Positions 1 through 64,000 of a stretch of 64,000 nt of DNA are shown here, one piece after another (position 1 is the first letter of the stretch; every line of letters starts with the position of its first letter). The position numbers and the translations under genes were made by a program. Origin of the DNA: a bacterium HR10 (GTDB taxonomy: Bacteria; Acidobacteriota; Blastocatellia; HR10); the NCBI GenBank assembly GCA_002923315.1, contig BEHM01000007.1, positions 18,598 through 82,597 on the forward strand. The letters run 5' to 3'. The notes beneath the pieces were generated by a model. The model saw only the letters and a program-made list of their open reading frames with translations, did not search any database and was not told the DNA's origin.

Positions 1-1922
1 CCACGAGAAGCGAAGCCCTCCATCGCGCGGATGTATCGCCGTACATCGCGGCCCGCCGCCAGCTCGTAGTGACCGCGCTCGCCCGTGAGAAGCGGCCACG
101 CCCGTCCCTTCCCCCATCCTTCAAACGGGCCGCCGTCCGAACGCGTCCCGTATCCATCGTGGTTGTAGCGCCGCCAGCAGGGACCAAAAGGCGTCTCCAC
201 CTTGAGCACAGCATCTACAACCTGCAGCGAATCCTCGATGAGCGGATCTCCCGGCTTGCGGATGCCGTATCGCACCAGCTCCAGAAAACCCGCATCCACG
301 ATGTCCTTGGCCGGAAACTCCCACGGCTCTCCCGGAGGCCGATTGCGAATCTGAAGCACACCGCGATTCGGGTCTTCCTCCGGGGCAGGGTCGTTGATGT
401 CGGTGGGAAGAATGCGGATGTAATGCCTTGAGATTCCCGGAACCAAACTGCCTTGTGTCGTCACGGTCCAACGCTCGATGTGCGACTCCAGGAAGTCAGC
501 ATATTCTTCGAGAAAAACAGCAGCACTTTCCTGACCACGAGACCGGGCGAAGTCGGCAGCGCAAATCAGCGCGGCAATCGTCGCGGCCAACGTCGAAGGC
601 GAATAGCCGCTGTTCTCCTCCCACCGTTCCTGCTGCGTCGCCGGGCCCTGTCGGATCAAGTACGCGGCCGCCGCCCTGACCATCGGATACGGGTCGAAAT
701 CGCCCAGCGCATCGGCCTTCCACAGTCGCCAGGCGAGCATCACGGGGAATGCCACCTCGTCAAGCTGAATGCCGCTCCAGTACGGTCTCCCATCGAGCCA
801 GAAGTTTTGCGGAAAGCCCCCGTCAGGACGCTGCGAGCAGGCCAGATAGATGAGCGCCCGACGCGGCGTGACCGTGTTGCCGCTGGCCAGAAGCCCGGTC
901 GCGCTCTGAACCATGTCGCGCGTCCAGACCAGATGATAGCCGCCGAGATCCTCGTCCCCTTTCACCTCTCCCCAGGGAATGCTCGCCGAGGCGATCAGCG
1001 CACCCGCGAACGTCTTATCCTCGTGCGCCAGCAACAAGCTGTGGCTGATGCGGTAGAGTCGCCCACCGTCGCCCGAGTAACGGTCCAGATCGAGAATCTC
1101 GCAGCACACGCGGTGCCACTGCTCGATGTACCTCTCTCTGTGTTCAACAAAAGCCACGCTCAGCGACTGAAAGAGGGTGGTCACAGCGGCATGCTCCGTG
1201 TCCCCGAACGCTAATCCCACGGTGAACTCTCCACCGTCGGAGAGCGCGATCTGCCCGATGGCGGCGACGTTGCCGTTCTCCGCGCGGTCAAATTCCCAAT
1301 CCAGGCGAAAGTTCTCTTTGAGGTCCTGCCAGCCGTCGCTCGCTCCGACGTACCCGCACGATGTCCGGCTGAACCCGACGTCGGCGCCCATTGCCAGAAA
1401 GGTTTGCCCCTTCCAGGCCACGAGAATGTCGCGGCCCGCCACGCGAACTCTCCGGACCGAATTGCCCCAACCGCCGACCTCCAGATGAGGAGCCAGCAGC
1501 GCGTACACCTGCAGCCGGTCCCCCCAGTCACCGTTGGCTTCCATGCGAGCGCGGATCAGAACACACGGTTCGTGAGGATCCGAGATGACCTCTTTGACGA
1601 TTCGATAGCGGCCCTCTTTGTCGGCGCTCTCGATCCGATAGCCCAGGGTGTGGCGCTCGATGTACTCGATCCGATGGATGAGGCCTCGCTTCTCCTCGTG
1701 AAAGAAGGTCTCCCCGTCGGTGATGAGAAACTGAAAGTCCCGGATTTGCGGACGGTCAATCCTCGGATAATAGACCTCGTTGAGGATGCCGTGCGAGATC
1801 GTGAACCACACGCGGCTGGAGGTGTTGTAGGCCGTTCCCACTCCCTCCTTCGAGCTGGACGTCCATCGGGGCGGGATCCCCGGAGAGCCGAAGGCATTTC
1901 CATCCTTCACCCCATCACTCAT
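1..1922 (-). CDS. glucoamylase / glucan 1,4-alpha-glucosidase, GH15-like (partial, runs off left edge)
   Basis: Manual minus-strand translation from ATG at 1922 (MSDGVKDGNAFGSPGIPPRW...VGTAYNTSSRVWFTISHGILNEVYYPRID...GGYHLVWTRDMVQSATGLLASG...RPDGGFPQNFWLDGRPYWSGIQLDEVAFPVML) stays open to the edge with GH15 motifs. The ORF track lists only shadow frames because the stop lies outside the window. Confidence 0.85.
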   Translation of the reverse strand, partial: MSDGVKDGNAFGSPGIPPRWTSSSKEGVGTAYNTSSRVWFTISHGILNEVYYPRIDRPQIRDFQFLITDGETFFHEEKRGLIHRIEYIERHTLGYRIESADKEGRYRIVKEVISDPHEPCVLIRARMEANGDWGDRLQVYALLAPHLEVGGWGNSVRRVRVAGRDILVAWKGQTFLAMGADVGFSRTSCGYVGASDGWQDLKENFRLDWEFDRAENGNVAAIGQIALSDGGEFTVGLAFGDTEHAAVTTLFQSLSVAFVEHRERYIEQWHRVCCEILDLDRYSGDGGRLYRISHSLLLAHEDKTFAGALIASASIPWGEVKGDEDLGGYHLVWTRDMVQSATGLLASGNTVTPRRALIYLACSQRPDGGFPQNFWLDGRPYWSGIQLDEVAFPVMLAWRLWKADALGDFDPYPMVRAAAAYLIRQGPATQQERWEENSGYSPSTLAATIAALICAADFARSRGQESAAVFLEEYADFLESHIERWTVTTQGSLVPGISRHYIRILPTDINDPAPEEDPNRGVLQIRNRPPGEPWEFPAKDIVDAGFLELVRYGIRKPGDPLIEDSLQVVDAVLKVETPFGPCWRRYNHDGYGTRSDGGPFEGWGKGRAWPLLTGERGHYELAAGRDVRRYIRAMEGFASR

Positions 1923-2366
1923 CGTTCACCTCACACTTTCCTCGACGTCGGCGACCATCACTCCCGCATCGCCCTTCGGCGGGCCGACCCGACGACGCCG
2001 ATAAATCTCCCACAAAAAGCCACCGAACACCAGGACTTCGGCAACGCCCCCAATGATTTCGCGAGGAGGCCGAGACCAACCGGTGTTGGCTCGCCGTTGC
2101 TGCATATCACCCCTCATTATTGCCGATTCCGCCGATGAACTCTGTAAGAGGCATCACACTCACGAGCGATGAGAAGCCGTGGCGATCTTCATCCTCTGCC
2201 TTGAGCCGCCAACTCAGGAAAGAAGCCGAACCAAAGACGCGCCCGGCCTCATGCCCGCCTGAGACCGTTGCACACCGAAAGCCCCGTGGCCTCTGAGAGA
2301 CATTGATCCACACGCTCCTCGATGAGGGTCGCCTCTGCCTATCGGTCAAGGAGAGGGAGGGGCCCT

Positions 2367-4031
2367 TCAGGTGGCGCAACAGGAGAGCTTGGCCACGTCC
2401 CGCTCGAATGTCAACGCCGCCAATTTCAGCCCTTCCACCATCGTGAGATAGGGATGAAACGTCTCGACCAGGTCTTTGATTGTCAATCCAAAGCGAATGG
2501 CCAGCGTCGCTTCTTGAATCACCTCGCCCGCTTCATCGGCCAGAATGTGAGCCCCAAGGAGTCGGCCTGTGCCCTCTTCGGCGACGAGCTTGATGAGCCC
2601 CCGCGTATCGCGGGCCGCCAGCGCCCGCGGCACGTCTTTCAAATGCAACACCGACGTTTTCACCTTCAATCCTTTCTCCCGCGCCTGCACCTCCGTCAGA
2701 CCGACGCTCGCCACCTGCGGGTCGGTGAAGATCACATGCGGCAGAGCGGAAAGATCGTAAATGCGCCCCGCTCCGGTCAATGCGTTCTCCGCTGCGATTC
2801 CACCGGCGTAGGCGGCCACATACACATACATCGGATCACCGATGCAATCGCCCGCCGCGTAGATGTCCGGGTTCGTCGTCTGCAGATGCTCGTTGACCAG
2901 GATCTCACCGCGCGCGCCGATCTGCACGCCGGCCTCGTCCAGCCCCAGATCGCTCGTATTCGGACGCCTCCCCGTAGCGATCAACAATTGTTCAGCCGCG
3001 CACACTTCCTCGCGGTCATCTATGGTCGCCACGACGCGATATTCGTCGGCCGTCCGCTCGACCCGATGGATCTTCACGCCCGTGCAGATGCGTATCTTCT
3101 CCTCCCGCAGATACCGGGTGAGCGCCTCCCCGATCTCGGGCTCTTCCACCCCCGCGACATAAGGCCCCGCCTCGAGGATCGTCACCCGCACCCCGAAGCG
3201 ACTAAAGAGCTGCCCCAGCTCAAGCCCAATGGCCCCGGCTCCGATGATCAGCAGCGATTGCGGCAAAGCCGGAAGGCTCAAAGCGTCCGTGCTGTCCAAG
3301 TACCCGGCCTCTTCCAATCCCGGAATCGGTGGCGCCCACGGACGCGAACCCGTAGCAATGATGATCTTCCCCGGCGTGTAGGTCGTGCCGTTGACCGAGA
3401 CCTGGCGACGGCCCGTGAGCCTGGCCCAACCGCGAATGAGCGTGATGTTGGGATAGACATCCATCACGTTGATGTATTTCCCCTGACGTAGCGCTGCCAC
3501 CAACTCATCCTTCTGCTCGATGACGCGCTGCCAATCCGAGGGCGGCGGGCAGGCGGTGAGTCCTTCGAATTTAGGATAGGCGGAGCGGTAGCAGAGTTCC
3601 GCCGCTTTGATCAGCGTCTTCGAGGGCACGCAGCCGATGTTGACGCAGGTGCCGCCGATGGTGCCGCCCTCGACAATGGCCACGTTCGCGCCCAACTCGG
3701 CGCCTTTGATGGCGGCCGCAAACGCCGCCGACCCGCCGCCAATGATCATGAGATCGTAATCCCCGCCTTCCGGCTTTGGCGCTCGGCGCTCCCCTTCGAG
3801 CGGTCGCCGTTCGCGCACCAGCGCGCGATAGCCCGCGTCTCTGACGGCGCGAATCAACGCTTCATCCGTGACCTCGGGCTCCGCGATGACCGTGGCGTGC
3901 CCCGAGCGCCAGCCGGGCACGTGAGCTTCCACAACCCCCGCGACGTTCTTCAGCGCTTCGGTCACATGCCGGGCGCAGCCATCGCAGGTCATCCCTTCAA
4001 TGCGTAAAGTGATGTGTGTGCGTTCACTCAT
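2367..4031 (-). CDS. merA: mercuric reductase with N-terminal HMA domain
   Basis: N-terminal HMA (GMTCDGCARHV), redox motif GGTCVNIGCVPSK, C-terminal SCCAT vicinal Cys. Confidence 0.93.
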   Translation of the reverse strand: MSERTHITLRIEGMTCDGCARHVTEALKNVAGVVEAHVPGWRSGHATVIAEPEVTDEALIRAVRDAGYRALVRERRPLEGERRAPKPEGGDYDLMIIGGGSAAFAAAIKGAELGANVAIVEGGTIGGTCVNIGCVPSKTLIKAAELCYRSAYPKFEGLTACPPPSDWQRVIEQKDELVAALRQGKYINVMDVYPNITLIRGWARLTGRRQVSVNGTTYTPGKIIIATGSRPWAPPIPGLEEAGYLDSTDALSLPALPQSLLIIGAGAIGLELGQLFSRFGVRVTILEAGPYVAGVEEPEIGEALTRYLREEKIRICTGVKIHRVERTADEYRVVATIDDREEVCAAEQLLIATGRRPNTSDLGLDEAGVQIGARGEILVNEHLQTTNPDIYAAGDCIGDPMYVYVAAYAGGIAAENALTGAGRIYDLSALPHVIFTDPQVASVGLTEVQAREKGLKVKTSVLHLKDVPRALAARDTRGLIKLVAEEGTGRLLGAHILADEAGEVIQEATLAIRFGLTIKDLVETFHPYLTMVEGLKLAALTFERDVAKLSCCAT

Positions 4032-4043
4032 TTACCGACCTCC

Positions 4044-5096
4044 TCAGGTCTGATTTTCTTCAGAAACATAGCCTGCACAATCATCACCAGAAGTTCTCGG
4101 ATCCGCAAACCATGCGGCGGTTGGCGCAGTGACAGGCTGCACTCGTCGCTTGGCTACGGCTGAGAAAACAATCAAACTCGGAATTTCCAGCACCGGCTCG
4201 ATCAACTGGCTGAGAGCCACGACCGGATGCGCGGGAAACAAGACGACCGCCAGCGGCAGCGCCAGCGGCGAGTTCCGCGCGGTGGTCGTACAGGCCAGGG
4301 CGATGAACCTTTCTCGTGGATAATGCAGCCACCGGGACACGAGCCAGGACAAAGAGAAGGAGATCAGATAGAAGCTCAGCATGGGTGGTCCCATCCTCAG
4401 AAAGAGGGTCGGGCGCTTCAGCACGATCTCCCCATGGCCGGTAAACATCGCCATCACAGTCAGCGCCAGCGCCGCAAAACCGAGCCGGGCCAGCCACCCG
4501 GACACGGCCACCTGCGGGCGATGCCAGCGCACGAGTTGCGCGGCCCCAAGCGGAATCGCCACATACAGGGCGAAAGCCCGCGCCAACGTGCTCAGGTCCA
4601 CCGGCATCAGGGTTTGCGTGAAGACCAACAAGTAGACCGGCAGCAAGACGAGTTGGAGAACCAGATTCCAGGGCAGCAGCGCCAGATTGCGGTGCACGTC
4701 GCCCCCAGCCAGGTCCGTGAAGATCAGGTACCAATCAGTGCAGGGAGTAATGAGCGCCAGCACCAGTCCCACCCAGAGCGCCGGCTCATCCCGCAGGAAC
4801 ACCCAACCCAAGCAAAAGGCGATGAGCGGCGTGCTCACAAAGTTCAATCCCACCGCCGTTAGCAGGTAGCGCCAATCACGGGCGGCCTCCTGGAGCCGTC
4901 CGAGTGACACGCGGGCGAAGAGCGTAAACAACACGACCATCAAAAAGGGCGTAATGAGTCGTTGAGCTCCATCTTCCGCTCCAGGTAGCCACACGGCCAA
5001 GCCCACGCCAACGGCTGCCGCGCCCAGCAAGACTGCTGGTTCAGCCAGATCTCGCACAAGGTGAGAGAGCATGATCGCCTCATTCCGTTGTTTCAT
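4044..5096 (-). CDS. bile acid:sodium symporter / arsenite-efflux (ACR3)-like membrane transporter
   Basis: 350 aa multi-TM protein resembling the BASS/ACR3 superfamily (ALITPCTDWYLIFTDLAGGD; LACTTTARNSPLALPLAV). Confidence 0.7.
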   Translation of the reverse strand: MKQRNEAIMLSHLVRDLAEPAVLLGAAAVGVGLAVWLPGAEDGAQRLITPFLMVVLFTLFARVSLGRLQEAARDWRYLLTAVGLNFVSTPLIAFCLGWVFLRDEPALWVGLVLALITPCTDWYLIFTDLAGGDVHRNLALLPWNLVLQLVLLPVYLLVFTQTLMPVDLSTLARAFALYVAIPLGAAQLVRWHRPQVAVSGWLARLGFAALALTVMAMFTGHGEIVLKRPTLFLRMGPPMLSFYLISFSLSWLVSRWLHYPRERFIALACTTTARNSPLALPLAVVLFPAHPVVALSQLIEPVLEIPSLIVFSAVAKRRVQPVTAPTAAWFADPRTSGDDCAGYVSEENQT

Positions 5097-5138
5097 CGAA
5101 TCACCAGTTTCTCCTGATCCTCAATAGGGGCTGAAAGT

Positions 5139-5969
5139 TTACGTCAGAAACATAGCATGCACAATCATCGCCATTCCGACGAGCACGAAGAGAAGCGACA
5201 GCCCTCGTTTCAGCGCCTCCGATTCGATGCGGCTGGCCAGATAGCTCCCCAGTTGCCCGCCGAGGATGGCTCCGGGGATGGTCCAGAGAGCAAGGTTCCA
5301 AACGGGCCGACCAACAAGGACGTGTGTGATGGCACCCGCCAGGACGGTCAAGGCCATGGTGAACACAGCCGTCGCCGCCGCGATGCGAATGGGAATTTGG
5401 CAACGGAGCACCATCGCCGGCGTGTTCAGTTCGCCGCCGCCGATAGCAACCAGCCCTGATCCTAATCCCGCGAGCACACTGATGCCCAGGAGCTGTCCTC
5501 GTTGACAGACCTGGTATGAGTAGACACGGCCCTGACGATCAATGAGCGTGCGCACGCCGGACGCTCCGGGACTCACCATCGCCTCCTGAGCAGTCTCGAT
5601 CGGCGAGCGATAGAGCAACCACGCGATGATCAAGATAACCCCGCCGAAAATCACCTGGAGTAAAGTCCCCGGCACACGCACCGACAGCCATGAGCCGAGA
5701 ACCGCTGCGGGCACGGCTCCGACAGCTAAGAACAGCGCCAGTCGGTAATCTATCAGCTTGCGCCGCCCGTAGCCGATGATGCCGCTCAACAGGCTGAAAA
5801 CCTGGGTGACGAGCGCCGTTCCAATTGCTGCCTCCGGCGAGAGTTTCAGCACCAAGATGAAAAACGGGCCACAGACAACATTGCCGCCGACACCGCCCAT
5901 GATCGTCATCGTGCAGCCAAGCGCCACAACCGGGAAGGCGAACCAGTACTCGGTGAGATGCCCGAACAT
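5139..5969 (-). CDS. sulfite exporter TauE/SafE family protein
   Basis: Multi-TM, typical pattern GGVGGNVVCGPFFILVLKLSPEAAIGTALVTQ...GLGSGLVAIGGGELNTPAMV; probable start MFGHLTEYW. Confidence 0.8.
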   Translation of the reverse strand: MFGHLTEYWFAFPVVALGCTMTIMGGVGGNVVCGPFFILVLKLSPEAAIGTALVTQVFSLLSGIIGYGRRKLIDYRLALFLAVGAVPAAVLGSWLSVRVPGTLLQVIFGGVILIIAWLLYRSPIETAQEAMVSPGASGVRTLIDRQGRVYSYQVCQRGQLLGISVLAGLGSGLVAIGGGELNTPAMVLRCQIPIRIAAATAVFTMALTVLAGAITHVLVGRPVWNLALWTIPGAILGGQLGSYLASRIESEALKRGLSLLFVLVGMAMIVHAMFLT

Positions 5970-6118
5970 CGTTCTTTTCACGCGATAGCACGCCTGCCGG
6001 TTTCGAGACCCCGCCACGCCAACACGATCAATAGAACCGAATCCTCCCGGCGACACGGCCAACCCGAACAGCCCAGTTCCGATGAGCGTGATGAGTCACG
6101 GGCCGAGACAGCAGATCG

Positions 6119-7495
6119 TCAAGCCTCGGCGAACCCTCCCGCCTCGAGCGCCGAGTGATTCGAGGCGTTGTTGAGGCCATAAGATAATGCCCACCTGATG
6201 CCCAGGTTGATCGCCCACAACAGCAGCCGACGTCGATCCCACGGCCAGGCACCCACGCGCCGATAGATTGAGCGCAGCCGATAGAAGGTCCTCCAGGCCT
6301 CGCGATAGACCGCCCCTACCTCTTCACGGGTCATGCGCGCGGGCTCGAAGACCAGATGGCCATAGGTGTAGTGAGCCCAGTCATGATCGGAGATACGGCC
6401 CTGAGCCAAGAGGTCGTGCCGCAGCCGCGTGCCTGGCAGCGGCGTCATGATGCTGAATTGGGCGAAGTCGAGCTGGGCCTCGATGGCCAGTTCCACAGTT
6501 TTCTGAATCGTCGCCACTGTATCCGTCTCCAGCCCGATGATGAAAGACCCCCAGATCGCTATCCCGTGATCGCGAATGCGACGGATGGCCGTCAGCATCT
6601 TCTCCGGAGCAGCATTACATCCGCCCAGCTTCCGAAACTCCGGACTCAAAAAACTCTCCAGCCCGATGAAGAGAAACGTGCAACCGCTCTCCTGGGCCAA
6701 CCGCAGCATCTCCCGATCTTGAGCAATGGTGATGGTCGCCTGCGAGCCCCACTTGATCCTCAAGGGGATCAACGCTTCCATCAGTTCCCGAGCATGTCTG
6801 GGATGGCCATTGATAATATCGTCAACGAAGAAAAGCTTCCGCGCACCGCTGGCCTGGATCTCGGCAACGACATCTTCAACGGGCCGAACACGAAATCTCT
6901 GGCCATTGATGGCCGTCACCGAGCAAAAGTTGCAATCGAATGGACAGCCCCGCGAGGTCTGGATCGTATAGGGGACGAGATACTTCTCCCGCGACAGCAG
7001 GTCCCAGCGGGGGAATGGAAGATGCTGCAGGGAGGGCAGCCGGACGGGCCGATAAAGACGCGCGAGTCGCCCCCGCCGGAAATCTTCGATGAGCGCCGGC
7101 CAAATCTCATCGGCCTCTCCGATGACCACAGCGTCACAATGTTGAAGGGCCTCTTCCGGCAACACCGTGGGATGATTGCCCCCCATGACCACGGTGCTCC
7201 CTCGCGCTCGGAACCGATCCGCTATCCTATAGGCGATCGGGGCATTCCCCGTGAGGCTGGTGATCCCAACTAAGTCGGCCTCAATGGTCTCATCAATCGG
7301 TTCGATGCAACCATCCAGGATGCGTACCTCGACATCAGGCGGAGTGAGCGCCGCCAACAGCGCGAGGTTCAGAGGCGGGAAGAGACTCACCGCCTGAAAA
7401 TTCAAATACCCCCCCAGCACGGGCAACCGCCCGAAGATCCTCGGCACGTGATACCCATTGAAAGCATTACTCGGGTTGATCAAGAGGAGTCGCAT
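6119..7495 (-). CDS. B12-binding domain radical SAM protein
   Basis: N-terminal cobalamin-binding-like domain (MRLLLINPSNAF...LVGITSLTGNAPIAYRIADRFRARGSTVVMGGNHPTVLPEEAL) and radical SAM CxxxCxxC (SRGCPFDCNFCSV). Confidence 0.85.
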   Translation of the reverse strand: MRLLLINPSNAFNGYHVPRIFGRLPVLGGYLNFQAVSLFPPLNLALLAALTPPDVEVRILDGCIEPIDETIEADLVGITSLTGNAPIAYRIADRFRARGSTVVMGGNHPTVLPEEALQHCDAVVIGEADEIWPALIEDFRRGRLARLYRPVRLPSLQHLPFPRWDLLSREKYLVPYTIQTSRGCPFDCNFCSVTAINGQRFRVRPVEDVVAEIQASGARKLFFVDDIINGHPRHARELMEALIPLRIKWGSQATITIAQDREMLRLAQESGCTFLFIGLESFLSPEFRKLGGCNAAPEKMLTAIRRIRDHGIAIWGSFIIGLETDTVATIQKTVELAIEAQLDFAQFSIMTPLPGTRLRHDLLAQGRISDHDWAHYTYGHLVFEPARMTREEVGAVYREAWRTFYRLRSIYRRVGAWPWDRRRLLLWAINLGIRWALSYGLNNASNHSALEAGGFAEA

Positions 7496-7520
7496 CAATC
7501 CCCCTCCATAGATGACGCGA

Positions 7521-8888
7521 TCACCGACGCTCCAGGTAGGCCCGCACCATCTCAGCCCGAAGATAGGGCGGCGCCTCCCCAGCCGTGGACATGAAGAACC
7601 CCACGCTCTGAGCGGCCCCAATCCCCCCGTGGATCGCAACAATCGGAATCAGACGATCGTACGCTTGAAAAGCTCGGCGACCAGAGACGAAACCGTCCCG
7701 GAAGCTCACCAGGACATCCGCTCGATTTTTGACCAGTCCGTGAACCCCATGATAGAGGCGAAAAAGCGCATCCGGATACGAATGCGCGGCGAGAGCCTTG
7801 AACCAAACGGCATCAGCGATATACCCATCTTCCGGCATCTCCCCCCGGCGCGTCATCTGCTCCGCGATTCTCTTCAGACCAAGCGGATCCCCTCGCTGAG
7901 CCTCATACCGAAAGCGACCTCTCCGCCGGTCATAGGAGATCCGAGCGACCCCCCCGCCGCCGAGGACGACCACATCTTCGCCGTCAGCATACGCCACCAG
8001 AGCGACCTCCTCCATTTCGGCCAGAGCCTCAGCCACACGCCGTCGGGCCGAAGGCATCGCGTAAAGAGCCATGTACCCCACCAAGCCGAAATCCGGGATG
8101 ACGACCGCACGCTCGTCCCGAGCGTCGAGACGATCTCGAACGCGGAACCCATGACGCCGCAAGTGGCCATTCACATCCGCCCTCCGGGGACGAATCCACT
8201 GATTGCCATGCTCGGAGAAGAGGGTGATTTCCAGGCGACCCGCTCGAGCTCGAGCGATCGCACGCAGCACCATATCGAGCTGAACCAGCGCTTTCTTCAA
8301 AAGCTCCTCCCCCCCGATATGCGCCACCGCATCCGTGGACTTGAGGAAAGCTGTGAAGACCGGTCTCCGACAGGCCGTATACGCGAGCAAGAAACGCCTC
8401 AGGTCCGCTCGAAAGATGCGTTCGGGAAACCCATAGGCGGCGAATTCGTACGCTCGAGGCTCCACGTAATCGAGTTTCCGATGATAGTCGGCATTCCGGA
8501 GCGCGCGCTTTCGCAGGTAGGTCCCGGCACCTCCCCGAAGCGCATTACCCGCCCGATCGAAATACAGGCTCTCATACCCCTCAGGAGGTTCCGCCCCCCA
8601 AATCTCGGCGGCCGAGACATCGGTCATCGAGGGGAAAGGGGCGATGACTCGACTGGGGCGGGGGAAGATCCGAAAGTAGCCCTGCTGCCACAACGCGTCC
8701 ATCGTCTCATAGGGCACGCCATCAAGCATCACGATGAGCCTCTCAGTCCGATCGTTCGTATAGCGAGGATCGCGTAGCAACTCCTCCACACCGCCTTCGG
8801 TGTATCGGAGAAACGCCATCGCCCCACCCCCCAGAAGGAGCCCCAGCCCAATGAAGCCGGCAATCACAAGCGAGTGCCACGTCTTCAT
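7521..8888 (-). CDS. alkaline phosphatase superfamily / type I phosphodiesterase-like protein
   Basis: ERLIVMLDGVPYETMDALW...APFPSMTDVSAAEIWG...LFSEHGNQW; N-terminal membrane/signal segment. Confidence 0.65.
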   Translation of the reverse strand: MKTWHSLVIAGFIGLGLLLGGGAMAFLRYTEGGVEELLRDPRYTNDRTERLIVMLDGVPYETMDALWQQGYFRIFPRPSRVIAPFPSMTDVSAAEIWGAEPPEGYESLYFDRAGNALRGGAGTYLRKRALRNADYHRKLDYVEPRAYEFAAYGFPERIFRADLRRFLLAYTACRRPVFTAFLKSTDAVAHIGGEELLKKALVQLDMVLRAIARARAGRLEITLFSEHGNQWIRPRRADVNGHLRRHGFRVRDRLDARDERAVVIPDFGLVGYMALYAMPSARRRVAEALAEMEEVALVAYADGEDVVVLGGGGVARISYDRRRGRFRYEAQRGDPLGLKRIAEQMTRRGEMPEDGYIADAVWFKALAAHSYPDALFRLYHGVHGLVKNRADVLVSFRDGFVSGRRAFQAYDRLIPIVAIHGGIGAAQSVGFFMSTAGEAPPYLRAEMVRAYLERR

Positions 8889-8925
8889 CGCAATGACGGG
8901 GTCTCCTCAAAGGGCGAGACGCCCG

Positions 8926-10248
8926 CTAATCGAAGCTGCCGGTCACGCCTTGAAATCCGCGCAGCGCTTGCCGGAAGACCCACCGGATAGCCCGCGACGC
9001 CTTATAGCAATAGGCCAGATTGTGATTGAGCGTCGAGAAGCACTGTGGCTCACAGCTCCTCTTCATCTCCCGGAGCTGCCGCACATCGAACTTCGGATGC
9101 TCGATCACTCCCCAGTCGTAAGTGGCCGAGTACATCGGGAAGCACGGCGCCAGCGTCCCGTCCACGCGAATGATGATGCTGTTCTGACCGGCCCGACATC
9201 CCCACTCCCGCAGCTCGCCACGCATGAACCGCTTCATCTCCTGCAAGCGCTGAACCGAATTGACCATCTTGTACCCCTGGCGATTCTTCTCGCATAACCA
9301 GTCAATCAGCTCGTCCACGCGAGGCCAGTCGTCCCGTCGGATGAACGTCTCATTATCCTCGTAGTGCTGGAAATGCCCCTCCTCGAGCATCGGCGTCTCA
9401 TTGATGTGATAATCCGTGGCGATCCCATTCTCGTGCGCGATCTCGGTCAACTGTTTGACATCCTCCAAGTTGTTCCGGCAGATGTTGATGTTGAAGAACA
9501 CGCAGTATCCGTAACGATACTGCTTCCTCACCAGGTAGTCAAAATAGGGCCGAATCGGATTGAGCGCTTTCGGCAGCCCCGGCTTCTCATCCACACAGTC
9601 CACGGCCAAGTTGACGACGGCGACACCAGCATCCGCGATCCGATCAATCACATCTGGGCGGAGCAGCCGCCCGTTCGTCGGCAAATAGACCCAGAAGCCC
9701 TTCTTGGCGGCGTAATAAATCACTTTGTGCACGAAGTGCGGCCGCAGAAGCGGCTCTCCCCCCATTAAGGCCAGCACCCGACAGACCGTGTCATCGTGGA
9801 GCCAGTCGATCGCCCGCTTGGCTGTATCCTCAGTCATCCCCTTCACGCGATTATCGAACGCCCAACAGTAGTGGCAATCCAGGTTGCACTTCCATTCGGT
9901 GAACAAATAGGCGATGATCGGATGGAAGTCGCCCGGTAGTACCCGCGATTTGATGTAGGGGAAGAGCCATCCGCGCATAGCGCGAAGGACCAACGGGGCC
10001 GACCACCGCCGGCGCCCCGCAATGGCCGCTTGATGCGCCTCTTCATCCACGTTCTCTTCACCCAAAAGCTCAGGGTGCTGGGGAAAGATCGGCTCGGGTA
10101 AAGTCTGCGGACGCCCCGAGGGCGGGAGCGCAAGCCTCATCCCCGGCCGAGTGAGCTGTTGATGAAGCAGGGCATCCAGTCGGAACCGAGGAACCGTTTG
10201 ACGCAGGAGAGAAACGCTATCACCTGACATCAGTCTCACGTCTCGCAT
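8926..10248 (-). CDS. radical SAM protein with SPASM-like C-terminal Cys cluster
   Basis: EWKCNLDCHYCWAFDNRV (CxxxCxxC), C-terminal GCRAGQNSIIIRVDGTLAPCFPMYS...CEPQCFSTLNHNLAYC. Confidence 0.85.
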   Translation of the reverse strand: MRDVRLMSGDSVSLLRQTVPRFRLDALLHQQLTRPGMRLALPPSGRPQTLPEPIFPQHPELLGEENVDEEAHQAAIAGRRRWSAPLVLRAMRGWLFPYIKSRVLPGDFHPIIAYLFTEWKCNLDCHYCWAFDNRVKGMTEDTAKRAIDWLHDDTVCRVLALMGGEPLLRPHFVHKVIYYAAKKGFWVYLPTNGRLLRPDVIDRIADAGVAVVNLAVDCVDEKPGLPKALNPIRPYFDYLVRKQYRYGYCVFFNINICRNNLEDVKQLTEIAHENGIATDYHINETPMLEEGHFQHYEDNETFIRRDDWPRVDELIDWLCEKNRQGYKMVNSVQRLQEMKRFMRGELREWGCRAGQNSIIIRVDGTLAPCFPMYSATYDWGVIEHPKFDVRQLREMKRSCEPQCFSTLNHNLAYCYKASRAIRWVFRQALRGFQGVTGSFD

Positions 10249-10612
10249 AAGCTCCTCCTTGCAAAGGTAAAGATCCGCACGGCTCGCGGCGAGCTACTGA
10301 GGTGTGACCCTCCGTGAACGGACAAGCAGAATCCCTTTCCCCCTCCATAGCCCTCCCTTGCGCCTTCCACCAGCAATATTATCACCCCTGGAGCGATCCC
10401 AATGTCAAGCACTTTCCTCGCGGCGACTTCAAGAAGAGGCTCCACATGGCTGATCTCGCTATTCCAAGGAGAGGACACCCCGTGGGAACCCGTCATATCG
10501 GCGATTGTGAAACGCTTCATAGAGGTCGCCCGATGGGGCCACTACGATGGAGGGTGGTGGCCCCATACGCGGGCAACGCTCTATGCGATACTGGAGACAG
10601 AAGGAGGGCGAA

Positions 10613-10807
10613 ATGACACTCGACGTCATCTTCGGAGCCATCGCCATCGGCATCCTCGCGGTGATCGTGACGGCGGCGATCCGATGGCACCGCGGACAAC
10701 GCCCAGCGGTGCTCTCGATCCTCCCGGACGAGGACGCGCGACCCCTCGACCGGGCTCCATCCGGGCCGATCGGGGAAATGAACCCATCGCCGAAGAAATC
10801 GCTATGA
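10613..10807 (+). CDS. small predicted membrane protein (hypothetical)
   Basis: MTLDVIFGAIAIGILAVIVTAAIRWHRGQ: one N-terminal TM helix preceded by an AGGAGG-like RBS (ggagggcgaa). Confidence 0.35.
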   Translation: MTLDVIFGAIAIGILAVIVTAAIRWHRGQRPAVLSILPDEDARPLDRAPSGPIGEMNPSPKKSL

Positions 10808-11385
10808 AAACATAGCCGGCTCGACACGGTCACCGAGGCGGCGGCCGCCACCTCTTTCGCGGCAATCATCCTCACGGGGTCCCCACGCGGGGTGCCCGCA
10901 CCGCCCGTCGCTTTCGCGTCGGTGGACCTGGAGGGGAGTCGGACTCCTCGACACGAATCTTTTCGACATCGCTTCGTCAGGCATCGGGGCGTGCCCGGCC
11001 GTCAGCTCATCCGCGCCCGACACATCGAGCACCGCCGAATATTGTAGGAGCGCACGGCCGTGCGCCCCTACCCCGGCGATTCGGGGGCGCACTGGCAGAT
11101 CGTGGGGCCGTCTGTTCCCCATTTTGCTCTCCCTCCCCTATGCCGTCCCTCTCGCCGTCCACCACACGAACGCGTTCGCGGCGTTCTTCTTCGCCGTGAC
11201 CGCGCATTTCATCCTCTTCGAAGTCGCGCATTGGCCAATCTGCATGAGGAGGAACAAAACGCACGCTGCGCTGCCAGTAGTCGGTCGCTTCCGCGCCCAT
11301 CAGATCGAACACCACCGGCCGCGTCACGAGCGGTCCGCCGTCGGCTACGGGTTCACCGTGCCCCCGCCCGTGGGGGACGCTCTGT

Positions 11386-12135
11386 TCAGAACTCGGACGT
11401 CGGACACCCCAACGCGGGGACCCTCCGCATGAGCCGCGATTCCACCTCCACTTCTCGCTGAACGACACGCCGCAGGTGCTCTCGATCAACGATCAGGGAG
11501 CCGTAACGCGACTGCAGGACGCCTTGCCTCTTCAACTCGTTCACGATGGCGTTCACGCGCTCGCGGGTGACACCGAGCATCCGCGCGAGTTCGTCTTGAG
11601 AGAATCTGACGATGCACACGGACGCGCCCGCCTGTTCTCGATCTCCCGCGCAGAGCCGATCGAGGAGCTTCACAAATCGCTGTCGGGCCGTCGAGAACGC
11701 CAGGTCTTCGATCTCCTCTTGCAATTCATGCACCCGTCGCATGAGCACGCGAATGAAGTTGATGGCGACTTCCGGTCGCCGCGCGCACAGCGAGAGGAAA
11801 TCCCGCTCCGTGAGCGCGCAGAGCCAGACATCGGTATGCGCTCTCGCTTCGGTCTTTCCTCGATCTTCGGCGGGCGCAAACAGCTCACCAAAGACATCGC
11901 CGCTTTTGAGCAGGCCGAGAATGATCTCCTTCCCTTCGCACGTGACCGCCTGGATGGCCACCTCTCCCTCTCCGATGATGTAGAGGGCGGGGGCCGACCG
12001 GCCCATGAGGTAAACGAACTGACCTGCAGAGAAATGGCGCATCGGCGCGATCCGCGAGAGCTCTTGCAGCTCTCGCTCGCTCAAGCTCTCGAAGATCCGC
12101 ACCTGACGCAGGCACCAGAAGCTCTCTCTGGCCAT
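11386..12135 (-). CDS. Crp/Fnr family transcriptional regulator
   Basis: cNMP-binding-like domain (GEGEVAIQAVTCEGKEIILGLLKSGDVFGELF) plus HTH (FSQDELARMLGVTRERVNAIVNELKRQGVL). Confidence 0.88.
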   Translation of the reverse strand: MARESFWCLRQVRIFESLSERELQELSRIAPMRHFSAGQFVYLMGRSAPALYIIGEGEVAIQAVTCEGKEIILGLLKSGDVFGELFAPAEDRGKTEARAHTDVWLCALTERDFLSLCARRPEVAINFIRVLMRRVHELQEEIEDLAFSTARQRFVKLLDRLCAGDREQAGASVCIVRFSQDELARMLGVTRERVNAIVNELKRQGVLQSRYGSLIVDREHLRRVVQREVEVESRLMRRVPALGCPTSEF

Positions 12136-12180
12136 CAGCTCCTCTCCGAGCGCATGTTCAGATCCCCGAGATCACCCGGT

Positions 12181-13578
12181 TCAGGGCGCTCCGACTTCCA
12201 GCACCTTTCTCGCTGAGGCCATCACCACCGGCGGATAGGTCGTCGCCAGGACATTCATGGAGCGCATCCGCGCCGGGATCTCCTCGTTCAGGATCTGCGC
12301 CCTCTCCTGCTCCGTCTTCGCCGCCTGTATTCGGGCGATGATGCCCTGCTGCATCCGGTTTTGCGCCTCCGGGGGCGGCGGAGCGAAGAAGATGTACGTC
12401 AGCGTCGCGTGCAACTTAATCCTCCGGCGAGTTCGAGGCCGGGGGAAGCGAAAAGACTCGCGGCGGGTCGTCTCGGCCTCGAGCACGACCTCAAATCCGC
12501 GACCGCTCACATTGTCCACCATGGCCGGCTCATAGCCCTCAGGGTCAACGAAATTGAATCCGTATTCCCTCGTATCGGAGAAGAGTTCGTCGCCTTGTTC
12601 GTCCTGTGCCCAGAACCTGAGCACGATGCGCGTCCTCGGCGGTCAGCCATTGGGAATGCTATGGCCCGTGAGATTCGTCAGTGCGACGGTGGCCCGGATC
12701 TCCTCGCCCGCCGGCTCGGCTTCGATCTCCATCCGCACGGCGCGTCTGAGCAACTCTTCGGATCGCCCCCCGGGGAAGGTGTGATCAACGCGCCCTCGGT
12801 CATCGCGATATCGCATCAGTCCAGCCAGCGCGTACAACATGTTTTTGACCCTGTCGAATCCGCTGAGCCGAACGACCTGTCGTTCTTCGCGCATGTGGCA
12901 GGATTGGCAGGTGATCCCTTCTCTGGCGTAAGACGTCTTCTTCCAGTCCCGGTTGACCGTGCAGCACGGCACACCCGTGACCTCGGGATTAGATGCGTAG
13001 ACCTGATGGGACACGACGGCGCGCGGGTTGTTGTAGTCGTGGCAGGCCGAACAGAGCTCCGACCGTCCAAATAAAGAGGTCCGCTTCACCTTGTGATAGG
13101 GAGGAGTCAACCCCACATCGAGCGCGATCGGCACCTTGGGGTCAGGCACATCCGTCACCCACTCGATGGAGTGGCAAATCGCACAGGTCACGCCTTCGCT
13201 TTTGATCTCGCCGCCGCTCAGCACCTGCTTGGCCAGTTCCGCCGAATTGTTCGTGATCTTCACTTCCGGTGCGTGGCAGTTGAAACAGAACTCGTAATTC
13301 GGGCCCCACACTTCGGGATTCGCTCCGCGCGTGTTGTAGGCGAAGATCGTCAACATGGCTCGAAAGGTGGGTTCATGAATGGAGCGGGCATGATAGGACC
13401 GCCGCCACTGGTTATAAATCTCCTCGTGGCACGGCTTACATGTCTCCGCCGAGGGCAATTCGGCGACCGACGTGTCTCTGGGAACGGCTCTCTCCGAGGG
13501 CCGGATGAACCAGAGCACTCCGGCGAAAATGAGGAGCGCCAAGACAGCGCCGAAGCCTACCTTTCTCATCACGATCAC
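12181..13578 (-). CDS. pentaheme c-type cytochrome, candidate selenoprotein (in-frame TGA at 12643-12645)
   Basis: Five CxxCH motifs (CKPCH, CFNCH, CAICH, CSACH, CQSCH). The 311-aa and 147-aa ORFs are in the same frame, separated only by a TGA in ...NLTGHSIPNG-U-PPRTRIVLRFWAQDEQG.... Confidence 0.75.
12606..12624 (-). promoter_or_regulatory. putative bacterial SECIS hairpin downstream of cytochrome TGA
   Basis: Minus strand GTGCTCAG-GTT-CTGGGCAC, 8-bp stem (one T.G), loop context AGGTTCT, 18 nt after TGA. Confidence 0.6.
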
Positions 13579-13591
13579 CTCCCCCCTGCGA

Positions 13592-14986
13592 TCAGGACCG
13601 CTCTCCCGGCCCGTCGCGGCTCAGTCGGATCGCTACGGGCCGCGCGATCCCGAAGAAGAACACCACGATTCCATACAGGAACAGGCTGAGCGCGCGACCG
13701 TTCCACTCATGGATGAGGTTGATGTATTCCACCACCTGGTACGGCACGCGTTTCATCAGCTCAAACGCGGCCCACAGGCCCACTCCCGTCACGAGCATGA
13801 CAGCGAGCAAAAAGGCGGTCATCCAATAGGCGACTTTGACCTTCCAGTCGGCTTCTGCAGCCGAGGGCCATGGGCGCCCCCGCAACTCGTCGAACGCGCG
13901 CCCGATATCTTCCTTTCGGATGAGCAACCGCCGGAGGAGGTCGCGACGCCTGGCCAAGAAGAGGATGTGCCCAATGAACCCCACGATCAGAGTCAGTCCG
14001 GCCAACCGGTGCACCAAACCACGAACGTCGGCACTGCCGAAGAGCCGAACGAACGGCCTCGTGACGCGGCCCATCATGTGGGCGATCATATCCCCCGAGC
14101 CGGAGGCGTACAGGAGTGTAATTCCGGAACTATCGAGCAACGTGTAGAGCACCAGAAGCAGGAGAATCTGAGCCGCAAACGAGCCGGTGAACACTCCCGA
14201 TGTCGAAGGTCGCGACTTTCCCTTGAGCGTGTGAGCGAGTTCCCGCACGCACGCGAGGGCGAATACCAGGATCACCATCGTCAGCAACATGTAGAAGACT
14301 TTGATGGGCAGCGCCAGCACGCCGATCCCGAAGAGGTTCTTTCGATAGAGCGTTCGCGATGTGGAGAGCGTTCCGAGATTGGCGGCCATGAGGGCCTTGT
14401 CGCTCTCGCGGCTCCCGCCATGACAGCCGGCGCATATGCGCCCGACGTTAGCGGCGTTGATGGGCGAAATCGGGTTGTCGCGAGGCAGCTCATGACCCAC
14501 ATGGCAATAGGTGCAGGCGGGGAGATTTCGTTTCCCCAGAGTCCAGTACTTCCCGTGAAAGTGGTCGAAGAAGACCCCGCGTTCTCGCTCATGGCAGCTC
14601 GAGCAGGTGGCGATGTCGCGCCCCGCGCTGAGGGGAGAGTTGGCCGTCGCGAACTCCCTTGTCCCATGCGAACGGTGGCAGGTCAAGCAGGTGATCTCGC
14701 GAGCCTTCTCCGCCGAAACGCCTTTGTGCTGGAGAAAGGCCTGGCCATGAACGCTGGCTTCGACCTCCCAGCGGGAGACCTCGTGACAACGGGTACAGGT
14801 CTCCAGGGCATACCGTTCGTCCGGACCCAAAGGGATCTCCGGCAATCGCCGAACTTCCCGCGATTTCAACTGAGCCATGACGAGTGCCCTTTCTGGCAGA
14901 TCACCGTGGGCCAGACCGACCGCGAGAACCGTGGCGAGGATCGCCAGCCACCCGAGTCTCTGTGTCCGAGCCGTCGAGCCGAGCAT
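13592..14986 (-). CDS. multiheme cytochrome c with C-terminal membrane (cytochrome b-type) domain
   Basis: CTRCH, CLTCH, CSSCH, CTYCH, CAGCH motifs followed by several TM helices. Confidence 0.85.
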   Translation of the reverse strand: MLGSTARTQRLGWLAILATVLAVGLAHGDLPERALVMAQLKSREVRRLPEIPLGPDERYALETCTRCHEVSRWEVEASVHGQAFLQHKGVSAEKAREITCLTCHRSHGTREFATANSPLSAGRDIATCSSCHERERGVFFDHFHGKYWTLGKRNLPACTYCHVGHELPRDNPISPINAANVGRICAGCHGGSRESDKALMAANLGTLSTSRTLYRKNLFGIGVLALPIKVFYMLLTMVILVFALACVRELAHTLKGKSRPSTSGVFTGSFAAQILLLLVLYTLLDSSGITLLYASGSGDMIAHMMGRVTRPFVRLFGSADVRGLVHRLAGLTLIVGFIGHILFLARRRDLLRRLLIRKEDIGRAFDELRGRPWPSAAEADWKVKVAYWMTAFLLAVMLVTGVGLWAAFELMKRVPYQVVEYINLIHEWNGRALSLFLYGIVVFFFGIARPVAIRLSRDGPGERS

Positions 14987-15066
14987 CGCAACCCCTTAGA
15001 AAGAGCCGAGAGACCCCGGCGTGAGACCACCGGCGGACAAAGAGCGCATCACGCCGGAGCCGGCTC

Positions 15067-15525
15067 TCATCTGGTCGCCGCATCCACGAGCTTCTGCACC
15101 ATGCCATCCATCTGCTGACCCACTGCCGCGAGCTTCGGATTCTTGTAATGCGAGAGCAAGTACGAGGGCCGGTAGTACAGGACGACCACTTCGCCGTTAT
15201 CCAGCTCGCGCACGGCAATGCGCATGGGCATCTCCAGCGCCGCCTTCGGCTCGGCGCCCATCAACATGGCCCCCATCTGTGGGCGCCCGAAGAGAATGGT
15301 GACGCTGTTTTTGCTCTGCACACCGATCATGGCCAACATGTTTTTGTGGTTGGCTTCAAACAGCACCATCATCTGGTTCTGTTCAATGGCCTTCTTCAAT
15401 CGAGATACGGTATCGGCAAAACTGTTTTTCGATTTCACGACCACGGGCTCACCCGCCCTTTGGGCCAGGGCGGGAAGTCCCACGAGGAACAAGACCACGA
15501 GCGCGAAGGATATCCGATTCTTCAT
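15067..15525 (-). CDS. DUF302 domain-containing secreted protein
   Basis: Signal peptide; VVVKSKNSFADTVSRLKKAIEQNQMMVLFEANHKNMLAMIGVQSKNSVTILFGRPQMG...MPMRIAVREL. Confidence 0.75.
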   Translation of the reverse strand: MKNRISFALVVLFLVGLPALAQRAGEPVVVKSKNSFADTVSRLKKAIEQNQMMVLFEANHKNMLAMIGVQSKNSVTILFGRPQMGAMLMGAEPKAALEMPMRIAVRELDNGEVVVLYYRPSYLLSHYKNPKLAAVGQQMDGMVQKLVDAATR

Positions 15526-15605
15526 TTTTCGCTCCCTCCATTTTGAGGATGTGGAGGAGCCACTTCGCCTCCATCGCCCGGAGGTCGGATGGCCCTCTTG
15601 ACCGG

Positions 15606-15986
15606 CTAGGCACAGCAGGCGTCGCTGGTGACCGTCGCGGGTCGCCGCTGCACCTGGCTCTCATACAGCAGCAGCGCCTTATGCACCCACGCTTCGCCCG
15701 GGCAGCCGCCCATCGCCATCGCTACATTCAACATCTCGATCATCTCTTCCCGCGTGACGCCGAGAGCGATGGCTTTCTCAACGTACATCCGCACGCACGG
15801 CTCGCACTTGATGATGGTGGAGATGGCCAGCGCCGTGAGCACCTTCACCTTCGCGGGGAAGAGGCCATCGGCATAGGCGACTTCCCGAATGCGAGCCAGG
15901 GCGTCATGAATCTCAGGACTCAACTCTGCCAAGTCTACGGTGATCATCCCCGTTCTTGCGTCTCTCGCCATCTTTTCTCCCTCCAA
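15606..15986 (-). CDS. carboxymuconolactone decarboxylase / AhpD-like protein
   Basis: ALAISTIIKCEPCVRMYVEKAIALGVTREEMIEMLNVAMAMGG (CxxC of AhpD-like fold). Confidence 0.85.
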   Translation of the reverse strand: MEGEKMARDARTGMITVDLAELSPEIHDALARIREVAYADGLFPAKVKVLTALAISTIIKCEPCVRMYVEKAIALGVTREEMIEMLNVAMAMGGCPGEAWVHKALLLYESQVQRRPATVTSDACCA

Positions 15987-16064
15987 AAATGTTCCCGCGG
16001 CGCAAGCCCGACAGCTTGCGCTTCCCTCTCCCCGGTTCGGATCAACCGGGGAGGAGCTTCACCG

Positions 16065-16925
16065 TCACGGTTGAGCCGCGCGCACCGCTCCGACCTTGTA
16101 GCCGAGCCGGTCAATCGCGGCTTTGAGCTGCTCCGTACGGACTTTCGCCGGATCGTACTCAACCACGGCTTGACCCTTTTCATAGCTCGCTTCTACGGAC
16201 TTGACGCCCGGCAACCGCTTGAGCGCCTGCTCGACATTCACCGCACAGCCGGCGCAGTCCATGCCGCGGATTTCGATCGTCGCGCGAGCCAAAGCAGGCA
16301 CGTCTTGCAGATTGCGGATTGCGGCGGTGGTGGATGGCGCGCTCGCTGCCGACGTTTCGGCGGCTGAGCCCGCACCCCGAACAGCCTCTCCGTTCGCCTT
16401 CGATGCTGAGCCCCCTCCTCCAACGGATCCTCCACTTCGCGCCGATTCGGCCGCCAGCGCGGGCGAGTCGGTTTGAGGAGGTCGAGACGGCACTCGCTCA
16501 ACGGGTTCCGCCCCCGTCAGCTCGTTCGTTCGTGACCGCAAATGGCTTGCCGAATCAGCCTGCGTCTCCTGCTTGGGTGAGAGCAGCGCCCAGACCGCCC
16601 CAGAGTAATACGGAAACGCGGCGAAGGCGATGACCAGCCCCGTGGCCAACCACAGCAGGATCTTATTCCACCGACCCACCGACGGACGCGTCGCGCATAC
16701 GCTCCCATCGGCACAGTGCACGTCCTGCTTGCGATAGGTGAAATAAAACCCCAGCCCGAGCAGTCCAAAGGTCAACCCCAGCAAATAGGGCCGCCAGGCC
16801 TCGAACACGGCCGCCGCGCCGAAACTCCCCAACCCAACGACCGCGGCCACAATCGGTCCCAGGCAGCAGAGCGACGCCGTAATGGCCGCAATCACGGATG
16901 CGACAAGCGTTGTCTCTCTTTTCAT
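16065..16925 (-). CDS. MerT-like mercuric transporter fused to C-terminal HMA (MerP-like) domain
   Basis: MKRETTLVASVIAAITASLCCLGPIVAAVVGLGSFGAAAVFEAWRPYLLGLTFGLLGLGFYFTYRK...IEIRGMDCAGCAVNVEQALKRLPGV. Confidence 0.88.
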   Translation of the reverse strand: MKRETTLVASVIAAITASLCCLGPIVAAVVGLGSFGAAAVFEAWRPYLLGLTFGLLGLGFYFTYRKQDVHCADGSVCATRPSVGRWNKILLWLATGLVIAFAAFPYYSGAVWALLSPKQETQADSASHLRSRTNELTGAEPVERVPSRPPQTDSPALAAESARSGGSVGGGGSASKANGEAVRGAGSAAETSAASAPSTTAAIRNLQDVPALARATIEIRGMDCAGCAVNVEQALKRLPGVKSVEASYEKGQAVVEYDPAKVRTEQLKAAIDRLGYKVGAVRAAQP

Positions 16926-17083
16926 GGTTTGTACCCTCCATCGTTTGTTCGCTGAGAGAAGCCCCGAAGAAAATCCTCGATGACCGGACAGGCCAGGTCG
17001 CCGGCGATAGCCCGCTCGCACGTGGCTTCGTATCCCGCCAACTCGCGCCTCAACCGTTTGATCTCTTCGGACATCACCGACAT
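16922..17083 (-). pseudogene. truncated MerR-family regulator (C-terminal effector-binding part only)
   Basis: MSVMSEEIKRLRRELAGYEATCERAIAGDLACPVIEDFLRGFSQRTNDGGYKP is homologous to the C-terminus of the MerR at 21320-21760 (EEIKRLRRELSAYKAACERAVAGRKSCPVIEDFL) but has no HTH. Confidence 0.65.
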
Positions 17084-17094
17084 CTCAGGCTCAG

Positions 17095-17126
17095 AGTGTA
17101 ATCCATGGAGCGAACTCCAGGGTCAA
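17095..17126 (-). promoter_or_regulatory. MerR-type promoter/operator
   Basis: Minus-strand TTGACC-CTGGAGTTCGCTCCATGGAT-TACACT: -35/-10-like boxes with a ~20-bp spacer containing a dyad (CTGGAG/CTCCAG-like). Confidence 0.65.
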
Positions 17127-17452
17127 GTGCCTTTTCTCTGAAAGGGACCCTGTGCGTGTTTAGCGTCTCAAGCACCAAAGGTGCGAAAGGTCATGGCGCA
17201 GCGCGCCGGAGAGGCAATGGTTGGGTTCGATCAAGTCCCTATCGGGATACCACCCATCGCCTCGCCGACGATCGTTATTTCGCCCCTTCAGGCTCTGATC
17301 GGGGTATACGCGTGGAGTGCCCCCATGGCGGACCAGCGGCTTTCCCAGTGCGTCGCGCTGGACTATTGCATTTCGCCCCCTTGGGGCCGGGGAACACTTC
17401 ACCTTCACACTCAACCCGGACTTTCCGACCTCCTCCCGGTGAATCAACCGGG

Positions 17453-17985
17453 TTATTGGCTGGGGCGGTGTGATGCTAAGTCGAAACTCTCTACGGCCAG
17501 GACGAACGCGCCGCCTTTTCGCTCGAGCAGTTTCCCCCTCAGCGTGATCTCCTGATTCTGAACCCCTTCCGTGGCCTTCAGCTTCTTGAAACGTTCGTTC
17601 TTGGCGAGGACGAACACCTCTCTCCCGTTTCGAGGCGTAATGGTCCACTCCTTCGCAGTTGAGGTGACCCGCCCAACAACCGTGATCTCGATCTCTTTGA
17701 CGGGATCAAAACCCAACTCGTCCTTGAGCACCGAGAGGATTCTCCTCACCTCGAACGGGGCTTGGGCACTGGCCTCAAGCTCGACAACACCGGCGCGCGA
17801 GTAGTTCGCCTTCTCGACGCCATCCTGGCGCCGGAGCAGAGCCCTCACCGTCTCCGGTCAAAGGACCTTCAGCGCCTTTTCGCCTCGACATCGCCGACCA
17901 CCTTGAGACGAATCGGCGCCTCCTGCGCTCCCACTGGTAAAGAGGCACAAAACAAGAGCAGTACGATCATTGAGACTCTCGTCAT
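17453..17985 (-). CDS. secreted HMA-like protein, candidate selenoprotein (TGA 17858-17860), apparent -1 frameshift at A4 run 17877-17880
   Basis: Signal peptide frame MTRVSMIVLLLFCASLPVGAQEAPIRLKVVGDVEAK, then after a -1 shift KALKVL-U-PETVRALLRRQDGVEKANYSRAG... joining the 131-aa ORF. U aligns with U of the paralogue at 24701-25264 (12 residues before GV). Confidence 0.5.
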
Positions 17986-18137
17986 AATCGCCCCCTCCTC
18001 AGAAAAGAGTGGCGCAGACTTCAGCCTGCGCGAGGTTTTCATCGTTTCTGGGCGTCCTCATGGACGCCATGGATAACTCCCCGAAACTCATGAGTGTGGA
18101 GAGAAACCCGGTAGCTCGCTTCGCCCGGCCGATCTCA

Positions 18138-18533
18138 TCAGCCGACGGAATTCCTCCGCCGATACTTTCCCCACACTCGTTCCGGCAGCAAAGTCAAGGC
18201 GCAGCCGCCCAGGATCACGGCCACGCCGATCCCCATCCACCCTGTGGCCGAGAGCGACACCAACCCCACACCGTGAGCCAAAGAGACACCCGCCCCGATC
18301 AAAAACAACGGCCCCGTGAAATAACAATGCACTCGGCCACAGCGAGCGGCATTCACAAGGCAACCCGCGCCCGCTACACCAAGCGAAACCGTCCAGAGCA
18401 CCGCCCGAACAATCGGGTCGGTGAAAAAGCCAACCATGAAGACCGCGAGCGGCAGTTTCCACACAATCAGCGAAACCCACTTGCTCGCGACGAGATCTCT
18501 CGGCTCAACATCGCCACAGCATTCTGTCCTCAC
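18138..18533 (-). CDS. small integral membrane protein (hypothetical, mer-associated by position)
   Basis: MRTECCGDVEPRDLVASKWVSLIVWKLPLAVFMVGFFTDPIV...GRVHCYFTGPLFLIGAGVSL: 4 predicted TM helices, between metal-handling genes. Confidence 0.6.
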   Translation of the reverse strand: MRTECCGDVEPRDLVASKWVSLIVWKLPLAVFMVGFFTDPIVRAVLWTVSLGVAGAGCLVNAARCGRVHCYFTGPLFLIGAGVSLAHGVGLVSLSATGWMGIGVAVILGGCALTLLPERVWGKYRRRNSVG

Positions 18534-18542
18534 GGCCTCACC

Positions 18543-19070
18543 TCACGTCTCCGTCACGGCGCAGCCATCGGGCATCGGGGCCGCGACAGCTTCTTCCCGC
18601 GTCCTTGTCGAATCCGATCGCTTCAAGAGTCTGATCGCGATCTCGGTCACCACGCCCAGGCAGCACCGGCCCGATGGGTTCATGATCTCACACGCGCATC
18701 GGCCGGCCTTGACCTGCGCCTTGATGTAATCGGGAATCGTCGTGCGTCCCGTCGAGGCGATCTCATCGCGCACCATCTTCTCCGTGATGCCGAAGCAATA
18801 GCAGATCGGCACCGGATCCTCGGTCTCCTTCACTCCCACCCGCACGCGCACGTCACTTTTGTAGAAGCGCGCATCGGCCTCGTTGGAGAAGTACACGACC
18901 GGACACGTGGGCGTCGCGCAGAAAAAGTGAGGATGATCGGTAAGACGCGCCACTGCCGATTCTACGAGCAGGTGCTCCATCGTCCGCCGCGCGACGGACT
19001 TTCCTTTCCGCCCGCACACGCGGCAGTGAGCAGAATAGACCGCGACCGGCACCTGACAACATTTGGACAT
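18543..19070 (-). CDS. iron-sulfur CopZ-like metallochaperone
   Basis: Cys-rich: N-terminal CCQV/CRVCG zinc-binding segment and CYCFGITEKMVRDEI...RCACEIMNPSGRCCLG [2Fe-2S]-like motif. Confidence 0.75.
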   Translation of the reverse strand: MSKCCQVPVAVYSAHCRVCGRKGKSVARRTMEHLLVESAVARLTDHPHFFCATPTCPVVYFSNEADARFYKSDVRVRVGVKETEDPVPICYCFGITEKMVRDEIASTGRTTIPDYIKAQVKAGRCACEIMNPSGRCCLGVVTEIAIRLLKRSDSTRTREEAVAAPMPDGCAVTET

Positions 19071-19106
19071 GAGTCTTTCACCTCCTTGAACGACCGGGCT
19101 CGTCTG

Positions 19107-20474
19107 TCAGACCATGTAGCTCACGTCCGACGAGCTGCTCGGATAGGCATAAGGCATCCGCTTCAGATCAGCCGCGCGAAGCCCCAGCCTGATGGCCAGA
19201 CCAAACAGATTGATGACCTCTTCAGCATGCGGGCCCAAAAGATGCGCGCCGAGAATCCGATCGCTCCCCTCCTCGACGAGCACCTTGAACCCGGAATGCG
19301 TCATTCCCACTCGGCGCGACGAATACCAGCCGGATGTATCCCCGCGCTTGACCGTGAACGTCAGCCCCTCTTCGCGAGCTTTCTCCTCATGCATCCCCAC
19401 CGAGGCCAGAGGCGGGATCGTGAAGACGACCGTCGGCACACCGGTGTAATCCGGGCGGCGGTGATTCCCTTCGAGGAGATTACTGGCCACGACCTGCCCT
19501 TCGATGGCGGCCACGGGCGTCAGCGGCGGGCCGCCGCTGGCCGCCACATCGCCGGCCGCATAGACCGCCGGATTCGAGACGCTCTGAAGATATTCGTTGA
19601 CGAGGACGCCTCGCCGATCGCTCGCCACGCCCGCCACGTCCAGCTTGAGATCCTCGATGTCCGGCACGCGCCCCGCACCGTGCACCACGAGATCGGCTTC
19701 AAACGTGTGCTCAACGCCTCCAGCGCGAGCTTTCACGATCAGGCCGCCCGATCGCCGCTCGATGGCCTCAACCGATGTGTCGAGTCGAACGTCTATGCCG
19801 AGGTCTCGCGTCGCCCGCACGAGCTGATCCACCAGATCCGGATCGAATCCTTTCAGCGGACGCGCTCCTCGGTGGAGGATCCGAACGTGAGCGCCCGCCC
19901 GCGCCGCCACATGCGCGAACTCGAAGGAGATATACCCCCCGCCGACGAACACGATGCGCTCCGGGAGCCGGTCCAGCTCCAGGAACTCATCGCTCGTCGT
20001 CAGGAACTCTTCGCCCGGAATCCCGAGCCGGGCCGGGCGCGCGCCCGTCGCGATGACCACATGCCGAGCCGCCAGCTCTTCATCCCCCACGGCGACGGCC
20101 GTCGGAGCCACGAACCGAGCTCGACCATGCACGGTCACGATCCCGGCTTGAGCGAATCGCTTCTCTCGGTTCTCCGGAATCGGATCGGTGAACGTGCGCT
20201 TGAAGCGCATCAGGTCCGACCACTCGATCCGACACCCATCCGAGGCGATCCCTTTGCCCGTCATCCTGCGCGCCCAGTCCACGACTTCGGCGGCTCCCAC
20301 GAGAACTTTCTTCGGATCGCAACCCCGCAAGGCGCACGTCCCGCCAAACGGCCTCGAATCAATGACGGCGACGCTCCATCCGGCTGCCCGACACCGATAG
20401 GCCACCGTCGCAGCCGCCGTCCCCGTCCCGATGACGATGAGATCGAATTGTCGCGCCATGATCGCCTTCCTCAC
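19107..20474 (-). CDS. FAD-dependent pyridine nucleotide-disulfide oxidoreductase, mercuric-reductase-like
   Basis: GTGTAAATVAYRCRAAGWSVAVIDSRPFGGTCALRGCDPKKVLVGAAEVVDWA; NAD-binding GGGYISFEFAHVAARAG. Confidence 0.88.
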   Translation of the reverse strand: MRKAIMARQFDLIVIGTGTAAATVAYRCRAAGWSVAVIDSRPFGGTCALRGCDPKKVLVGAAEVVDWARRMTGKGIASDGCRIEWSDLMRFKRTFTDPIPENREKRFAQAGIVTVHGRARFVAPTAVAVGDEELAARHVVIATGARPARLGIPGEEFLTTSDEFLELDRLPERIVFVGGGYISFEFAHVAARAGAHVRILHRGARPLKGFDPDLVDQLVRATRDLGIDVRLDTSVEAIERRSGGLIVKARAGGVEHTFEADLVVHGAGRVPDIEDLKLDVAGVASDRRGVLVNEYLQSVSNPAVYAAGDVAASGGPPLTPVAAIEGQVVASNLLEGNHRRPDYTGVPTVVFTIPPLASVGMHEEKAREEGLTFTVKRGDTSGWYSSRRVGMTHSGFKVLVEEGSDRILGAHLLGPHAEEVINLFGLAIRLGLRAADLKRMPYAYPSSSSDVSYMV

Positions 20475-21286
20475 AGGACGGCCTTGAAGCCGGTCCTGTT
20501 GATCGCCTCAACCACCTGCTCGAGCGTGAGGCGTGCCGGATCGAACGTCACGACGGCGTGCTTCTTCTCGACGCTGACCTCCACGGCTTTCACCCCGTCG
20601 CGCCGCACGAGCGCCTGATGGACCGACGCCGCACACCCGGCACAGGTCATCCCTTCGACGGGAATGGTCGCCGTCACCGCCTTGACCGTGAAGCCGGCCT
20701 CCTTGACCGCCTCCACGAGCTTTTCTAACCGGACCCGCTCGGGATCGTACTCGACGGTGGCTTCGCCCTTCTCGTAGCTGGCCGTCGCCGAGCGCACTCC
20801 GGGAAGAGCTTCGAGCGCCGACGCCAGAGCGGCCGCGCACCCGCCGCAGGTCATGCCGCCGACTTCCAGCCGCACGCTCATCAGCCGCTCGACCGCAGCC
20901 GATGCGACCGATTGCTCCTTCGACGGACCGTTCAACCCCGCCCAGAATCGCCCGGAATAATAGGGAAACGCGGCAAAGAGCACGATCACGACCGTAGCGG
21001 TCCACAAGACCCCCTTCTGCCATCGCGAGGCCTTCCTGGTCGCGCATGTGCCATCGGCGCACGCCACGTCTTTCCGGCGATAGGTGAGATAAAACGCCGC
21101 CGCCAGCAGCGCGAACGTCACGACGAGCAAATAGGGTCGCCACGCTTCGAATGCGGCCGCCGCGCCGAAACTCCCCAACCCGGCGACCACGGCCACAATC
21201 GGTCCCAGGCAGCAGAGCGACGCCGTGATCGCCCCAATGAGCGCAGCTCCGAGTGTGATCTTCTCTCTCATCATCCCTCCTTCCAC
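20471..21286 (-). CDS. MerT-like transporter fused to two HMA domains
   Basis: TASLCCLGPIVAVVAGLGSFGAAAAFEAWRPYLLVVTF followed by VGGMTCGGCAAALASALEALPGV and VEGMTCAGCAASVHQALVRRDGV. Confidence 0.88.
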   Translation of the reverse strand: MEGGMMREKITLGAALIGAITASLCCLGPIVAVVAGLGSFGAAAAFEAWRPYLLVVTFALLAAAFYLTYRRKDVACADGTCATRKASRWQKGVLWTATVVIVLFAAFPYYSGRFWAGLNGPSKEQSVASAAVERLMSVRLEVGGMTCGGCAAALASALEALPGVRSATASYEKGEATVEYDPERVRLEKLVEAVKEAGFTVKAVTATIPVEGMTCAGCAASVHQALVRRDGVKAVEVSVEKKHAVVTFDPARLTLEQVVEAINRTGFKAVL

Positions 21287-21319
21287 ACGGGGGTCCCCAT
21301 GAGGTACCCCGACATCCCT

Positions 21320-21760
21320 TCACTCGCGCTTCCGCCCCCGCCGGGGCTTTGACGCGCGAGAGGAAGGGTGAAGAAAATCTTCGATGACCGGACAGCTCTT
21401 CCGCCCGGCGACGGCGCGCTCGCACGCGGCCTTATAGGCCGAGAGCTCGCGACGCAATCGTTTGATCTCCTCATACCGCCGATCGAGATCCTCGAGCTTG
21501 CGCGCGATCACCTGCAGAACCTCCGCGCACGTCCGCGGTTCGGCCGTCGGCAACTGGAGCAATTGTTTGATCTCCTCGAGCGTGAAGCCGAAGCTCTGCG
21601 CCCGCTTGATGAAGCTCAGGCGCTCGATCACGCGCGGATCGTACAGCCGATACCCGCTCTGCGTCCGAGCGGCCCTCGGCAAAAGCCCCAACCGTTCATA
21701 GTAGCGGAGCGTATCCACGCTCACGCCACATTCGGTGGCCACCTGGCCGATCTTCAACAC
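21320..21760 (-). CDS. MerR family transcriptional regulator (Hg/heavy metal type)
   Basis: KIGQVATECGVSVDTLRYYERLGLLPRAARTQSGYRLYDPRVIERLSFIKRAQSFGFTLEEIKQLL plus conserved Cys (RTCAEV...KSCPVIEDF). Confidence 0.88.
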   Translation of the reverse strand: MLKIGQVATECGVSVDTLRYYERLGLLPRAARTQSGYRLYDPRVIERLSFIKRAQSFGFTLEEIKQLLQLPTAEPRTCAEVLQVIARKLEDLDRRYEEIKRLRRELSAYKAACERAVAGRKSCPVIEDFLHPSSRASKPRRGRKRE

Positions 21761-21794
21761 GTCACTTCTCCTCCGCTCGTTTTCACAACCGGCA

Positions 21795-21826
21795 GTATAA
21801 ACCCTGGACCTACCTCCAGAGTCAAG
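21795..21826 (-). promoter_or_regulatory. MerR-type promoter/operator
   Basis: Minus strand TTGACT-CTGGAGGTAGGTCCAGGGTT-TATACT, 20-bp spacer with inverted repeat, immediately upstream of the MerR gene. Confidence 0.75.
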
Positions 21827-22219
21827 AGAAAGCTTCAGATGTGCCAACCCTGGTCAGGCACGAGCGGTTCCCTGGCGGCCATCGCATCTGCAGCGATGAC
21901 GAACCGATCACCAAAGCCATCCTTCAGGATGCGAAGGGAGATCGGGCGTGCGCACGTCGCCGCTGGACCAAGCCTTGGCAAAGCAGGGGCATCGAGATCT
22001 CGTCGCATCGCCACAACCGCCAGCGGCCCATGGCCCGGGAAAGTCGCCAGCGGAGGCGCTATAGTCGAGCAGAGGAAGATGAAGCCCGGCGCGGGGACTT
22101 TCCACGTGCACGAGGAGGTGCTTCGGCGGGTTGCACCGAATATATCGAGCGGAGTCTCGCTGGCGCGCGAATTCATCATTTCGCCCGAATCGGGGCGACT
22201 TCTTGAGTCGCCCCTTCAA

Positions 22220-24403
22220 TCATCTGGGTCGGCGCGCGCGCTCGATCGCCTCCAGCGCTGCTGTCAACCACTTCTCGCCCTGGTCGCCGAAGCCCACCTG
22301 CTCCAGGAGCACGGTGCCTTCTCGGCCGACCAGCCAGTTGCGCGGGATGCTCACAAGCGGCAGGACGCTCTCCACATACGAATAGGCCGGGATGACCGGG
22401 AAACCGAAGCCATGCTTGTTGACGTAAGGCTCCACCAATCCGACATCCGCATCCACGTTGAACGTCAGCACGAGCACATCCGGATGATCTTTCAGGCGCT
22501 CATAGAGCATCTGCACGTAGGGCAACTCCTCGCGGCAGGGGCCGCACCACGTCGCCCAGATATTGATGAACGTGATTTTGCCTCGGAGATCGGCCAGCCG
22601 CCAGGTTCGCCCTCGAAGGTCCTGAAGCTCGAAATCGGGAAGGGGCATCCCGCGCTCCTCCCATGCGCCGGAGGACGCTTCCCCCATCGGTGCCGTTGTC
22701 CGCGCCACCCACGCATGCCATCCTTCGGTCGTTCCCCCAAGCTCTTTCCACAAGCGCTCGACCCGTTTCGTCAGATCCTCTTTTGACGCGCCTTTGTCGT
22801 CAGGCTCGGGCCTCTCCAGCAGCGCCCTTTGATAAAAGGCGAGGGCGTCAAGCTTTCGGTTTTCGGCCTCGGCCAGCCGCGCCATCCACTCCCAGTAGAT
22901 CGCCTGACGTCGAGCGTGGAGGCGCCTTTCCTCGCTCGGAGCCGACTCTTGCGGTTTTCGCCGGGCCAGAAAGTCTTCCATCTGAATAAGCACTTCGCGC
23001 GCCTTCTCCCGCCGGTTCATCTTCAGGTAGGCGTCGAGCAGGATCGGCCACCCGAGCCAGTAGGTGTAGTCCACATTACCTTGAAGGGCTCTTTTCGCCT
23101 CGGCCGAAAGGTCGTCGCGTCGGACGTCTCGCCCCGTTCTCCGCTCGATCTCGCGGAAGCCGCGCTCAATCAGTTCCGGGACGCGTTCGAGTCGAACGCC
23201 ACGCTTGAGATAGAGCTGAGCGACCTGAATGGCCGGGGGCGGCAGGGAATAAAAGAGGTCGGACTGTTTTTCCGAAGCGCTCAGCAGGCGCTCACCGATC
23301 GTCTCGATCTCGGCAGAAGGGAGATCGTCCAGCTCACTTGCGGCCTCAAGTCGTCTCAGCCATGGAGCGGGATGATCGGGCCAGCGTTGAATCCATTCCT
23401 CGGTTGCGCGGAAGAGGGCGCGAGAGTACGCTCGGCGCTTCTCCGGAGGGTCGGTCTCGTCGGGGCGAGGGTGAGCGGCGTTCCATCGGTCGTAGACGAT
23501 GAGCCCCATCACACCGCGGGAGTGAGGGAATCGGTGCAGCATCTCATCTTCCGCCCAGCGAAGGCCCTGGGCGTCGCCAGTCATCTCGTATCCTGTGCGA
23601 AGCGTCAAAAGTCCACGCAAGGTGTTGCCCAACCCCAGACCGCGCAGTCGCGCGAGGTCTTCTGCAATCTGTTTTCGGAGTTGCGGATGTTCCGTCACGG
23701 GCTTCGCCTGAAACTCCAGTCGCCACAGGATTCGGTAATAGGAGAGGTCTTCGGGATCGGTCCGGCTCTGAAGCCATGCGCGCAGCTTTTTGGCGGCCTC
23801 GGCGAGGAACTCCCGATCGTCCATCCGGCCGACAAGCTCATACGCCTCTACACTCGAGGGGCAGAGCGCCATGAACGTCTCCAGATGGGTGCGCGCTTTC
23901 TGCAGATCTTTCCAGGGGCCCTGAAGATGAATTCGGGCCAGCGCCAGGTGAGCCAGCGGGAAGTTGGGCGCCTGCTCGATGGCCTTTTCGAGAAGCGCGA
24001 AGGCGTAGTCGGTCTGTCGGCCGATGAGGCTGTTGCCGTACAGGTACAAAGCGAGAGGATCCTGCGGCTGTCGTTCGAGTCGTGCCTTATACTCGGCGAT
24101 CAGTGAATCCAACTCCTCGTCCATGACCTGCTCGATGAAGCCCAGGTAGCGACGATGGATGAAGGGATCGTCAGGGAATCGTCTCAAGAGAGGGCGCAGG
24201 ATGGCCAATCCTCGCTCTCGGCGTTGTTCTCGTCCCGTGCGCGCGTCATCATCGAAGGACAGTTGCTGGAGGGCCAGTTTCACTTCCGGAGAGGGCTCAC
24301 AGGGATAGTTCACCACTTGTGGCCAGACAGAAGCTTCAAGCGTCACGCCGAGCACGCCGCTCAAAACGACCTGCTGCAGCGTGATCTTCTTGTTGGCCTT
24401 CAT
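22220..24403 (-). CDS. TPR-repeat protein with C-terminal TlpA/ResA thioredoxin-like domain
   Basis: Signal peptide, TPR-like helical repeats, C-terminal FINIWATWCGPCREELPYVQMLYERLKDHPDVLVLTFNVD. Confidence 0.85.
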   Translation of the reverse strand: MKANKKITLQQVVLSGVLGVTLEASVWPQVVNYPCEPSPEVKLALQQLSFDDDARTGREQRRERGLAILRPLLRRFPDDPFIHRRYLGFIEQVMDEELDSLIAEYKARLERQPQDPLALYLYGNSLIGRQTDYAFALLEKAIEQAPNFPLAHLALARIHLQGPWKDLQKARTHLETFMALCPSSVEAYELVGRMDDREFLAEAAKKLRAWLQSRTDPEDLSYYRILWRLEFQAKPVTEHPQLRKQIAEDLARLRGLGLGNTLRGLLTLRTGYEMTGDAQGLRWAEDEMLHRFPHSRGVMGLIVYDRWNAAHPRPDETDPPEKRRAYSRALFRATEEWIQRWPDHPAPWLRRLEAASELDDLPSAEIETIGERLLSASEKQSDLFYSLPPPAIQVAQLYLKRGVRLERVPELIERGFREIERRTGRDVRRDDLSAEAKRALQGNVDYTYWLGWPILLDAYLKMNRREKAREVLIQMEDFLARRKPQESAPSEERRLHARRQAIYWEWMARLAEAENRKLDALAFYQRALLERPEPDDKGASKEDLTKRVERLWKELGGTTEGWHAWVARTTAPMGEASSGAWEERGMPLPDFELQDLRGRTWRLADLRGKITFINIWATWCGPCREELPYVQMLYERLKDHPDVLVLTFNVDADVGLVEPYVNKHGFGFPVIPAYSYVESVLPLVSIPRNWLVGREGTVLLEQVGFGDQGEKWLTAALEAIERARRPR

Positions 24404-24551
24404 CGTGCCCTCCTTATCGGAAGGAACTCTGCCAGAAGATAGCGTCACATTCAAGCGCGGCGAGGCTATGAGCGTCACCGGCTCGGCAAGGGGCTGCCGC
24501 CATGGCACGTGAGGCATTGGACCAGGGCGTTCCGCCGTGCGGCAGCACTCG

Positions 24552-24569
24552 GGCCTGTCTGCCGACAGG
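24552..24569. repeat. short perfect hairpin in intergenic region
   Basis: GCCTGTC-TGCC-GACAGGC. Confidence 0.5.
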
Positions 24570-24700
24570 CGGATGACCGTGATGGCCGCTGTGCTCTCAC
24601 ACCCCGGATCAAGGGAGAACCCTTGCTCTTCGCCTTTTCGAGCACGTTATTGAGAGGGCTCCTTTTTGCGCCATGACCCTAGAACTCGCTCGGGCTCAGA

Positions 24701-25264
24701 TCAGATTCTCCCCCGCAACAGGCGCAGCACCATTCTCCCGCCAAGTCCGAGACCATCCTCGCGCAATGGCTCAAAGCTCTCGACGGTGAGACCGGGCGGA
24801 CGATCCGCATGGCTGGGATGAAGCTTTCCGGCCACGCGGATTTTCTTCCCCACCAGGTCAGTCCGTTTTCGGAGCGCGTCTGCCTGCGCTCCACCGGCCA
24901 GCACGAACGAATGATCCAGCCCCGGAACATCGAGCGTGAGGAATTCTCCCTCCGCAATCAATGTCCCATCAACCACCACCACAATAGCGGTTGGGGTGAA
25001 GCCCGCATCCCGGAGCGCCTTGGGGATCAGAACGGGATCGAAGGATTTTCCGGTCTGGGGAAACACCTTCACTTCTCCTCTCACCAAATTCACGTCGGCA
25101 TGATCAACGCCTTCCAGGCGCTGGAGGGCTTTCTGTGCCCCGCGCGCTCAGAGGGGACAAAAGAGGCCGTCAATTTTTACCGTCGCCGTCACCACCTGAG
25201 CCGATACCGGTGCGGCGGAAAAAAGGCCGAGGAGAAGCAAAAGCCATAGGCTTGCTCTTTTCAT
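24701..25264 (-). CDS. secreted HMA-like protein, candidate selenoprotein with CPLU motif (TGA 25148-25150)
   Basis: Minus strand from ATG 25264: MKRASLWLLLLLGLFSAAPVSAQVVTATVKIDGLFCPL-U-ARGAQKALQRLEGVDHADVNLVRGEVKVFPQ...; the TGA is in frame with the 130-aa ORF and replaces the second Cys of the HMA CxxC. Confidence 0.72.
25109..25129 (-). promoter_or_regulatory. putative SECIS hairpin downstream of the CPLU TGA
   Basis: Minus strand GCC-C-TCCAG-CGC-CTGGA-A-GGC, 18 nt after TGA. Confidence 0.5.
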
Positions 25265-25421
25265 CCGCTTCCTCATCTTCAAACCCTCCGATGAAGTTGT
25301 GTCGCGCCACCCTCAGCGCTTATCGAGTCCCACAAAGAGTCCGTAACAGAGCGAGAGCCCGTCGCCAACCAGAGATGCTCTGCGCCGACCGTCTCGCGTT
25401 TCGTCAACTCTCTGAGGCTCA

Positions 25422-26435
25422 TTAGAACAAAAATCGGAATCCGAGAAGAAAGGTCGAACGAGGCTCCGGTTGCCTCCCGTTGAGCGCTCGGACGACCGGA
25501 ATCGGAGCCGAGAACTCGACCAAAAATCGGTCGCTCAGGAAGTACTGGATTCCCGGTGAGACCGAAAGCGTCGTCCCGCCGGTGTCAGGCACTGCCTCGC
25601 CCCGACGGCGGGCGCGAGCTTGCCAGGTGCCGTTCATTTCCACGACGAGATACGCCCCATGGCGGAACAACCGATCAAGGGCCCGGCGCGGCCACCCGGC
25701 CCGAGCGCCTGCCGGGACGTCGCCCGATGAGATGACAAAGCGCGACAGAGCGGCGTCAAACCGGAGCCGGTCGCCCATTGACATTCCCTGGCGGTTCTCG
25801 GTCGCACGAGTGTATTCGAAATCGCCGCTGAAGACGTGTTTCAACCTCACCGCCTTCTGGAAGACCAACCCGCCAGTGTAAGCCACCGCCCCCGTCGAGA
25901 ACCGATCGGCACCGGTGGGCACCTGCACCCCAAAGACCGCCGATAGCCGTGTCATCCCGCCGGGAGCATTGCGGCTGTAGAGCCCACCGTATTGAACGAA
26001 TACTCGCGTATCGGCTAACCCGCTCACGCGCTCCCGCTCTGCCTCACCCCCCATCCGATGGGTCGCATCTACGATCGCGTAAGGCTGAGCCAGGATGACC
26101 ATCCAGCCCGGGGAAAATCCGTAGACAACGGTCACCGCCGGAACATACTGAGTGACGCCGACAGATCCCCCCTCCATTCGAAGAGAAGAATGTCGAATTT
26201 CAACGGATGAGCGGATGAGCGTCGCCCGATTGAAGAGCGTCCGGGCGCTCGGCGCCACGATGGTCTGAGCGCGCCCTTCGGCCGATGAAAGACCCATGCC
26301 GCCGATGAACACGAGCACGATGCCCCAGGACGCCGGTCTCCGAGATCGCGCAGGCTTCCCGGCCGGCTTTTCCCGAAGCGCAGCCGTCGAGGCGAAGGCC
26401 GCTACGAATCCCGATGTTTCCGACCGATGCGGCAT
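25422..26435 (-). CDS. predicted outer-membrane beta-barrel/transporter-like protein
   Basis: N-terminal hydrophobic segment, alternating beta-strand-like repeats, C-terminal aromatic residue (FLLGFRFLF). Confidence 0.55.
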   Translation of the reverse strand: MPHRSETSGFVAAFASTAALREKPAGKPARSRRPASWGIVLVFIGGMGLSSAEGRAQTIVAPSARTLFNRATLIRSSVEIRHSSLRMEGGSVGVTQYVPAVTVVYGFSPGWMVILAQPYAIVDATHRMGGEAERERVSGLADTRVFVQYGGLYSRNAPGGMTRLSAVFGVQVPTGADRFSTGAVAYTGGLVFQKAVRLKHVFSGDFEYTRATENRQGMSMGDRLRFDAALSRFVISSGDVPAGARAGWPRRALDRLFRHGAYLVVEMNGTWQARARRRGEAVPDTGGTTLSVSPGIQYFLSDRFLVEFSAPIPVVRALNGRQPEPRSTFLLGFRFLF

Positions 26436-26449
26436 GTGACGGCCCGTTG

Positions 26450-26749
26450 TCAAAAGAGGCGGAGGCTCCAAAGCAAGGCCGAGACGCCCGTCCCCGCCCA
26501 TACTGTGAGGCGAGCCGTTTGCCCTCCCTGCCCCTTCACGCTCACCAGATAATGCGCGCGCAGCAAAGCGCACACGGTGAGCGCCCCGAAGAGCACTTTT
26601 CCGCGGGCGAAAATCACGTGCGCGGCGATGGCGCCTGCTGTCCCGAGCAGGGCGAAGACCGTCGGCGCCAGTCAGCACCAGGGGAGCGACGCCAGTACCG
26701 CCACCCCACTGCAGATCGGCCCCCACCGCGAAGCGCGCTGCTTCTCCAT
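26450..26749 (-). CDS. MerT-like small membrane protein, candidate selenoprotein with Cys-Sec (CU) motif (TGA 26672-26674)
   Basis: MEKQRASRWGPICSGVAVLASLPWC-U-LAPTVFALLGTAGAIAAHVIFARGKVLFGALTVCALLRAHYLVSVKGQGGQTARLTVWAGTGVSALLWSLRLF; hydrophobic pattern and CC->CU match MerT TM1 (compare ASLCCLGPIVAAVVGLG at 16065-16925). Not in the ORF track because of the internal TGA. Confidence 0.68.
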
Positions 26750-26772
26750 CTCAGCCTCCTTTGATCTACGAG

Positions 26773-26796
26773 GGAGCGCCCGCGAGGGCGCTCCCT
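26773..26796. terminator. strong perfect hairpin (possible terminator/attenuator)
   Basis: GGGAGCGCCC-GCGA-GGGCGCTCCC, 10-bp perfect stem, between the small Cys-rich gene and the MerT-like gene; no obvious U-tract. Confidence 0.45.
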
Positions 26797-26857
26797 GGGG
26801 CACCCCACGCGATCTATAGAGAGATGGCATGGTGACTCCGAGTAGTGACTGACCCCG

Positions 26858-27031
26858 TCACTTCTTCAGCGGACAGGCGTCGCGGCAGATGATCTTGCCC
26901 GTGAGCGGGCAGACGATCCGACCCGGGCAGCTCGATGGGCTCTCGGACGACGCCTTGAACCCATAGAGCACTCCCGATCCGATCGCTCCGCTCAACACGA
27001 GCAACAACACGATCCGGCGCATTCGTCGCAT
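26858..27031 (-). CDS. small secreted/anchored Cys-rich protein
   Basis: MRRMRRIVLLLVLSGAIGSGVLYGFKASSESPSSCPGRIVCPLTGKIICRDACPLKK; 57 aa between merR and the MerT-like gene. Confidence 0.6.
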   Translation of the reverse strand: MRRMRRIVLLLVLSGAIGSGVLYGFKASSESPSSCPGRIVCPLTGKIICRDACPLKK

Positions 27032-27034
27032 CGG

Positions 27035-27484
27035 TCATCCCTCCTTTCCGTGATCTGGGCGGCGATGCTGGGCCAGCGTCATGATGAGCGAGCAGACATA
27101 GGGCGAGGAGTCCGCTTGATCGGGCATCGCGTCCAGTTGGGTGAGCAGAGCGGCCAGCTCCCGGCGAAAGGCTCGCAGTTCGGCGATCTTTCGATCCAGC
27201 GCCCGAAGCTTTTCCCGAAGCAAGGCTCGGACTCGCGCGCACGGCGATCGCCCCTCGCGGCTGAGCATGACAAGCTCTCGAATCTCCGCCAGCGACAGCC
27301 CCAGCGCCCGCGCCGCTCGAATGAAGCGCAGCCGCAAGAGCGCCGCCTCATCGTAGAGGCGATAGCCCGAACGCGTCCGCGCCGCCCGCCCCAACAATCC
27401 CTCCCGCTCGTAATAGCGAACCGTCTGGGGCTTCACCCCCACGGCCCGCGCCAGCTCGCCGATGTAGAACGTCCGACCCGACAT
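27035..27484 (-). CDS. MerR family transcriptional regulator
   Basis: YIGELARAVGVKPQTVRYYEREGLLGRAARTRSGYRLYDEAALLRLRFIRAARALGLSLAEIREL. Confidence 0.88.
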   Translation of the reverse strand: MSGRTFYIGELARAVGVKPQTVRYYEREGLLGRAARTRSGYRLYDEAALLRLRFIRAARALGLSLAEIRELVMLSREGRSPCARVRALLREKLRALDRKIAELRAFRRELAALLTQLDAMPDQADSSPYVCSLIMTLAQHRRPDHGKEG

Positions 27485-27508
27485 CTCACGCCTCCTTTCA
27501 CACCCGCT

Positions 27509-27540
27509 ATTCTAAACCTTGCAGCCAACTGCAAGGTCAA
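27509..27540 (-). promoter_or_regulatory. MerR-type promoter/operator
   Basis: Minus strand TTGACC-TTGCAGTTGGCTGCAAGGTT-TAGAAT: 20-bp spacer with dyad CTTGCAG...CTGCAAG upstream of merR-like gene. Confidence 0.75.
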
Positions 27541-27673
27541 GCCCCATTTTTCAGCGGGGGCAGAGCGAACGCCCCTGGAGAGCTTCGGTGTGTAATCTCG
27601 ACTACTGAACGCCCCGATCGGATGGCGCTAAGCTGGTGGCTCAATGCGAATTTCCGATCTGCCGGAGACGATC

Positions 27674-28381
27674 ATGACCGATCGAAGAATACCGGATGGC
27701 ATTGTCCGACGCCGGAGCGCGAGGCCCCCCTTCCGGCCGCGCCTACGGCCGACTATTTCGGCCCACACGATACTCTCGACAGATGCCCTGAGACGCTCAG
27801 GAGCACGAGGAGCCGTTCGCCTCTCGCAGGAACTCGCCGTAGTGATCGCCGTCGTCCTGGCTGCCGGAATATCGTTCATCGCCGGCAGCAGAGGCGCATG
27901 GTCACGCGTCTCGGCTCATGATCCGACTCTCGCCGTTGCAGCCGACAAGGATGCCGATGATAGGGGTCGGCCCGCGCCGGAGCTCGAGCTTGTGGATGTT
28001 CGCGGTCGCCCGGTGAGTTTGGCCGCCCTCAGGGGTAAAGTTGTGATCGTGGATTTTTGGGCGACCTGGTGCCCTCCGTGCGTGATGGAAGTCCCGACCT
28101 TCAAGAAGCTCCACGCGACGTATCGAGATCGGGGGCTGGAGATCATCGCCATCTCCTTGGACGAGGACGAACGAGAGGTCAAAACGTTCATCCAGAAACA
28201 CGCCATCCCCTACACCGTCATCCTCGGCGATGAACAGATCGCGGAGAAGTTCGGCGCGTTGACGGGACTCCCCATGACGTTTTTCATTGATCGGAAAGGT
28301 CGCATCCGCGCCGAGCACGCCGGTTTCATGGACGAGGAGGATTTCGTCCGCGAGGTCGAACGATTGCTGTCGGAGTCGTGA
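27674..28381 (+). CDS. TlpA/ResA-family thioredoxin-like protein
   Basis: KVVIVDFWATWCPPCVMEVPTFKKLHATYRDRGLEIIAISLDED; N-terminal membrane anchor. Confidence 0.88.
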   Translation: MTDRRIPDGIVRRRSARPPFRPRLRPTISAHTILSTDALRRSGARGAVRLSQELAVVIAVVLAAGISFIAGSRGAWSRVSAHDPTLAVAADKDADDRGRPAPELELVDVRGRPVSLAALRGKVVIVDFWATWCPPCVMEVPTFKKLHATYRDRGLEIIAISLDEDEREVKTFIQKHAIPYTVILGDEQIAEKFGALTGLPMTFFIDRKGRIRAEHAGFMDEEDFVREVERLLSES

Positions 28382-28502
28382 TTCGCTCTGGCTCCGCTTC
28401 TCCTCTCGATGATGCGAATGTGGTAGACTCATGCACTGTGACTTGCCGAAAACGGCCGACACGGGGTATAGATCGCAAGGGGCGCCCTGAAGGAGGTGAG
28501 GA

Positions 28503-29573
28503 ATGATCGTGACGCTTCGACGATTTGGCCGGCTGACCGCGCCGCTCGTCGCTCTGTTGACGATGGGACTTATGAACGCCGCTTCTCAGTTTCAGAAAGA
28601 CAAGCTCTTCGTCGTCACCCAATTTCCCCCGGAGTTGACCGATCCGGAGTTCATCCCCGCCACCCATCCCGACGGTGGCTACCTGGATGACACCGAGACG
28701 GTGATAGGCATAGCGCTGGAGGGAGAGAGCCGGGCCTACCCGCTCCGGATCATGGCCTATCATCACGTCGTCAACGACGTCGTCAGGGGCCGACCCATCG
28801 TCCTGGCCTACTGACCGGTCTGCGGGACGGGAGTCGGGTTCGACTCCGTGACACAGCAGGGGAAGCGGCTCGCATTTAAGCCGCACGGATTGTACAATGC
28901 CGAACTCGTGTTCGCCGACACCGAAACGGGAAGCGTCTGGTCATTGACGAGCGGCGAAGCGATGGACGGTCCGCTCGCAGGCCAAAGACTCAACAAACTC
29001 GCGGTCGTGCAGACGACCTGGGCGAAGTGGAAACAGCTCCATCCCGATACGCTGATCGTTTCCAACCGGACGCCACATCAAGCCCACTACAAGCCGTTTC
29101 GCTGGCAGCCGCGCCAGCTCAGCCCCGTTTTCGAGCGCACGCTCACGCATCGGGATGAGCGGCTGGGGAGAATGGAGCTGGTCCTGGCGGTGGCCCTGGG
29201 CGATGAACGCAAAGCCTATCCCTTATCCACGCTCAAGCAAGCGGGCGGCGTGGTCAACGATGTCGTCGGCGGCGTGCCGATCGTCGTCTTCTACGACCCA
29301 CAAACGAACACCGCAGCCGCTTACGAGCGCACGCTGGGCAAACGGGTGCTCCGCTTTGAGAACGCGGATCGGCAAGGGGAACGGCTCGAGGCGGTGGATA
29401 CGGCGACGCGCTCCCGGTGGAACCTGGCCGGTCGCGCCGAGTCGGGCCGATGGCGCGGTGAGCAGCTTCAGCCGGTATCGGCTCACACGGGAGCCTGGTA
29501 CGCCTGGGCCGCCTACTTCCCGGATACGAAGATTTACACGCCGGCCGCTCGCCAAAGGGGACGCCAGAAGTAG
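28503..29573 (+). CDS. DUF3179-like protein, candidate selenoprotein with UPVC motif (TGA 28812-28814)
   Basis: 103-aa ORF ending ...VVNDVVRGRPIVLAY is followed in frame by TGA then PVCGTGVGFDSVTQQGKRLAFKPHGLYNAELVF...; the Cys of the family CPxC motif becomes U; hairpin 12 nt downstream. Confidence 0.82.
28827..28849 (+). promoter_or_regulatory. putative bacterial SECIS hairpin
   Basis: ACGGGAGTCG-GGTT-CGACTCCGT, 9 bp with one bulged G, loop GGTT, 12 nt after TGA. Confidence 0.65.
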
Positions 29574-29737
29574 CGGCGTATGACTGCGCGGGGTCCCCAT
29601 GTGATCCATAGAGCGTATGAGGTGCCCGAGCGCCCATGTCACGCCTTTCGCGATCGCCGCCATCGGGCGTTCAAGCGGAGGTTCACGGAAAGGGACTCCG
29701 CGTTCGGCCAAAAAAATAGATATGTGGAGGTCAACCG

Positions 29738-30235
29738 ATGAACAACGCTGTGGTTTATCGTTCGCGGGTACGGATTGAGCGCGTCGCGGGCCCGCTCCGG
29801 CGGGCCTATCTTCCGGCGGAAGCGCAGCCGGTGCTCTTCGGCGTCCATTCCGAAGTCGCCGCGCACTACGGCGTTGATCCGCGCGTTCATGAGCCGCACG
29901 CCACAACGCTCGATTATCTGGTGGCGGCGGCAGCGGGCTGACTCACCGGCACCTTCGGTGGCGCGCTGGAAGCGCGCGGCATCCCCGCTGGAGAAGGACG
30001 GCTCACCTCGGAGGCCACGGGCGAAGTGGAAGCCGACGGGCGCGTGCTCGTCGTGCGGCGCATTCACGTGACGTATCATCTGCGCCTGAGACCGGACAAG
30101 CGCGAGGCCGCCATCCGGGCTCACGAAAAGCACGTCGAATACTGCCCCGTTGCTCGAACCATCGGCGGCTGCGTAACCATCACGACTTCGCTCGAGATGG
30201 AGGACCTCGCCGAAGATGCCGCCGATGCCGGTTGA
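29738..30235 (+). CDS. OsmC/Ohr family protein, candidate selenoprotein (TGA 29939-29941)
   Basis: ...ATTLDYLVAAAAG-U-LTGTFGGALEARGIPAGEGRLTSEATGEVEADGRVLVVRRIHVTYHLR...HVEYCPVARTIGGCVTITTSLEM; U at the OsmC first catalytic Cys, second Cys (EYCPV) conserved. Confidence 0.82.
29961..29977 (+). promoter_or_regulatory. putative SECIS hairpin downstream of OsmC TGA
   Basis: GCGCGCT-GGA-AGCGCGC perfect 7-bp stem 19 nt after the TGA. Confidence 0.55.
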
Positions 30236-30385
30236 GCCGACGCCGGGAAGAAGCTCATTCGGCAGTGGAGCGCTCCATGCGATCTCCGAATCGCATGAGA
30301 ATCCACGTGCGGTTTCTCCGCCGAAAGCCGGGGCGTGAGTCCATTCGACGGAGTTTTCAGCAACCCTCATGATGGGAGGTCAACG

Positions 30386-31390
30386 ATGAAGACATCGGTT
30401 CTGATTGCCGCTCTCTGTTGTCTGATGGGTCCGGGCGGGCTCATCGCGTTCGTTCAGGAGAAACAATATCTCGATGCGGGTCCGGGTCAGCGCCCGTTCG
30501 ACGTCACCAAGCGCTCGGTTCCACTCGAAGACATTCAAGGCGGCGGACCGCCTAAAGACGGCATCCCGGCTCTCGACTCGCCCACATTCGTCTCGGCTCG
30601 CGAGGCCGAAAAATTCCTGCGTCCTTGGGACCGCGTCTTAGGTGTTTCGCTCGCCGGCGCGGCCAAAGCCTACCCGATCAAGATCCTCAACTGGCACGAG
30701 ATCGTCAACGATCGGGTTGGGGATCGGCCCATTCTCGTCACCTGGTGACCGCTGTGCAGTTCGGGCGTCGTGTACGACCCGATCATTGACGGCAAGCGAT
30801 TCACCTTCGGCGTGTCGGGCAAGCTCTACAAGGCGGCTCTGGTCATGTACGACCGCCAGACCGAGAGCCTCTGGTCGCAGCTCATGCAAGAAGCCATCGC
30901 CGGACCGATGACAGGAGCGAAGCTCGCCGTCCTGCCGAGCCTCCACACGACGTGGGAATACTGGCGGGCGCAATATCCTCAGACGCTCGTCCTCTCGCCC
31001 GAGACGGGATTCCGCCGCGATTACGGCTTGAATCCCTATCAAGAATACTGGGAGATGGGCCAGCCGCCACGGTTCCGGCGCCCGCCCAAAGCGAAGAAGT
31101 CGAACGTCACACTCAGGCCCATGGAGCGCGTGCTCGGCCTCTCGGTGGACGGCGCGAAGAAGGCCTATCCCTTCTCCGTGTTGAAGAAGAAGCCCGAGCG
31201 ATTCGAGGATCACGTCAGCGGGAAGAAGGTCATCATCCACTTCGACAAGAAATCGGAGACCGGATACGTCACCGATGAGCGTGGGTCTCTCATCCCTTCG
31301 ATCGCCCTCTTCTGGTTCGCGTGGAGCGATTTTTATCCCGACACGGAGGTCTACGGCGAGGAGCCGACACGGCAACAGCCGGTCCGTTGA
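30386..31390 (+). CDS. DUF3179-like protein, candidate selenoprotein with UPLC motif (TGA 30746-30748)
   Basis: ...EIVNDRVGDRPILVTW-U-PLCSSGVVYDPIIDGKRFTFGVSGKLYKAALVMYDRQTESLWSQ...; same architecture as 28503-29573. Confidence 0.82.
30761..30782 (+). promoter_or_regulatory. putative bacterial SECIS hairpin
   Basis: TCGGGCGTCG-TGTA-CGACCCGA (two bulges), 12 nt after TGA, same spacing as the other DUF3179 gene. Confidence 0.55.
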
Positions 31391-32146
31391 CATCCGGTAG
31401 GCCGCTCTGAAGAGGGCCTCCGGCTCACAGGAACACGGCAGCCGCGCCTTCATTCGGGCACCCCACGTGGGAACCCTGTTGAGCGGTCGCCTCTGCGTGT
31501 AGGCGTCATATCCATCGAAAGGACTTCGCACGAATCAGCGACGTCCTGCCCTCGAATGTGCCCACGCTGTATCGCTCAGCGCGAGCGTCAATGCCATGCG
31601 CTCAGGCCGGGCCGAATCTCTCACGGAGACGCGCCAAGGACGATCATTCCCCCCTTCCCCAGAGCGTAGATCGAGCTTTCGCCGAAATTGATGAAGGCTC
31701 ACGCAAGGCCCCCGGGCGCGCGGCGCTACAGCCTCCGACGGGACATCGTCTCTCGCAACCGGCGCGATCTCAGGCGGACTTTGCGTCGCTAACACTTCAC
31801 TGCGGCCCCGGCGATCTCTTCGTCTTCGCCTCCGGTCACGTCATGAGGGAGAAACAGCGCGACCCCCGGGCGACACGCAGCGGACGATCTGCTCCCGATG
31901 GGCCCGGTTCATGAGAGATTCCTTCGGCCCCGTCCCCTCTCGATCTGCTCGACCTTCGCCGCCCCGCCCGGCTGTCCCCTGCGCTTTCGGCGATGAGATC
32001 TCCTGCGCACCAATACCGCACCCACGACGAGCCGATGGAGCCGGCCGCTCACGGCCACCACGCCCTCATCCGCCGTGGGGTCACCGGACGGGAGCTGATC
32101 AGGACTCACATGGTCTGAATCGAGAGACGGCGAAGGTCACGCCCTC

Positions 32147-32533
32147 TCACGTGAGATCCGACTCGACGCGCAGTCCATCGAGAAACTTGTTGATCCCCAT
32201 GAAGAGATCAACGACGGCGAGGGCTTCCAGCAATTCTTCATCCGAAACCCCCATCCGTCTCAAGCCTGCCGTATGTGCATGGATGCAGTACTGGCAATTA
32301 TTGACGGTGGAGACGGCGAGGGCGAGGAATTCTTTCGTCCTCGGGTCCAGCGTGCCGGGTCCCATGATCACCTTGAAGCGACTCCAGCTCGATTCGAGAT
32401 AGGCGGGATGATTCGCCATCGCCCTGAATAGATTCGGCACAAAAGGCAGATTAAAGGTGCGCTTGATGTCATCAAAAATGTCTTTCACCTTTCCCGTCGC
32501 TTGCTGTTCAGAGATGAGAGGGACTGTCGCCAT
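32147..32533 (-). CDS. AhpD/carboxymuconolactone decarboxylase-family (peroxidase-related) protein
   Basis: TLDPRTKEFLALAVSTVNNCQYCIHAHTAGLRRMGVSDEELLEALAVVDLF. Confidence 0.9.
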   Translation of the reverse strand: MATVPLISEQQATGKVKDIFDDIKRTFNLPFVPNLFRAMANHPAYLESSWSRFKVIMGPGTLDPRTKEFLALAVSTVNNCQYCIHAHTAGLRRMGVSDEELLEALAVVDLFMGINKFLDGLRVESDLT

Positions 32534-32673
32534 TTAGCTTCTCCTTTCCCTGAATTTTGGCAAAAAGATGATACTCACCAATGCGAAGAGTCTTCGTAGC
32601 CGAGCTTACAGATCGCTCCCTCTCTTTTTGGCTAAGCTCCCCCCCGTGATGACCACGCTGAAAGGAGGGCGGA

Positions 32674-33375
32674 GTGATGAAAAACACCTGGCGTCAGATT
32701 GACCGGCCGGTAGGCTTGGGCACCGCCGAGGGGCTCACGGCGATCAATGGGATCATCTCCGGGCGACGGTATGCTACCGGTCAGATGATTTACGCTGTCG
32801 GCGATCAGGCCGACGCGCTCTACATCATCGAAGAAGGGCAGGTGACGCTGTCGGTCTTCTCTCTCGACGGCAAGGAAAAGATTCTCGAGATCCTCCACGA
32901 GGGCGACATTTTCGGCGAGATGTTTCTCGACGAGAAGGATCGGGGCCAACAACAAGCGCGAGCCATCACCGATGTGCTCGTGTCTATAGTGACTCGCCGC
33001 GCTTTTCTGGAACTTTGCCGGCACACTCCCCAGGTGGTGGCGGGCCTCATGGGGGCGCTCATGAAACGGCTCCGAAACTTGCAAAGAGAGGTAGAGGATT
33101 TGGCTTTCTCCACCGCGCGAGAGCGATTCATCAAGTGGTTGGGCAAGTTGTGCGATGAATACGAGACCACCAAAGACCGTGATCCCCGAACATGCATTGT
33201 GCGATTCTCCCAGGATGAGCTGGCCCATCTCTTGGGTCTGACCCGCGAACGCGTGAATGCGCTGATACAGGAATTCAAAAACCAGGGATTGGTCCAAACC
33301 CATTATGGCTACGTCACCGTGAATCGAGATCAGCTCCAACACTACTTGCACCAACACCTGCACGGAGGCTCGTGA
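32674..33375 (+). CDS. Crp/Fnr family transcriptional regulator
   Basis: cNMP-binding-like domain and HTH (FSQDELAHLLGLTRERVNALIQEFKNQGLVQ). Confidence 0.9.
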   Translation: MMKNTWRQIDRPVGLGTAEGLTAINGIISGRRYATGQMIYAVGDQADALYIIEEGQVTLSVFSLDGKEKILEILHEGDIFGEMFLDEKDRGQQQARAITDVLVSIVTRRAFLELCRHTPQVVAGLMGALMKRLRNLQREVEDLAFSTARERFIKWLGKLCDEYETTKDRDPRTCIVRFSQDELAHLLGLTRERVNALIQEFKNQGLVQTHYGYVTVNRDQLQHYLHQHLHGGS

Positions 33376-33398
33376 GGGAGCGAAAAATGGCGCCCCTC

Positions 33399-33632
33399 TT
33401 AGGCCGCACCAACCACCTCCTCTTCACTCTGTCTTTCCTGTCGCATGAAATAGCGGAGCGTCTTCAGTTCCTGCAGGCATTCCCGGCAATGTGGCAGATG
33501 GTCATACATCCCTCCCGCTCCATCCCGTTCGATCTGGCCACAGAGAAAGGCTTCCAGGCGCTGAATCGTTGGGCAGCTAATCCGATCAGGATTCGCTTGA
33601 TACTGAATACAGGCTTGAAGTAATGTTATCAC
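33399..33632 (-). CDS. small zinc-finger (anti-sigma-like HCxxC) protein
   Basis: CPTIQRLEAFLCGQIERDGAGGMYDHLPHCRECLQELKTLRYF. Confidence 0.55.
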   Translation of the reverse strand: MITLLQACIQYQANPDRISCPTIQRLEAFLCGQIERDGAGGMYDHLPHCRECLQELKTLRYFMRQERQSEEEVVGAA

Positions 33633-33674
33633 CTCTGTTCAATTAACCGAGAACATCCGGGTTCAGCCACCCTC

Positions 33675-34880
33675 TTACCTCAGAGGAACGACTCCCGTGG
33701 CGGCGGATCGTCGGCCCGCTGCATCGGTCAGCGTCAATCGGACCGAGTAGGGAGCGGCACCGGGGAAGGTGACCTGAGGCAACGCCGAGGTCGGGCTCGT
33801 CCCATTCTCAAATCGAGCGTTCGCAATCACCCACGCATAGCGGGGACGAATGCCCGTCGAGGCGCTCGAATCAAAACTCACCACAGTCTGGAAGTTATCC
33901 CCCCGAGGCACAGAAGGGGGCGAAAATGTGAATCGCGCCGTCGGTGGGCCGGGATCGAGCGGCACTATTCCACTCACCGATGCCTGACGGCCTTGATCGT
34001 CCGTCACCGTCAGCCGCACGGGATAATTCTGCAAGCCCGGAAATGTAACCTGGGGGCTGGGACTCGTGGGACCAGTTCCATTGACAAACGTCGCGCCGTC
34101 GATCTCCCAGTTAAAGTTCAATCCGCTGCCCAATGCCGAGCGCGTATTAAACGTCACCACCGTGCGATTCCCATCCATGAGCGATATCATAGCCGGCGAA
34201 TAGTCATAGCTGGCCACTGGTTCGCCTCGGTCTAACTCAATGACACCGCGCGTGGTCGCCTGCCGCCCTTGCTGATCAGTCACGGTCAATGCCACCTCGT
34301 AATCCTGAAATCCGGGGAACGTCACCTCGGGATTAGGGCTCGTCGAGCTCGTTCCATTGACGAACGTGCCACTGGGGATGTCCCAGCGAAAACTGAGGCC
34401 ATCACCTACTGACGGACTGCTGCTCAGTCGCACCACCGTGCGATTCCCATCCATCGGCGGAATCGTCGCTGGAGAGAAAATGAAACTCGCCGTCGGAGGA
34501 CTCATAGCCGAGGGGATCATGCCGGCAGCGGTAGCCGTCATCCCTTGCTGATCCGTCACGTGCAAGGTGATTTTGTAAACACCTTGCCCCGGGAACGTCA
34601 CCTGCGGGTGCGCCCCAGCCGGGGTTGTTCCATTGACGAATGTGCCCTCCTCAGCCTCCCAGGAAAAGGTCAAATTACCTCCCATCGAGCTGCTACCATC
34701 CAATAGCACCGGCGTTCGGTTGTTATCCCCAACCAGGATGAACCGAGGCGCAAACAGGATTCGCGCCACCGGTGCCATCTGAGTTAACGCTGAAGTCTCG
34801 CCCTGCCTGGTTACCGCTGGGCAGAGGGAAGTGAGCAAAAAAACCACAAGAATGACTGTTCGAAATAACGTTTTCATCAT
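33675..34880 (-). CDS. secreted protein with PKD-like repeats
   Basis: Signal peptide; repeated units of FxFSPxxxxxxDxNRTVVxFxxxxSxGxxLxFxWxIxxxTFVNGTxPTSPxPQVTFPGxxxYxVxLTVTDxQGR. Confidence 0.8.
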   Translation of the reverse strand: MMKTLFRTVILVVFLLTSLCPAVTRQGETSALTQMAPVARILFAPRFILVGDNNRTPVLLDGSSSMGGNLTFSWEAEEGTFVNGTTPAGAHPQVTFPGQGVYKITLHVTDQQGMTATAAGMIPSAMSPPTASFIFSPATIPPMDGNRTVVRLSSSPSVGDGLSFRWDIPSGTFVNGTSSTSPNPEVTFPGFQDYEVALTVTDQQGRQATTRGVIELDRGEPVASYDYSPAMISLMDGNRTVVTFNTRSALGSGLNFNWEIDGATFVNGTGPTSPSPQVTFPGLQNYPVRLTVTDDQGRQASVSGIVPLDPGPPTARFTFSPPSVPRGDNFQTVVSFDSSASTGIRPRYAWVIANARFENGTSPTSALPQVTFPGAAPYSVRLTLTDAAGRRSAATGVVPLR

Positions 34881-35133
34881 CAGATCACCTCAAAAGCCGG
34901 GATTTTACTCCGACGGCACCAGGAGTTCCGTAATCTGACCTGACTCACGGATGAAGGGCATTTTATAGGGAGCGGAGAAAGCCGAGGGGGCGCAGGTTCA
35001 TAGGTCGCGGTCTGAAGGCTTATCACTTTGCTCATCGGCGTTGACGCGGTGAGAAGAGACAAGGTCTTCAATCTATGGGTCGGGGTCGGGGAACGATTGA
35101 GACCTTGTCTCTCGCCTCATTCTTCAGCCCCGC

Positions 35134-38100
35134 TCAGAAATTGAGTTTGAACGCAAACTGAATGATGCGGGGATCGAATGTTTGTGTAATCCGACCAAAG
35201 CTGGTGCTGTTGATGTTATGGCTCTCGCCAACGAAGAAGTTAGACACGTTGAAAATATTGAAGAATTCGGCCCGGAACTCCAGCTCCGTCTGCTCATTGA
35301 GCGGTGTGGCGAAGCGGGTGCGCTTCAGAAGTCCGAAGTCGGCATTGAAGAACTGTGGCCCGCTCGCCTGCGTGAGCCCCAACGTGCCTAACTGCCCGGC
35401 GTTCGGGTTCTGGAAGAGGCCCGGATTGGCTCGCCCATCGGGACCGATCAGACTGGGATCGAATAATAACTTCTCCCCGTTGGGCCCGGTGAACACGCCG
35501 GTGTTTTGGCTCAATTGGCTCCGGGTCAGCGAGGTGAGCACCGTGTTCTTATTCGAGCGATCGCCCCCGGTGCGGTTGACCGTACCGCGCGCCGAGACAA
35601 TCGAGATCGGGCGCCCGGACCGGCCCTGGACAATGCCGGTGATGGACCATCCGCCGAGCAGCTTGCCCGCCAAACCGCCGGTGGCGCCCAACCAATGTCG
35701 TCCGGGCCCAATGGGCAGGTCGTAGACGAAGTTGAAATTGACCACATGCGTCACATCGAACGACGCCCGTTTGAGCTCCAGCGCTCGACCGCCTCGAATA
35801 TCCAGAAACGCGGAAAAGTTCGATTGGCTCCCCTCGAAATCGGTCAGCACCTTGCTGAAGGTGTAGTTGAACTGCGCCCACAATCCCTGAGAGAAACGGC
35901 GGCGTACTTCCGCCTGCAAGCCATGATAGGTTGATCCCGAGCTGTTGGTCACCAGATCCGTGAACAGCGCGTTCGGATTGGGCGAGAAGAAGTCGCGCGT
36001 CAGTTGCGCTCCGAACTGCTCGCCGCCAAACCCTCTGAAGAACAGATTCGCGTTCAGGAGATAGATCGCAGCCAATTGACCGGCCTCGCCCTGAGCGATC
36101 AGATTGCGAATGGTCGCGTTATTGAGCAGACCGCCCAATCCGAGCCGGGGAAAGATCTGCAAGGGCTCGCCCCGCGCCGGATCACCCGTCGTCGCCAGGT
36201 TGCGCTGCGCCCGCAGCACATCCTCGACAAAGCCATTCTCCCGCACGAGGACCTGGTTGAAATCCAGAGCGCGGGTCAACTTCACAGCGTGGTTGCCGAC
36301 ATACCGGATTTCGGCCACCGTATCGCGAGCGATCTCCCGCTGAATGCTCAACGTCCACTGCTGCACGTAGGGCACGCGCAGGTCATCATCAATGGTGAAC
36401 AGACCATTGGCGAAGTTCAGCGCCTGATTGTCCAAGAGCGTTCGCGGCACTTTGAATGCGGGCGGGGGAACCGTGATGATCCCACCACGGCCGACGGTGC
36501 CGCTCAGGTTGCGGAGCACCGCTGTTTGCTGCAATCCTTGATTGGAGTTGACCGCGTTACTGACGGTGGTGAGGTTGTTGTCCACGACATAGGAGATGCT
36601 GTAGCCGGCGCGAATGGCCGTCTTGCCGCTGCCGAACGGATCCCAGGAGAAACTGAAGCTGGGGGCGAAGTTGTTGTTGTCATTGCTGAAGAACGCTCGG
36701 CCCACATCATCACCGGCAAAATCGAAGACAGCGTTCGGATCGAAGACGACGCCCTGGTCTCGCCGCTTCGGCAAAAGCGCCAAACTATTGGCCTCCGTCG
36801 GCACGCCGTACCACTCGTAGCGAATACCGTAACTGAACGTCAGATTGGGCCGGACGCGCCAGGTGTCGCCGCCGTGGAAGGCGAAGATATTCTGCCGAAG
36901 TCGCCGGACATTGGACGCGCCCGAGACAAAACCCGACGTTCGGCTGGTCACGTTGAACGTTTGGCTCACGTCGTTGAGAGCGCCGCCCAGAATGGCCAGG
37001 ACGCTGGAGGCGTTGTTGAAATCGTTTGTGGAAATGCCCCCTGGGAACGCGCTTCGGCTGAGCGGATTGGGGTTGCCCGTTTGATTGAAGCCGAGCGTGA
37101 AGATCGGGATGATCCCCCCGTCGTTGAACGAGTCCACATGCACGCGGCGCCACTGACCGCCGAAGCGGAAGCTGTGATTGCCCTTGACCCAGGTGGCATT
37201 GTCAATCCACTCATAGACCGGCGAGTTGCGCCCCTGATTGAGGAAATTCTGCACCGGATCGGTGACCAGAGGAAAGTCCAGGCGGAAGCCGGAAGCAAAC
37301 GGCTCCCGGTTGATGAACGCGACCGGGGCCCGCTGGAAGCCCCAGCGAAACTCGTTATTCAACGTCGCCCGTGGCGTCCACCGCCAGGCGAATGATCCCA
37401 GTTGGCGCAGCGACCTCTGGCCGCCGCCCGGCAAACCGGGAAAGGGCTCGCCAATGTCATTGAACGTGTCATTGGGAAACCGCGAATGAAACTGACTGAA
37501 GACCGCTTCGAATTGATGATTCGCCAGCGGGTGATAGTCCACCCGAAAGCCCCAGAGATCGTTGTCATTGATGACGCTGCTATTGAAGCGGAAGCCGGCG
37601 AAGTTCAACCGGTCGCCCGTGGTGAAGTCGTTGGGCGTGGGGGTCAAGCCGATGAGTCGCGTCGTGACCGGATCAGGCGTCACGCCGCCCAATTGCAGCA
37701 GGTTGACCGTCTGGAGCTGCCCGTTATCCTGCCGCCGGTAGGTGAACAGCCCTTGCCGTGCCGGTCCTGTCAGGACGGTGCGCAGGAGCGCGCTCGCACT
37801 TCGTTCCCGGAATCCCCTGTAGTATCCGAAGAAGAAGAGTTTGTCGCGGAAAACCGGCCCGCTCGCGCTGACGCCGAACTCATTGCGGATGAGCTTCTCC
37901 CGCGGCAATCCAATGGCATTGTTGAAGAAGGTGTTGGCATCGAGCGACGTGTTGCGGTGAAACCAGAAGGCGCTGCCGTGATACTCGTTGCCGCCTGACG
38001 GCGTCACCAGTTTCACCTGCGCCACGCCAAAGCCATCCACCGAACTCACGTTCTGGGTGGTGATGCTGAACTCGGCCACGTTTTCCACATTGGGCGCTGT

Positions 38101-38727
38101 GAGGCCGAAGAAGCCATCGGTGCGCACGAAGTTATCCTGAATATTGATCCCGTCCTGCGTGATGTTGTTGAACGAGCCGCGCAGTCCGTTGACGACCGAG
38201 GTGCGGACGCCGGCGTTGCCGGCCACGCCTGCTTGCAGTCCCGCCAGTTGCAACGGATTGCGGCCATTGAGCGGCAGATCCAGAATCTGCCGTCGGGTGA
38301 TGATCGTGTTCAACTCGGCGCTGACGGTGTTGATCACCGTTTGCCCCTCGCTGGCCGTCACCTCTACGCTTTCCGTGATCGCCCCCACCTCCAGCGTGAA
38401 ATTCACCGTCGTGGGAATGCCGACATCTACTTTCACATTCTTGACCATTGTCTTCTTGAATCCCGAAGCCTCCGCCATCACATGGTATAGTCCGCTGCGC
38501 ACCTGCGGGAAAACAAAGAGCCCTTGCTCATTGGTCGTGGTGGTGATCGTCTCATTGGTCGCGACATTGATCAGCGTGACCGTGGCTCCAAAAATGGCGG
38601 CGCCGGCCTGATCCTTGACGCTACCATCGAGCCGCGAGGTGGTTGTTTGAGACATGGCGGCGCCGCACACAACCAGCGCCACGGCGAGTGCGAGGAACCG
38701 TGTTCTCCCGTTCAGAAACCTCATCAT
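35134..38727 (-). CDS. TonB-dependent receptor, Oar-like, with N-terminal carboxypeptidase regulatory-like domain
   Basis: TTTSRLDGSVKDQAGAAIFGATVTLINVATNETITTTTNEQGLFVFPQVRSGLYHV...; long beta-barrel; ends VIQFAFKLNF-type aromatic terminus. Confidence 0.9.
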   Translation of the reverse strand: MMRFLNGRTRFLALAVALVVCGAAMSQTTTSRLDGSVKDQAGAAIFGATVTLINVATNETITTTTNEQGLFVFPQVRSGLYHVMAEASGFKKTMVKNVKVDVGIPTTVNFTLEVGAITESVEVTASEGQTVINTVSAELNTIITRRQILDLPLNGRNPLQLAGLQAGVAGNAGVRTSVVNGLRGSFNNITQDGINIQDNFVRTDGFFGLTAPNVENVAEFSITTQNVSSVDGFGVAQVKLVTPSGGNEYHGSAFWFHRNTSLDANTFFNNAIGLPREKLIRNEFGVSASGPVFRDKLFFFGYYRGFRERSASALLRTVLTGPARQGLFTYRRQDNGQLQTVNLLQLGGVTPDPVTTRLIGLTPTPNDFTTGDRLNFAGFRFNSSVINDNDLWGFRVDYHPLANHQFEAVFSQFHSRFPNDTFNDIGEPFPGLPGGGQRSLRQLGSFAWRWTPRATLNNEFRWGFQRAPVAFINREPFASGFRLDFPLVTDPVQNFLNQGRNSPVYEWIDNATWVKGNHSFRFGGQWRRVHVDSFNDGGIIPIFTLGFNQTGNPNPLSRSAFPGGISTNDFNNASSVLAILGGALNDVSQTFNVTSRTSGFVSGASNVRRLRQNIFAFHGGDTWRVRPNLTFSYGIRYEWYGVPTEANSLALLPKRRDQGVVFDPNAVFDFAGDDVGRAFFSNDNNNFAPSFSFSWDPFGSGKTAIRAGYSISYVVDNNLTTVSNAVNSNQGLQQTAVLRNLSGTVGRGGIITVPPPAFKVPRTLLDNQALNFANGLFTIDDDLRVPYVQQWTLSIQREIARDTVAEIRYVGNHAVKLTRALDFNQVLVRENGFVEDVLRAQRNLATTGDPARGEPLQIFPRLGLGGLLNNATIRNLIAQGEAGQLAAIYLLNANLFFRGFGGEQFGAQLTRDFFSPNPNALFTDLVTNSSGSTYHGLQAEVRRRFSQGLWAQFNYTFSKVLTDFEGSQSNFSAFLDIRGGRALELKRASFDVTHVVNFNFVYDLPIGPGRHWLGATGGLAGKLLGGWSITGIVQGRSGRPISIVSARGTVNRTGGDRSNKNTVLTSLTRSQLSQNTGVFTGPNGEKLLFDPSLIGPDGRANPGLFQNPNAGQLGTLGLTQASGPQFFNADFGLLKRTRFATPLNEQTELEFRAEFFNIFNVSNFFVGESHNINSTSFGRITQTFDPRIIQFAFKLNF

Positions 38728-38824
38728 GATGGTGCACCTCCTTCATCCGCGATTCGAGGGACCAGCGCGAGGAGAGCGACACATGTCCCCCTCCTCCACG
38801 CCAGTCCGGTTGAACGGTTTAACC

Positions 38825-41800
38825 TCAGAACGAGACGCGCAGCCCAAACTGGATATTGCGCGGGATGCCCTGAGCGAAACTCCCAGAACCGATGCCGCGC
38901 CGCTGCCGCTGCGCTTGACCGTTGATATCGGTGGGAGCCCCGCCGAGTTCGCCCGAGATCGTCTCGAAGTTAGCAACGTTGAAGAGATTGAAGATTTCCA
39001 CCATCGGCTCTACCGTGATGTGCTCGTCGTAGAAGGTGAACCTCTTGGCGATGCGCACGTCCGTCGTGATGAACGAATCGTTCATCGGATTGTTCGTCGG
39101 CGCCAACGCCAATGAGGGAACAACTGCCCCCAGACGCCTCAATTGATCCGCCGTGAACAACCCCGCGTTGATCAGTTGTTGCGCCGCCGGCGTGAACTTC
39201 CCTGCCACTTGACTGTTGAACTGCGTGATGAGGCGGTTCAACTCTTCAATACTCCCGACGTCGCGCCCGAACGAGCCGCGGTTCGTTCCGGGCAGGAATT
39301 GCACGCGCCGCCCATCTCCCTCCAGATCAATGGTGAAGATGTCGGTATTCCCGCCAAAGACGGCTGGCAGCGTGAGCGATTCCGGAAAGGCCGTGGCCAC
39401 GCGCCAGATGCTGGAGATCGTCCACCCGCGCGGAAAATCCAAGATGGAGTTGATCACCAGTTGATGCGTCCGATCCCCGGCCGAGATGGCTCCGGTCAGG
39501 ATGCTCCTTGCCCCCGCAGGTCCATTGGCAAAGAGAATGTCATCGTTGTTGACCGGCCGATTCAAGAAATCAATGTCGCCCGCCGTGGCCGTGTAGCGCG
39601 ACAGCGCGTACGAGACGCCCAAGTACAGGTTCTTCACCACGGACGAGAGATTCGTCAGCCGCCCATCGAGCTTGAATTGCAGCGCATTGTATTTGGATTG
39701 CCCAGACGTTTGTGTCTCCCACACATTGGCGAAGGTGGGATCCACGCCCGGGAAAGCGCGGAAGAGCCCGAAATCCGCAATCGTCGCCCCGCGGGCGATC
39801 GCTTCGTCAATCGTATTCACTCCGAAACGCGCGAGCGTCCGCTGGATCTGCACCGCCGCTCGCGCACGATCGAAGGTATCGGCGGCGAACCGCCGATTCG
39901 CATCGCGGGTCATATAGAAATGGAGCCCGCGATTGCGCACGTAGTCGATCGAGAAGACCAACCCGGGTCGGATCTCCCGCTGGATGCCCACATTGAGGTG
40001 GAACGAATAGGGTTGCGAATAACGGTTGGTGAAGAACCCCACCGCGAAGCGATTGGTCAAAAACTGCGGATCTCCGTTGGGATCGAAGCGCACGTTCGAC
40101 CACGCTGCTTGCAGCGCGTCGTGCAATCGTCGCAGCGTCCCGATCACCTCCCGTAAGGGTCGTCCCGCCAGGGACGAATAGTCCCCTGTCGGGAAGCCGC
40201 CAATGTCAATCGGCCGCCCATCCGGCCCAACGAAGGGGGTGAAGAGGTCAAAGTCGATCTCCCCAATGCCCGCCGGGATCAGATCGTTACGCTCAAAGAG
40301 CGTGTTGTTCAGGATGTTGGTGTCATAGAAGATGCCCGCGCCCAGGCGAATCGCCGTCTTCCCGCCCCCAATCGGATCCCACGCGATGCCAACCGTGGGG
40401 CCGAAGTTATTGTCGTCCTGACTCACCCGCAGTCCGGCGGGTCCGAAGAAGCGATCCAACCCGGCCTTCCGCCGCTGCCGATTGATGAACTCATCATCAT
40501 TAACCTGGCCCGACTCCAGATCGTAGCGCACGCCGAAGTTGATCGTGATATTCTTCCCCTCACCGTAAGCCCTGCGCCAGGTGTCGCCCACATACCAGGC
40601 GAACCTGAGGTTGTTCTTCCCCCCGAACGGTCGCCCATTGTTGGCGATTTCGGAGAAGAACCCAAGACCATTAGCGATGGTGACATCGGCCAGCGGGTAT
40701 TCCAGCGGATCGAAGGGATTGCCGCCCCGGGCGATGATCTGCTGCCTCAGATTCTCGTTGAATTCACCAATGATGAGCGGCGCATTGCCGAAGAACGCGG
40801 CAAAGACGTTCATGCGAATCCAGTTGAACTCGACGCCGAACCGCAGTGTATGGTTGCCAAAGACGTAGCTGCCATCCCCCTTGAACTGATCCGACGTTTG
40901 GAATGTCCGCTGCGGAGCCAGCAAATCAGGGCCAATTTCCAGGTCGCCCACGCTGAGGAGGAGAGGTTTGCCGTCAACTTTGAAGAAATTGATGCCGGCC
41001 ACTTCGCTGGCATCAATGTGATTGTCAAAGCTCGTGTGACCGTACCGTCCGGAAAAGGCCCACCGACCGCGGGTTCCATCCACCCCCAGGGCCGTGACAT
41101 TGGTGATGTTCTGATTGCTGAAGGGCGATTGATTCCCGCCGCCGATATCGGCAATCCCTTTATTCCAGTTGTGGCTGAAGCGGGCGAACGCTCGGGTGCT
41201 CGATGTGATATTCCAATCCACCCGCCCCAAGAACATGCGATCATCGAACGGAGCGGCCGCCGGCCCGCGAAACTGCGGGAAGTCGAAACTCGACAGCGAT
41301 CGCGTGTCATCCTGATTGTTCCGCTCGTAGTTCAAGAAGAAGAAGGCCTTGTCCTTGACGAACGGTCCACCGCCCCGGAAGCCGATCTGCTCGCGATCGA
41401 ACTCCGGACTCGGATTCTCAGGATCTCGGGTCGTTCCGGGAAAAGCCGCCACCTCTTCGTCCCGGAAGAAGAAGAAACCGCTGCCATGAAACTCATTGGT
41501 CCCGCTGCGCGTCAGCACATTCACCGCTCCCGAAGACGTCAATGTAGTGGAGGGATCGAACGTGCTCCGGCTCAACTGGAATTCTTGCAGCGCATCCTGC
41601 GAGATATTTTGCGTCGTCGTCCCCACGACTTCATCAGTGATGTCAATGCCGTCCACCTGAATGCGAGTCGTTCGACCCGAGCGCCCGCCGACGCTAATGC
41701 CGCTCAAGCCGTTCTTGGTGGGATCGAACCCACCCGCGTCCACCACTTGAACGCCCGGCTCCAGTTGCGCCAGGTCCAGATAGTTGCGCCCATTGAGCGG

Positions 41801-42259
41801 CAGCTCATCAATCTGTCGGGACGTGATGGCACCTTCAATCCCCGACCGAACCGTGTTGACCTGAACCTCCTCCGCCTCAATGGTGACTTCTTCGGTGGGG
41901 GTCCCGACTTCGAGGTTCAGGTCCCCGACCGCTGTCGTTCCCACGACGACCGTGACTTTGCGAACCCCGGTCTTAAATCCAGGCGCTTCCACTCTCACCT
42001 CGTACTCACCGGGTGGAAGGAACCGCACCGTATAAACACCACCCCGACTGGTCGTGGTGGTGAAGACGCGGCCGGTAGCTACCTGCCTCACAGTCACGGT
42101 CGCATCGGGGATGACCGCCCCGGTGGGATCGGTCACCGTCCCTTCAATGCTGCCGGCAGATTCCTGAGCCCTCGAAGCTACCGGCGCCACCGCGATCAAT
42201 ACACACGCCAGAACTAGCAGCAGTGGTGTCCAGAGAATGCCCTTCCCCTTTTTCCTCAT
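38825..42259 (-). CDS. TonB-dependent receptor, Oar-like, with N-terminal carboxypeptidase regulatory-like domain
   Basis: MRKKGKGILWTPLLLVLACVLIAVAPVASRAQESAGSIEGTVTDPTGAVIPDATVTVRQVATGRVFTTTTSRGGVYTVRFLPPGEYEV...; C-terminal GLRVSF. Confidence 0.9.
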   Translation of the reverse strand: MRKKGKGILWTPLLLVLACVLIAVAPVASRAQESAGSIEGTVTDPTGAVIPDATVTVRQVATGRVFTTTTSRGGVYTVRFLPPGEYEVRVEAPGFKTGVRKVTVVVGTTAVGDLNLEVGTPTEEVTIEAEEVQVNTVRSGIEGAITSRQIDELPLNGRNYLDLAQLEPGVQVVDAGGFDPTKNGLSGISVGGRSGRTTRIQVDGIDITDEVVGTTTQNISQDALQEFQLSRSTFDPSTTLTSSGAVNVLTRSGTNEFHGSGFFFFRDEEVAAFPGTTRDPENPSPEFDREQIGFRGGGPFVKDKAFFFLNYERNNQDDTRSLSSFDFPQFRGPAAAPFDDRMFLGRVDWNITSSTRAFARFSHNWNKGIADIGGGNQSPFSNQNITNVTALGVDGTRGRWAFSGRYGHTSFDNHIDASEVAGINFFKVDGKPLLLSVGDLEIGPDLLAPQRTFQTSDQFKGDGSYVFGNHTLRFGVEFNWIRMNVFAAFFGNAPLIIGEFNENLRQQIIARGGNPFDPLEYPLADVTIANGLGFFSEIANNGRPFGGKNNLRFAWYVGDTWRRAYGEGKNITINFGVRYDLESGQVNDDEFINRQRRKAGLDRFFGPAGLRVSQDDNNFGPTVGIAWDPIGGGKTAIRLGAGIFYDTNILNNTLFERNDLIPAGIGEIDFDLFTPFVGPDGRPIDIGGFPTGDYSSLAGRPLREVIGTLRRLHDALQAAWSNVRFDPNGDPQFLTNRFAVGFFTNRYSQPYSFHLNVGIQREIRPGLVFSIDYVRNRGLHFYMTRDANRRFAADTFDRARAAVQIQRTLARFGVNTIDEAIARGATIADFGLFRAFPGVDPTFANVWETQTSGQSKYNALQFKLDGRLTNLSSVVKNLYLGVSYALSRYTATAGDIDFLNRPVNNDDILFANGPAGARSILTGAISAGDRTHQLVINSILDFPRGWTISSIWRVATAFPESLTLPAVFGGNTDIFTIDLEGDGRRVQFLPGTNRGSFGRDVGSIEELNRLITQFNSQVAGKFTPAAQQLINAGLFTADQLRRLGAVVPSLALAPTNNPMNDSFITTDVRIAKRFTFYDEHITVEPMVEIFNLFNVANFETISGELGGAPTDINGQAQRQRRGIGSGSFAQGIPRNIQFGLRVSF

Positions 42260-42552
42260 ACGTGCCACACCTCCCTGTTTCAACGCTTCAACCCCACAGC
42301 TCAGATGATGCAATTCCCATGCCGCCGCATTCGCCGAAAATCCGACGCTCGATGCCGAAAGCGCGACGCGCGTCGGTCTCCTCCTCCCCCATGACCTCGC
42401 ATCAATTAGCGGGCGAGTGTATGTCCGCTCACACCGCCCCATCCGGCAAACACCCTCTGGAAATGGATCCGAGAGATCGGAAGAACCTTCCAGGATTTCG
42501 GAAAGCACCGGGCCCGCGGTCATCCGCACAGGCTTCGATGGCTGATGGTTGA

Positions 42553-43596
42553 TCACTTGAATGACGTCCCCTTGATCCCATAGCGTTTGAGCTTCGTGTT
42601 GAGAGTGGTCCGTTTCAGACCGAGCAATTCGGCGGCTTTCGTTTGCCGGCCCTGACATTGTCGCAGGGCCGCACACAAAAGCGATTTCTCCAGTCGCTCC
42701 AGCTCTTCCCTCAGGTTGATCCCCGAGGCGGGCAGGGAGCTGCCGTTGACCTTCAAGGGGTCGAGCAGGTGGGCGGGCAGCAGTGAGGGGTCAAGGCAGG
42801 GCGGTCTCGATCGTCGAACCATATCCTCAATGACCGCCTTTAACTCCCCGACATTTCCCGGCCAATCATACCGGCGCAACCAAGCGAGCGTATCCGGTGC
42901 AATGCCCCTCAATTCCTTCCCCAATCGCTGACACACCTCCTTAACGAAGTGCCGGCTCAGCGGCTCGATGTCGGCTCGCCTTTGACGCAACGGAGGAATA
43001 ATCAAAACGTCACGGAGGGTCAGAGCCGTACCCTCCAGTGCCCCTGACATCCCCGAACTCGATGGCGAGGTCGGCGTAGAACCGAGGATCACCCGCACAT
43101 CCGCCGTCTCAAGCAAACCGTCTCCCTGGCGACGAAACTCCTGATACTGAATCAATCGGGCGATCTCGGTCTTCAACAGAGGCGAGAGCGTGGAGATCCC
43201 ACTGATATAAAGCGTCCCGCCCCTAGCCCTTTCAACCAGCCCTCTCTGCACGCGATTGCCCCCGGACGGCAACTCCCGGATCGAACCGAACAACGCGGCT
43301 TCGATTGATCTTTCGGAGAGGGACTCGCAGGAGAAGGCGACGAAAGGCCCGTGACGGCGAGCGCTGCACTCATGAATCAAGCGGGCCACGAACTCCTTCC
43401 CCGCCCCCGGCTCGCCTTCGATCAGGATGGGATGATCATGAGCGGCATGAGCCGCCACCGCCGCGCGCGCCTCGGTCGCCCATCGGCTGACCCCAACGAG
43501 TCGCTCTTCGATCACTTTGGTGATGTCGCTCTCATCGCCGCTCCGGGGCATGGGCCCATGAGCGATAAGAGGACGCTGAACGACCTGCTCTGACAT
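42553..43596 (-). CDS. bEBP/NtrC-like AAA+ regulator with Fis HTH (degenerate)
   Basis: Walker A GEPGAGKE, WPGNVGELKAVIEDM, C-terminal Fis-type HTH (CQGRQTKAAELLGLKRTTLNTKLKRYGI); GAFTGA absent. Confidence 0.8.
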   Translation of the reverse strand: MSEQVVQRPLIAHGPMPRSGDESDITKVIEERLVGVSRWATEARAAVAAHAAHDHPILIEGEPGAGKEFVARLIHECSARRHGPFVAFSCESLSERSIEAALFGSIRELPSGGNRVQRGLVERARGGTLYISGISTLSPLLKTEIARLIQYQEFRRQGDGLLETADVRVILGSTPTSPSSSGMSGALEGTALTLRDVLIIPPLRQRRADIEPLSRHFVKEVCQRLGKELRGIAPDTLAWLRRYDWPGNVGELKAVIEDMVRRSRPPCLDPSLLPAHLLDPLKVNGSSLPASGINLREELERLEKSLLCAALRQCQGRQTKAAELLGLKRTTLNTKLKRYGIKGTSFK

Positions 43597-43675
43597 ACCT
43601 CCTTCCTCCTTTGACGAGACCCATCGGTGACGACGGGACCATGCTCCCCATCTCGCCTCGTCGGAGACCGATTTC

Positions 43676-44311
43676 TTACACTCCGCTCTGGATCACTTCC
43701 TCCTCATTCGCAAAGAGAGACCCGCCGGGTTGGCCGCGCAGCGAGTGACCGGACGCATCTGCCCCTAAGAGCTCGCGCAATTTCATCCGGGCTTTATGCA
43801 ATTGAGACTTGGCCGTCCCGACGGCGATACCTAAAAGGCGAGCGATCTCTTCGTGCTCGTACCCTTCCATATCATGAAGCAGGAAGACCGCGCGATAACC
43901 GGGCGGGAGACGACGAATCGCTCGCTCCAGATCAATCCGGTCAATGATGGAGCCATCCCGCCTTGGCCGCTTCATCGCCTCCGTTTGCGCGATCTCCTCA
44001 CCCTCGTGGAGCTGTTCCTCTTGCTGTCGGCGATGGGTTCTCAGGTACATCAACACTCGGTTCACCGTCAGCCGATAGAGCCAGGTGCTCAAGGCCGCTG
44101 CGCCTTTGAAACTTCCGATCTTGCGATAAAGCTGCAGGAAGACCTCCTGGGTGAGGTCCTCGGCATCTGGCACATTGCCCAACATCCGCAGGCACAGACT
44201 ATAGACCTTCCGCCGATGGCGCCGGTACAGCTCCTCAAACGCGGACATATCCCCCGCCGCCGATGCCTGAGCCAACGCCACATCCGTGAGCGTGTCTGTG
44301 TACGCCGTCAT
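43676..44311 (-). CDS. ECF-type RNA polymerase sigma factor
   Basis: [62 protein letters not shown]...[45 protein letters not shown]. Confidence 0.92.
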
Positions 44312-44451
44312 ACCTGGTTCTTTGCCTCCCTCCCGTCCGTCTTGCTCCTCAAGCGGCCCCAGACGTTCATCAGGAAGCGGCCAATGAGCAGCAGCCCGAG
44401 GCTCGCCTGGAAGAAAACGAAGAACAGGAGAATGAGGTCTCTGATCTCCAT
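44308..44451 (-). CDS. small membrane protein
   Basis: [47 protein letters not shown], overlaps the start of the sigma factor gene. Confidence 0.5.
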
Positions 44452-44523
44452 AACCTCTCGCTCCTCATGTTGAACTCCGATGAGCAGTATAGGAAGACCA
44501 TTCTGTCCACACGATGAACTCCT

Positions 44524-44763
44524 TCACACTCGCTCCTCGGAATCACCTGAGGGCCAACACTCCGGGACGTCCGGGAAGCAGACGGGCTCTCCCGAGCGTT
44601 CGCTCTCTTGGGCCAGATGGTCCAGCTCATCGGCGGTGAGTTCCTGTCCGTTGATGATGATGAAATCCAGTTTCCTGGCCCATTGTGCCAACCGGCGAAG
44701 AGTGGCCGCCGGCAGGCATTCATGAGCGCACAGCATTGTGCCTGTGAGCGTCATCTTGGCCAT
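44524..44763 (-). CDS. hypothetical protein
   Basis: 79 aa ORF MAKMTLTGTMLCAHECLPAATLRRLAQWARKLDFIIINGQELTADELDHLAQESERSGE in operon-like arrangement. Confidence 0.5.
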   Translation of the reverse strand: MAKMTLTGTMLCAHECLPAATLRRLAQWARKLDFIIINGQELTADELDHLAQESERSGEPVCFPDVPECWPSGDSEERV

Positions 44764-44766
44764 CGT

Positions 44767-45003
44767 TCACCTCCGATTGGGCACTCCAGCCGATCTCAAG
44801 ATCGGCCGGAGACGCCTGTGGCCTTGATCCTGAGATCGAATCAACCATTCGGCGTCAAATTCATGGCCGCACTGCCGGCACCGGACTGTGGGAAGGCATG
44901 GCCCATAGCCCAGGTCACAGCGAAGTCTGAGGTCGAAATTCCGCGTCGAGCAAAAGGGACATTCAAGCGTCACCAACACTCGTTCGATGTCTTCGAGCTT
45001 CAT
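44767..45003 (-). CDS. zinc-ribbon hypothetical protein
   Basis: MKLEDIERVLVTLECPFCSTRNFDLRLRCDLGYGPCLPTVRCRQCGHEFDAEWL (CxxC...CxxC). Confidence 0.6.
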   Translation of the reverse strand: MKLEDIERVLVTLECPFCSTRNFDLRLRCDLGYGPCLPTVRCRQCGHEFDAEWLIRSQDQGHRRLRPILRSAGVPNRR

Positions 45004-45115
45004 ATTGGCTTTCTCCTCCACCGGCCACTATACGCCATGCTGAGGAGAAAGAATATGAACGATGTCACAATCCTCAGACTTCAAGCTCAAAACTCCCATG
45101 AGGGCGTTTTCAGAT

Positions 45116-46897
45116 TCACTTCAACTTGGACAACCACTCGACGATTTGCCTCCGGTCTTCATCCGAAAGCTGCGGAAAGCGGGCGGGCATCGGATCCTTC
45201 AGGCCATACGCGCGCGGATCCAAAAGCAGGTTGAGCAGGTCCTCGGGGCGGCGATGGGGCTTTTCGATGACCCCGATCAATCGCGGGCCGATATTTCCTT
45301 CCCCCTGCGGGCCGTGACAGAACGCGCAGTTCGCCGTGAAGGCGGGGGGTGGGGTGGGGAGCACTGATGCGGCTGTTTCGGTTTGAACGACCTCCTTCAC
45401 CTTCTTGATCTGTTTGGCAGGCAGAGCCGAGGCGGTGGCTGCGACTGCTTCGGGCTTCGTTACTTGGATCGGTTGATCGAGCATGAGCAGCCACTCGGCG
45501 ATGGCTTCTCGATCCTCGGGCGCGAGCTGCTTGAACTTCGGCATAGAGCCAGGTGATGGCTCTCGTTTGTGACCCACCAGATAATCAATCAGGAAGGATT
45601 TACTCAGATGCCGATTCCTGGCCAGCTTCACCAGGGCTGGAGCCATCGCTCCACCCATGGCGTCCGCCCCATGGCAGTTGGCGCAGTTGGCGAAGTAGAT
45701 CTTGAGCACCCGCGAGCCGACAACCGGCGGATTCTTGACGACCGGCGGGTTGACCGGGATCGAACGACCAATCTCCTGAGGGACAAAGGGGGCTTTCATG
45801 AACGCGCGCGCCTCCTCCTCTTGAGCGCGAAGCTTGGCGCTGAACTCAGGATGCGTCGCATCCTGATATTTCGAGAGCGCTCCGAGTGCGACACTGCCTC
45901 CCAACGCCAACGCCAACGCACTGACGGCGATGGGCCGACGCAGCGGATGTCGCTCCGGTCGGCGATCAACGAACGGGAGCAGAAAGAGCAACCCAAAGAG
46001 CACCGCCGGTAGACCCACCGTCGGGATCAGAGCGAGCTTTCCCGGAAAATACTTGAGCAGTTGAAAGAGCGGGAGGAAGTACCAGGGGGGTCGAGCCAGG
46101 TAATCCGATGTCGGGTCGGCCTGCGGCCCCAATCGCGTCGGGAACTTCACCGCCAGGATCAAAAGGACGAGGAAGACGATGAAGATGAAAAGCATGTCCT
46201 TGAAGAGCTGATACGGATAGAACGGTTCGACCTTCGCATCATCCCGATGATGGTACGGTCCGGCTGCGCCCGCCCGCCGAAAGAAGTAGAGGTGAAGCAC
46301 AAGGAGCAGCAGGAGCCCAAGCGGCAGCAAGAGAATATGCGTGACAAAAAACCGCGACAGCGTCAGCGTCGTCAGATCGTGGCCGCCGAGCAAGATGCGC
46401 TGCATCGGTTCGCCGACGACCGGGACTTCACCGGCTATGCTTGTACCCACCTTGGTGCCGAAGTATGCCTCCTGATCCCACGGCAGCAAATAGCCGGTGA
46501 AGGCAAATCCGAGAACGATTAGCAGCATGACAATGCCCACGATCCAGAGTAACTCCCGCCGCTGTTTATACGCGCCGAAGAGGTACGTCTGCACAAGATG
46601 CGCCACCAGAATGATGATCATGGCGCTGGCCCCGTAGGAATGGAGTCCGCGAATGATCCCTCCCATCGGCACGACCTTCTGGATATAGGCAACGCTCGCG
46701 TGCGCGTGGTCGGCCGATGGCACATAGTACATGGTCAGGAAAATCCCCGTGGCCGCCTGAAGCAAAAACAGAAAGACCAAGCCGCTGCCAAACACATAAG
46801 CGAAGCGCGCCCCGCCGCGAATCGGCTCATCCAGGATGGCGCGTGAAATCTTCTTGATGCCTGTCCGCTCATCAATCCAATCGTAAAGACTCGCCAT
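45116..46897 (-). CDS. cytochrome b (b/b6 type) fused to C-terminal diheme cytochrome c
   Basis: N-terminal cytochrome b (GARFAYVFGSGLVFLFLLQAATGIFLTMYYVPSADHAHASV...LRGLHSYGASAMI), C-terminal CANCH and CAFCH. Confidence 0.9.
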   Translation of the reverse strand: MASLYDWIDERTGIKKISRAILDEPIRGGARFAYVFGSGLVFLFLLQAATGIFLTMYYVPSADHAHASVAYIQKVVPMGGIIRGLHSYGASAMIIILVAHLVQTYLFGAYKQRRELLWIVGIVMLLIVLGFAFTGYLLPWDQEAYFGTKVGTSIAGEVPVVGEPMQRILLGGHDLTTLTLSRFFVTHILLLPLGLLLLLVLHLYFFRRAGAAGPYHHRDDAKVEPFYPYQLFKDMLFIFIVFLVLLILAVKFPTRLGPQADPTSDYLARPPWYFLPLFQLLKYFPGKLALIPTVGLPAVLFGLLFLLPFVDRRPERHPLRRPIAVSALALALGGSVALGALSKYQDATHPEFSAKLRAQEEEARAFMKAPFVPQEIGRSIPVNPPVVKNPPVVGSRVLKIYFANCANCHGADAMGGAMAPALVKLARNRHLSKSFLIDYLVGHKREPSPGSMPKFKQLAPEDREAIAEWLLMLDQPIQVTKPEAVAATASALPAKQIKKVKEVVQTETAASVLPTPPPAFTANCAFCHGPQGEGNIGPRLIGVIEKPHRRPEDLLNLLLDPRAYGLKDPMPARFPQLSDEDRRQIVEWLSKLK

Positions 46898-46925
46898 GGT
46901 ACTCTCCTCAAAACTGGTGCGCCCC

Positions 46926-47008
46926 AGGTAGGGTAGACTTTAGTCTGCCGTTGTTCTGTCGACCACAGGTGCGACCGGCCAAAGGCTGGACTAAAGTCCA
47001 TCCTACCT
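46926..47008. repeat. long imperfect inverted repeat between cyt b/c and NDH-2-Rieske genes
   Basis: GGTAGGGTAGACTTTAGTCTGCC ... GGCTGGACTAAAGTCCATCCTACC. Confidence 0.65.
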
Positions 47009-48942
47009 CAGGCGATGACGTGCTTATCCGGCACCCCTTGACGGAAGAACCGGTATCTCACCTGAAGCAGGCCATCCTTCACTCGATACTCCAGCGTATC
47101 CATCCCGCGCGGCGTCGGCCCGCCAAGCTTGCGGCCATCGCGGGCCCAGGCGCTGCCGTGACACGGGCAGATAAACCCGCTGTCCGCCGCATTGATGGTG
47201 CAGCCAAGATGAGGACAGATGGCCGAGTAGACCACCAGATGGTCGCCGTTTTTCACGATCCAGACAAGCTGCTGCGTGTTGAATCGTCCCCAGCCGCCGT
47301 CTTGCGAGATGACGACCGCCTTCTTGACCGGCTCCCCATCGGGGATGTCGTCAACCGGAGTGACGTCGGTCCAATCCTCCTCGATCGAGAACTTCTTGAA
47401 CGCGGGAAAGAGGCTGAATCGGGCCAACAGCACGCCCAAGACTCCCGTGATCGCCGCTCCCATCAAGCCCATCATCAAGCCGAGAAAAGAGCGTCGGGAT
47501 TCTGGAATCGAATGTTCAGCCGGGACGTTCACAACCGGCATTGGCTCCTCCGGTGCCCGTTTGGTCTTGTCGCTCGTCGTCTCTGGCTCAGTTCCACCAT
47601 GTTGATCTGTGCTTCTTGATTGACTCATAACCAGTGCTGCTCCCATTTCCATTGCCCGTGGGATAAGCACGGGCGAGAAGGTTTTTAATTTCACGATGTC
47701 CCTGGGAAAAATGAGATCGAGCGTCCAATCCAAGGCCACGCGAACCTTGCGCTCAAGCTGCGGCAATTTGAACAGGTAGATCGTGCGCCAGAGCCACCAG
47801 GCAAAGAAGCCGGAGAACTTGATCCCATAGAGATTCGCCACGCCCGATCGTCGCCCGAGCGAGGCAAACTGGCCCTTCATGTCATAGACGAAGGCGCGCT
47901 TTTGTCCCCCCATGATCGAGGCGGCAATGTTGTCAGCCACGAGCCGACCCTGCCGGATGGCGTGCTGTGCCGTCGGCGGATAGGTTTTCCCCGAGCGGAG
48001 GTCTGGGACCGCCGCGCAGTCGCCGATGGCCCACACGTTCTCGTAGCCGGGCACCTCCAGGAATTCGTTGGTGAGGATGCGCCCCCGCTGGTCGTGAGCA
48101 CACGGCAGCGTCGCCAGAATCGGGCTGGGCGCTACACCAGCGGTCCAGATGAGGCTGCGCGTGCGAATCCGGCGACCACCACTGAGTGTCACCTCTGTCT
48201 CCGACGCGTCCTCGATCCGCGTGCCGAGCCGAACCTCGATGCCCCGCGCTCGGAGCTTGGCCAGCGCGAACTGGCCGAGGTCTTCGCTGAGTTCCGGGAG
48301 AATGCGTTGTCCGGGGTCCACCAGAACCACCTTGATCCGCTCAGGATCAACATGCCGATAGTGCCTGGCGGCCTCATGGACGAAGTCGTTTAAATCGGCG
48401 ACCAGCTCAACGCCGGCGAACCCCGCCCCGGCGACGACAAAGGTGAGCAAGCCCGCTTGCCCCTCTGGAGGTTCGATCTCCGCCTGCTCCAGCATGTCAA
48501 TGACGTGATTGCGCAGCACGATCGCATCCCCGATGGTCTTGAGCGTCATCGCGTGACGCTCGACATTCTCCAGACCATAGAAGTTCGTGATGCTGCCCAG
48601 AGCAATCAGCAGATGGGTGTACTCGATCGCGTGGCAGTGCTCCCGATCTCGCAAGCCATGAACCGTAACGACCCGTCGGTTCACCAGGTCAATGGATTCA
48701 ATCTCGGCTTCCTGAACATCACAACAGCGAAAGATCGTGCGAATCGGGATCGTGATGTGCCGCGTTTGGATGCTGCCGGACGACACTTCATGCAACATGG
48801 GCGTGAAGACGAAAAAGTTGTCTCGGCTGATGAGCGTGACCTTCACGCCCTCCATGACGGCAGCCATCTTCTCAAGCCGAAGTCCGGCATAGATGCCGCC
48901 GAACCCGCCTCCTAAAATGACGATGTGGACGGTCTCTGCCAT
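47008..48942 (-). CDS. type II NADH dehydrogenase fused to C-terminal Rieske iron-sulfur protein
   Basis: N-terminal VHIVILGGGFGGIYAGLRLEK and AGVELVADLNDFV...ILATLPCAHDQRGRI; C-terminal CPHLGCTINAADSGFICPCHGSAW, single open frame. Confidence 0.88.
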   Translation of the reverse strand: MAETVHIVILGGGFGGIYAGLRLEKMAAVMEGVKVTLISRDNFFVFTPMLHEVSSGSIQTRHITIPIRTIFRCCDVQEAEIESIDLVNRRVVTVHGLRDREHCHAIEYTHLLIALGSITNFYGLENVERHAMTLKTIGDAIVLRNHVIDMLEQAEIEPPEGQAGLLTFVVAGAGFAGVELVADLNDFVHEAARHYRHVDPERIKVVLVDPGQRILPELSEDLGQFALAKLRARGIEVRLGTRIEDASETEVTLSGGRRIRTRSLIWTAGVAPSPILATLPCAHDQRGRILTNEFLEVPGYENVWAIGDCAAVPDLRSGKTYPPTAQHAIRQGRLVADNIAASIMGGQKRAFVYDMKGQFASLGRRSGVANLYGIKFSGFFAWWLWRTIYLFKLPQLERKVRVALDWTLDLIFPRDIVKLKTFSPVLIPRAMEMGAALVMSQSRSTDQHGGTEPETTSDKTKRAPEEPMPVVNVPAEHSIPESRRSFLGLMMGLMGAAITGVLGVLLARFSLFPAFKKFSIEEDWTDVTPVDDIPDGEPVKKAVVISQDGGWGRFNTQQLVWIVKNGDHLVVYSAICPHLGCTINAADSGFICPCHGSAWARDGRKLGGPTPRGMDTLEYRVKDGLLQVRYRFFRQGVPDKHVIA

Positions 48943-49066
48943 CAGCCTCCCTGCTGCTTCGTGCCTCTCCCAAAACTCGGGCGAGGTCGCGCCGGCTTTC
49001 CAGCCTGCCTTCTTCTGGGCTACCGAGCAGACTCGAAAGTCTGCGCTACCGGTTTTGCGTTGACAG

Positions 49067-49567
49067 TCACGATGGGCGGAGTTTGGCGACGGGCTCGGCA
49101 CCATAAATGCCACCCAGGATCGCGCCGTAGATGATATGCCCCATCAGGCTCCCGACGACCGTCATCATCGGCTGCGGAGCATGACTGGAGAAGAATCCGA
49201 CGCCCATCATCGGCATGACCACGGCCTGAGAGATAAACCAGAGGATCAGGCCCCAAACGACACCTCTGTTCCACGCCACGCCGGGCAAACGGTCGTAGAG
49301 CAAAAAAGCGAAGATTAACGGAAAAATCACCGACCCGTTCACAAAATGAAGGATCATCCCCAGGAGCCACGCGCCACTCATGGGCTCGGGCATCGTCTGG
49401 CTCAGCATGCTGCCAAGCATGGCCGCCACATCCATCTTCGGCATCCCCATGAGCGGAGCCAGGTACATGATCATGGTCATCACTAGCGTGGCGACGAATC
49501 CGCCGAGGATCGCTTTCTCAACGTTCTTGCGCTCCATGACACCCTCCGGACTCTGAGTTTTCGACAT
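49067..49567 (-). CDS. multi-TM membrane protein (DUF6789-like)
   Basis: ERKNVEKAILGGFVATLVMTMIMYLAPLMGMPKMDVAAMLGSML...; 4-5 TM helices. Confidence 0.6.
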   Translation of the reverse strand: MSKTQSPEGVMERKNVEKAILGGFVATLVMTMIMYLAPLMGMPKMDVAAMLGSMLSQTMPEPMSGAWLLGMILHFVNGSVIFPLIFAFLLYDRLPGVAWNRGVVWGLILWFISQAVVMPMMGVGFFSSHAPQPMMTVVGSLMGHIIYGAILGGIYGAEPVAKLRPS

Positions 49568-49742
49568 AAGCAACAGGCCCCATTGTGTCACGGCCTCGGT
49601 GAGGAAGCCGTAATTTCGATTACAAAGCCCGAACGTTCGTCGGCGATCTCGGATGGTGATCCACATTACTGAACTCGAAGAGAGGGAGGGCTACACTCGC
49701 CGCTGTCTGTCGGACACATTTCGGACAACAAGGAGGAGAAAA

Positions 49743-50486
49743 ATGACGGATCGGACGAAACGGATAGCGAAGGCGCTCGCGGTGGTCGCCTTCGCCGCTA
49801 GCTCATCCTATCTGATTTTCGGCGACGGTCGGTCGGATGCGGCCCGCATCGAAAACCGTCTCGCGCCGGAATCGCGCGCCCAGGCTCAAAACCCCTGCAA
49901 TCCCTGTCGGGACAAAGCCCGCCAGCGCGCGCAGAATCCTTGCAACCCCTGCGCCCAGAAGAAAAAGGCGCAAAACCCTTGCAATCCCTGCGCCGGAAAG
50001 ATGCCAGCCACAGGGAAGGTCTATCAAGACGCGACAACCTATCGGAGTTGGGCGAAGCTGACCGAGCCCGTGCTGAGCGTGGGTCATGGCGGCAAGTACG
50101 TCGTCACCTACGCGAACTCGTCCGCCGAGGCGACGATCAAAAGCGGCCGGTTCCCGTTCAAAAGCGGCGCCAAATTGATCAAGGAAGGGTACGAGGACGC
50201 CGGCGGCAAACCGGGCGAGCTGACGACCCTCTACGTGATGGAGAAGCGCGGTCGCGATTGGTACTACGCCATGACCGACCTTCAGGGCAACATCCAGATG
50301 GAGGGAATGAGCAAGCAAGCCCAGATGTGCTCAAGTTGTCACGCCGGAGCCAAGAAAACGGATTACGTCTTCACGGCGGCGCAGCTCAAGGGCCAATCCC
50401 CGACCATGCCCGCCAACCCCTGCAACCCGTGCGCCAAGAAGAAAGGCCAGAACCCGTGTAATCCATGCCGGAGGAAGAAACCGTAA
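49743..50486 (+). CDS. secreted cytochrome P460-like protein with repeated NPCNPC motifs
   Basis: Five copies of (Q/A)NPCNPC, a P460-like core (VYQDATTYRSWAKL...), heme motif CSSCH. Confidence 0.75.
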   Translation: MTDRTKRIAKALAVVAFAASSSYLIFGDGRSDAARIENRLAPESRAQAQNPCNPCRDKARQRAQNPCNPCAQKKKAQNPCNPCAGKMPATGKVYQDATTYRSWAKLTEPVLSVGHGGKYVVTYANSSAEATIKSGRFPFKSGAKLIKEGYEDAGGKPGELTTLYVMEKRGRDWYYAMTDLQGNIQMEGMSKQAQMCSSCHAGAKKTDYVFTAAQLKGQSPTMPANPCNPCAKKKGQNPCNPCRRKKP

Positions 50487-50721
50487 TCCAGGCTCAGCCG
50501 CTGTAGCCCTTCACCATCCGTCAGACGAAGCCGCCTGTTTGGAGTTTGTCGTCGAGCCTCAGCAGGCGGCCTGCCCATATTCCGCAAAGGTTGTTCCTCG
50601 GTGATCCCATCGCGGCGAGGCCGAAAAGAGGTGGCGTTCGACGGAGTCCAGGCTGATGCGGATCTTTTCCGTAGACCGGATGAGGCGCAGAATCCCGTAG
50701 CGTCGGTCATCCGTTAAAACC

Positions 50722-50791
50722 GGCTTCAGCTCACATAATCGCTCAATACCACTACGCCGATGCCTGGGATCTTGAGTCTTCGCAGTCGGTG
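50722..50791. repeat. ~70-bp direct repeat, copy 1
   Basis: ggcttcagctcacataatcgctcaataccactacgccgatgcctgggatcttgag... near-identical to 52421-52490. Confidence 0.75.
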
Positions 50792-50877
50792 GTCATTGAG
50801 GTTGGCCATCATTTGCCCGCACGCCAAGCATTTTTGAAATGGCTTCTACACACCCGGGCGCAGTAGGTATCGGCGGG

Positions 50878-51078
50878 TTACTTGCCCTGATGCCACCGCG
50901 ACCGAAGTTGCACGATGACATATACAATGCCAAAGGATACGGCGCCACTCAACGCGATGGCTCCTGATAGACGTAAACTACCCGTTAAGAGATGAGCAAT
51001 CACAAGACTTCCTAAAAGGAATGCCGCCGTCCCCACTAAAGCTCCTAACCAAAGGGCACGCCAACTTCTCGAAGGCAT
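50878..51078 (-). CDS. small two-TM membrane protein
   Basis: MPSRSWRALWLGALVGTAAFLLGSLVIAHLLTGSLRLSGAIALSGAVSFGIVYVIVQLRSRWHQGK; next to Cys-rich protein gene. Confidence 0.6.
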   Translation of the reverse strand: MPSRSWRALWLGALVGTAAFLLGSLVIAHLLTGSLRLSGAIALSGAVSFGIVYVIVQLRSRWHQGK

Positions 51079-51091
51079 CGCTCACCTCCCT

Positions 51092-51880
51092 TTAGCAAAC
51101 CCGACTACAAATATAATCGCACCCAAGAGCACACAAGCCGCCACAGGCTGCTCCACAAATAGTCCCACAAATTATCGCGCAACAAACATTGACAATTCCA
51201 CAGATAAGAAGGCAAGCCAATCCACACCCTAGCCCGCAAAGTCCACCGCAAAGTATGCCGCAAATGATATTACACCAATATCTACAATCACCACATTGTT
51301 GCAGCAATACCGCCGATTGGCCAGCTTGGAGAGGTTGCACAATTCCCCCCTTAACCGTCAATAGCTTTATTCCCTCTTTCTGAGGCAGTGTCCCCCCGAC
51401 CCACCGCATACCATTTTTTTCGATTCCAAACACAGCATGGGCAAGAGTTCCGTCTTCGGACTGGTGAGTGGTGTAGACCACAGTCCGGGCATACTTGCCA
51501 AATAGCCACACCTGTACGACATTCGTCGCATGAGGGAGAGGAGTAAAGCCTTCTTCCTCCAAAAAGCCCATCATCGTGACGAAGTCCGGATCATCGAAAG
51601 CCATTTCCAGAAAGCGATTCCTTTCTTGACCCGCCAAATCGAGTAATTGGACATGTTCTGCTCCTTCGATGAGAAGGACTCGTCCTCTGAGAGAGAGCAG
51701 CTTGCCACTTGAGCCGGGAGGGTTCAGCCACGTCGAATGGGTCTCATGCTCTCCTATCCTGACGTATGGTGGCATCGGCAATGCCACTGTCGTTCTCGAA
51801 GGCGGAGGACCCGGCCAGAAGACCAACACCGAGATGGCCACGCTCATGACCCGCTTAATTCGTCGTCCGACGGCGCCCAT
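51092..51880 (-). CDS. secreted protein with Cys-rich C-terminal domain resembling halocin C8-like bacteriocin domains
   Basis: C-terminus QQCGDCRYWCNIICGILCGGLCGLGCGLACLLICGIVNVCCAIICGTICGAACGGLCALGCDYICSRVC; long leader with signal-like segment. Confidence 0.6.
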   Translation of the reverse strand: MGAVGRRIKRVMSVAISVLVFWPGPPPSRTTVALPMPPYVRIGEHETHSTWLNPPGSSGKLLSLRGRVLLIEGAEHVQLLDLAGQERNRFLEMAFDDPDFVTMMGFLEEEGFTPLPHATNVVQVWLFGKYARTVVYTTHQSEDGTLAHAVFGIEKNGMRWVGGTLPQKEGIKLLTVKGGIVQPLQAGQSAVLLQQCGDCRYWCNIICGILCGGLCGLGCGLACLLICGIVNVCCAIICGTICGAACGGLCALGCDYICSRVC

Positions 51881-52080
51881 CTCTTCACCTCCTTCTTTTG
51901 GGAATTCTTCTTCGCTGTTTTTGCAGTATACCCTCTGTCTGTCTGTCAAGTCCCATATTGGCGGGCTCTCTCACGGACGACATCATCGAAGCTTCGGTCA
52001 GTGACGACCGCTGTCTCAGAGCTCTCTGCGTCTTGGGGTGAAGGCGCTCACGGCTGAGGCGCAAGGATCGCCGAGGAAGA

Positions 52081-52420
52081 TCAGTGCCTGCAGGACGGAG
52101 ATCGTTCCCTGCGCTCTTCGGAGTATCTGCGGTGAGAACCTCCTCCGCCGAGAGGGCGGACTGAGTCTACGAGCATCCGGTCGCTCAAGCAGGGACTAGA
52201 AGTCATTTCAAAATTTTTGTCTAAGCAGATGAGAATGAACGTCAGGACGACAAAAGCCCAAGAGACTTCCACCGATCGCTCATAGCGAACGACGAGGCGA
52301 CGAAAATGCCCCAGCCCGCTGAAGGTGCGTTCCACGACCCAGCGCGAGCGGTAGGGCGTCGGGTCGGGCTTCGGGCTCCGGCGTCTCCGACATCGCCGCG
52401 GCATATCCGGCCACTGAATT
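52081..52420 (-). pseudogene. transposase C-terminal fragment (IS5-like DDE)
   Basis: RRRRSPKPDPTPYRSRWVVERTFSGLGHFRRLVVRYERSVEVSWAFVVLTFILICL. Confidence 0.75.
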
Positions 52421-52490
52421 GGCTTCAGCTCACATAATCGCTCAATACCACTGCGCCGATGCCCGGGATCTTGAGTTTCTGCAGTCGATG
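52421..52490. repeat. ~70-bp direct repeat, copy 2
   Basis: ggcttcagctcacataatcgctcaataccactgcgccgatgcccgggatcttgag.... Confidence 0.75.
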
Positions 52491-52826
52491 ATCTTGATAA
52501 CTATCCCCGGCTAAGGTGGGGGGCTTGTAGCTCGCTCGCCATCATAGGCCGGTTGACAGCGACCCTTTCCGGGTAGGCATGCCTCCGGGAAATCGCCCAT
52601 GTGGCAGTGAGATTTGCGGCCAGACGATAGCCGCAGAGGACGACACGAAATCTGCCCTGCTTCGAGAATTTTCGGTTACTGCGCCGCACCTGGAGCACGC
52701 GCGGCCGGCGTCCTCCGCCGGGAGCGAGATAACCTGGATCCGAGGGCGCTCGGCCTTATACCGGATCATCGCCTTCAACCCAAGGAGGACCTTTTCCGAC
52801 CGATGCCGGTCCCGATTGATAACGGC

Positions 52827-55019
52827 TCACCGCAAGAGTTGTTCCACGGCATAGAACCGTCCCCGGTAGACGACCTCCCGTAGCGTCCGCAACCGGCGCA
52901 CATCGGTCGTCGGGTCCTGAGCGAGGATCACGAGATCGGCAACATACCCCGGACGCACGCGGCCAATGGGCATGTTCACTACATGACCGGCCTCGGCCGT
53001 GGCTGCGCGCAGCGCCTGAAGCGGCGTCACGCCAGCGCGTACAAGTGCCTCGACTTCGTGGATGAGCCCCGGTCCGTGATAGACGTCCGGATTGCCCGCA
53101 TCGGATCCCGCCACGAGCGGGATGCCCGCGTTCACCAGCCGCTTCACGTTGTCGTATGCCGTTTGCAGTTGCTGTTCGACGTGGGCTGACATGCGATCCC
53201 GGATCCATGGCCGGTACTGTTCCGGAATCATCTCGATCCGTCGGAAGCCCCCACCCCGGTCGAGCCGCGCGCGTAACGGCGGCAATAACCGTTGCCGGAT
53301 GAAGTCGTCCACAATCCGCATCCCTCCCCATTGCCTGCGGAATCCTTCGATGACGAATACGGTCGGGCACACGATCGTACCCCGGCGCTGCATTTCGGCC
53401 AGCGTGACGTCATCGATGGGGGCATCCAACGGAATGTGCTCGATCATGTCTGCGCCGAAGAGAACGGCATCGCGCAGTTCTTCCAGTTTGGAAATGTGCA
53501 CGGCCACGCGCAGTCCCGCGCGGTGTGCCTCTTGAATCAGTGTCTGCAGCGTCGGGCGGGATAGTCGAGGCAACGTGTGAAACATCGTCGGGTCTCCCGC
53601 ATCATAGACGATTTTGATCCAGTCCGGACGGAACTCCCGCAGGAGTGCCTGAAGTGCCGTACGTGCTGCGTCCGGATCGGCGACTTCGACGACCCGCCGT
53701 TTCCGAAATTCCTCGGACATCCACTGAAATACGGGAAGTTCCAGTGGATGGCCACCCGGTGCGGTAAGAATGGGGCCTGAGATGAGCAGTCGCGGATACG
53801 GCCGCAGGCCGGCTTCGGCGATCTCGCGCAGTTCCAGCAACCTCTTGAAGTCATCCCCGAACGAACGGACGGTCGTGATGCCGCTACCGACGTATCCGGC
53901 GATGAGGTCGTGCCGCAACCGGTCTTCCTCAGAAAACGTCGGATCGAATACAGGGATCACCGGTGATTCCAGATGCGCGTGCAGGTCAGCCATGGCAGGC
54001 ATCACCCAGGCATCGCGCAAATCGCGAATGCGCGCCGATCGCCATCCGTCCGGGACGGAGGCGGAGACGAACACAATCCGTTCATCCTGGATGCCGATGT
54101 ATATCGGACTATCCGGCAGCACCCGGTCGCCGTCAAAGACGTGACCCGCCGCGATGATGTACCGTGGCGTGAGCCAGCTACGCAATTGTTGGACGGACTG
54201 GCCGAGCGAGATGCCCACCCTCGGGATGACAAAGATCAAGGCCAGCGCCGTAACGAGTTGAACTTTTTGCGTCTTTCCCAACCGCTGTTGCGGGTCCCAG
54301 CGATATACCGCCACGGCCGCCATGTACCCACCGATGCCCACGAGTGCGATCGCGATGCCGTAGATCATTCCCATCATTCCCAAGGGGCGGTTTTCGGTTA
54401 GACTGCGAAAGAACTCCAGCATGGCATACGAGGGCATAACCCTACCGATGCGTTGCAACCATTCCGGCATGAAGAACATGGGGATGGACAGGCCTGAAAG
54501 AAACAGCATCGGAAAGAACAACGCATTGGCCCCCATGGCGAGTCCCTCCGGACGCTCGACAATACTCGCCAGTACGAAAGCGATACCGGCTATCGCAGAT
54601 GCGCAGAGCAAAAACAACACCCAGAGGGCTATGGCACGATGGGCAATCCCGGCGTGAAAGACCGCTTCGAACACGCCGAGCACGATGACAAACGTCAGTG
54701 AATTGATGAGCAGCCAGGCAGCGAGCACGCCCGACAACACGGCATGTTTACTCATAGGCGTCGTGTACAGGCGACGCAGCACTCCCTTCTGACGGATCAT
54801 CAACAGCAGATTGCCCAGCCCGAACAAACCGTTGGCGATCACGATCATGGTGAACAGTTGTGCCGCAACGAATCGGATGCGCGCCGGATCGTCGCCGCCG
54901 AAAATGTATCCAAACGCGAACACGAAGATCAGCGGAAAGGCAAATGCGAAAAACAAGCTGACTCTGGACCGCAATGAACTCATGACCATCATCCGCGTTA
55001 ATGGCCACCAGCTTCGCAT
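52827..55019 (-). CDS. ABC-2 type permease fused to amidohydrolase (imidazolonepropionase-like)
   Basis: N-terminal permease TMs (MIRQKGVLRRLYTTPMSKHAVLSGVLAAWLL...), C-terminal amidohydrolase (DAWVMPAMADLHAHLES...VAVHISKLEELRDAVLFGADMIEH...LVAGSDAG). Confidence 0.85.
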   Translation of the reverse strand: MRSWWPLTRMMVMSSLRSRVSLFFAFAFPLIFVFAFGYIFGGDDPARIRFVAAQLFTMIVIANGLFGLGNLLLMIRQKGVLRRLYTTPMSKHAVLSGVLAAWLLINSLTFVIVLGVFEAVFHAGIAHRAIALWVLFLLCASAIAGIAFVLASIVERPEGLAMGANALFFPMLFLSGLSIPMFFMPEWLQRIGRVMPSYAMLEFFRSLTENRPLGMMGMIYGIAIALVGIGGYMAAVAVYRWDPQQRLGKTQKVQLVTALALIFVIPRVGISLGQSVQQLRSWLTPRYIIAAGHVFDGDRVLPDSPIYIGIQDERIVFVSASVPDGWRSARIRDLRDAWVMPAMADLHAHLESPVIPVFDPTFSEEDRLRHDLIAGYVGSGITTVRSFGDDFKRLLELREIAEAGLRPYPRLLISGPILTAPGGHPLELPVFQWMSEEFRKRRVVEVADPDAARTALQALLREFRPDWIKIVYDAGDPTMFHTLPRLSRPTLQTLIQEAHRAGLRVAVHISKLEELRDAVLFGADMIEHIPLDAPIDDVTLAEMQRRGTIVCPTVFVIEGFRRQWGGMRIVDDFIRQRLLPPLRARLDRGGGFRRIEMIPEQYRPWIRDRMSAHVEQQLQTAYDNVKRLVNAGIPLVAGSDAGNPDVYHGPGLIHEVEALVRAGVTPLQALRAATAEAGHVVNMPIGRVRPGYVADLVILAQDPTTDVRRLRTLREVVYRGRFYAVEQLLR

Positions 55020-55083
55020 TGGCGTTTCCCTCCACGAACTGAAAAGTATCAGGGCTCCGGTGATGGGATACCGAACCGGCCGG

Positions 55084-55998
55084 TCAATCCCGGAAATGGC
55101 GACCGGTTAACTGCAAAAACACGTCTTCCAGGGTCGGCGTGCGGATGCCCACCTGTTCCAGGCGGACGCCGCGCTCGCGCGCCATGGCGAACAGCGCTTC
55201 CAGGGTGTGCCCGGCATCCGTACTCCAACAAACCCAGGCATTCCCTTCCCGCAGCACCTCGGTAACGCCCGGCAACCCGGCAAGCGAAAGGTCTCCGTCG
55301 GAGCACGTGAATTCGATCCGCGTCTGTCCGCCGAACCGTGCAACTAGTTCCCGCGGGCAGTCACAGGCAATGACCTGCCCGTGATCGATGATGGCCACGC
55401 GGTCACACAGTTTCTCGGCCTCCTCCAGGTAGTGGGTCGTCAGAATCACCGTTTTACCCGCGGCACGGATCTCCCGGACGAATTCGTGGATCTGCTGGCG
55501 TGCCTGCGGATCCAGGCCCGTGGTCGGTTCGTCCAGGATGACGAGTTGCGGGTCGCCGATGAGCGTCAGTGCGATGTTCAATCGCTGCCGTTGGCCTCCG
55601 GACAGTGCCTGAAACCGTACGTTCAACCGATCGCTCAGCCCGAGGCGTTCGAGCACCCGGTCCACACGGTCGCTGGGGGCATTCGGATACAGCGCTCCAA
55701 ACAGGCGAACGATCTCCCGCACGGTGACGTTTTCCACGAAATCGAAATGCTGTGGTTGCAGGGCCATGCGCGTGATCAGTTGGGCCCGGTGGCTTTCCGG
55801 GTCGAGGCCGAACACCCGTACGTCTCCGCCGTCCCGCGCACGCAGTCCGGCGAGAATCTCCACGGTTGTGGTCTTCCCGGCGCCGTTCGGTCCCAGCAGG
55901 CCGAAGATTTCCCCCTCCGCAATCTCCAGGTCCATCCCGCGCAGGGCTTCCACATGACCGTAGCGTTTGACCAGATGATGCAACTCCACAACGGCCAT
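55084..55998 (-). CDS. ABC transporter ATP-binding protein
   Basis: Walker A GLLGPNGAGKTTTVE, signature ALSGGQRQRLNIALTLIGDPQLVILDEPTTGLDPQARQ. Confidence 0.93.
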   Translation of the reverse strand: MAVVELHHLVKRYGHVEALRGMDLEIAEGEIFGLLGPNGAGKTTTVEILAGLRARDGGDVRVFGLDPESHRAQLITRMALQPQHFDFVENVTVREIVRLFGALYPNAPSDRVDRVLERLGLSDRLNVRFQALSGGQRQRLNIALTLIGDPQLVILDEPTTGLDPQARQQIHEFVREIRAAGKTVILTTHYLEEAEKLCDRVAIIDHGQVIACDCPRELVARFGGQTRIEFTCSDGDLSLAGLPGVTEVLREGNAWVCWSTDAGHTLEALFAMARERGVRLEQVGIRTPTLEDVFLQLTGRHFRD

Positions 55999-56140
55999 GC
56001 GTTGACCTCCAGATATTCCGCGTTTCGGCATCCGATGTTACCGTACGGTGTAGCCACAACGGGTGTTCCGAAAAAGTGTAAAAGAGCTATGCTTTCTCCG
56101 GCCTGCTAACCAGCAGGCACACTTCCCCCCTCGACATCAG

Positions 56141-56353
56141 CTAGGCGATGATACGGCTGAACTGAATCAACCCCACCACCGCCGAGGCCACCATCGGGAA
56201 CGACCCCAAGGGCAGCCGATATTCATCGCGCAGAATGCGCCATCCCTTGACCCGTCGAATCCCGTGTTCCACCACCATCTGCTGTAGGAATCGAACAAGG
56301 ACTTCGGCCGATGAGGGAAGATGCGCGAAGACGCTCACCGCCGTGAACCTCAT
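56141..56353 (-). pseudogene. transposase fragment (DDE_Tnp_4-like C-terminus)
   Basis: LQQMVVEHGIRRVKGWRILRDEYRLPLGSFPMVASAVVGLIQFSRII. Confidence 0.6.
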
Positions 56354-56438
56354 CCGGCACGGGTCCCCTCGATCCCCCTTAAGGAAATTTCGCCCAACGT
56401 AAGGAAGATTACAGTGGCCCGTCAGAGCAAAGCATAGA

Positions 56439-56915
56439 ATGCTCGGTGCACATTCAACACAGGGGAGGAAAAGCATGAAGAAACTGTCTGCGATTGGATG
56501 TCTCGTCGCGCTTTCATGTGTCGCGGCCTTCGCTCAACAGCGGACCTTCATCGGCAAGATCGGCGATAGCCAGTGCGGATTGAAGCATCCGATGGGCATG
56601 GGCAGCGACAAGGAGTGCACGCTCAAATGCGTCCAGGCGGGCGGGAAATTCATCCTGGCCGACCTGAAGAACAACACCGTCTACCAGCTCGATGACCAGA
56701 AGACGCCGGAGAAATTCGCCGGGCAGATGGTGAAGGTCACCGGCACGCTCGACCGAAAGACCAAGACCATCAAGGTCGCGAGCATCGAGCCGGCTCCGGA
56801 AAACCCCTGCAACCCGTGCGCGAAGAAGCCGGGGAAGTCGCAAAACCCCTGCAATCCGTGCGCTAAAAAGAAAGGCCAGAACCCGTGCAATCCGTGCGGG
56901 AAGAAAAAACCATAG
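56439..56915 (+). CDS. secreted OB-like protein with C-terminal NPCNPC repeats
   Basis: Signal peptide; RTFIGKIGDSQCGLKHPMGMGSDKECTLKCVQAGGKFILADLKNNTVYQLDDQKTPEKFAGQMVKVTGTLD; three NPCNPC repeats with K-rich spacers. Confidence 0.75.
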   Translation: MLGAHSTQGRKSMKKLSAIGCLVALSCVAAFAQQRTFIGKIGDSQCGLKHPMGMGSDKECTLKCVQAGGKFILADLKNNTVYQLDDQKTPEKFAGQMVKVTGTLDRKTKTIKVASIEPAPENPCNPCAKKPGKSQNPCNPCAKKKGQNPCNPCGKKKP

Positions 56916-57002
56916 GGACGCGTCACTCGAGTATAGAGCTTTTGCCGAGAGGGCAACCGACCGTGCCCCCTCGGCACGACCACGGTCGGTTGCAAAAAGG
57001 AG

Positions 57003-58034
57003 GTGTGTCTCATGGAAGCTGAAGGCGGACGATCGCATCGGGCTCACGGGCTCCTCATCCTCGCCGGCCTTCTTGGATTGACGATGGTGATCTGGATGGG
57101 GCTGTCGCCGCGCCTGCGGCAAGCCATGTCAGGAGGGCAGCAGAGCCGAGAGCCCACCGCTCCTGCTGGGATGAAATTCTTACCCGGCGGGCGCTTCGAG
57201 ATGGGGAGCCCACAGGCGAGAGCGCACCCGGCGATCCACGATCACGCTGACACGACCGGCGCTCCCGACCCCGCTCATGAGATTTATGACGACGAAGGCC
57301 CGGTTCACGAGGTCGCGCTCTCGCCCTTTTTCATTGACCTTCACGAAGTGACGAATGCGGAGTTCGCGCGGTTTGTTCAAGCCACCGGGTATAAGACGGA
57401 CGCCGAGCGCAAAGGGGAATCCTGGGTCTTTCGCCAGGGCGCCAGGGATTGGGCGCTCGTCCGAGGCGCCGACTGGCGCCATCCCCTCGGGCCCGACGAC
57501 TCCATCGCCGATCGCATGGATCATCCGGTCGTGCACGTCTCCTGGAACGATGCCTTCGCCTATTGCCGATGGGCGGGCAAACGACTGCCGACCGAAGCCG
57601 AATGGGAATATGCCGCCCGCGCCGGCCATCGGGGTCAGACCTACCCCTGGGGTGATGAGCTGAAACCCGGAGGCAAGCTCATGGCCAATTTCTGGCAGGG
57701 TCACTGGCCCGACAGGAATCTGCTCGAAGACGGCTATTACTACACGGCGCCGGTCTGTTCCTTCCCGCCGAACGATTTCGGCCTCTGCGACATGGTGGGA
57801 AACGTGTGGGAATGGACGGCCGACTGGTATGCCGAGGATTACTACGCCCACAGCCCCGTTGTGAATCCCCAGGGTCCATCATCGGGCGAGATGCGCGTGG
57901 CGCGAGGAGGGTCGTGGTTCTGCTCGCCCAACTACTGCGGAGCCTATCGCGTGGCGTTCCGGGGCAAGAGCCCGCCCGACGCGAGCTTCAACAACGTGGG
58001 ATTTCGCTGCGCCAAAGATGCCAAAGCGCCTTAA
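57003..58034 (+). CDS. formylglycine-generating enzyme (FGE/SUMF1) family protein, membrane anchored
   Basis: MKFLPGGRFEMGS...VHVSWNDAFAYCRWAGKRLPTEAEWEYAARAG...RVARGGSWFCSPNYCGAYRVAFRGKSPPDASFNNVGFRCA with the two FGE active-site Cys. Confidence 0.88.
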   Translation: MCLMEAEGGRSHRAHGLLILAGLLGLTMVIWMGLSPRLRQAMSGGQQSREPTAPAGMKFLPGGRFEMGSPQARAHPAIHDHADTTGAPDPAHEIYDDEGPVHEVALSPFFIDLHEVTNAEFARFVQATGYKTDAERKGESWVFRQGARDWALVRGADWRHPLGPDDSIADRMDHPVVHVSWNDAFAYCRWAGKRLPTEAEWEYAARAGHRGQTYPWGDELKPGGKLMANFWQGHWPDRNLLEDGYYYTAPVCSFPPNDFGLCDMVGNVWEWTADWYAEDYYAHSPVVNPQGPSSGEMRVARGGSWFCSPNYCGAYRVAFRGKSPPDASFNNVGFRCAKDAKAP

Positions 58035-58335
58035 TGCCGATAATCGCGAGAGCGGTCCCGTCGGTGTTCCTCTGCTCCAGGTCTACGTGGCGCGCCACTG
58101 TCCCAGTTGTGAAGAAGCGCGGCGACTGGCCCGTCTGGTGGATTCGCTTTTCCCCACCCTCACCGTGCACGTTATTGATCTGGACGAATCGCCGGCCGAT
58201 GCGGTGGACGTCTTCGCCGTCCCCACTTATGTGTTCAATGGCCGCGTGTGTTTCCTCGGCAACCCGTCGGAAGAGGAACTGTGCGAGGTGCTCGGTCGCT
58301 TGCTTGAATCCTCACTCGAAGATGCGGTAGAGTGA
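58018..58335 (+). CDS. thioredoxin/glutaredoxin-like protein
   Basis: VPLLQVYVARHCPSCEEARRLARLVDSLFPTLTVHVIDLDESPADAVDVFAVPTYVFNGRV. Confidence 0.8.
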   Translation: MPKRLNADNRESGPVGVPLLQVYVARHCPSCEEARRLARLVDSLFPTLTVHVIDLDESPADAVDVFAVPTYVFNGRVCFLGNPSEEELCEVLGRLLESSLEDAVE

Positions 58336-58367
58336 AGCTCAGCTCTTTGAGAAAGGAGGATCATGCC

Positions 58368-59135
58368 ATGCCGCCAAATCCCATCGCGTCCCTCGCCAGA
58401 AGGATCACCGGTCAACGTCGCGCATCGCCCGCTGCCGTCGCCACCGAGGATCACACGGCGCGAGCGCGATTGAGCGACAAGCTCGGATACTTATCGGCGA
58501 TGAAGATTTTTCAGGACCTCAGCCGCGAGGAGCTCACGGCCATCGAGCGGGCCACGACGATGATCACATGCCCGGCCGGTCGCGTGTTTTACATCCCGGG
58601 AGAAACCGGCGAAGTTCTTTTCCTGCTCAAGCGGGGGCGCGTTCAGATCTATTGTCTTTCGCCGGATGGGCGCAAACTGACGGTGAAGATCCTGGAGCCG
58701 ATGACGTTTTTCGGGGAGATGGCCATTCTGGGCCAAGGGATGTACGACACGTTCGCCGAGGCGATGGATGAGTGCGTGATTTGCGTCATGAGCCGCCAGG
58801 ACGTCATCCGGCTTCTTCTCAGCAAGCCACAGGTCGCCGCGCGCATCTGCGAAGAGCTGGCGCATCGAATGAGGGAGACCGAGCAGCGATTAGAGGAGCT
58901 GGCCTTCAAGAGCGTGGACTCACGGCTGGCCGGCTTGCTGATCCGCCTCGCCGGCCAGGGAGACGAACTCGTCGGTTATAGCCACCAGGAGCTGGCGGAA
59001 CTCCTCGGCGTGTATCGCGAGACGGTCACCTTGGCCTTGGATCGGTTCAAGGCCCGAGGACTGATCGAAATCGGACGCCGGCGCCTCAAGCTCCTGAACC
59101 GCGCCGCGTTGGCCGAGATCGCCAATTCCCCATGA
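58368..59135 (+). CDS. Crp/Fnr family transcriptional regulator
   Basis: cNMP-binding-like domain and HTH (YSHQELAELLGVYRETVTLALDRFKARGLIEIGRRRLKLLN). Confidence 0.9.
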   Translation: MPPNPIASLARRITGQRRASPAAVATEDHTARARLSDKLGYLSAMKIFQDLSREELTAIERATTMITCPAGRVFYIPGETGEVLFLLKRGRVQIYCLSPDGRKLTVKILEPMTFFGEMAILGQGMYDTFAEAMDECVICVMSRQDVIRLLLSKPQVAARICEELAHRMRETEQRLEELAFKSVDSRLAGLLIRLAGQGDELVGYSHQELAELLGVYRETVTLALDRFKARGLIEIGRRRLKLLNRAALAEIANSP

Positions 59136-59496
59136 GGTTCCTTCGAGCAGGCGACCGGGAGGAGGCGCAACACTCCATACTGCCCCTGTCCCTCGCGGGA
59201 GCGTTCGCTGAATCGGCGGACAATGCCCGCAATGGGTCAGGACACTGAAAGACCTCCTCCGCCAAACAGGGCGCTCCATCGGCGACGACGCAGCGAAAAC
59301 CAATCCCGCTCCCCCTTCCCCTCACCGATCCCCGGGCGCCCTCGAAGGTCCCCCACCATCGAGGTCGAAGCCTCACGACTGGCCGTACGAGCGATCCTCC
59401 CGCAGGGGTCCCTACGTGGTGGGGTGCCAATACAACCCCACCCGAACGCCTCTCCCGAGCCGCACCGCACGTCGCAGGGACAGTTCCCCAACTGGC

Positions 59497-60918
59497 TCAA
59501 CCTCCCCGCGAAGGCTCCTCGGCGCGGACGGGGGCCACAGCAGCGTCCGAACGAGCCGGAACGTGCGCGGTGCCGCCCATCCCCGGCGAGAGGAAGTTGT
59601 ACGCGACCTCACCGTGCAACACCAGATCCAATCCCGCGATCTCTTCCTCTTCGGTGACGCGGAGCGGGGTCACCAGAGCGACCACCTTGAGGATCAGGAA
59701 GGTCATCGCAGCGGCCAGAACCCAAGTCGCGACTACGCCGATGAGCTGAACGAGCAGTTGCCCGGGGTTTCCGAAGAGCGCCCCATCGGCTCCCAGGGGA
59801 TTCACAGCGCGACTGGCGAAGAGTCCCGTCGCCAGCGCCCCCCACGTCCCGCATAAGCCGTGAACGCCGAAGACATCCAGGGAATCATCATACCCCAAGC
59901 GCGGCTTGAGGATGTTGACGCCCCAGTATCCGATCACCCCGGCTCCGATCCCGATCGCGAGGGCCGAGAGGGTCGAGACATATCCGGAAGCAGGGGTGAT
60001 CGCGACTAATCCCGCAACGGATCCAGTCGCCGTCCCCAAGACCGTCGGCTTGCCACGGTGCTTCCACTCGATGAAAGCCCACATGAGACCGGCCATGGCG
60101 GCCGCCGCATGCGTCACGGTGAAGGCCGTTGCCGCCAAGCCATTGGCAGCCAGAGCGCTCCCGGCGTTGAACCCGAACCATCCGAACCAGAGCAGCGCCG
60201 CCCCCAAGATCGTCAGCGGCAGGTTGTGAGGAGGAAGAACCTTCTCCGGATACCCCCGACGCCGACCGATGACCAGAGCCGCCACCAACGCCGAGACTCC
60301 GGAGCTGATGTGAACGACCGTTCCACCGGCGAAGTCCAAAGCGCCCAGCTTCCCGAGCCATCCCCCGCCCCACACCCAGTGCGCCAGCGGATCATACACC
60401 AGAGTCGCCCACATCACCGCGAACAGCACAAACGCGGTGAAACGAATCCGCTCGACGAACGTCCCGGTGATGAGCGCCACGGTGATGACGGCGAACATCC
60501 CCTGGAACATGACGAAGGCCAGATGTGGAACGTTCATCCCCGCATTGGGTTCCCCACCGACCCCCTTGAGTCCCCAATACGTCAAGCGACCGATGATCCC
60601 CCCAAGATCGGGGCCGAACGAGAGGCTGTATCCCAACACCACCCATTGCACGCTGATCAGACAGAGGAGGAAGAAACTGTGCATGAGCGTCGAGAGCACA
60701 TTGCGCTGACTGACCAATCCGCCGTAAAAGAGCGCCAATCCCGGCGCCGTCATCAGCATCACCAGCGCGCTCGCCGTGAGCACCCACGCCGTATCGCCAG
60801 CATCCACCGTCGGTGCTGAAGTGGCTTGCGCCCAGACCGTTGGCCCCATAAGCGACAGGAGGCCGATCCCCCACAGCACCTCACGACTCCATCGCCGATG
60901 CAGTCCCCTCATCGCCAT
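59497..60918 (-). CDS. amt: ammonium transporter
   Basis: GDTAWVLTASALVMLMTAPGLALFYGGLVSQRNVLSTLMHSF...FGVHGLCGTWGALATGLF. Confidence 0.95.
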   Translation of the reverse strand: MAMRGLHRRWSREVLWGIGLLSLMGPTVWAQATSAPTVDAGDTAWVLTASALVMLMTAPGLALFYGGLVSQRNVLSTLMHSFFLLCLISVQWVVLGYSLSFGPDLGGIIGRLTYWGLKGVGGEPNAGMNVPHLAFVMFQGMFAVITVALITGTFVERIRFTAFVLFAVMWATLVYDPLAHWVWGGGWLGKLGALDFAGGTVVHISSGVSALVAALVIGRRRGYPEKVLPPHNLPLTILGAALLWFGWFGFNAGSALAANGLAATAFTVTHAAAAMAGLMWAFIEWKHRGKPTVLGTATGSVAGLVAITPASGYVSTLSALAIGIGAGVIGYWGVNILKPRLGYDDSLDVFGVHGLCGTWGALATGLFASRAVNPLGADGALFGNPGQLLVQLIGVVATWVLAAAMTFLILKVVALVTPLRVTEEEEIAGLDLVLHGEVAYNFLSPGMGGTAHVPARSDAAVAPVRAEEPSRGG

Positions 60919-60948
60919 CCCTCCTTATGGAAAATGCTCAGTGCCCGT

Positions 60949-61344
<396 letters not shown>

Positions 61345-64000
61345 TCATCCGACGGAGAGCGCCTCGGCGAGCGCGCGCTCGACCTCGGCGATGAACGCCG
61401 GTGTGAGCTTTCGCCCCTCGGCATCGGTGACGTAAAAGACATCGAGCGCCAGACTCTTCTCCGTCGTCACCTTCGCCAGGACGATCGTGAGGCCAAGAGC
61501 TTGAAGCGTGCTCGCGATCCGATACGCGAGCCCAGGCTCATCTTCGGCCACGACCTCGAGGACCGTGCTCGTGAGGGAGGCCGCATTGTCGCACCGGATG
61601 AGCGGAGCACGACGATCACGCGCCCGAGGTCGAAGACTCCGCCTCTGCCACTTGGCGACGGCGCGGGCGACATCGTAACAGCCGTCCACGGCAGCCCTCA
61701 CGTCCGCTTCGATCGCCGCCCACCGCTCGGGAGAGACAGGACACGCCGACCCGATCTCGCAGACCCGAAACGTGTCAATGATGATCCCATCCGCGCGCGT
61801 ATACGCCTCGGCGCTGAGGATATTGAGGCCGTGCGCCCAGAGCGTTCCCGCAATGCGCGCGAACAATCCCAGCTGATCGAAGGTGCTGAGGGTCAGCTCC
61901 GTGCAGCCCCCCTCGCGAACGGTGCGCCAGCGGACGACGACGAACTCCTCGGGCACGCGACGCACCAAACGCAGGTGCTCGGCGATCTGCTCCGGCGGCG
62001 TCGCACGCCCATAGCGCGGAGGCAACTCAGCCAGATGGCGCTCGATCTCCGACCGGGAGAACTCTCCATCCAACACGCGCGCGATCTCCTCAATCGGCAG
62101 CCACTCCCCCTCCCCTTGACGCGTGAGCCAGCGGCGCGCCCGCTCGTAAAGCTCCCACAGCAGAAGGCCCTTCCATTGGGTCCATACCCCCGGCCCCACG
62201 CCCGCTGTATCCGCATAGGTGAGCAGCAGCAACATATTGAGGCGTTCAAGCTGATCGCCCTCACCGAGAGCAGCCACGAGTTCCGCGATGACCCCCTCCT
62301 CGGTCACATCGCGCCGCCAGGCCAGATGCGACATGAGCAGATGGCGCGCGACGAGGAAAAGGACCGCCTGCTGCCGCTGCGGCCCCAGCCCCAGACGCCT
62401 CAGAGCTCGACGGGCCAAGCGCACGCTGCGCGGCACATGGCCGTGACCTCGCCCCTTCCCAAGATCGTGAAACAGCAGACCGAGATAAAGGGGGACGGCA
62501 TCGGTGATCTCGCTGAAGACCTGGCGGAGGCGCGCCTGCTGAGCGTCGGCGGGGTTCTGCCAGACCCGATCCAACGCCTCAAGAGCCTGGAACGTATGCT
62601 CATCCACCGTATAGGCGTGATCCGGGTCGTGCTGCACCAGAAAAGTGAGACGCCCGAACTCCGGAAGGAAACGTCCCAAGACCCCGGTCTCATGCATCAG
62701 GCGAAGCACGCGGGCGACCTCACCACGATGGCCGACGATCTGCAGGAAGAGCTGCCGCGCTTCCGACTTCTGACGCAGGATGCGACCGAGCACCGGAGCG
62801 TGTTCCCGAATCGTCCGCCGCAGCTCCTCGCTCAACGTGACGCGCTCGGTTTGAGCCACCCGAAAGGCTTCCACAAGCAGAAGCGGATCCCGTACGGGCG
62901 ACACCTGGGGCTGCTCTCGCTCTTCTCTGAGAAAGAGCTCTCCCTCCGCGATCTCAAAAGCCCCAAGGCGCCGATGCCCGCGAAATGCCCACAGGCGCCT
63001 GCGCGTGATGTCCCTCCAGGCGCGCGCCAGAAAGCCGCGAGCGATCTCATGCAGGCTGTGCGCTTGATGATAATATTCCCGCATGAAGACCTCAGAAGCG
63101 CGCAATCCGCGCCAAGACGGATACCCGAGACGAGCGGCCAGCATCAGCTGGAGGTCCACGGTCAACCGATCCGTCTTCCGCCCCGTCAGGAAGTGCAACC
63201 CGTTCCGCACGCGAAGCAGGAAATCGTGAGCGGAACGGAGCACGGCGTACTCGGCGCTGCTCACATGGCCCTCCGCACAGAGGGCCTCTATGCCCGCACT
63301 CCCATACCGGGCGCGCCCCACCCATCGAATCGCGTGGAGATCGCGAAGTCCTCCAGCACCTTCCTTCACATGAGGTTCTTGCACACCGATGATCTCCCCC
63401 ATCCGGGCATATCGTTGTTCCCACTCACGGCGCAAGGCTTCGAGAAACAGCAGCCTCTGCCGCCGATCCTCATAAAGGGCAGCCTGGAGAGATTCGCGGA
63501 GCTGGCGGACAATCGCCGGACTGCCCCACAAGTACCGGGTCTCCTGAAGCGCCGTAGCAACGCGCGGGTCCTCGCGCGCCACGTGAACGGATTCGCCGAT
63601 GGAACGAACACTGTGCCCGATCACAAGACCACCATCCCAGAGGAGCCGTAAGACCTGCTCGATGAACGCGCGAAGCTCTTCCGGAGCCCGATCCACGTGG
63701 ACGAAGGCCAGATCCACATCGGAGAAAGGAGCCAATTCGCACCGCCCATATCCCCCCACCGCCACAAGAGCGCAGGCCCGAGCGATCTCCATTCGAGCGC
63801 TCACGCGCGCGCTCGCCCACTCCGCCACCTGACAGACGATCAGATCCACGACGGCGCTCCACTGATGGACGACTTCGCTTCCCCGAGCACAACGACGGTG
63901 ATGCCGCTTCAGCCGCTCCCTCTCAATGGCGATGAAAGCCCGGATGCCACGAAGCAGCTCCTCCCGATCGAGGCTCGACCCTCCAATCCCGAGCCGCTCC
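61345..64000 (-). CDS. glnD: [protein-PII] uridylyltransferase (partial, runs off right edge)
   Basis: NTase VAVGGYGRCELAPFSDVDLAFVH, HD domain, two C-terminal ACT domains; frame remains open to the right edge (ERLGIGGSSLDREELLRGIRAFIAIERERLKRHH...). Confidence 0.93.
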   Translation of the reverse strand, partial: ERLGIGGSSLDREELLRGIRAFIAIERERLKRHHRRCARGSEVVHQWSAVVDLIVCQVAEWASARVSARMEIARACALVAVGGYGRCELAPFSDVDLAFVHVDRAPEELRAFIEQVLRLLWDGGLVIGHSVRSIGESVHVAREDPRVATALQETRYLWGSPAIVRQLRESLQAALYEDRRQRLLFLEALRREWEQRYARMGEIIGVQEPHVKEGAGGLRDLHAIRWVGRARYGSAGIEALCAEGHVSSAEYAVLRSAHDFLLRVRNGLHFLTGRKTDRLTVDLQLMLAARLGYPSWRGLRASEVFMREYYHQAHSLHEIARGFLARAWRDITRRRLWAFRGHRRLGAFEIAEGELFLREEREQPQVSPVRDPLLLVEAFRVAQTERVTLSEELRRTIREHAPVLGRILRQKSEARQLFLQIVGHRGEVARVLRLMHETGVLGRFLPEFGRLTFLVQHDPDHAYTVDEHTFQALEALDRVWQNPADAQQARLRQVFSEITDAVPLYLGLLFHDLGKGRGHGHVPRSVRLARRALRRLGLGPQRQQAVLFLVARHLLMSHLAWRRDVTEEGVIAELVAALGEGDQLERLNMLLLLTYADTAGVGPGVWTQWKGLLLWELYERARRWLTRQGEGEWLPIEEIARVLDGEFSRSEIERHLAELPPRYGRATPPEQIAEHLRLVRRVPEEFVVVRWRTVREGGCTELTLSTFDQLGLFARIAGTLWAHGLNILSAEAYTRADGIIIDTFRVCEIGSACPVSPERWAAIEADVRAAVDGCYDVARAVAKWQRRSLRPRARDRRAPLIRCDNAASLTSTVLEVVAEDEPGLAYRIASTLQALGLTIVLAKVTTEKSLALDVFYVTDAEGRKLTPAFIAEVERALAEALSVG

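Follow-up and report, generated by a model that had tools for sequence, protein, structure and literature searches.

Seven interrupted open reading frames, clustered within 19 kb on both strands in several transcription units, almost certainly are genes encoding selenocysteine (Sec)-containing proteins. The host is an uncultured bacterium, probably an acidobacterium from a hot spring. Most of the products very likely bind metals or act in redox chemistry and belong to selenoprotein types described before, though a few occur in new arrangements. In the window (the whole analysed stretch of 64 kb), an in-frame TGA was verified at each of the seven sites noted in the preliminary description. The candidate genes, with their putative Sec codons, are:

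12181..13578, minus strand: five-heme c-type cytochrome, ExtKL-like (PF13435; five CXXCH); GHSIPNGUPPRTR, Sec 12645-12643
17453..17985, minus strand: periplasmic protein with a degenerate HMA and a C-terminal domain; Sec 17860-17858, at the second metal-ligand position
24701..25276, minus strand: HMA-OB protein with signal peptide, HMA (MerP/CopZ-like) domain and OB-fold; CPLU (CxxU), Sec 25150-25148
26450..26749, minus strand: short MerT-like membrane protein; vicinal PWCU, Sec 26674-26672
28503..29573, plus strand: DUF3179 selenoprotein 1 (PF11376, E 2.7e-72, 244 bits, cut-off 27); YUPVC (UxxC), Sec 28812-28814
29738..30235, plus strand: OsmC-family selenoprotein (PF02566, E 1.1e-13, 51.9 bits, cut-off 27.5); AAGULTG, Sec 29939-29941
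30386..31390, plus strand: DUF3179 selenoprotein 2 (PF11376, E 1.6e-88, 297 bits, cut-off 27); WUPLC (UxxC), Sec 30746-30748

Conservation and probable recoding of the in-frame TGA codons

The sites were compared with a sister genome (Bacterium HR08, G004), whose contig BEHK01000001 is 75-85% identical to the window at the DNA level and has a TGA aligned at 7/7 sites. This second species thus retains all seven codons, with no replacement by unrelated residues. Between the window and this genome, dN/dS lies at 0.09-0.63 in each stretch of at least 18 codons on either side of a TGA; the 17858 gene has only six comparable codons upstream, under that minimum. Such conservation upholds the earlier view that the codons reflect recoding and not decay. 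Among homologues, the DUF3179, OsmC, MerT-like and HMA sites hold exclusively TGA or Cys, so that for six genes the UGA column is Cys or Sec, as had been proposed; the exception is the cytochrome, where the TGA falls outside any Cys column.

When codon usage was scanned across the 64 kb to find stops flanked by coding signal on both sides, the sites at 12645, 28812, 29939 and 30746 were recovered; those at 17858, 25148 and 26672 are absent from the output and draw their support from homologues. The scan also returned positions 1928, 18545, 22222, 27037, 52829 and 55086, all of which look like ordinary gene ends. The assertion that only TGA, never TAA or TAG, interrupts these frames agrees with the scan, which gave zero TAA/TAG read-through candidates in the 64 kb, these triplets being about three times rarer there (766 versus 2246 TGA).

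These data bear directly on two other explanations of the interrupted frames. That decaying pseudogenes or sequencing errors produced the TGAs by chance is very unlikely: the 17858 copy in the window does carry a 1-nt deletion, and the assembly is fragmented and 87.5% complete, but the same seven TGAs stand in an independently assembled second genome, TGA is also found in wider relatives, selection is purifying on both sides of the codon, and comparable TAA/TAG cases are lacking. We therefore regard decay as refuted for six genes, with the window copy of 17858 excepted. A genome-wide code change, with TGA read as Trp or Gly, would account for seven readable in-frame TGAs in a single window, and is even less probable. 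TGA is the normal stop codon in 26 of the 31 listed window ORFs, the internal TGAs fall at Cys columns, and a bona fide tRNA-Sec accompanies SelA, SelB and SelD. That TGA commonly terminates genes here rules out reassignment and also implies that recoding is context-dependent.

All four of selA, selB, selC and selD, on which the selenoprotein proposal had hinged, were found in the host genome: selA, selB, a selD gene with a TGA of its own, and tRNA-Sec (anticodon TCA). The latter lies on another contig, and neither Rfam nor a tRNA scan matched anything in the window itself. Hairpins downstream of the TGAs had likewise been described, and at the group level a SECIS-like enrichment was recovered. 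Across 35 UGA sites of these families, the best SECIS-like hairpin, with a G in the first apical-loop positions, has a median of -12.3 kcal/mol, against -7.4 kcal/mol for 26 Cys homologue sites (p = 2e-5) and -7.25 kcal/mol for 240 in-frame sites taken at random (p = 1e-10). The sites include some near-duplicates, and the result, obtained with a loop-constrained in-house scorer and not with bSECISearch, applies to the group of sites. When the 55 nt after each UGA were folded singly and compared with shuffles, the signal was faint, with z between -0.6 and -2.3 in most cases; hence, the case for hairpins rests on the loop-constrained comparison with matched controls. Matches from a promoter scan were no better than chance.

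Redox and metal-binding members of the cluster

The two DUF3179 genes show dN/dS values of 0.21/0.14 and 0.17/0.25 on the two sides of the TGA. The first has one TGA in its own and in the sister genome, while the Sec column of the second is TGA, TGC or TGT in every homologue. In the OsmC protein, alignment to OsmC 1ukk puts the Sec in the position of the first conserved Cys, the peroxidatic one; TGA occurs in 5/5 members of this class found, with dN/dS of 0.09/0.10. The cytochrome matches the ExtKL model NF040886 with E 2.3e-36 and 125.3 bits, under the curated cut-off of 250, and is accordingly classed as ExtKL-like. Its Sec column, located in the C-terminal domain, is also TGA in five ExtKL-like relatives (151-208 bits on the same model, likewise under the cut-off), and remote homologues carry Ile or Val there, not Cys. 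The codon is kept in the sister genome, with dN/dS of 0.14/0.17.

The MerT-like protein has a weak match to NF033560 (E 5.7e-5) and aligns by hhalign to the local MerTPs (78%) with its CU over their CC. It lies below the gathering score of MerT PF02411 and has no Pfam match, its likeness to MerT being distant; judged by its sequence, it may work like MerT. The pair is CU in the sister genome and in relative G008 and UU in relative G421, and the association with an HMA-OB gene is found again in the latter two. A plasmid search retrieved remote cytochromes only and nothing MerT-like.

The HMA-OB protein passes the HMA profile PF00403 (35.1 bits, gathering 24.8) with a CxxU site, for which its counterpart in the sister genome has UxxU, and other relatives UxxU, UxxC or CxxC. 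An AF2 model (pLDDT 76) resembles CopZ/MerP, with weaker matches to the OB-fold. Against NF041115, the UxxU metal-binding selenoprotein family, it scores 31.7 bits, below the cut-off of 95. A scan of genome contigs with the HMA-OB pair had the sister contig as its sole match.

The 17858 protein is a paralogue of the above (E 2e-8) that lacks the first metal-ligand position; it has no Pfam or NCBIfam match and is not recognized as an HMA domain at the sequence level. Its true start, ATG 17985, lies in another frame, the window being one base short near 17877-17881 relative to the sister genome. The homologue there (L048:18741-19271) is intact and retains the TGA, and only there is the upstream side in frame. 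The 1-nt frameshift suggests that the window copy may be broken or mis-assembled. Thus, from the original picture of seven frames with exactly one in-frame TGA each, all the TGAs stand and the continuity of the 17858 frame does not. Genomes of the same genus (G001-G003) lack the DUF3179, OsmC and 17858-type genes, indicating that the set is accessory.

Neighbouring genes and the metal question

Several metal-related genes, all on the minus strand, lie beside the above candidates:

16065..17021, minus strand: MerT + HMA protein, all-Cys (PF02411 and PF00403)
18543..19070, minus strand: CopZ N-terminal-type Fe-S/Zn metallochaperone, Cys form (NF047645, 143 bits, cut-off 100)
19107..20474, minus strand: MerA/glutathione-reductase-like flavoprotein disulfide reductase (TIGR02053)
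20471..21286, minus strand: MerTP fusion with two HMA domains, all-Cys (NF033556, 204 bits, cut-off 180)
21320..21847, minus strand: putative second MerR-type regulator, upstream of MerTP, similar to the one at 27035
25422..26444, minus strand: outer-membrane-type protein of the Phenol_MetA_deg family (PF13557, E 2e-9), between the MerT-like and HMA-OB genes
27035..27484, minus strand: MerR-family regulator heading the MerT-like/HMA-OB run

A Phenol_MetA_deg member is also present in the G008 operon. A role of the cluster in metal handling is moderately probable. The mercury theme of the preliminary description gains from the MerT-, MerP- and MerR-type neighbours and is weakened by two results: the regulator at 27035 ranks ZntR first among NCBIfam models (E 8.8e-33), followed by CadR, MerR and CueR, all under cut-off, and the reductase scores 303 bits against the MerA cut-off of 454 (TIGR02053), with glutathione reductase slightly higher. 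Consequently, mercury specificity is plausible, with Zn, Cd, Cu and Hg equally possible. The reductase lies within a stretch absent from the sister locus, where the alignment to L048 has a gap.

The scheme we propose rests on observation for the gene structure, the conservation, the exchange of Sec and Cys, the SECIS-like hairpins and the Sec machinery, and on inference for Sec insertion itself, the metal handled and cooperation between two gene groups. SelB with Sec-tRNA(Sec) would read the internal UGA as Sec, directed by the hairpin just downstream, while other UGA codons of the genome would still terminate translation. A soft-metal group, adjoining the all-Cys MerTP, CopZ and MerA-like genes, would comprise the MerR-type regulator, the MerT-like protein with its Cys-Sec pair and two HMA-OB proteins of the periplasm in which Sec is a metal ligand; its selenolates would bind and then pass on a thiophilic metal, Hg(II) or one like it. 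A periplasmic redox group would consist of the two DUF3179 (UxxC) proteins around an OsmC-type peroxidase with peroxidatic Sec, plus the five-heme ExtKL-type selenocytochrome. That these form a dedicated selenolate route for soft-metal (Hg(II)) capture and transfer, with the Sec peroxidase/DUF3179/cytochrome module protecting or recharging the selenols, is a tentative suggestion. Such a route would include a Cys-Sec membrane protein, Sec-Sec in one relative, along with HMA-OB carriers in the periplasm with ligands shifting between Cys and Sec.

We give an even chance to the genes being true selenoproteins that are otherwise unrelated, grouped by easy Cys/Sec exchange and the accumulation of metal and redox functions, with no single mercury system; this is compatible with the selenoprotein claim and competes solely with the single-system reading. 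It is consistent with the separate units on both strands, with the ZntR-like affinity of the MerR-family regulator, and with the dispersal of DUF3179, OsmC, MerT/HMA and ExtKL genes in other genomes: in L097 and L098 the neighbours of OsmC include no homologue of the other selenoproteins scanned, and in G249 ExtKL and HMA-OB are on separate contigs. Against it, the MerT-like/HMA-OB pairing recurs (G008, G421), and the whole set is kept together in the sister genome (G004).

Relationship to known selenoprotein systems

Selenoprotein status is already accepted for most of these families (PMC9312934, PMC13188914, PMC2398784); DUF3179, OsmC, MerT, HMA/UxxU and ExtKL all count among the known ones. 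Reviews have predicted Sec in heavy-metal proteins, with function unresolved. The density that had seemed striking is therefore new only in part: the seven-gene cluster itself is apparently new, but nearly all its families and multi-selenoprotein operons are already in reviews (PMC13188914). Two further features also seem to be new: a MerT-like protein bearing a CU pair, which is UU in one relative, and the HMA-OB domain arrangement, in which CxxC, CxxU, UxxC and UxxU sites interconvert. Standard annotation ends all seven genes at the UGA, and the metal and redox proteins of this lineage would thus be overlooked or mistaken for pseudogenes. The HMA-OB set (CxxC, CxxU, UxxC, UxxU) and the MerT-like CC/CU/UU series form a natural experiment on selenolate in metal binding, and such matched Cys/Sec pairs make testable the question of why proteins pay for Sec.

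The six-gene SAO (Sec-assisted organometallic) and three-gene Tso operons (PMC13188914) likewise group selenoprotein genes with proposed metal or organometal chemistry; here, several transcription units on both strands take the place of one operon, and the scanned cluster proteins have no above-cut-off NCBIfam match to the SAO (SaoB, C, L, P, T, X) or Tso families. The cytochrome shares five CXXCH hemes with ExtKL (NF040886; Geobacter extHIJKLMNOPQS) and its Sec column with ExtKL-like relatives, but belongs to a divergent branch and adjoins a cytochrome c/b561-type gene (13592-14986) and no recognised ext cluster. MerT-type transport selenoproteins (PF02411, C/SxxU; the MerT/CopZ fusion NF045683) also have a Sec-bearing MerT-like helix and adjacent HMA and MerR-type genes; in the present protein, the Sec sits in a vicinal pair (CU; UU in G421) of a single domain of 99 aa, beyond the reach of Pfam MerT. 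The HMA proteins share the fold of the UxxU protein NF041115, MerP and CopZ, with Sec in place of CxxC ligand cysteines, and differ in the extra C-terminal OB-like domain and the CxxU site, 17858 retaining the second ligand position only. The OsmC protein, of a family listed since the marine metagenome surveys, agrees with known OsmC-like selenoproteins (PF02566) in having Sec at the first conserved Cys, the sole difference being its gene neighbourhood. Finally, the DUF3179 proteins match the domain and UxxC motif of known PF11376 selenoproteins (UxxC/T; PMC9312934, PMC13188914), but are present here as two copies, one on either side of the OsmC selenoprotein gene.

In-frame TGA codons and the selenocysteine machinery

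All seven TGA codons that the preliminary description had reported in candidate selenoprotein genes were found, at 12643, 17858, 25148, 26672, 28812, 29939 and 30746. In six of these ORFs the TGA indeed joins a single open frame, and reading it as selenocysteine (Sec, U) yields coherent proteins: the product of 12643 is a five-heme cytochrome, that of 25148 an HMA-OB protein and that of 26672 a short MerT-like protein, while 28812 and 30746 each give a DUF3179 protein and 29939 an OsmC protein. However, this does not hold for 17858, whose gene does not use the open frame upstream of the TGA. The counterpart in the sister genome of the same genus (Bacterium HR08, BEHK01000001.1) places its start at ATG 17985, with a signal peptide, in a frame other than that of the TGA; relative to that genome, the window carries a 1-nt deletion near 17877-17881, between this ATG and the TGA. 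The gene codes for a full-length HMA-OB paralogue (E 2e-8) with Sec on the second ligand position and the first absent; among 162 genomes of the class, this type occurs only in the window genome and the sister genome.

The syntenic region of the sister genome, at 75-85% DNA identity, keeps 7/7 TGAs, with a dN/dS of 0.09-0.63 (Nei-Gojobori) on each side having at least 18 codons. When the entire window was scanned by codon usage for stops with coding signal on both sides, four of the cluster TGAs were picked and no TAA or TAG, although these two are about threefold rarer than TGA. Reassignment of TGA to a sense codon is ruled out since it terminates 26 of the 31 listed window ORFs.

The host genome (3.13 Mb, 118 contigs, 87.5% complete, with the window on contig 7) encodes selA, selB and selD, all well over the curated cut-offs, as well as a tRNA-Sec (75 bits, anticodon TCA), which has a match over cut-off in 19 of the 20 genomes searched, this one counted. 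The selD gene (G000:C15:1909-2835, locus L042) is itself interrupted by a single in-frame TGA, which fits a selenophosphate synthetase that contains Sec; hence, the genome has selenoproteins beyond the cluster. The proposed downstream hairpins are borne out for the sites as a group. Using our own scorer (best hairpin with an apical loop starting 13-37 nt past the codon and a G in the first two loop positions), the median was -12.3 kcal/mol at UGA sites (n=35), against -7.4 at the same column of Cys homologues (n=26) and -7.25 at random in-frame sites (n=240). Mann-Whitney tests gave p = 1e-10 for UGA versus random and p = 2e-5 for UGA versus Cys sites, values that are optimistic as the sites are partly related; Cys and random in-frame sites (n=26 and n=240) showed no difference. 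GG or UGGA cores are common to many of the loops.

Homologous columns and the putative metal-binding proteins

In six of the ORFs, the TGA had been placed at or next to Cys-bearing positions; this is the case for the DUF3179, OsmC, MerT-like and HMA-OB proteins but not for the cytochrome. For 30746 and its relatives, the column has TGA in 8 distinct sequences (30746 counted) and TGC/TGT in the other 12, with no other codon. The OsmC TGA, present in 5/5 matches from the 162 class genomes, aligns with the first of the conserved Cys residues in OsmC 1ukk. Five more ExtKL-like proteins from the phylum have TGA at the GHxxPxxUP column of the cytochrome; the cytochrome Sec is not a simple Cys replacement, because remote homologues carry Ile/Val there.

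Three genomes have CU as the vicinal pair of the MerT-like protein and a further relative (G421) has UU, against CC in the local MerTPs. In G421 (L092:1501-1755), two adjacent in-frame TGAs (LPWUULLP) predict a vicinal diselenol in a membrane protein. The HMA-OB ligand motif varies: the window has CxxU, the sister genome and several members of the phylum have UxxU, others UxxC and many CxxC. An AlphaFold2 model of HMA-OB (pLDDT 76 from a two-sequence alignment; other four models 53-56) predicts a beta-alpha-beta-beta-alpha-beta domain and, after it, a small barrel. Foldseek paired the initial portion with CopZ, ATP7B and MerP (E 2e-4 to 3e-3), and the remainder, more weakly, with OB-fold proteins. 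In another relative (G249), the gene at L099:2900-3292 codes for a further exported protein of the HMA kind, whose site is UxxC (AITGMTUDSCVQT). A UxxU HMA-OB gene lies some 3.5 kb away, and the same region holds MerR, MerT and CopZ-type genes.

Gene neighborhood and a proposed soft-metal role

Gene-neighborhood features of the window
Minus strand: operon-like run of a MerR-family regulator, a small Cys-rich ORF, MerT-CU, an outer-membrane-type protein and HMA-OB
26860-27040, minus strand: the small Cys-rich exported ORF (CPGRIVCPLTGKIICRDACPLKK), which immediately follows the MerR gene; conserved in the sister genome (88% identity)
19107-20474, minus strand: MerA/glutathione-reductase-like gene, exactly in a gap of the otherwise collinear sister-genome alignment
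22220-24517, minus strand: 765-aa all-Cys protein, a fusion of a TPR-like N-terminal region and a C-terminal TlpA/ResA thioredoxin domain (WATWCGPC)

The same gene kinds recur in another relative, G008 (MerR, outer-membrane-type protein, HMA-OB, MerT, NHL-repeat protein and MerT-like CU), and a similar set in G421; near the run in the window lie all-Cys MerTPs, a CopZ-type chaperone and the MerA-like reductase. Together, this recurrence and these neighbors support a predicted role of the region in handling a soft metal. In line with the mercury theme proposed earlier, Hg(II) would be the natural guess, but the regulator is nearest to ZntR and the reductase falls below the MerA cut-off, so another metal may be the one handled. 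The reductase gene was probably gained or lost recently, given its gap in the alignment. No full-length counterpart of the 765-aa protein was found in the fetched contig stretch of the sister genome.

The cytochrome and the DUF3179-OsmC-DUF3179 trio seem to form a redox group of their own in the periplasm, and were not found adjoining metal genes outside the genus. Judging by gene content, the selenoprotein gene set is an accessory one, because the DUF3179, OsmC and 17858-type genes are missing from three other genomes of the same genus.

Relationship to known selenoproteins

HR10/GAL08 is an order of hot-spring Blastocatellia (PMC8787282). No description of the whole gene set was found in the open-licence literature. 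Multi-gene selenoprotein operons are known, such as SAO (six genes) and Tso, and DUF3179 (UxxC/T), OsmC, MerT (C/SxxU), UxxU metal-binding and ExtKL proteins are listed selenoprotein families (PMC9312934, PMC13188914); MerP is present in a marine survey (PMC2398784). Since a different Sec position is held to define a distinct subfamily (PMC9312934 / PMC13188914), candidates for new subfamilies are the MerT-like proteins with CU/UU, the HMA-OB proteins with CxxU/UxxU and the 17858 type.
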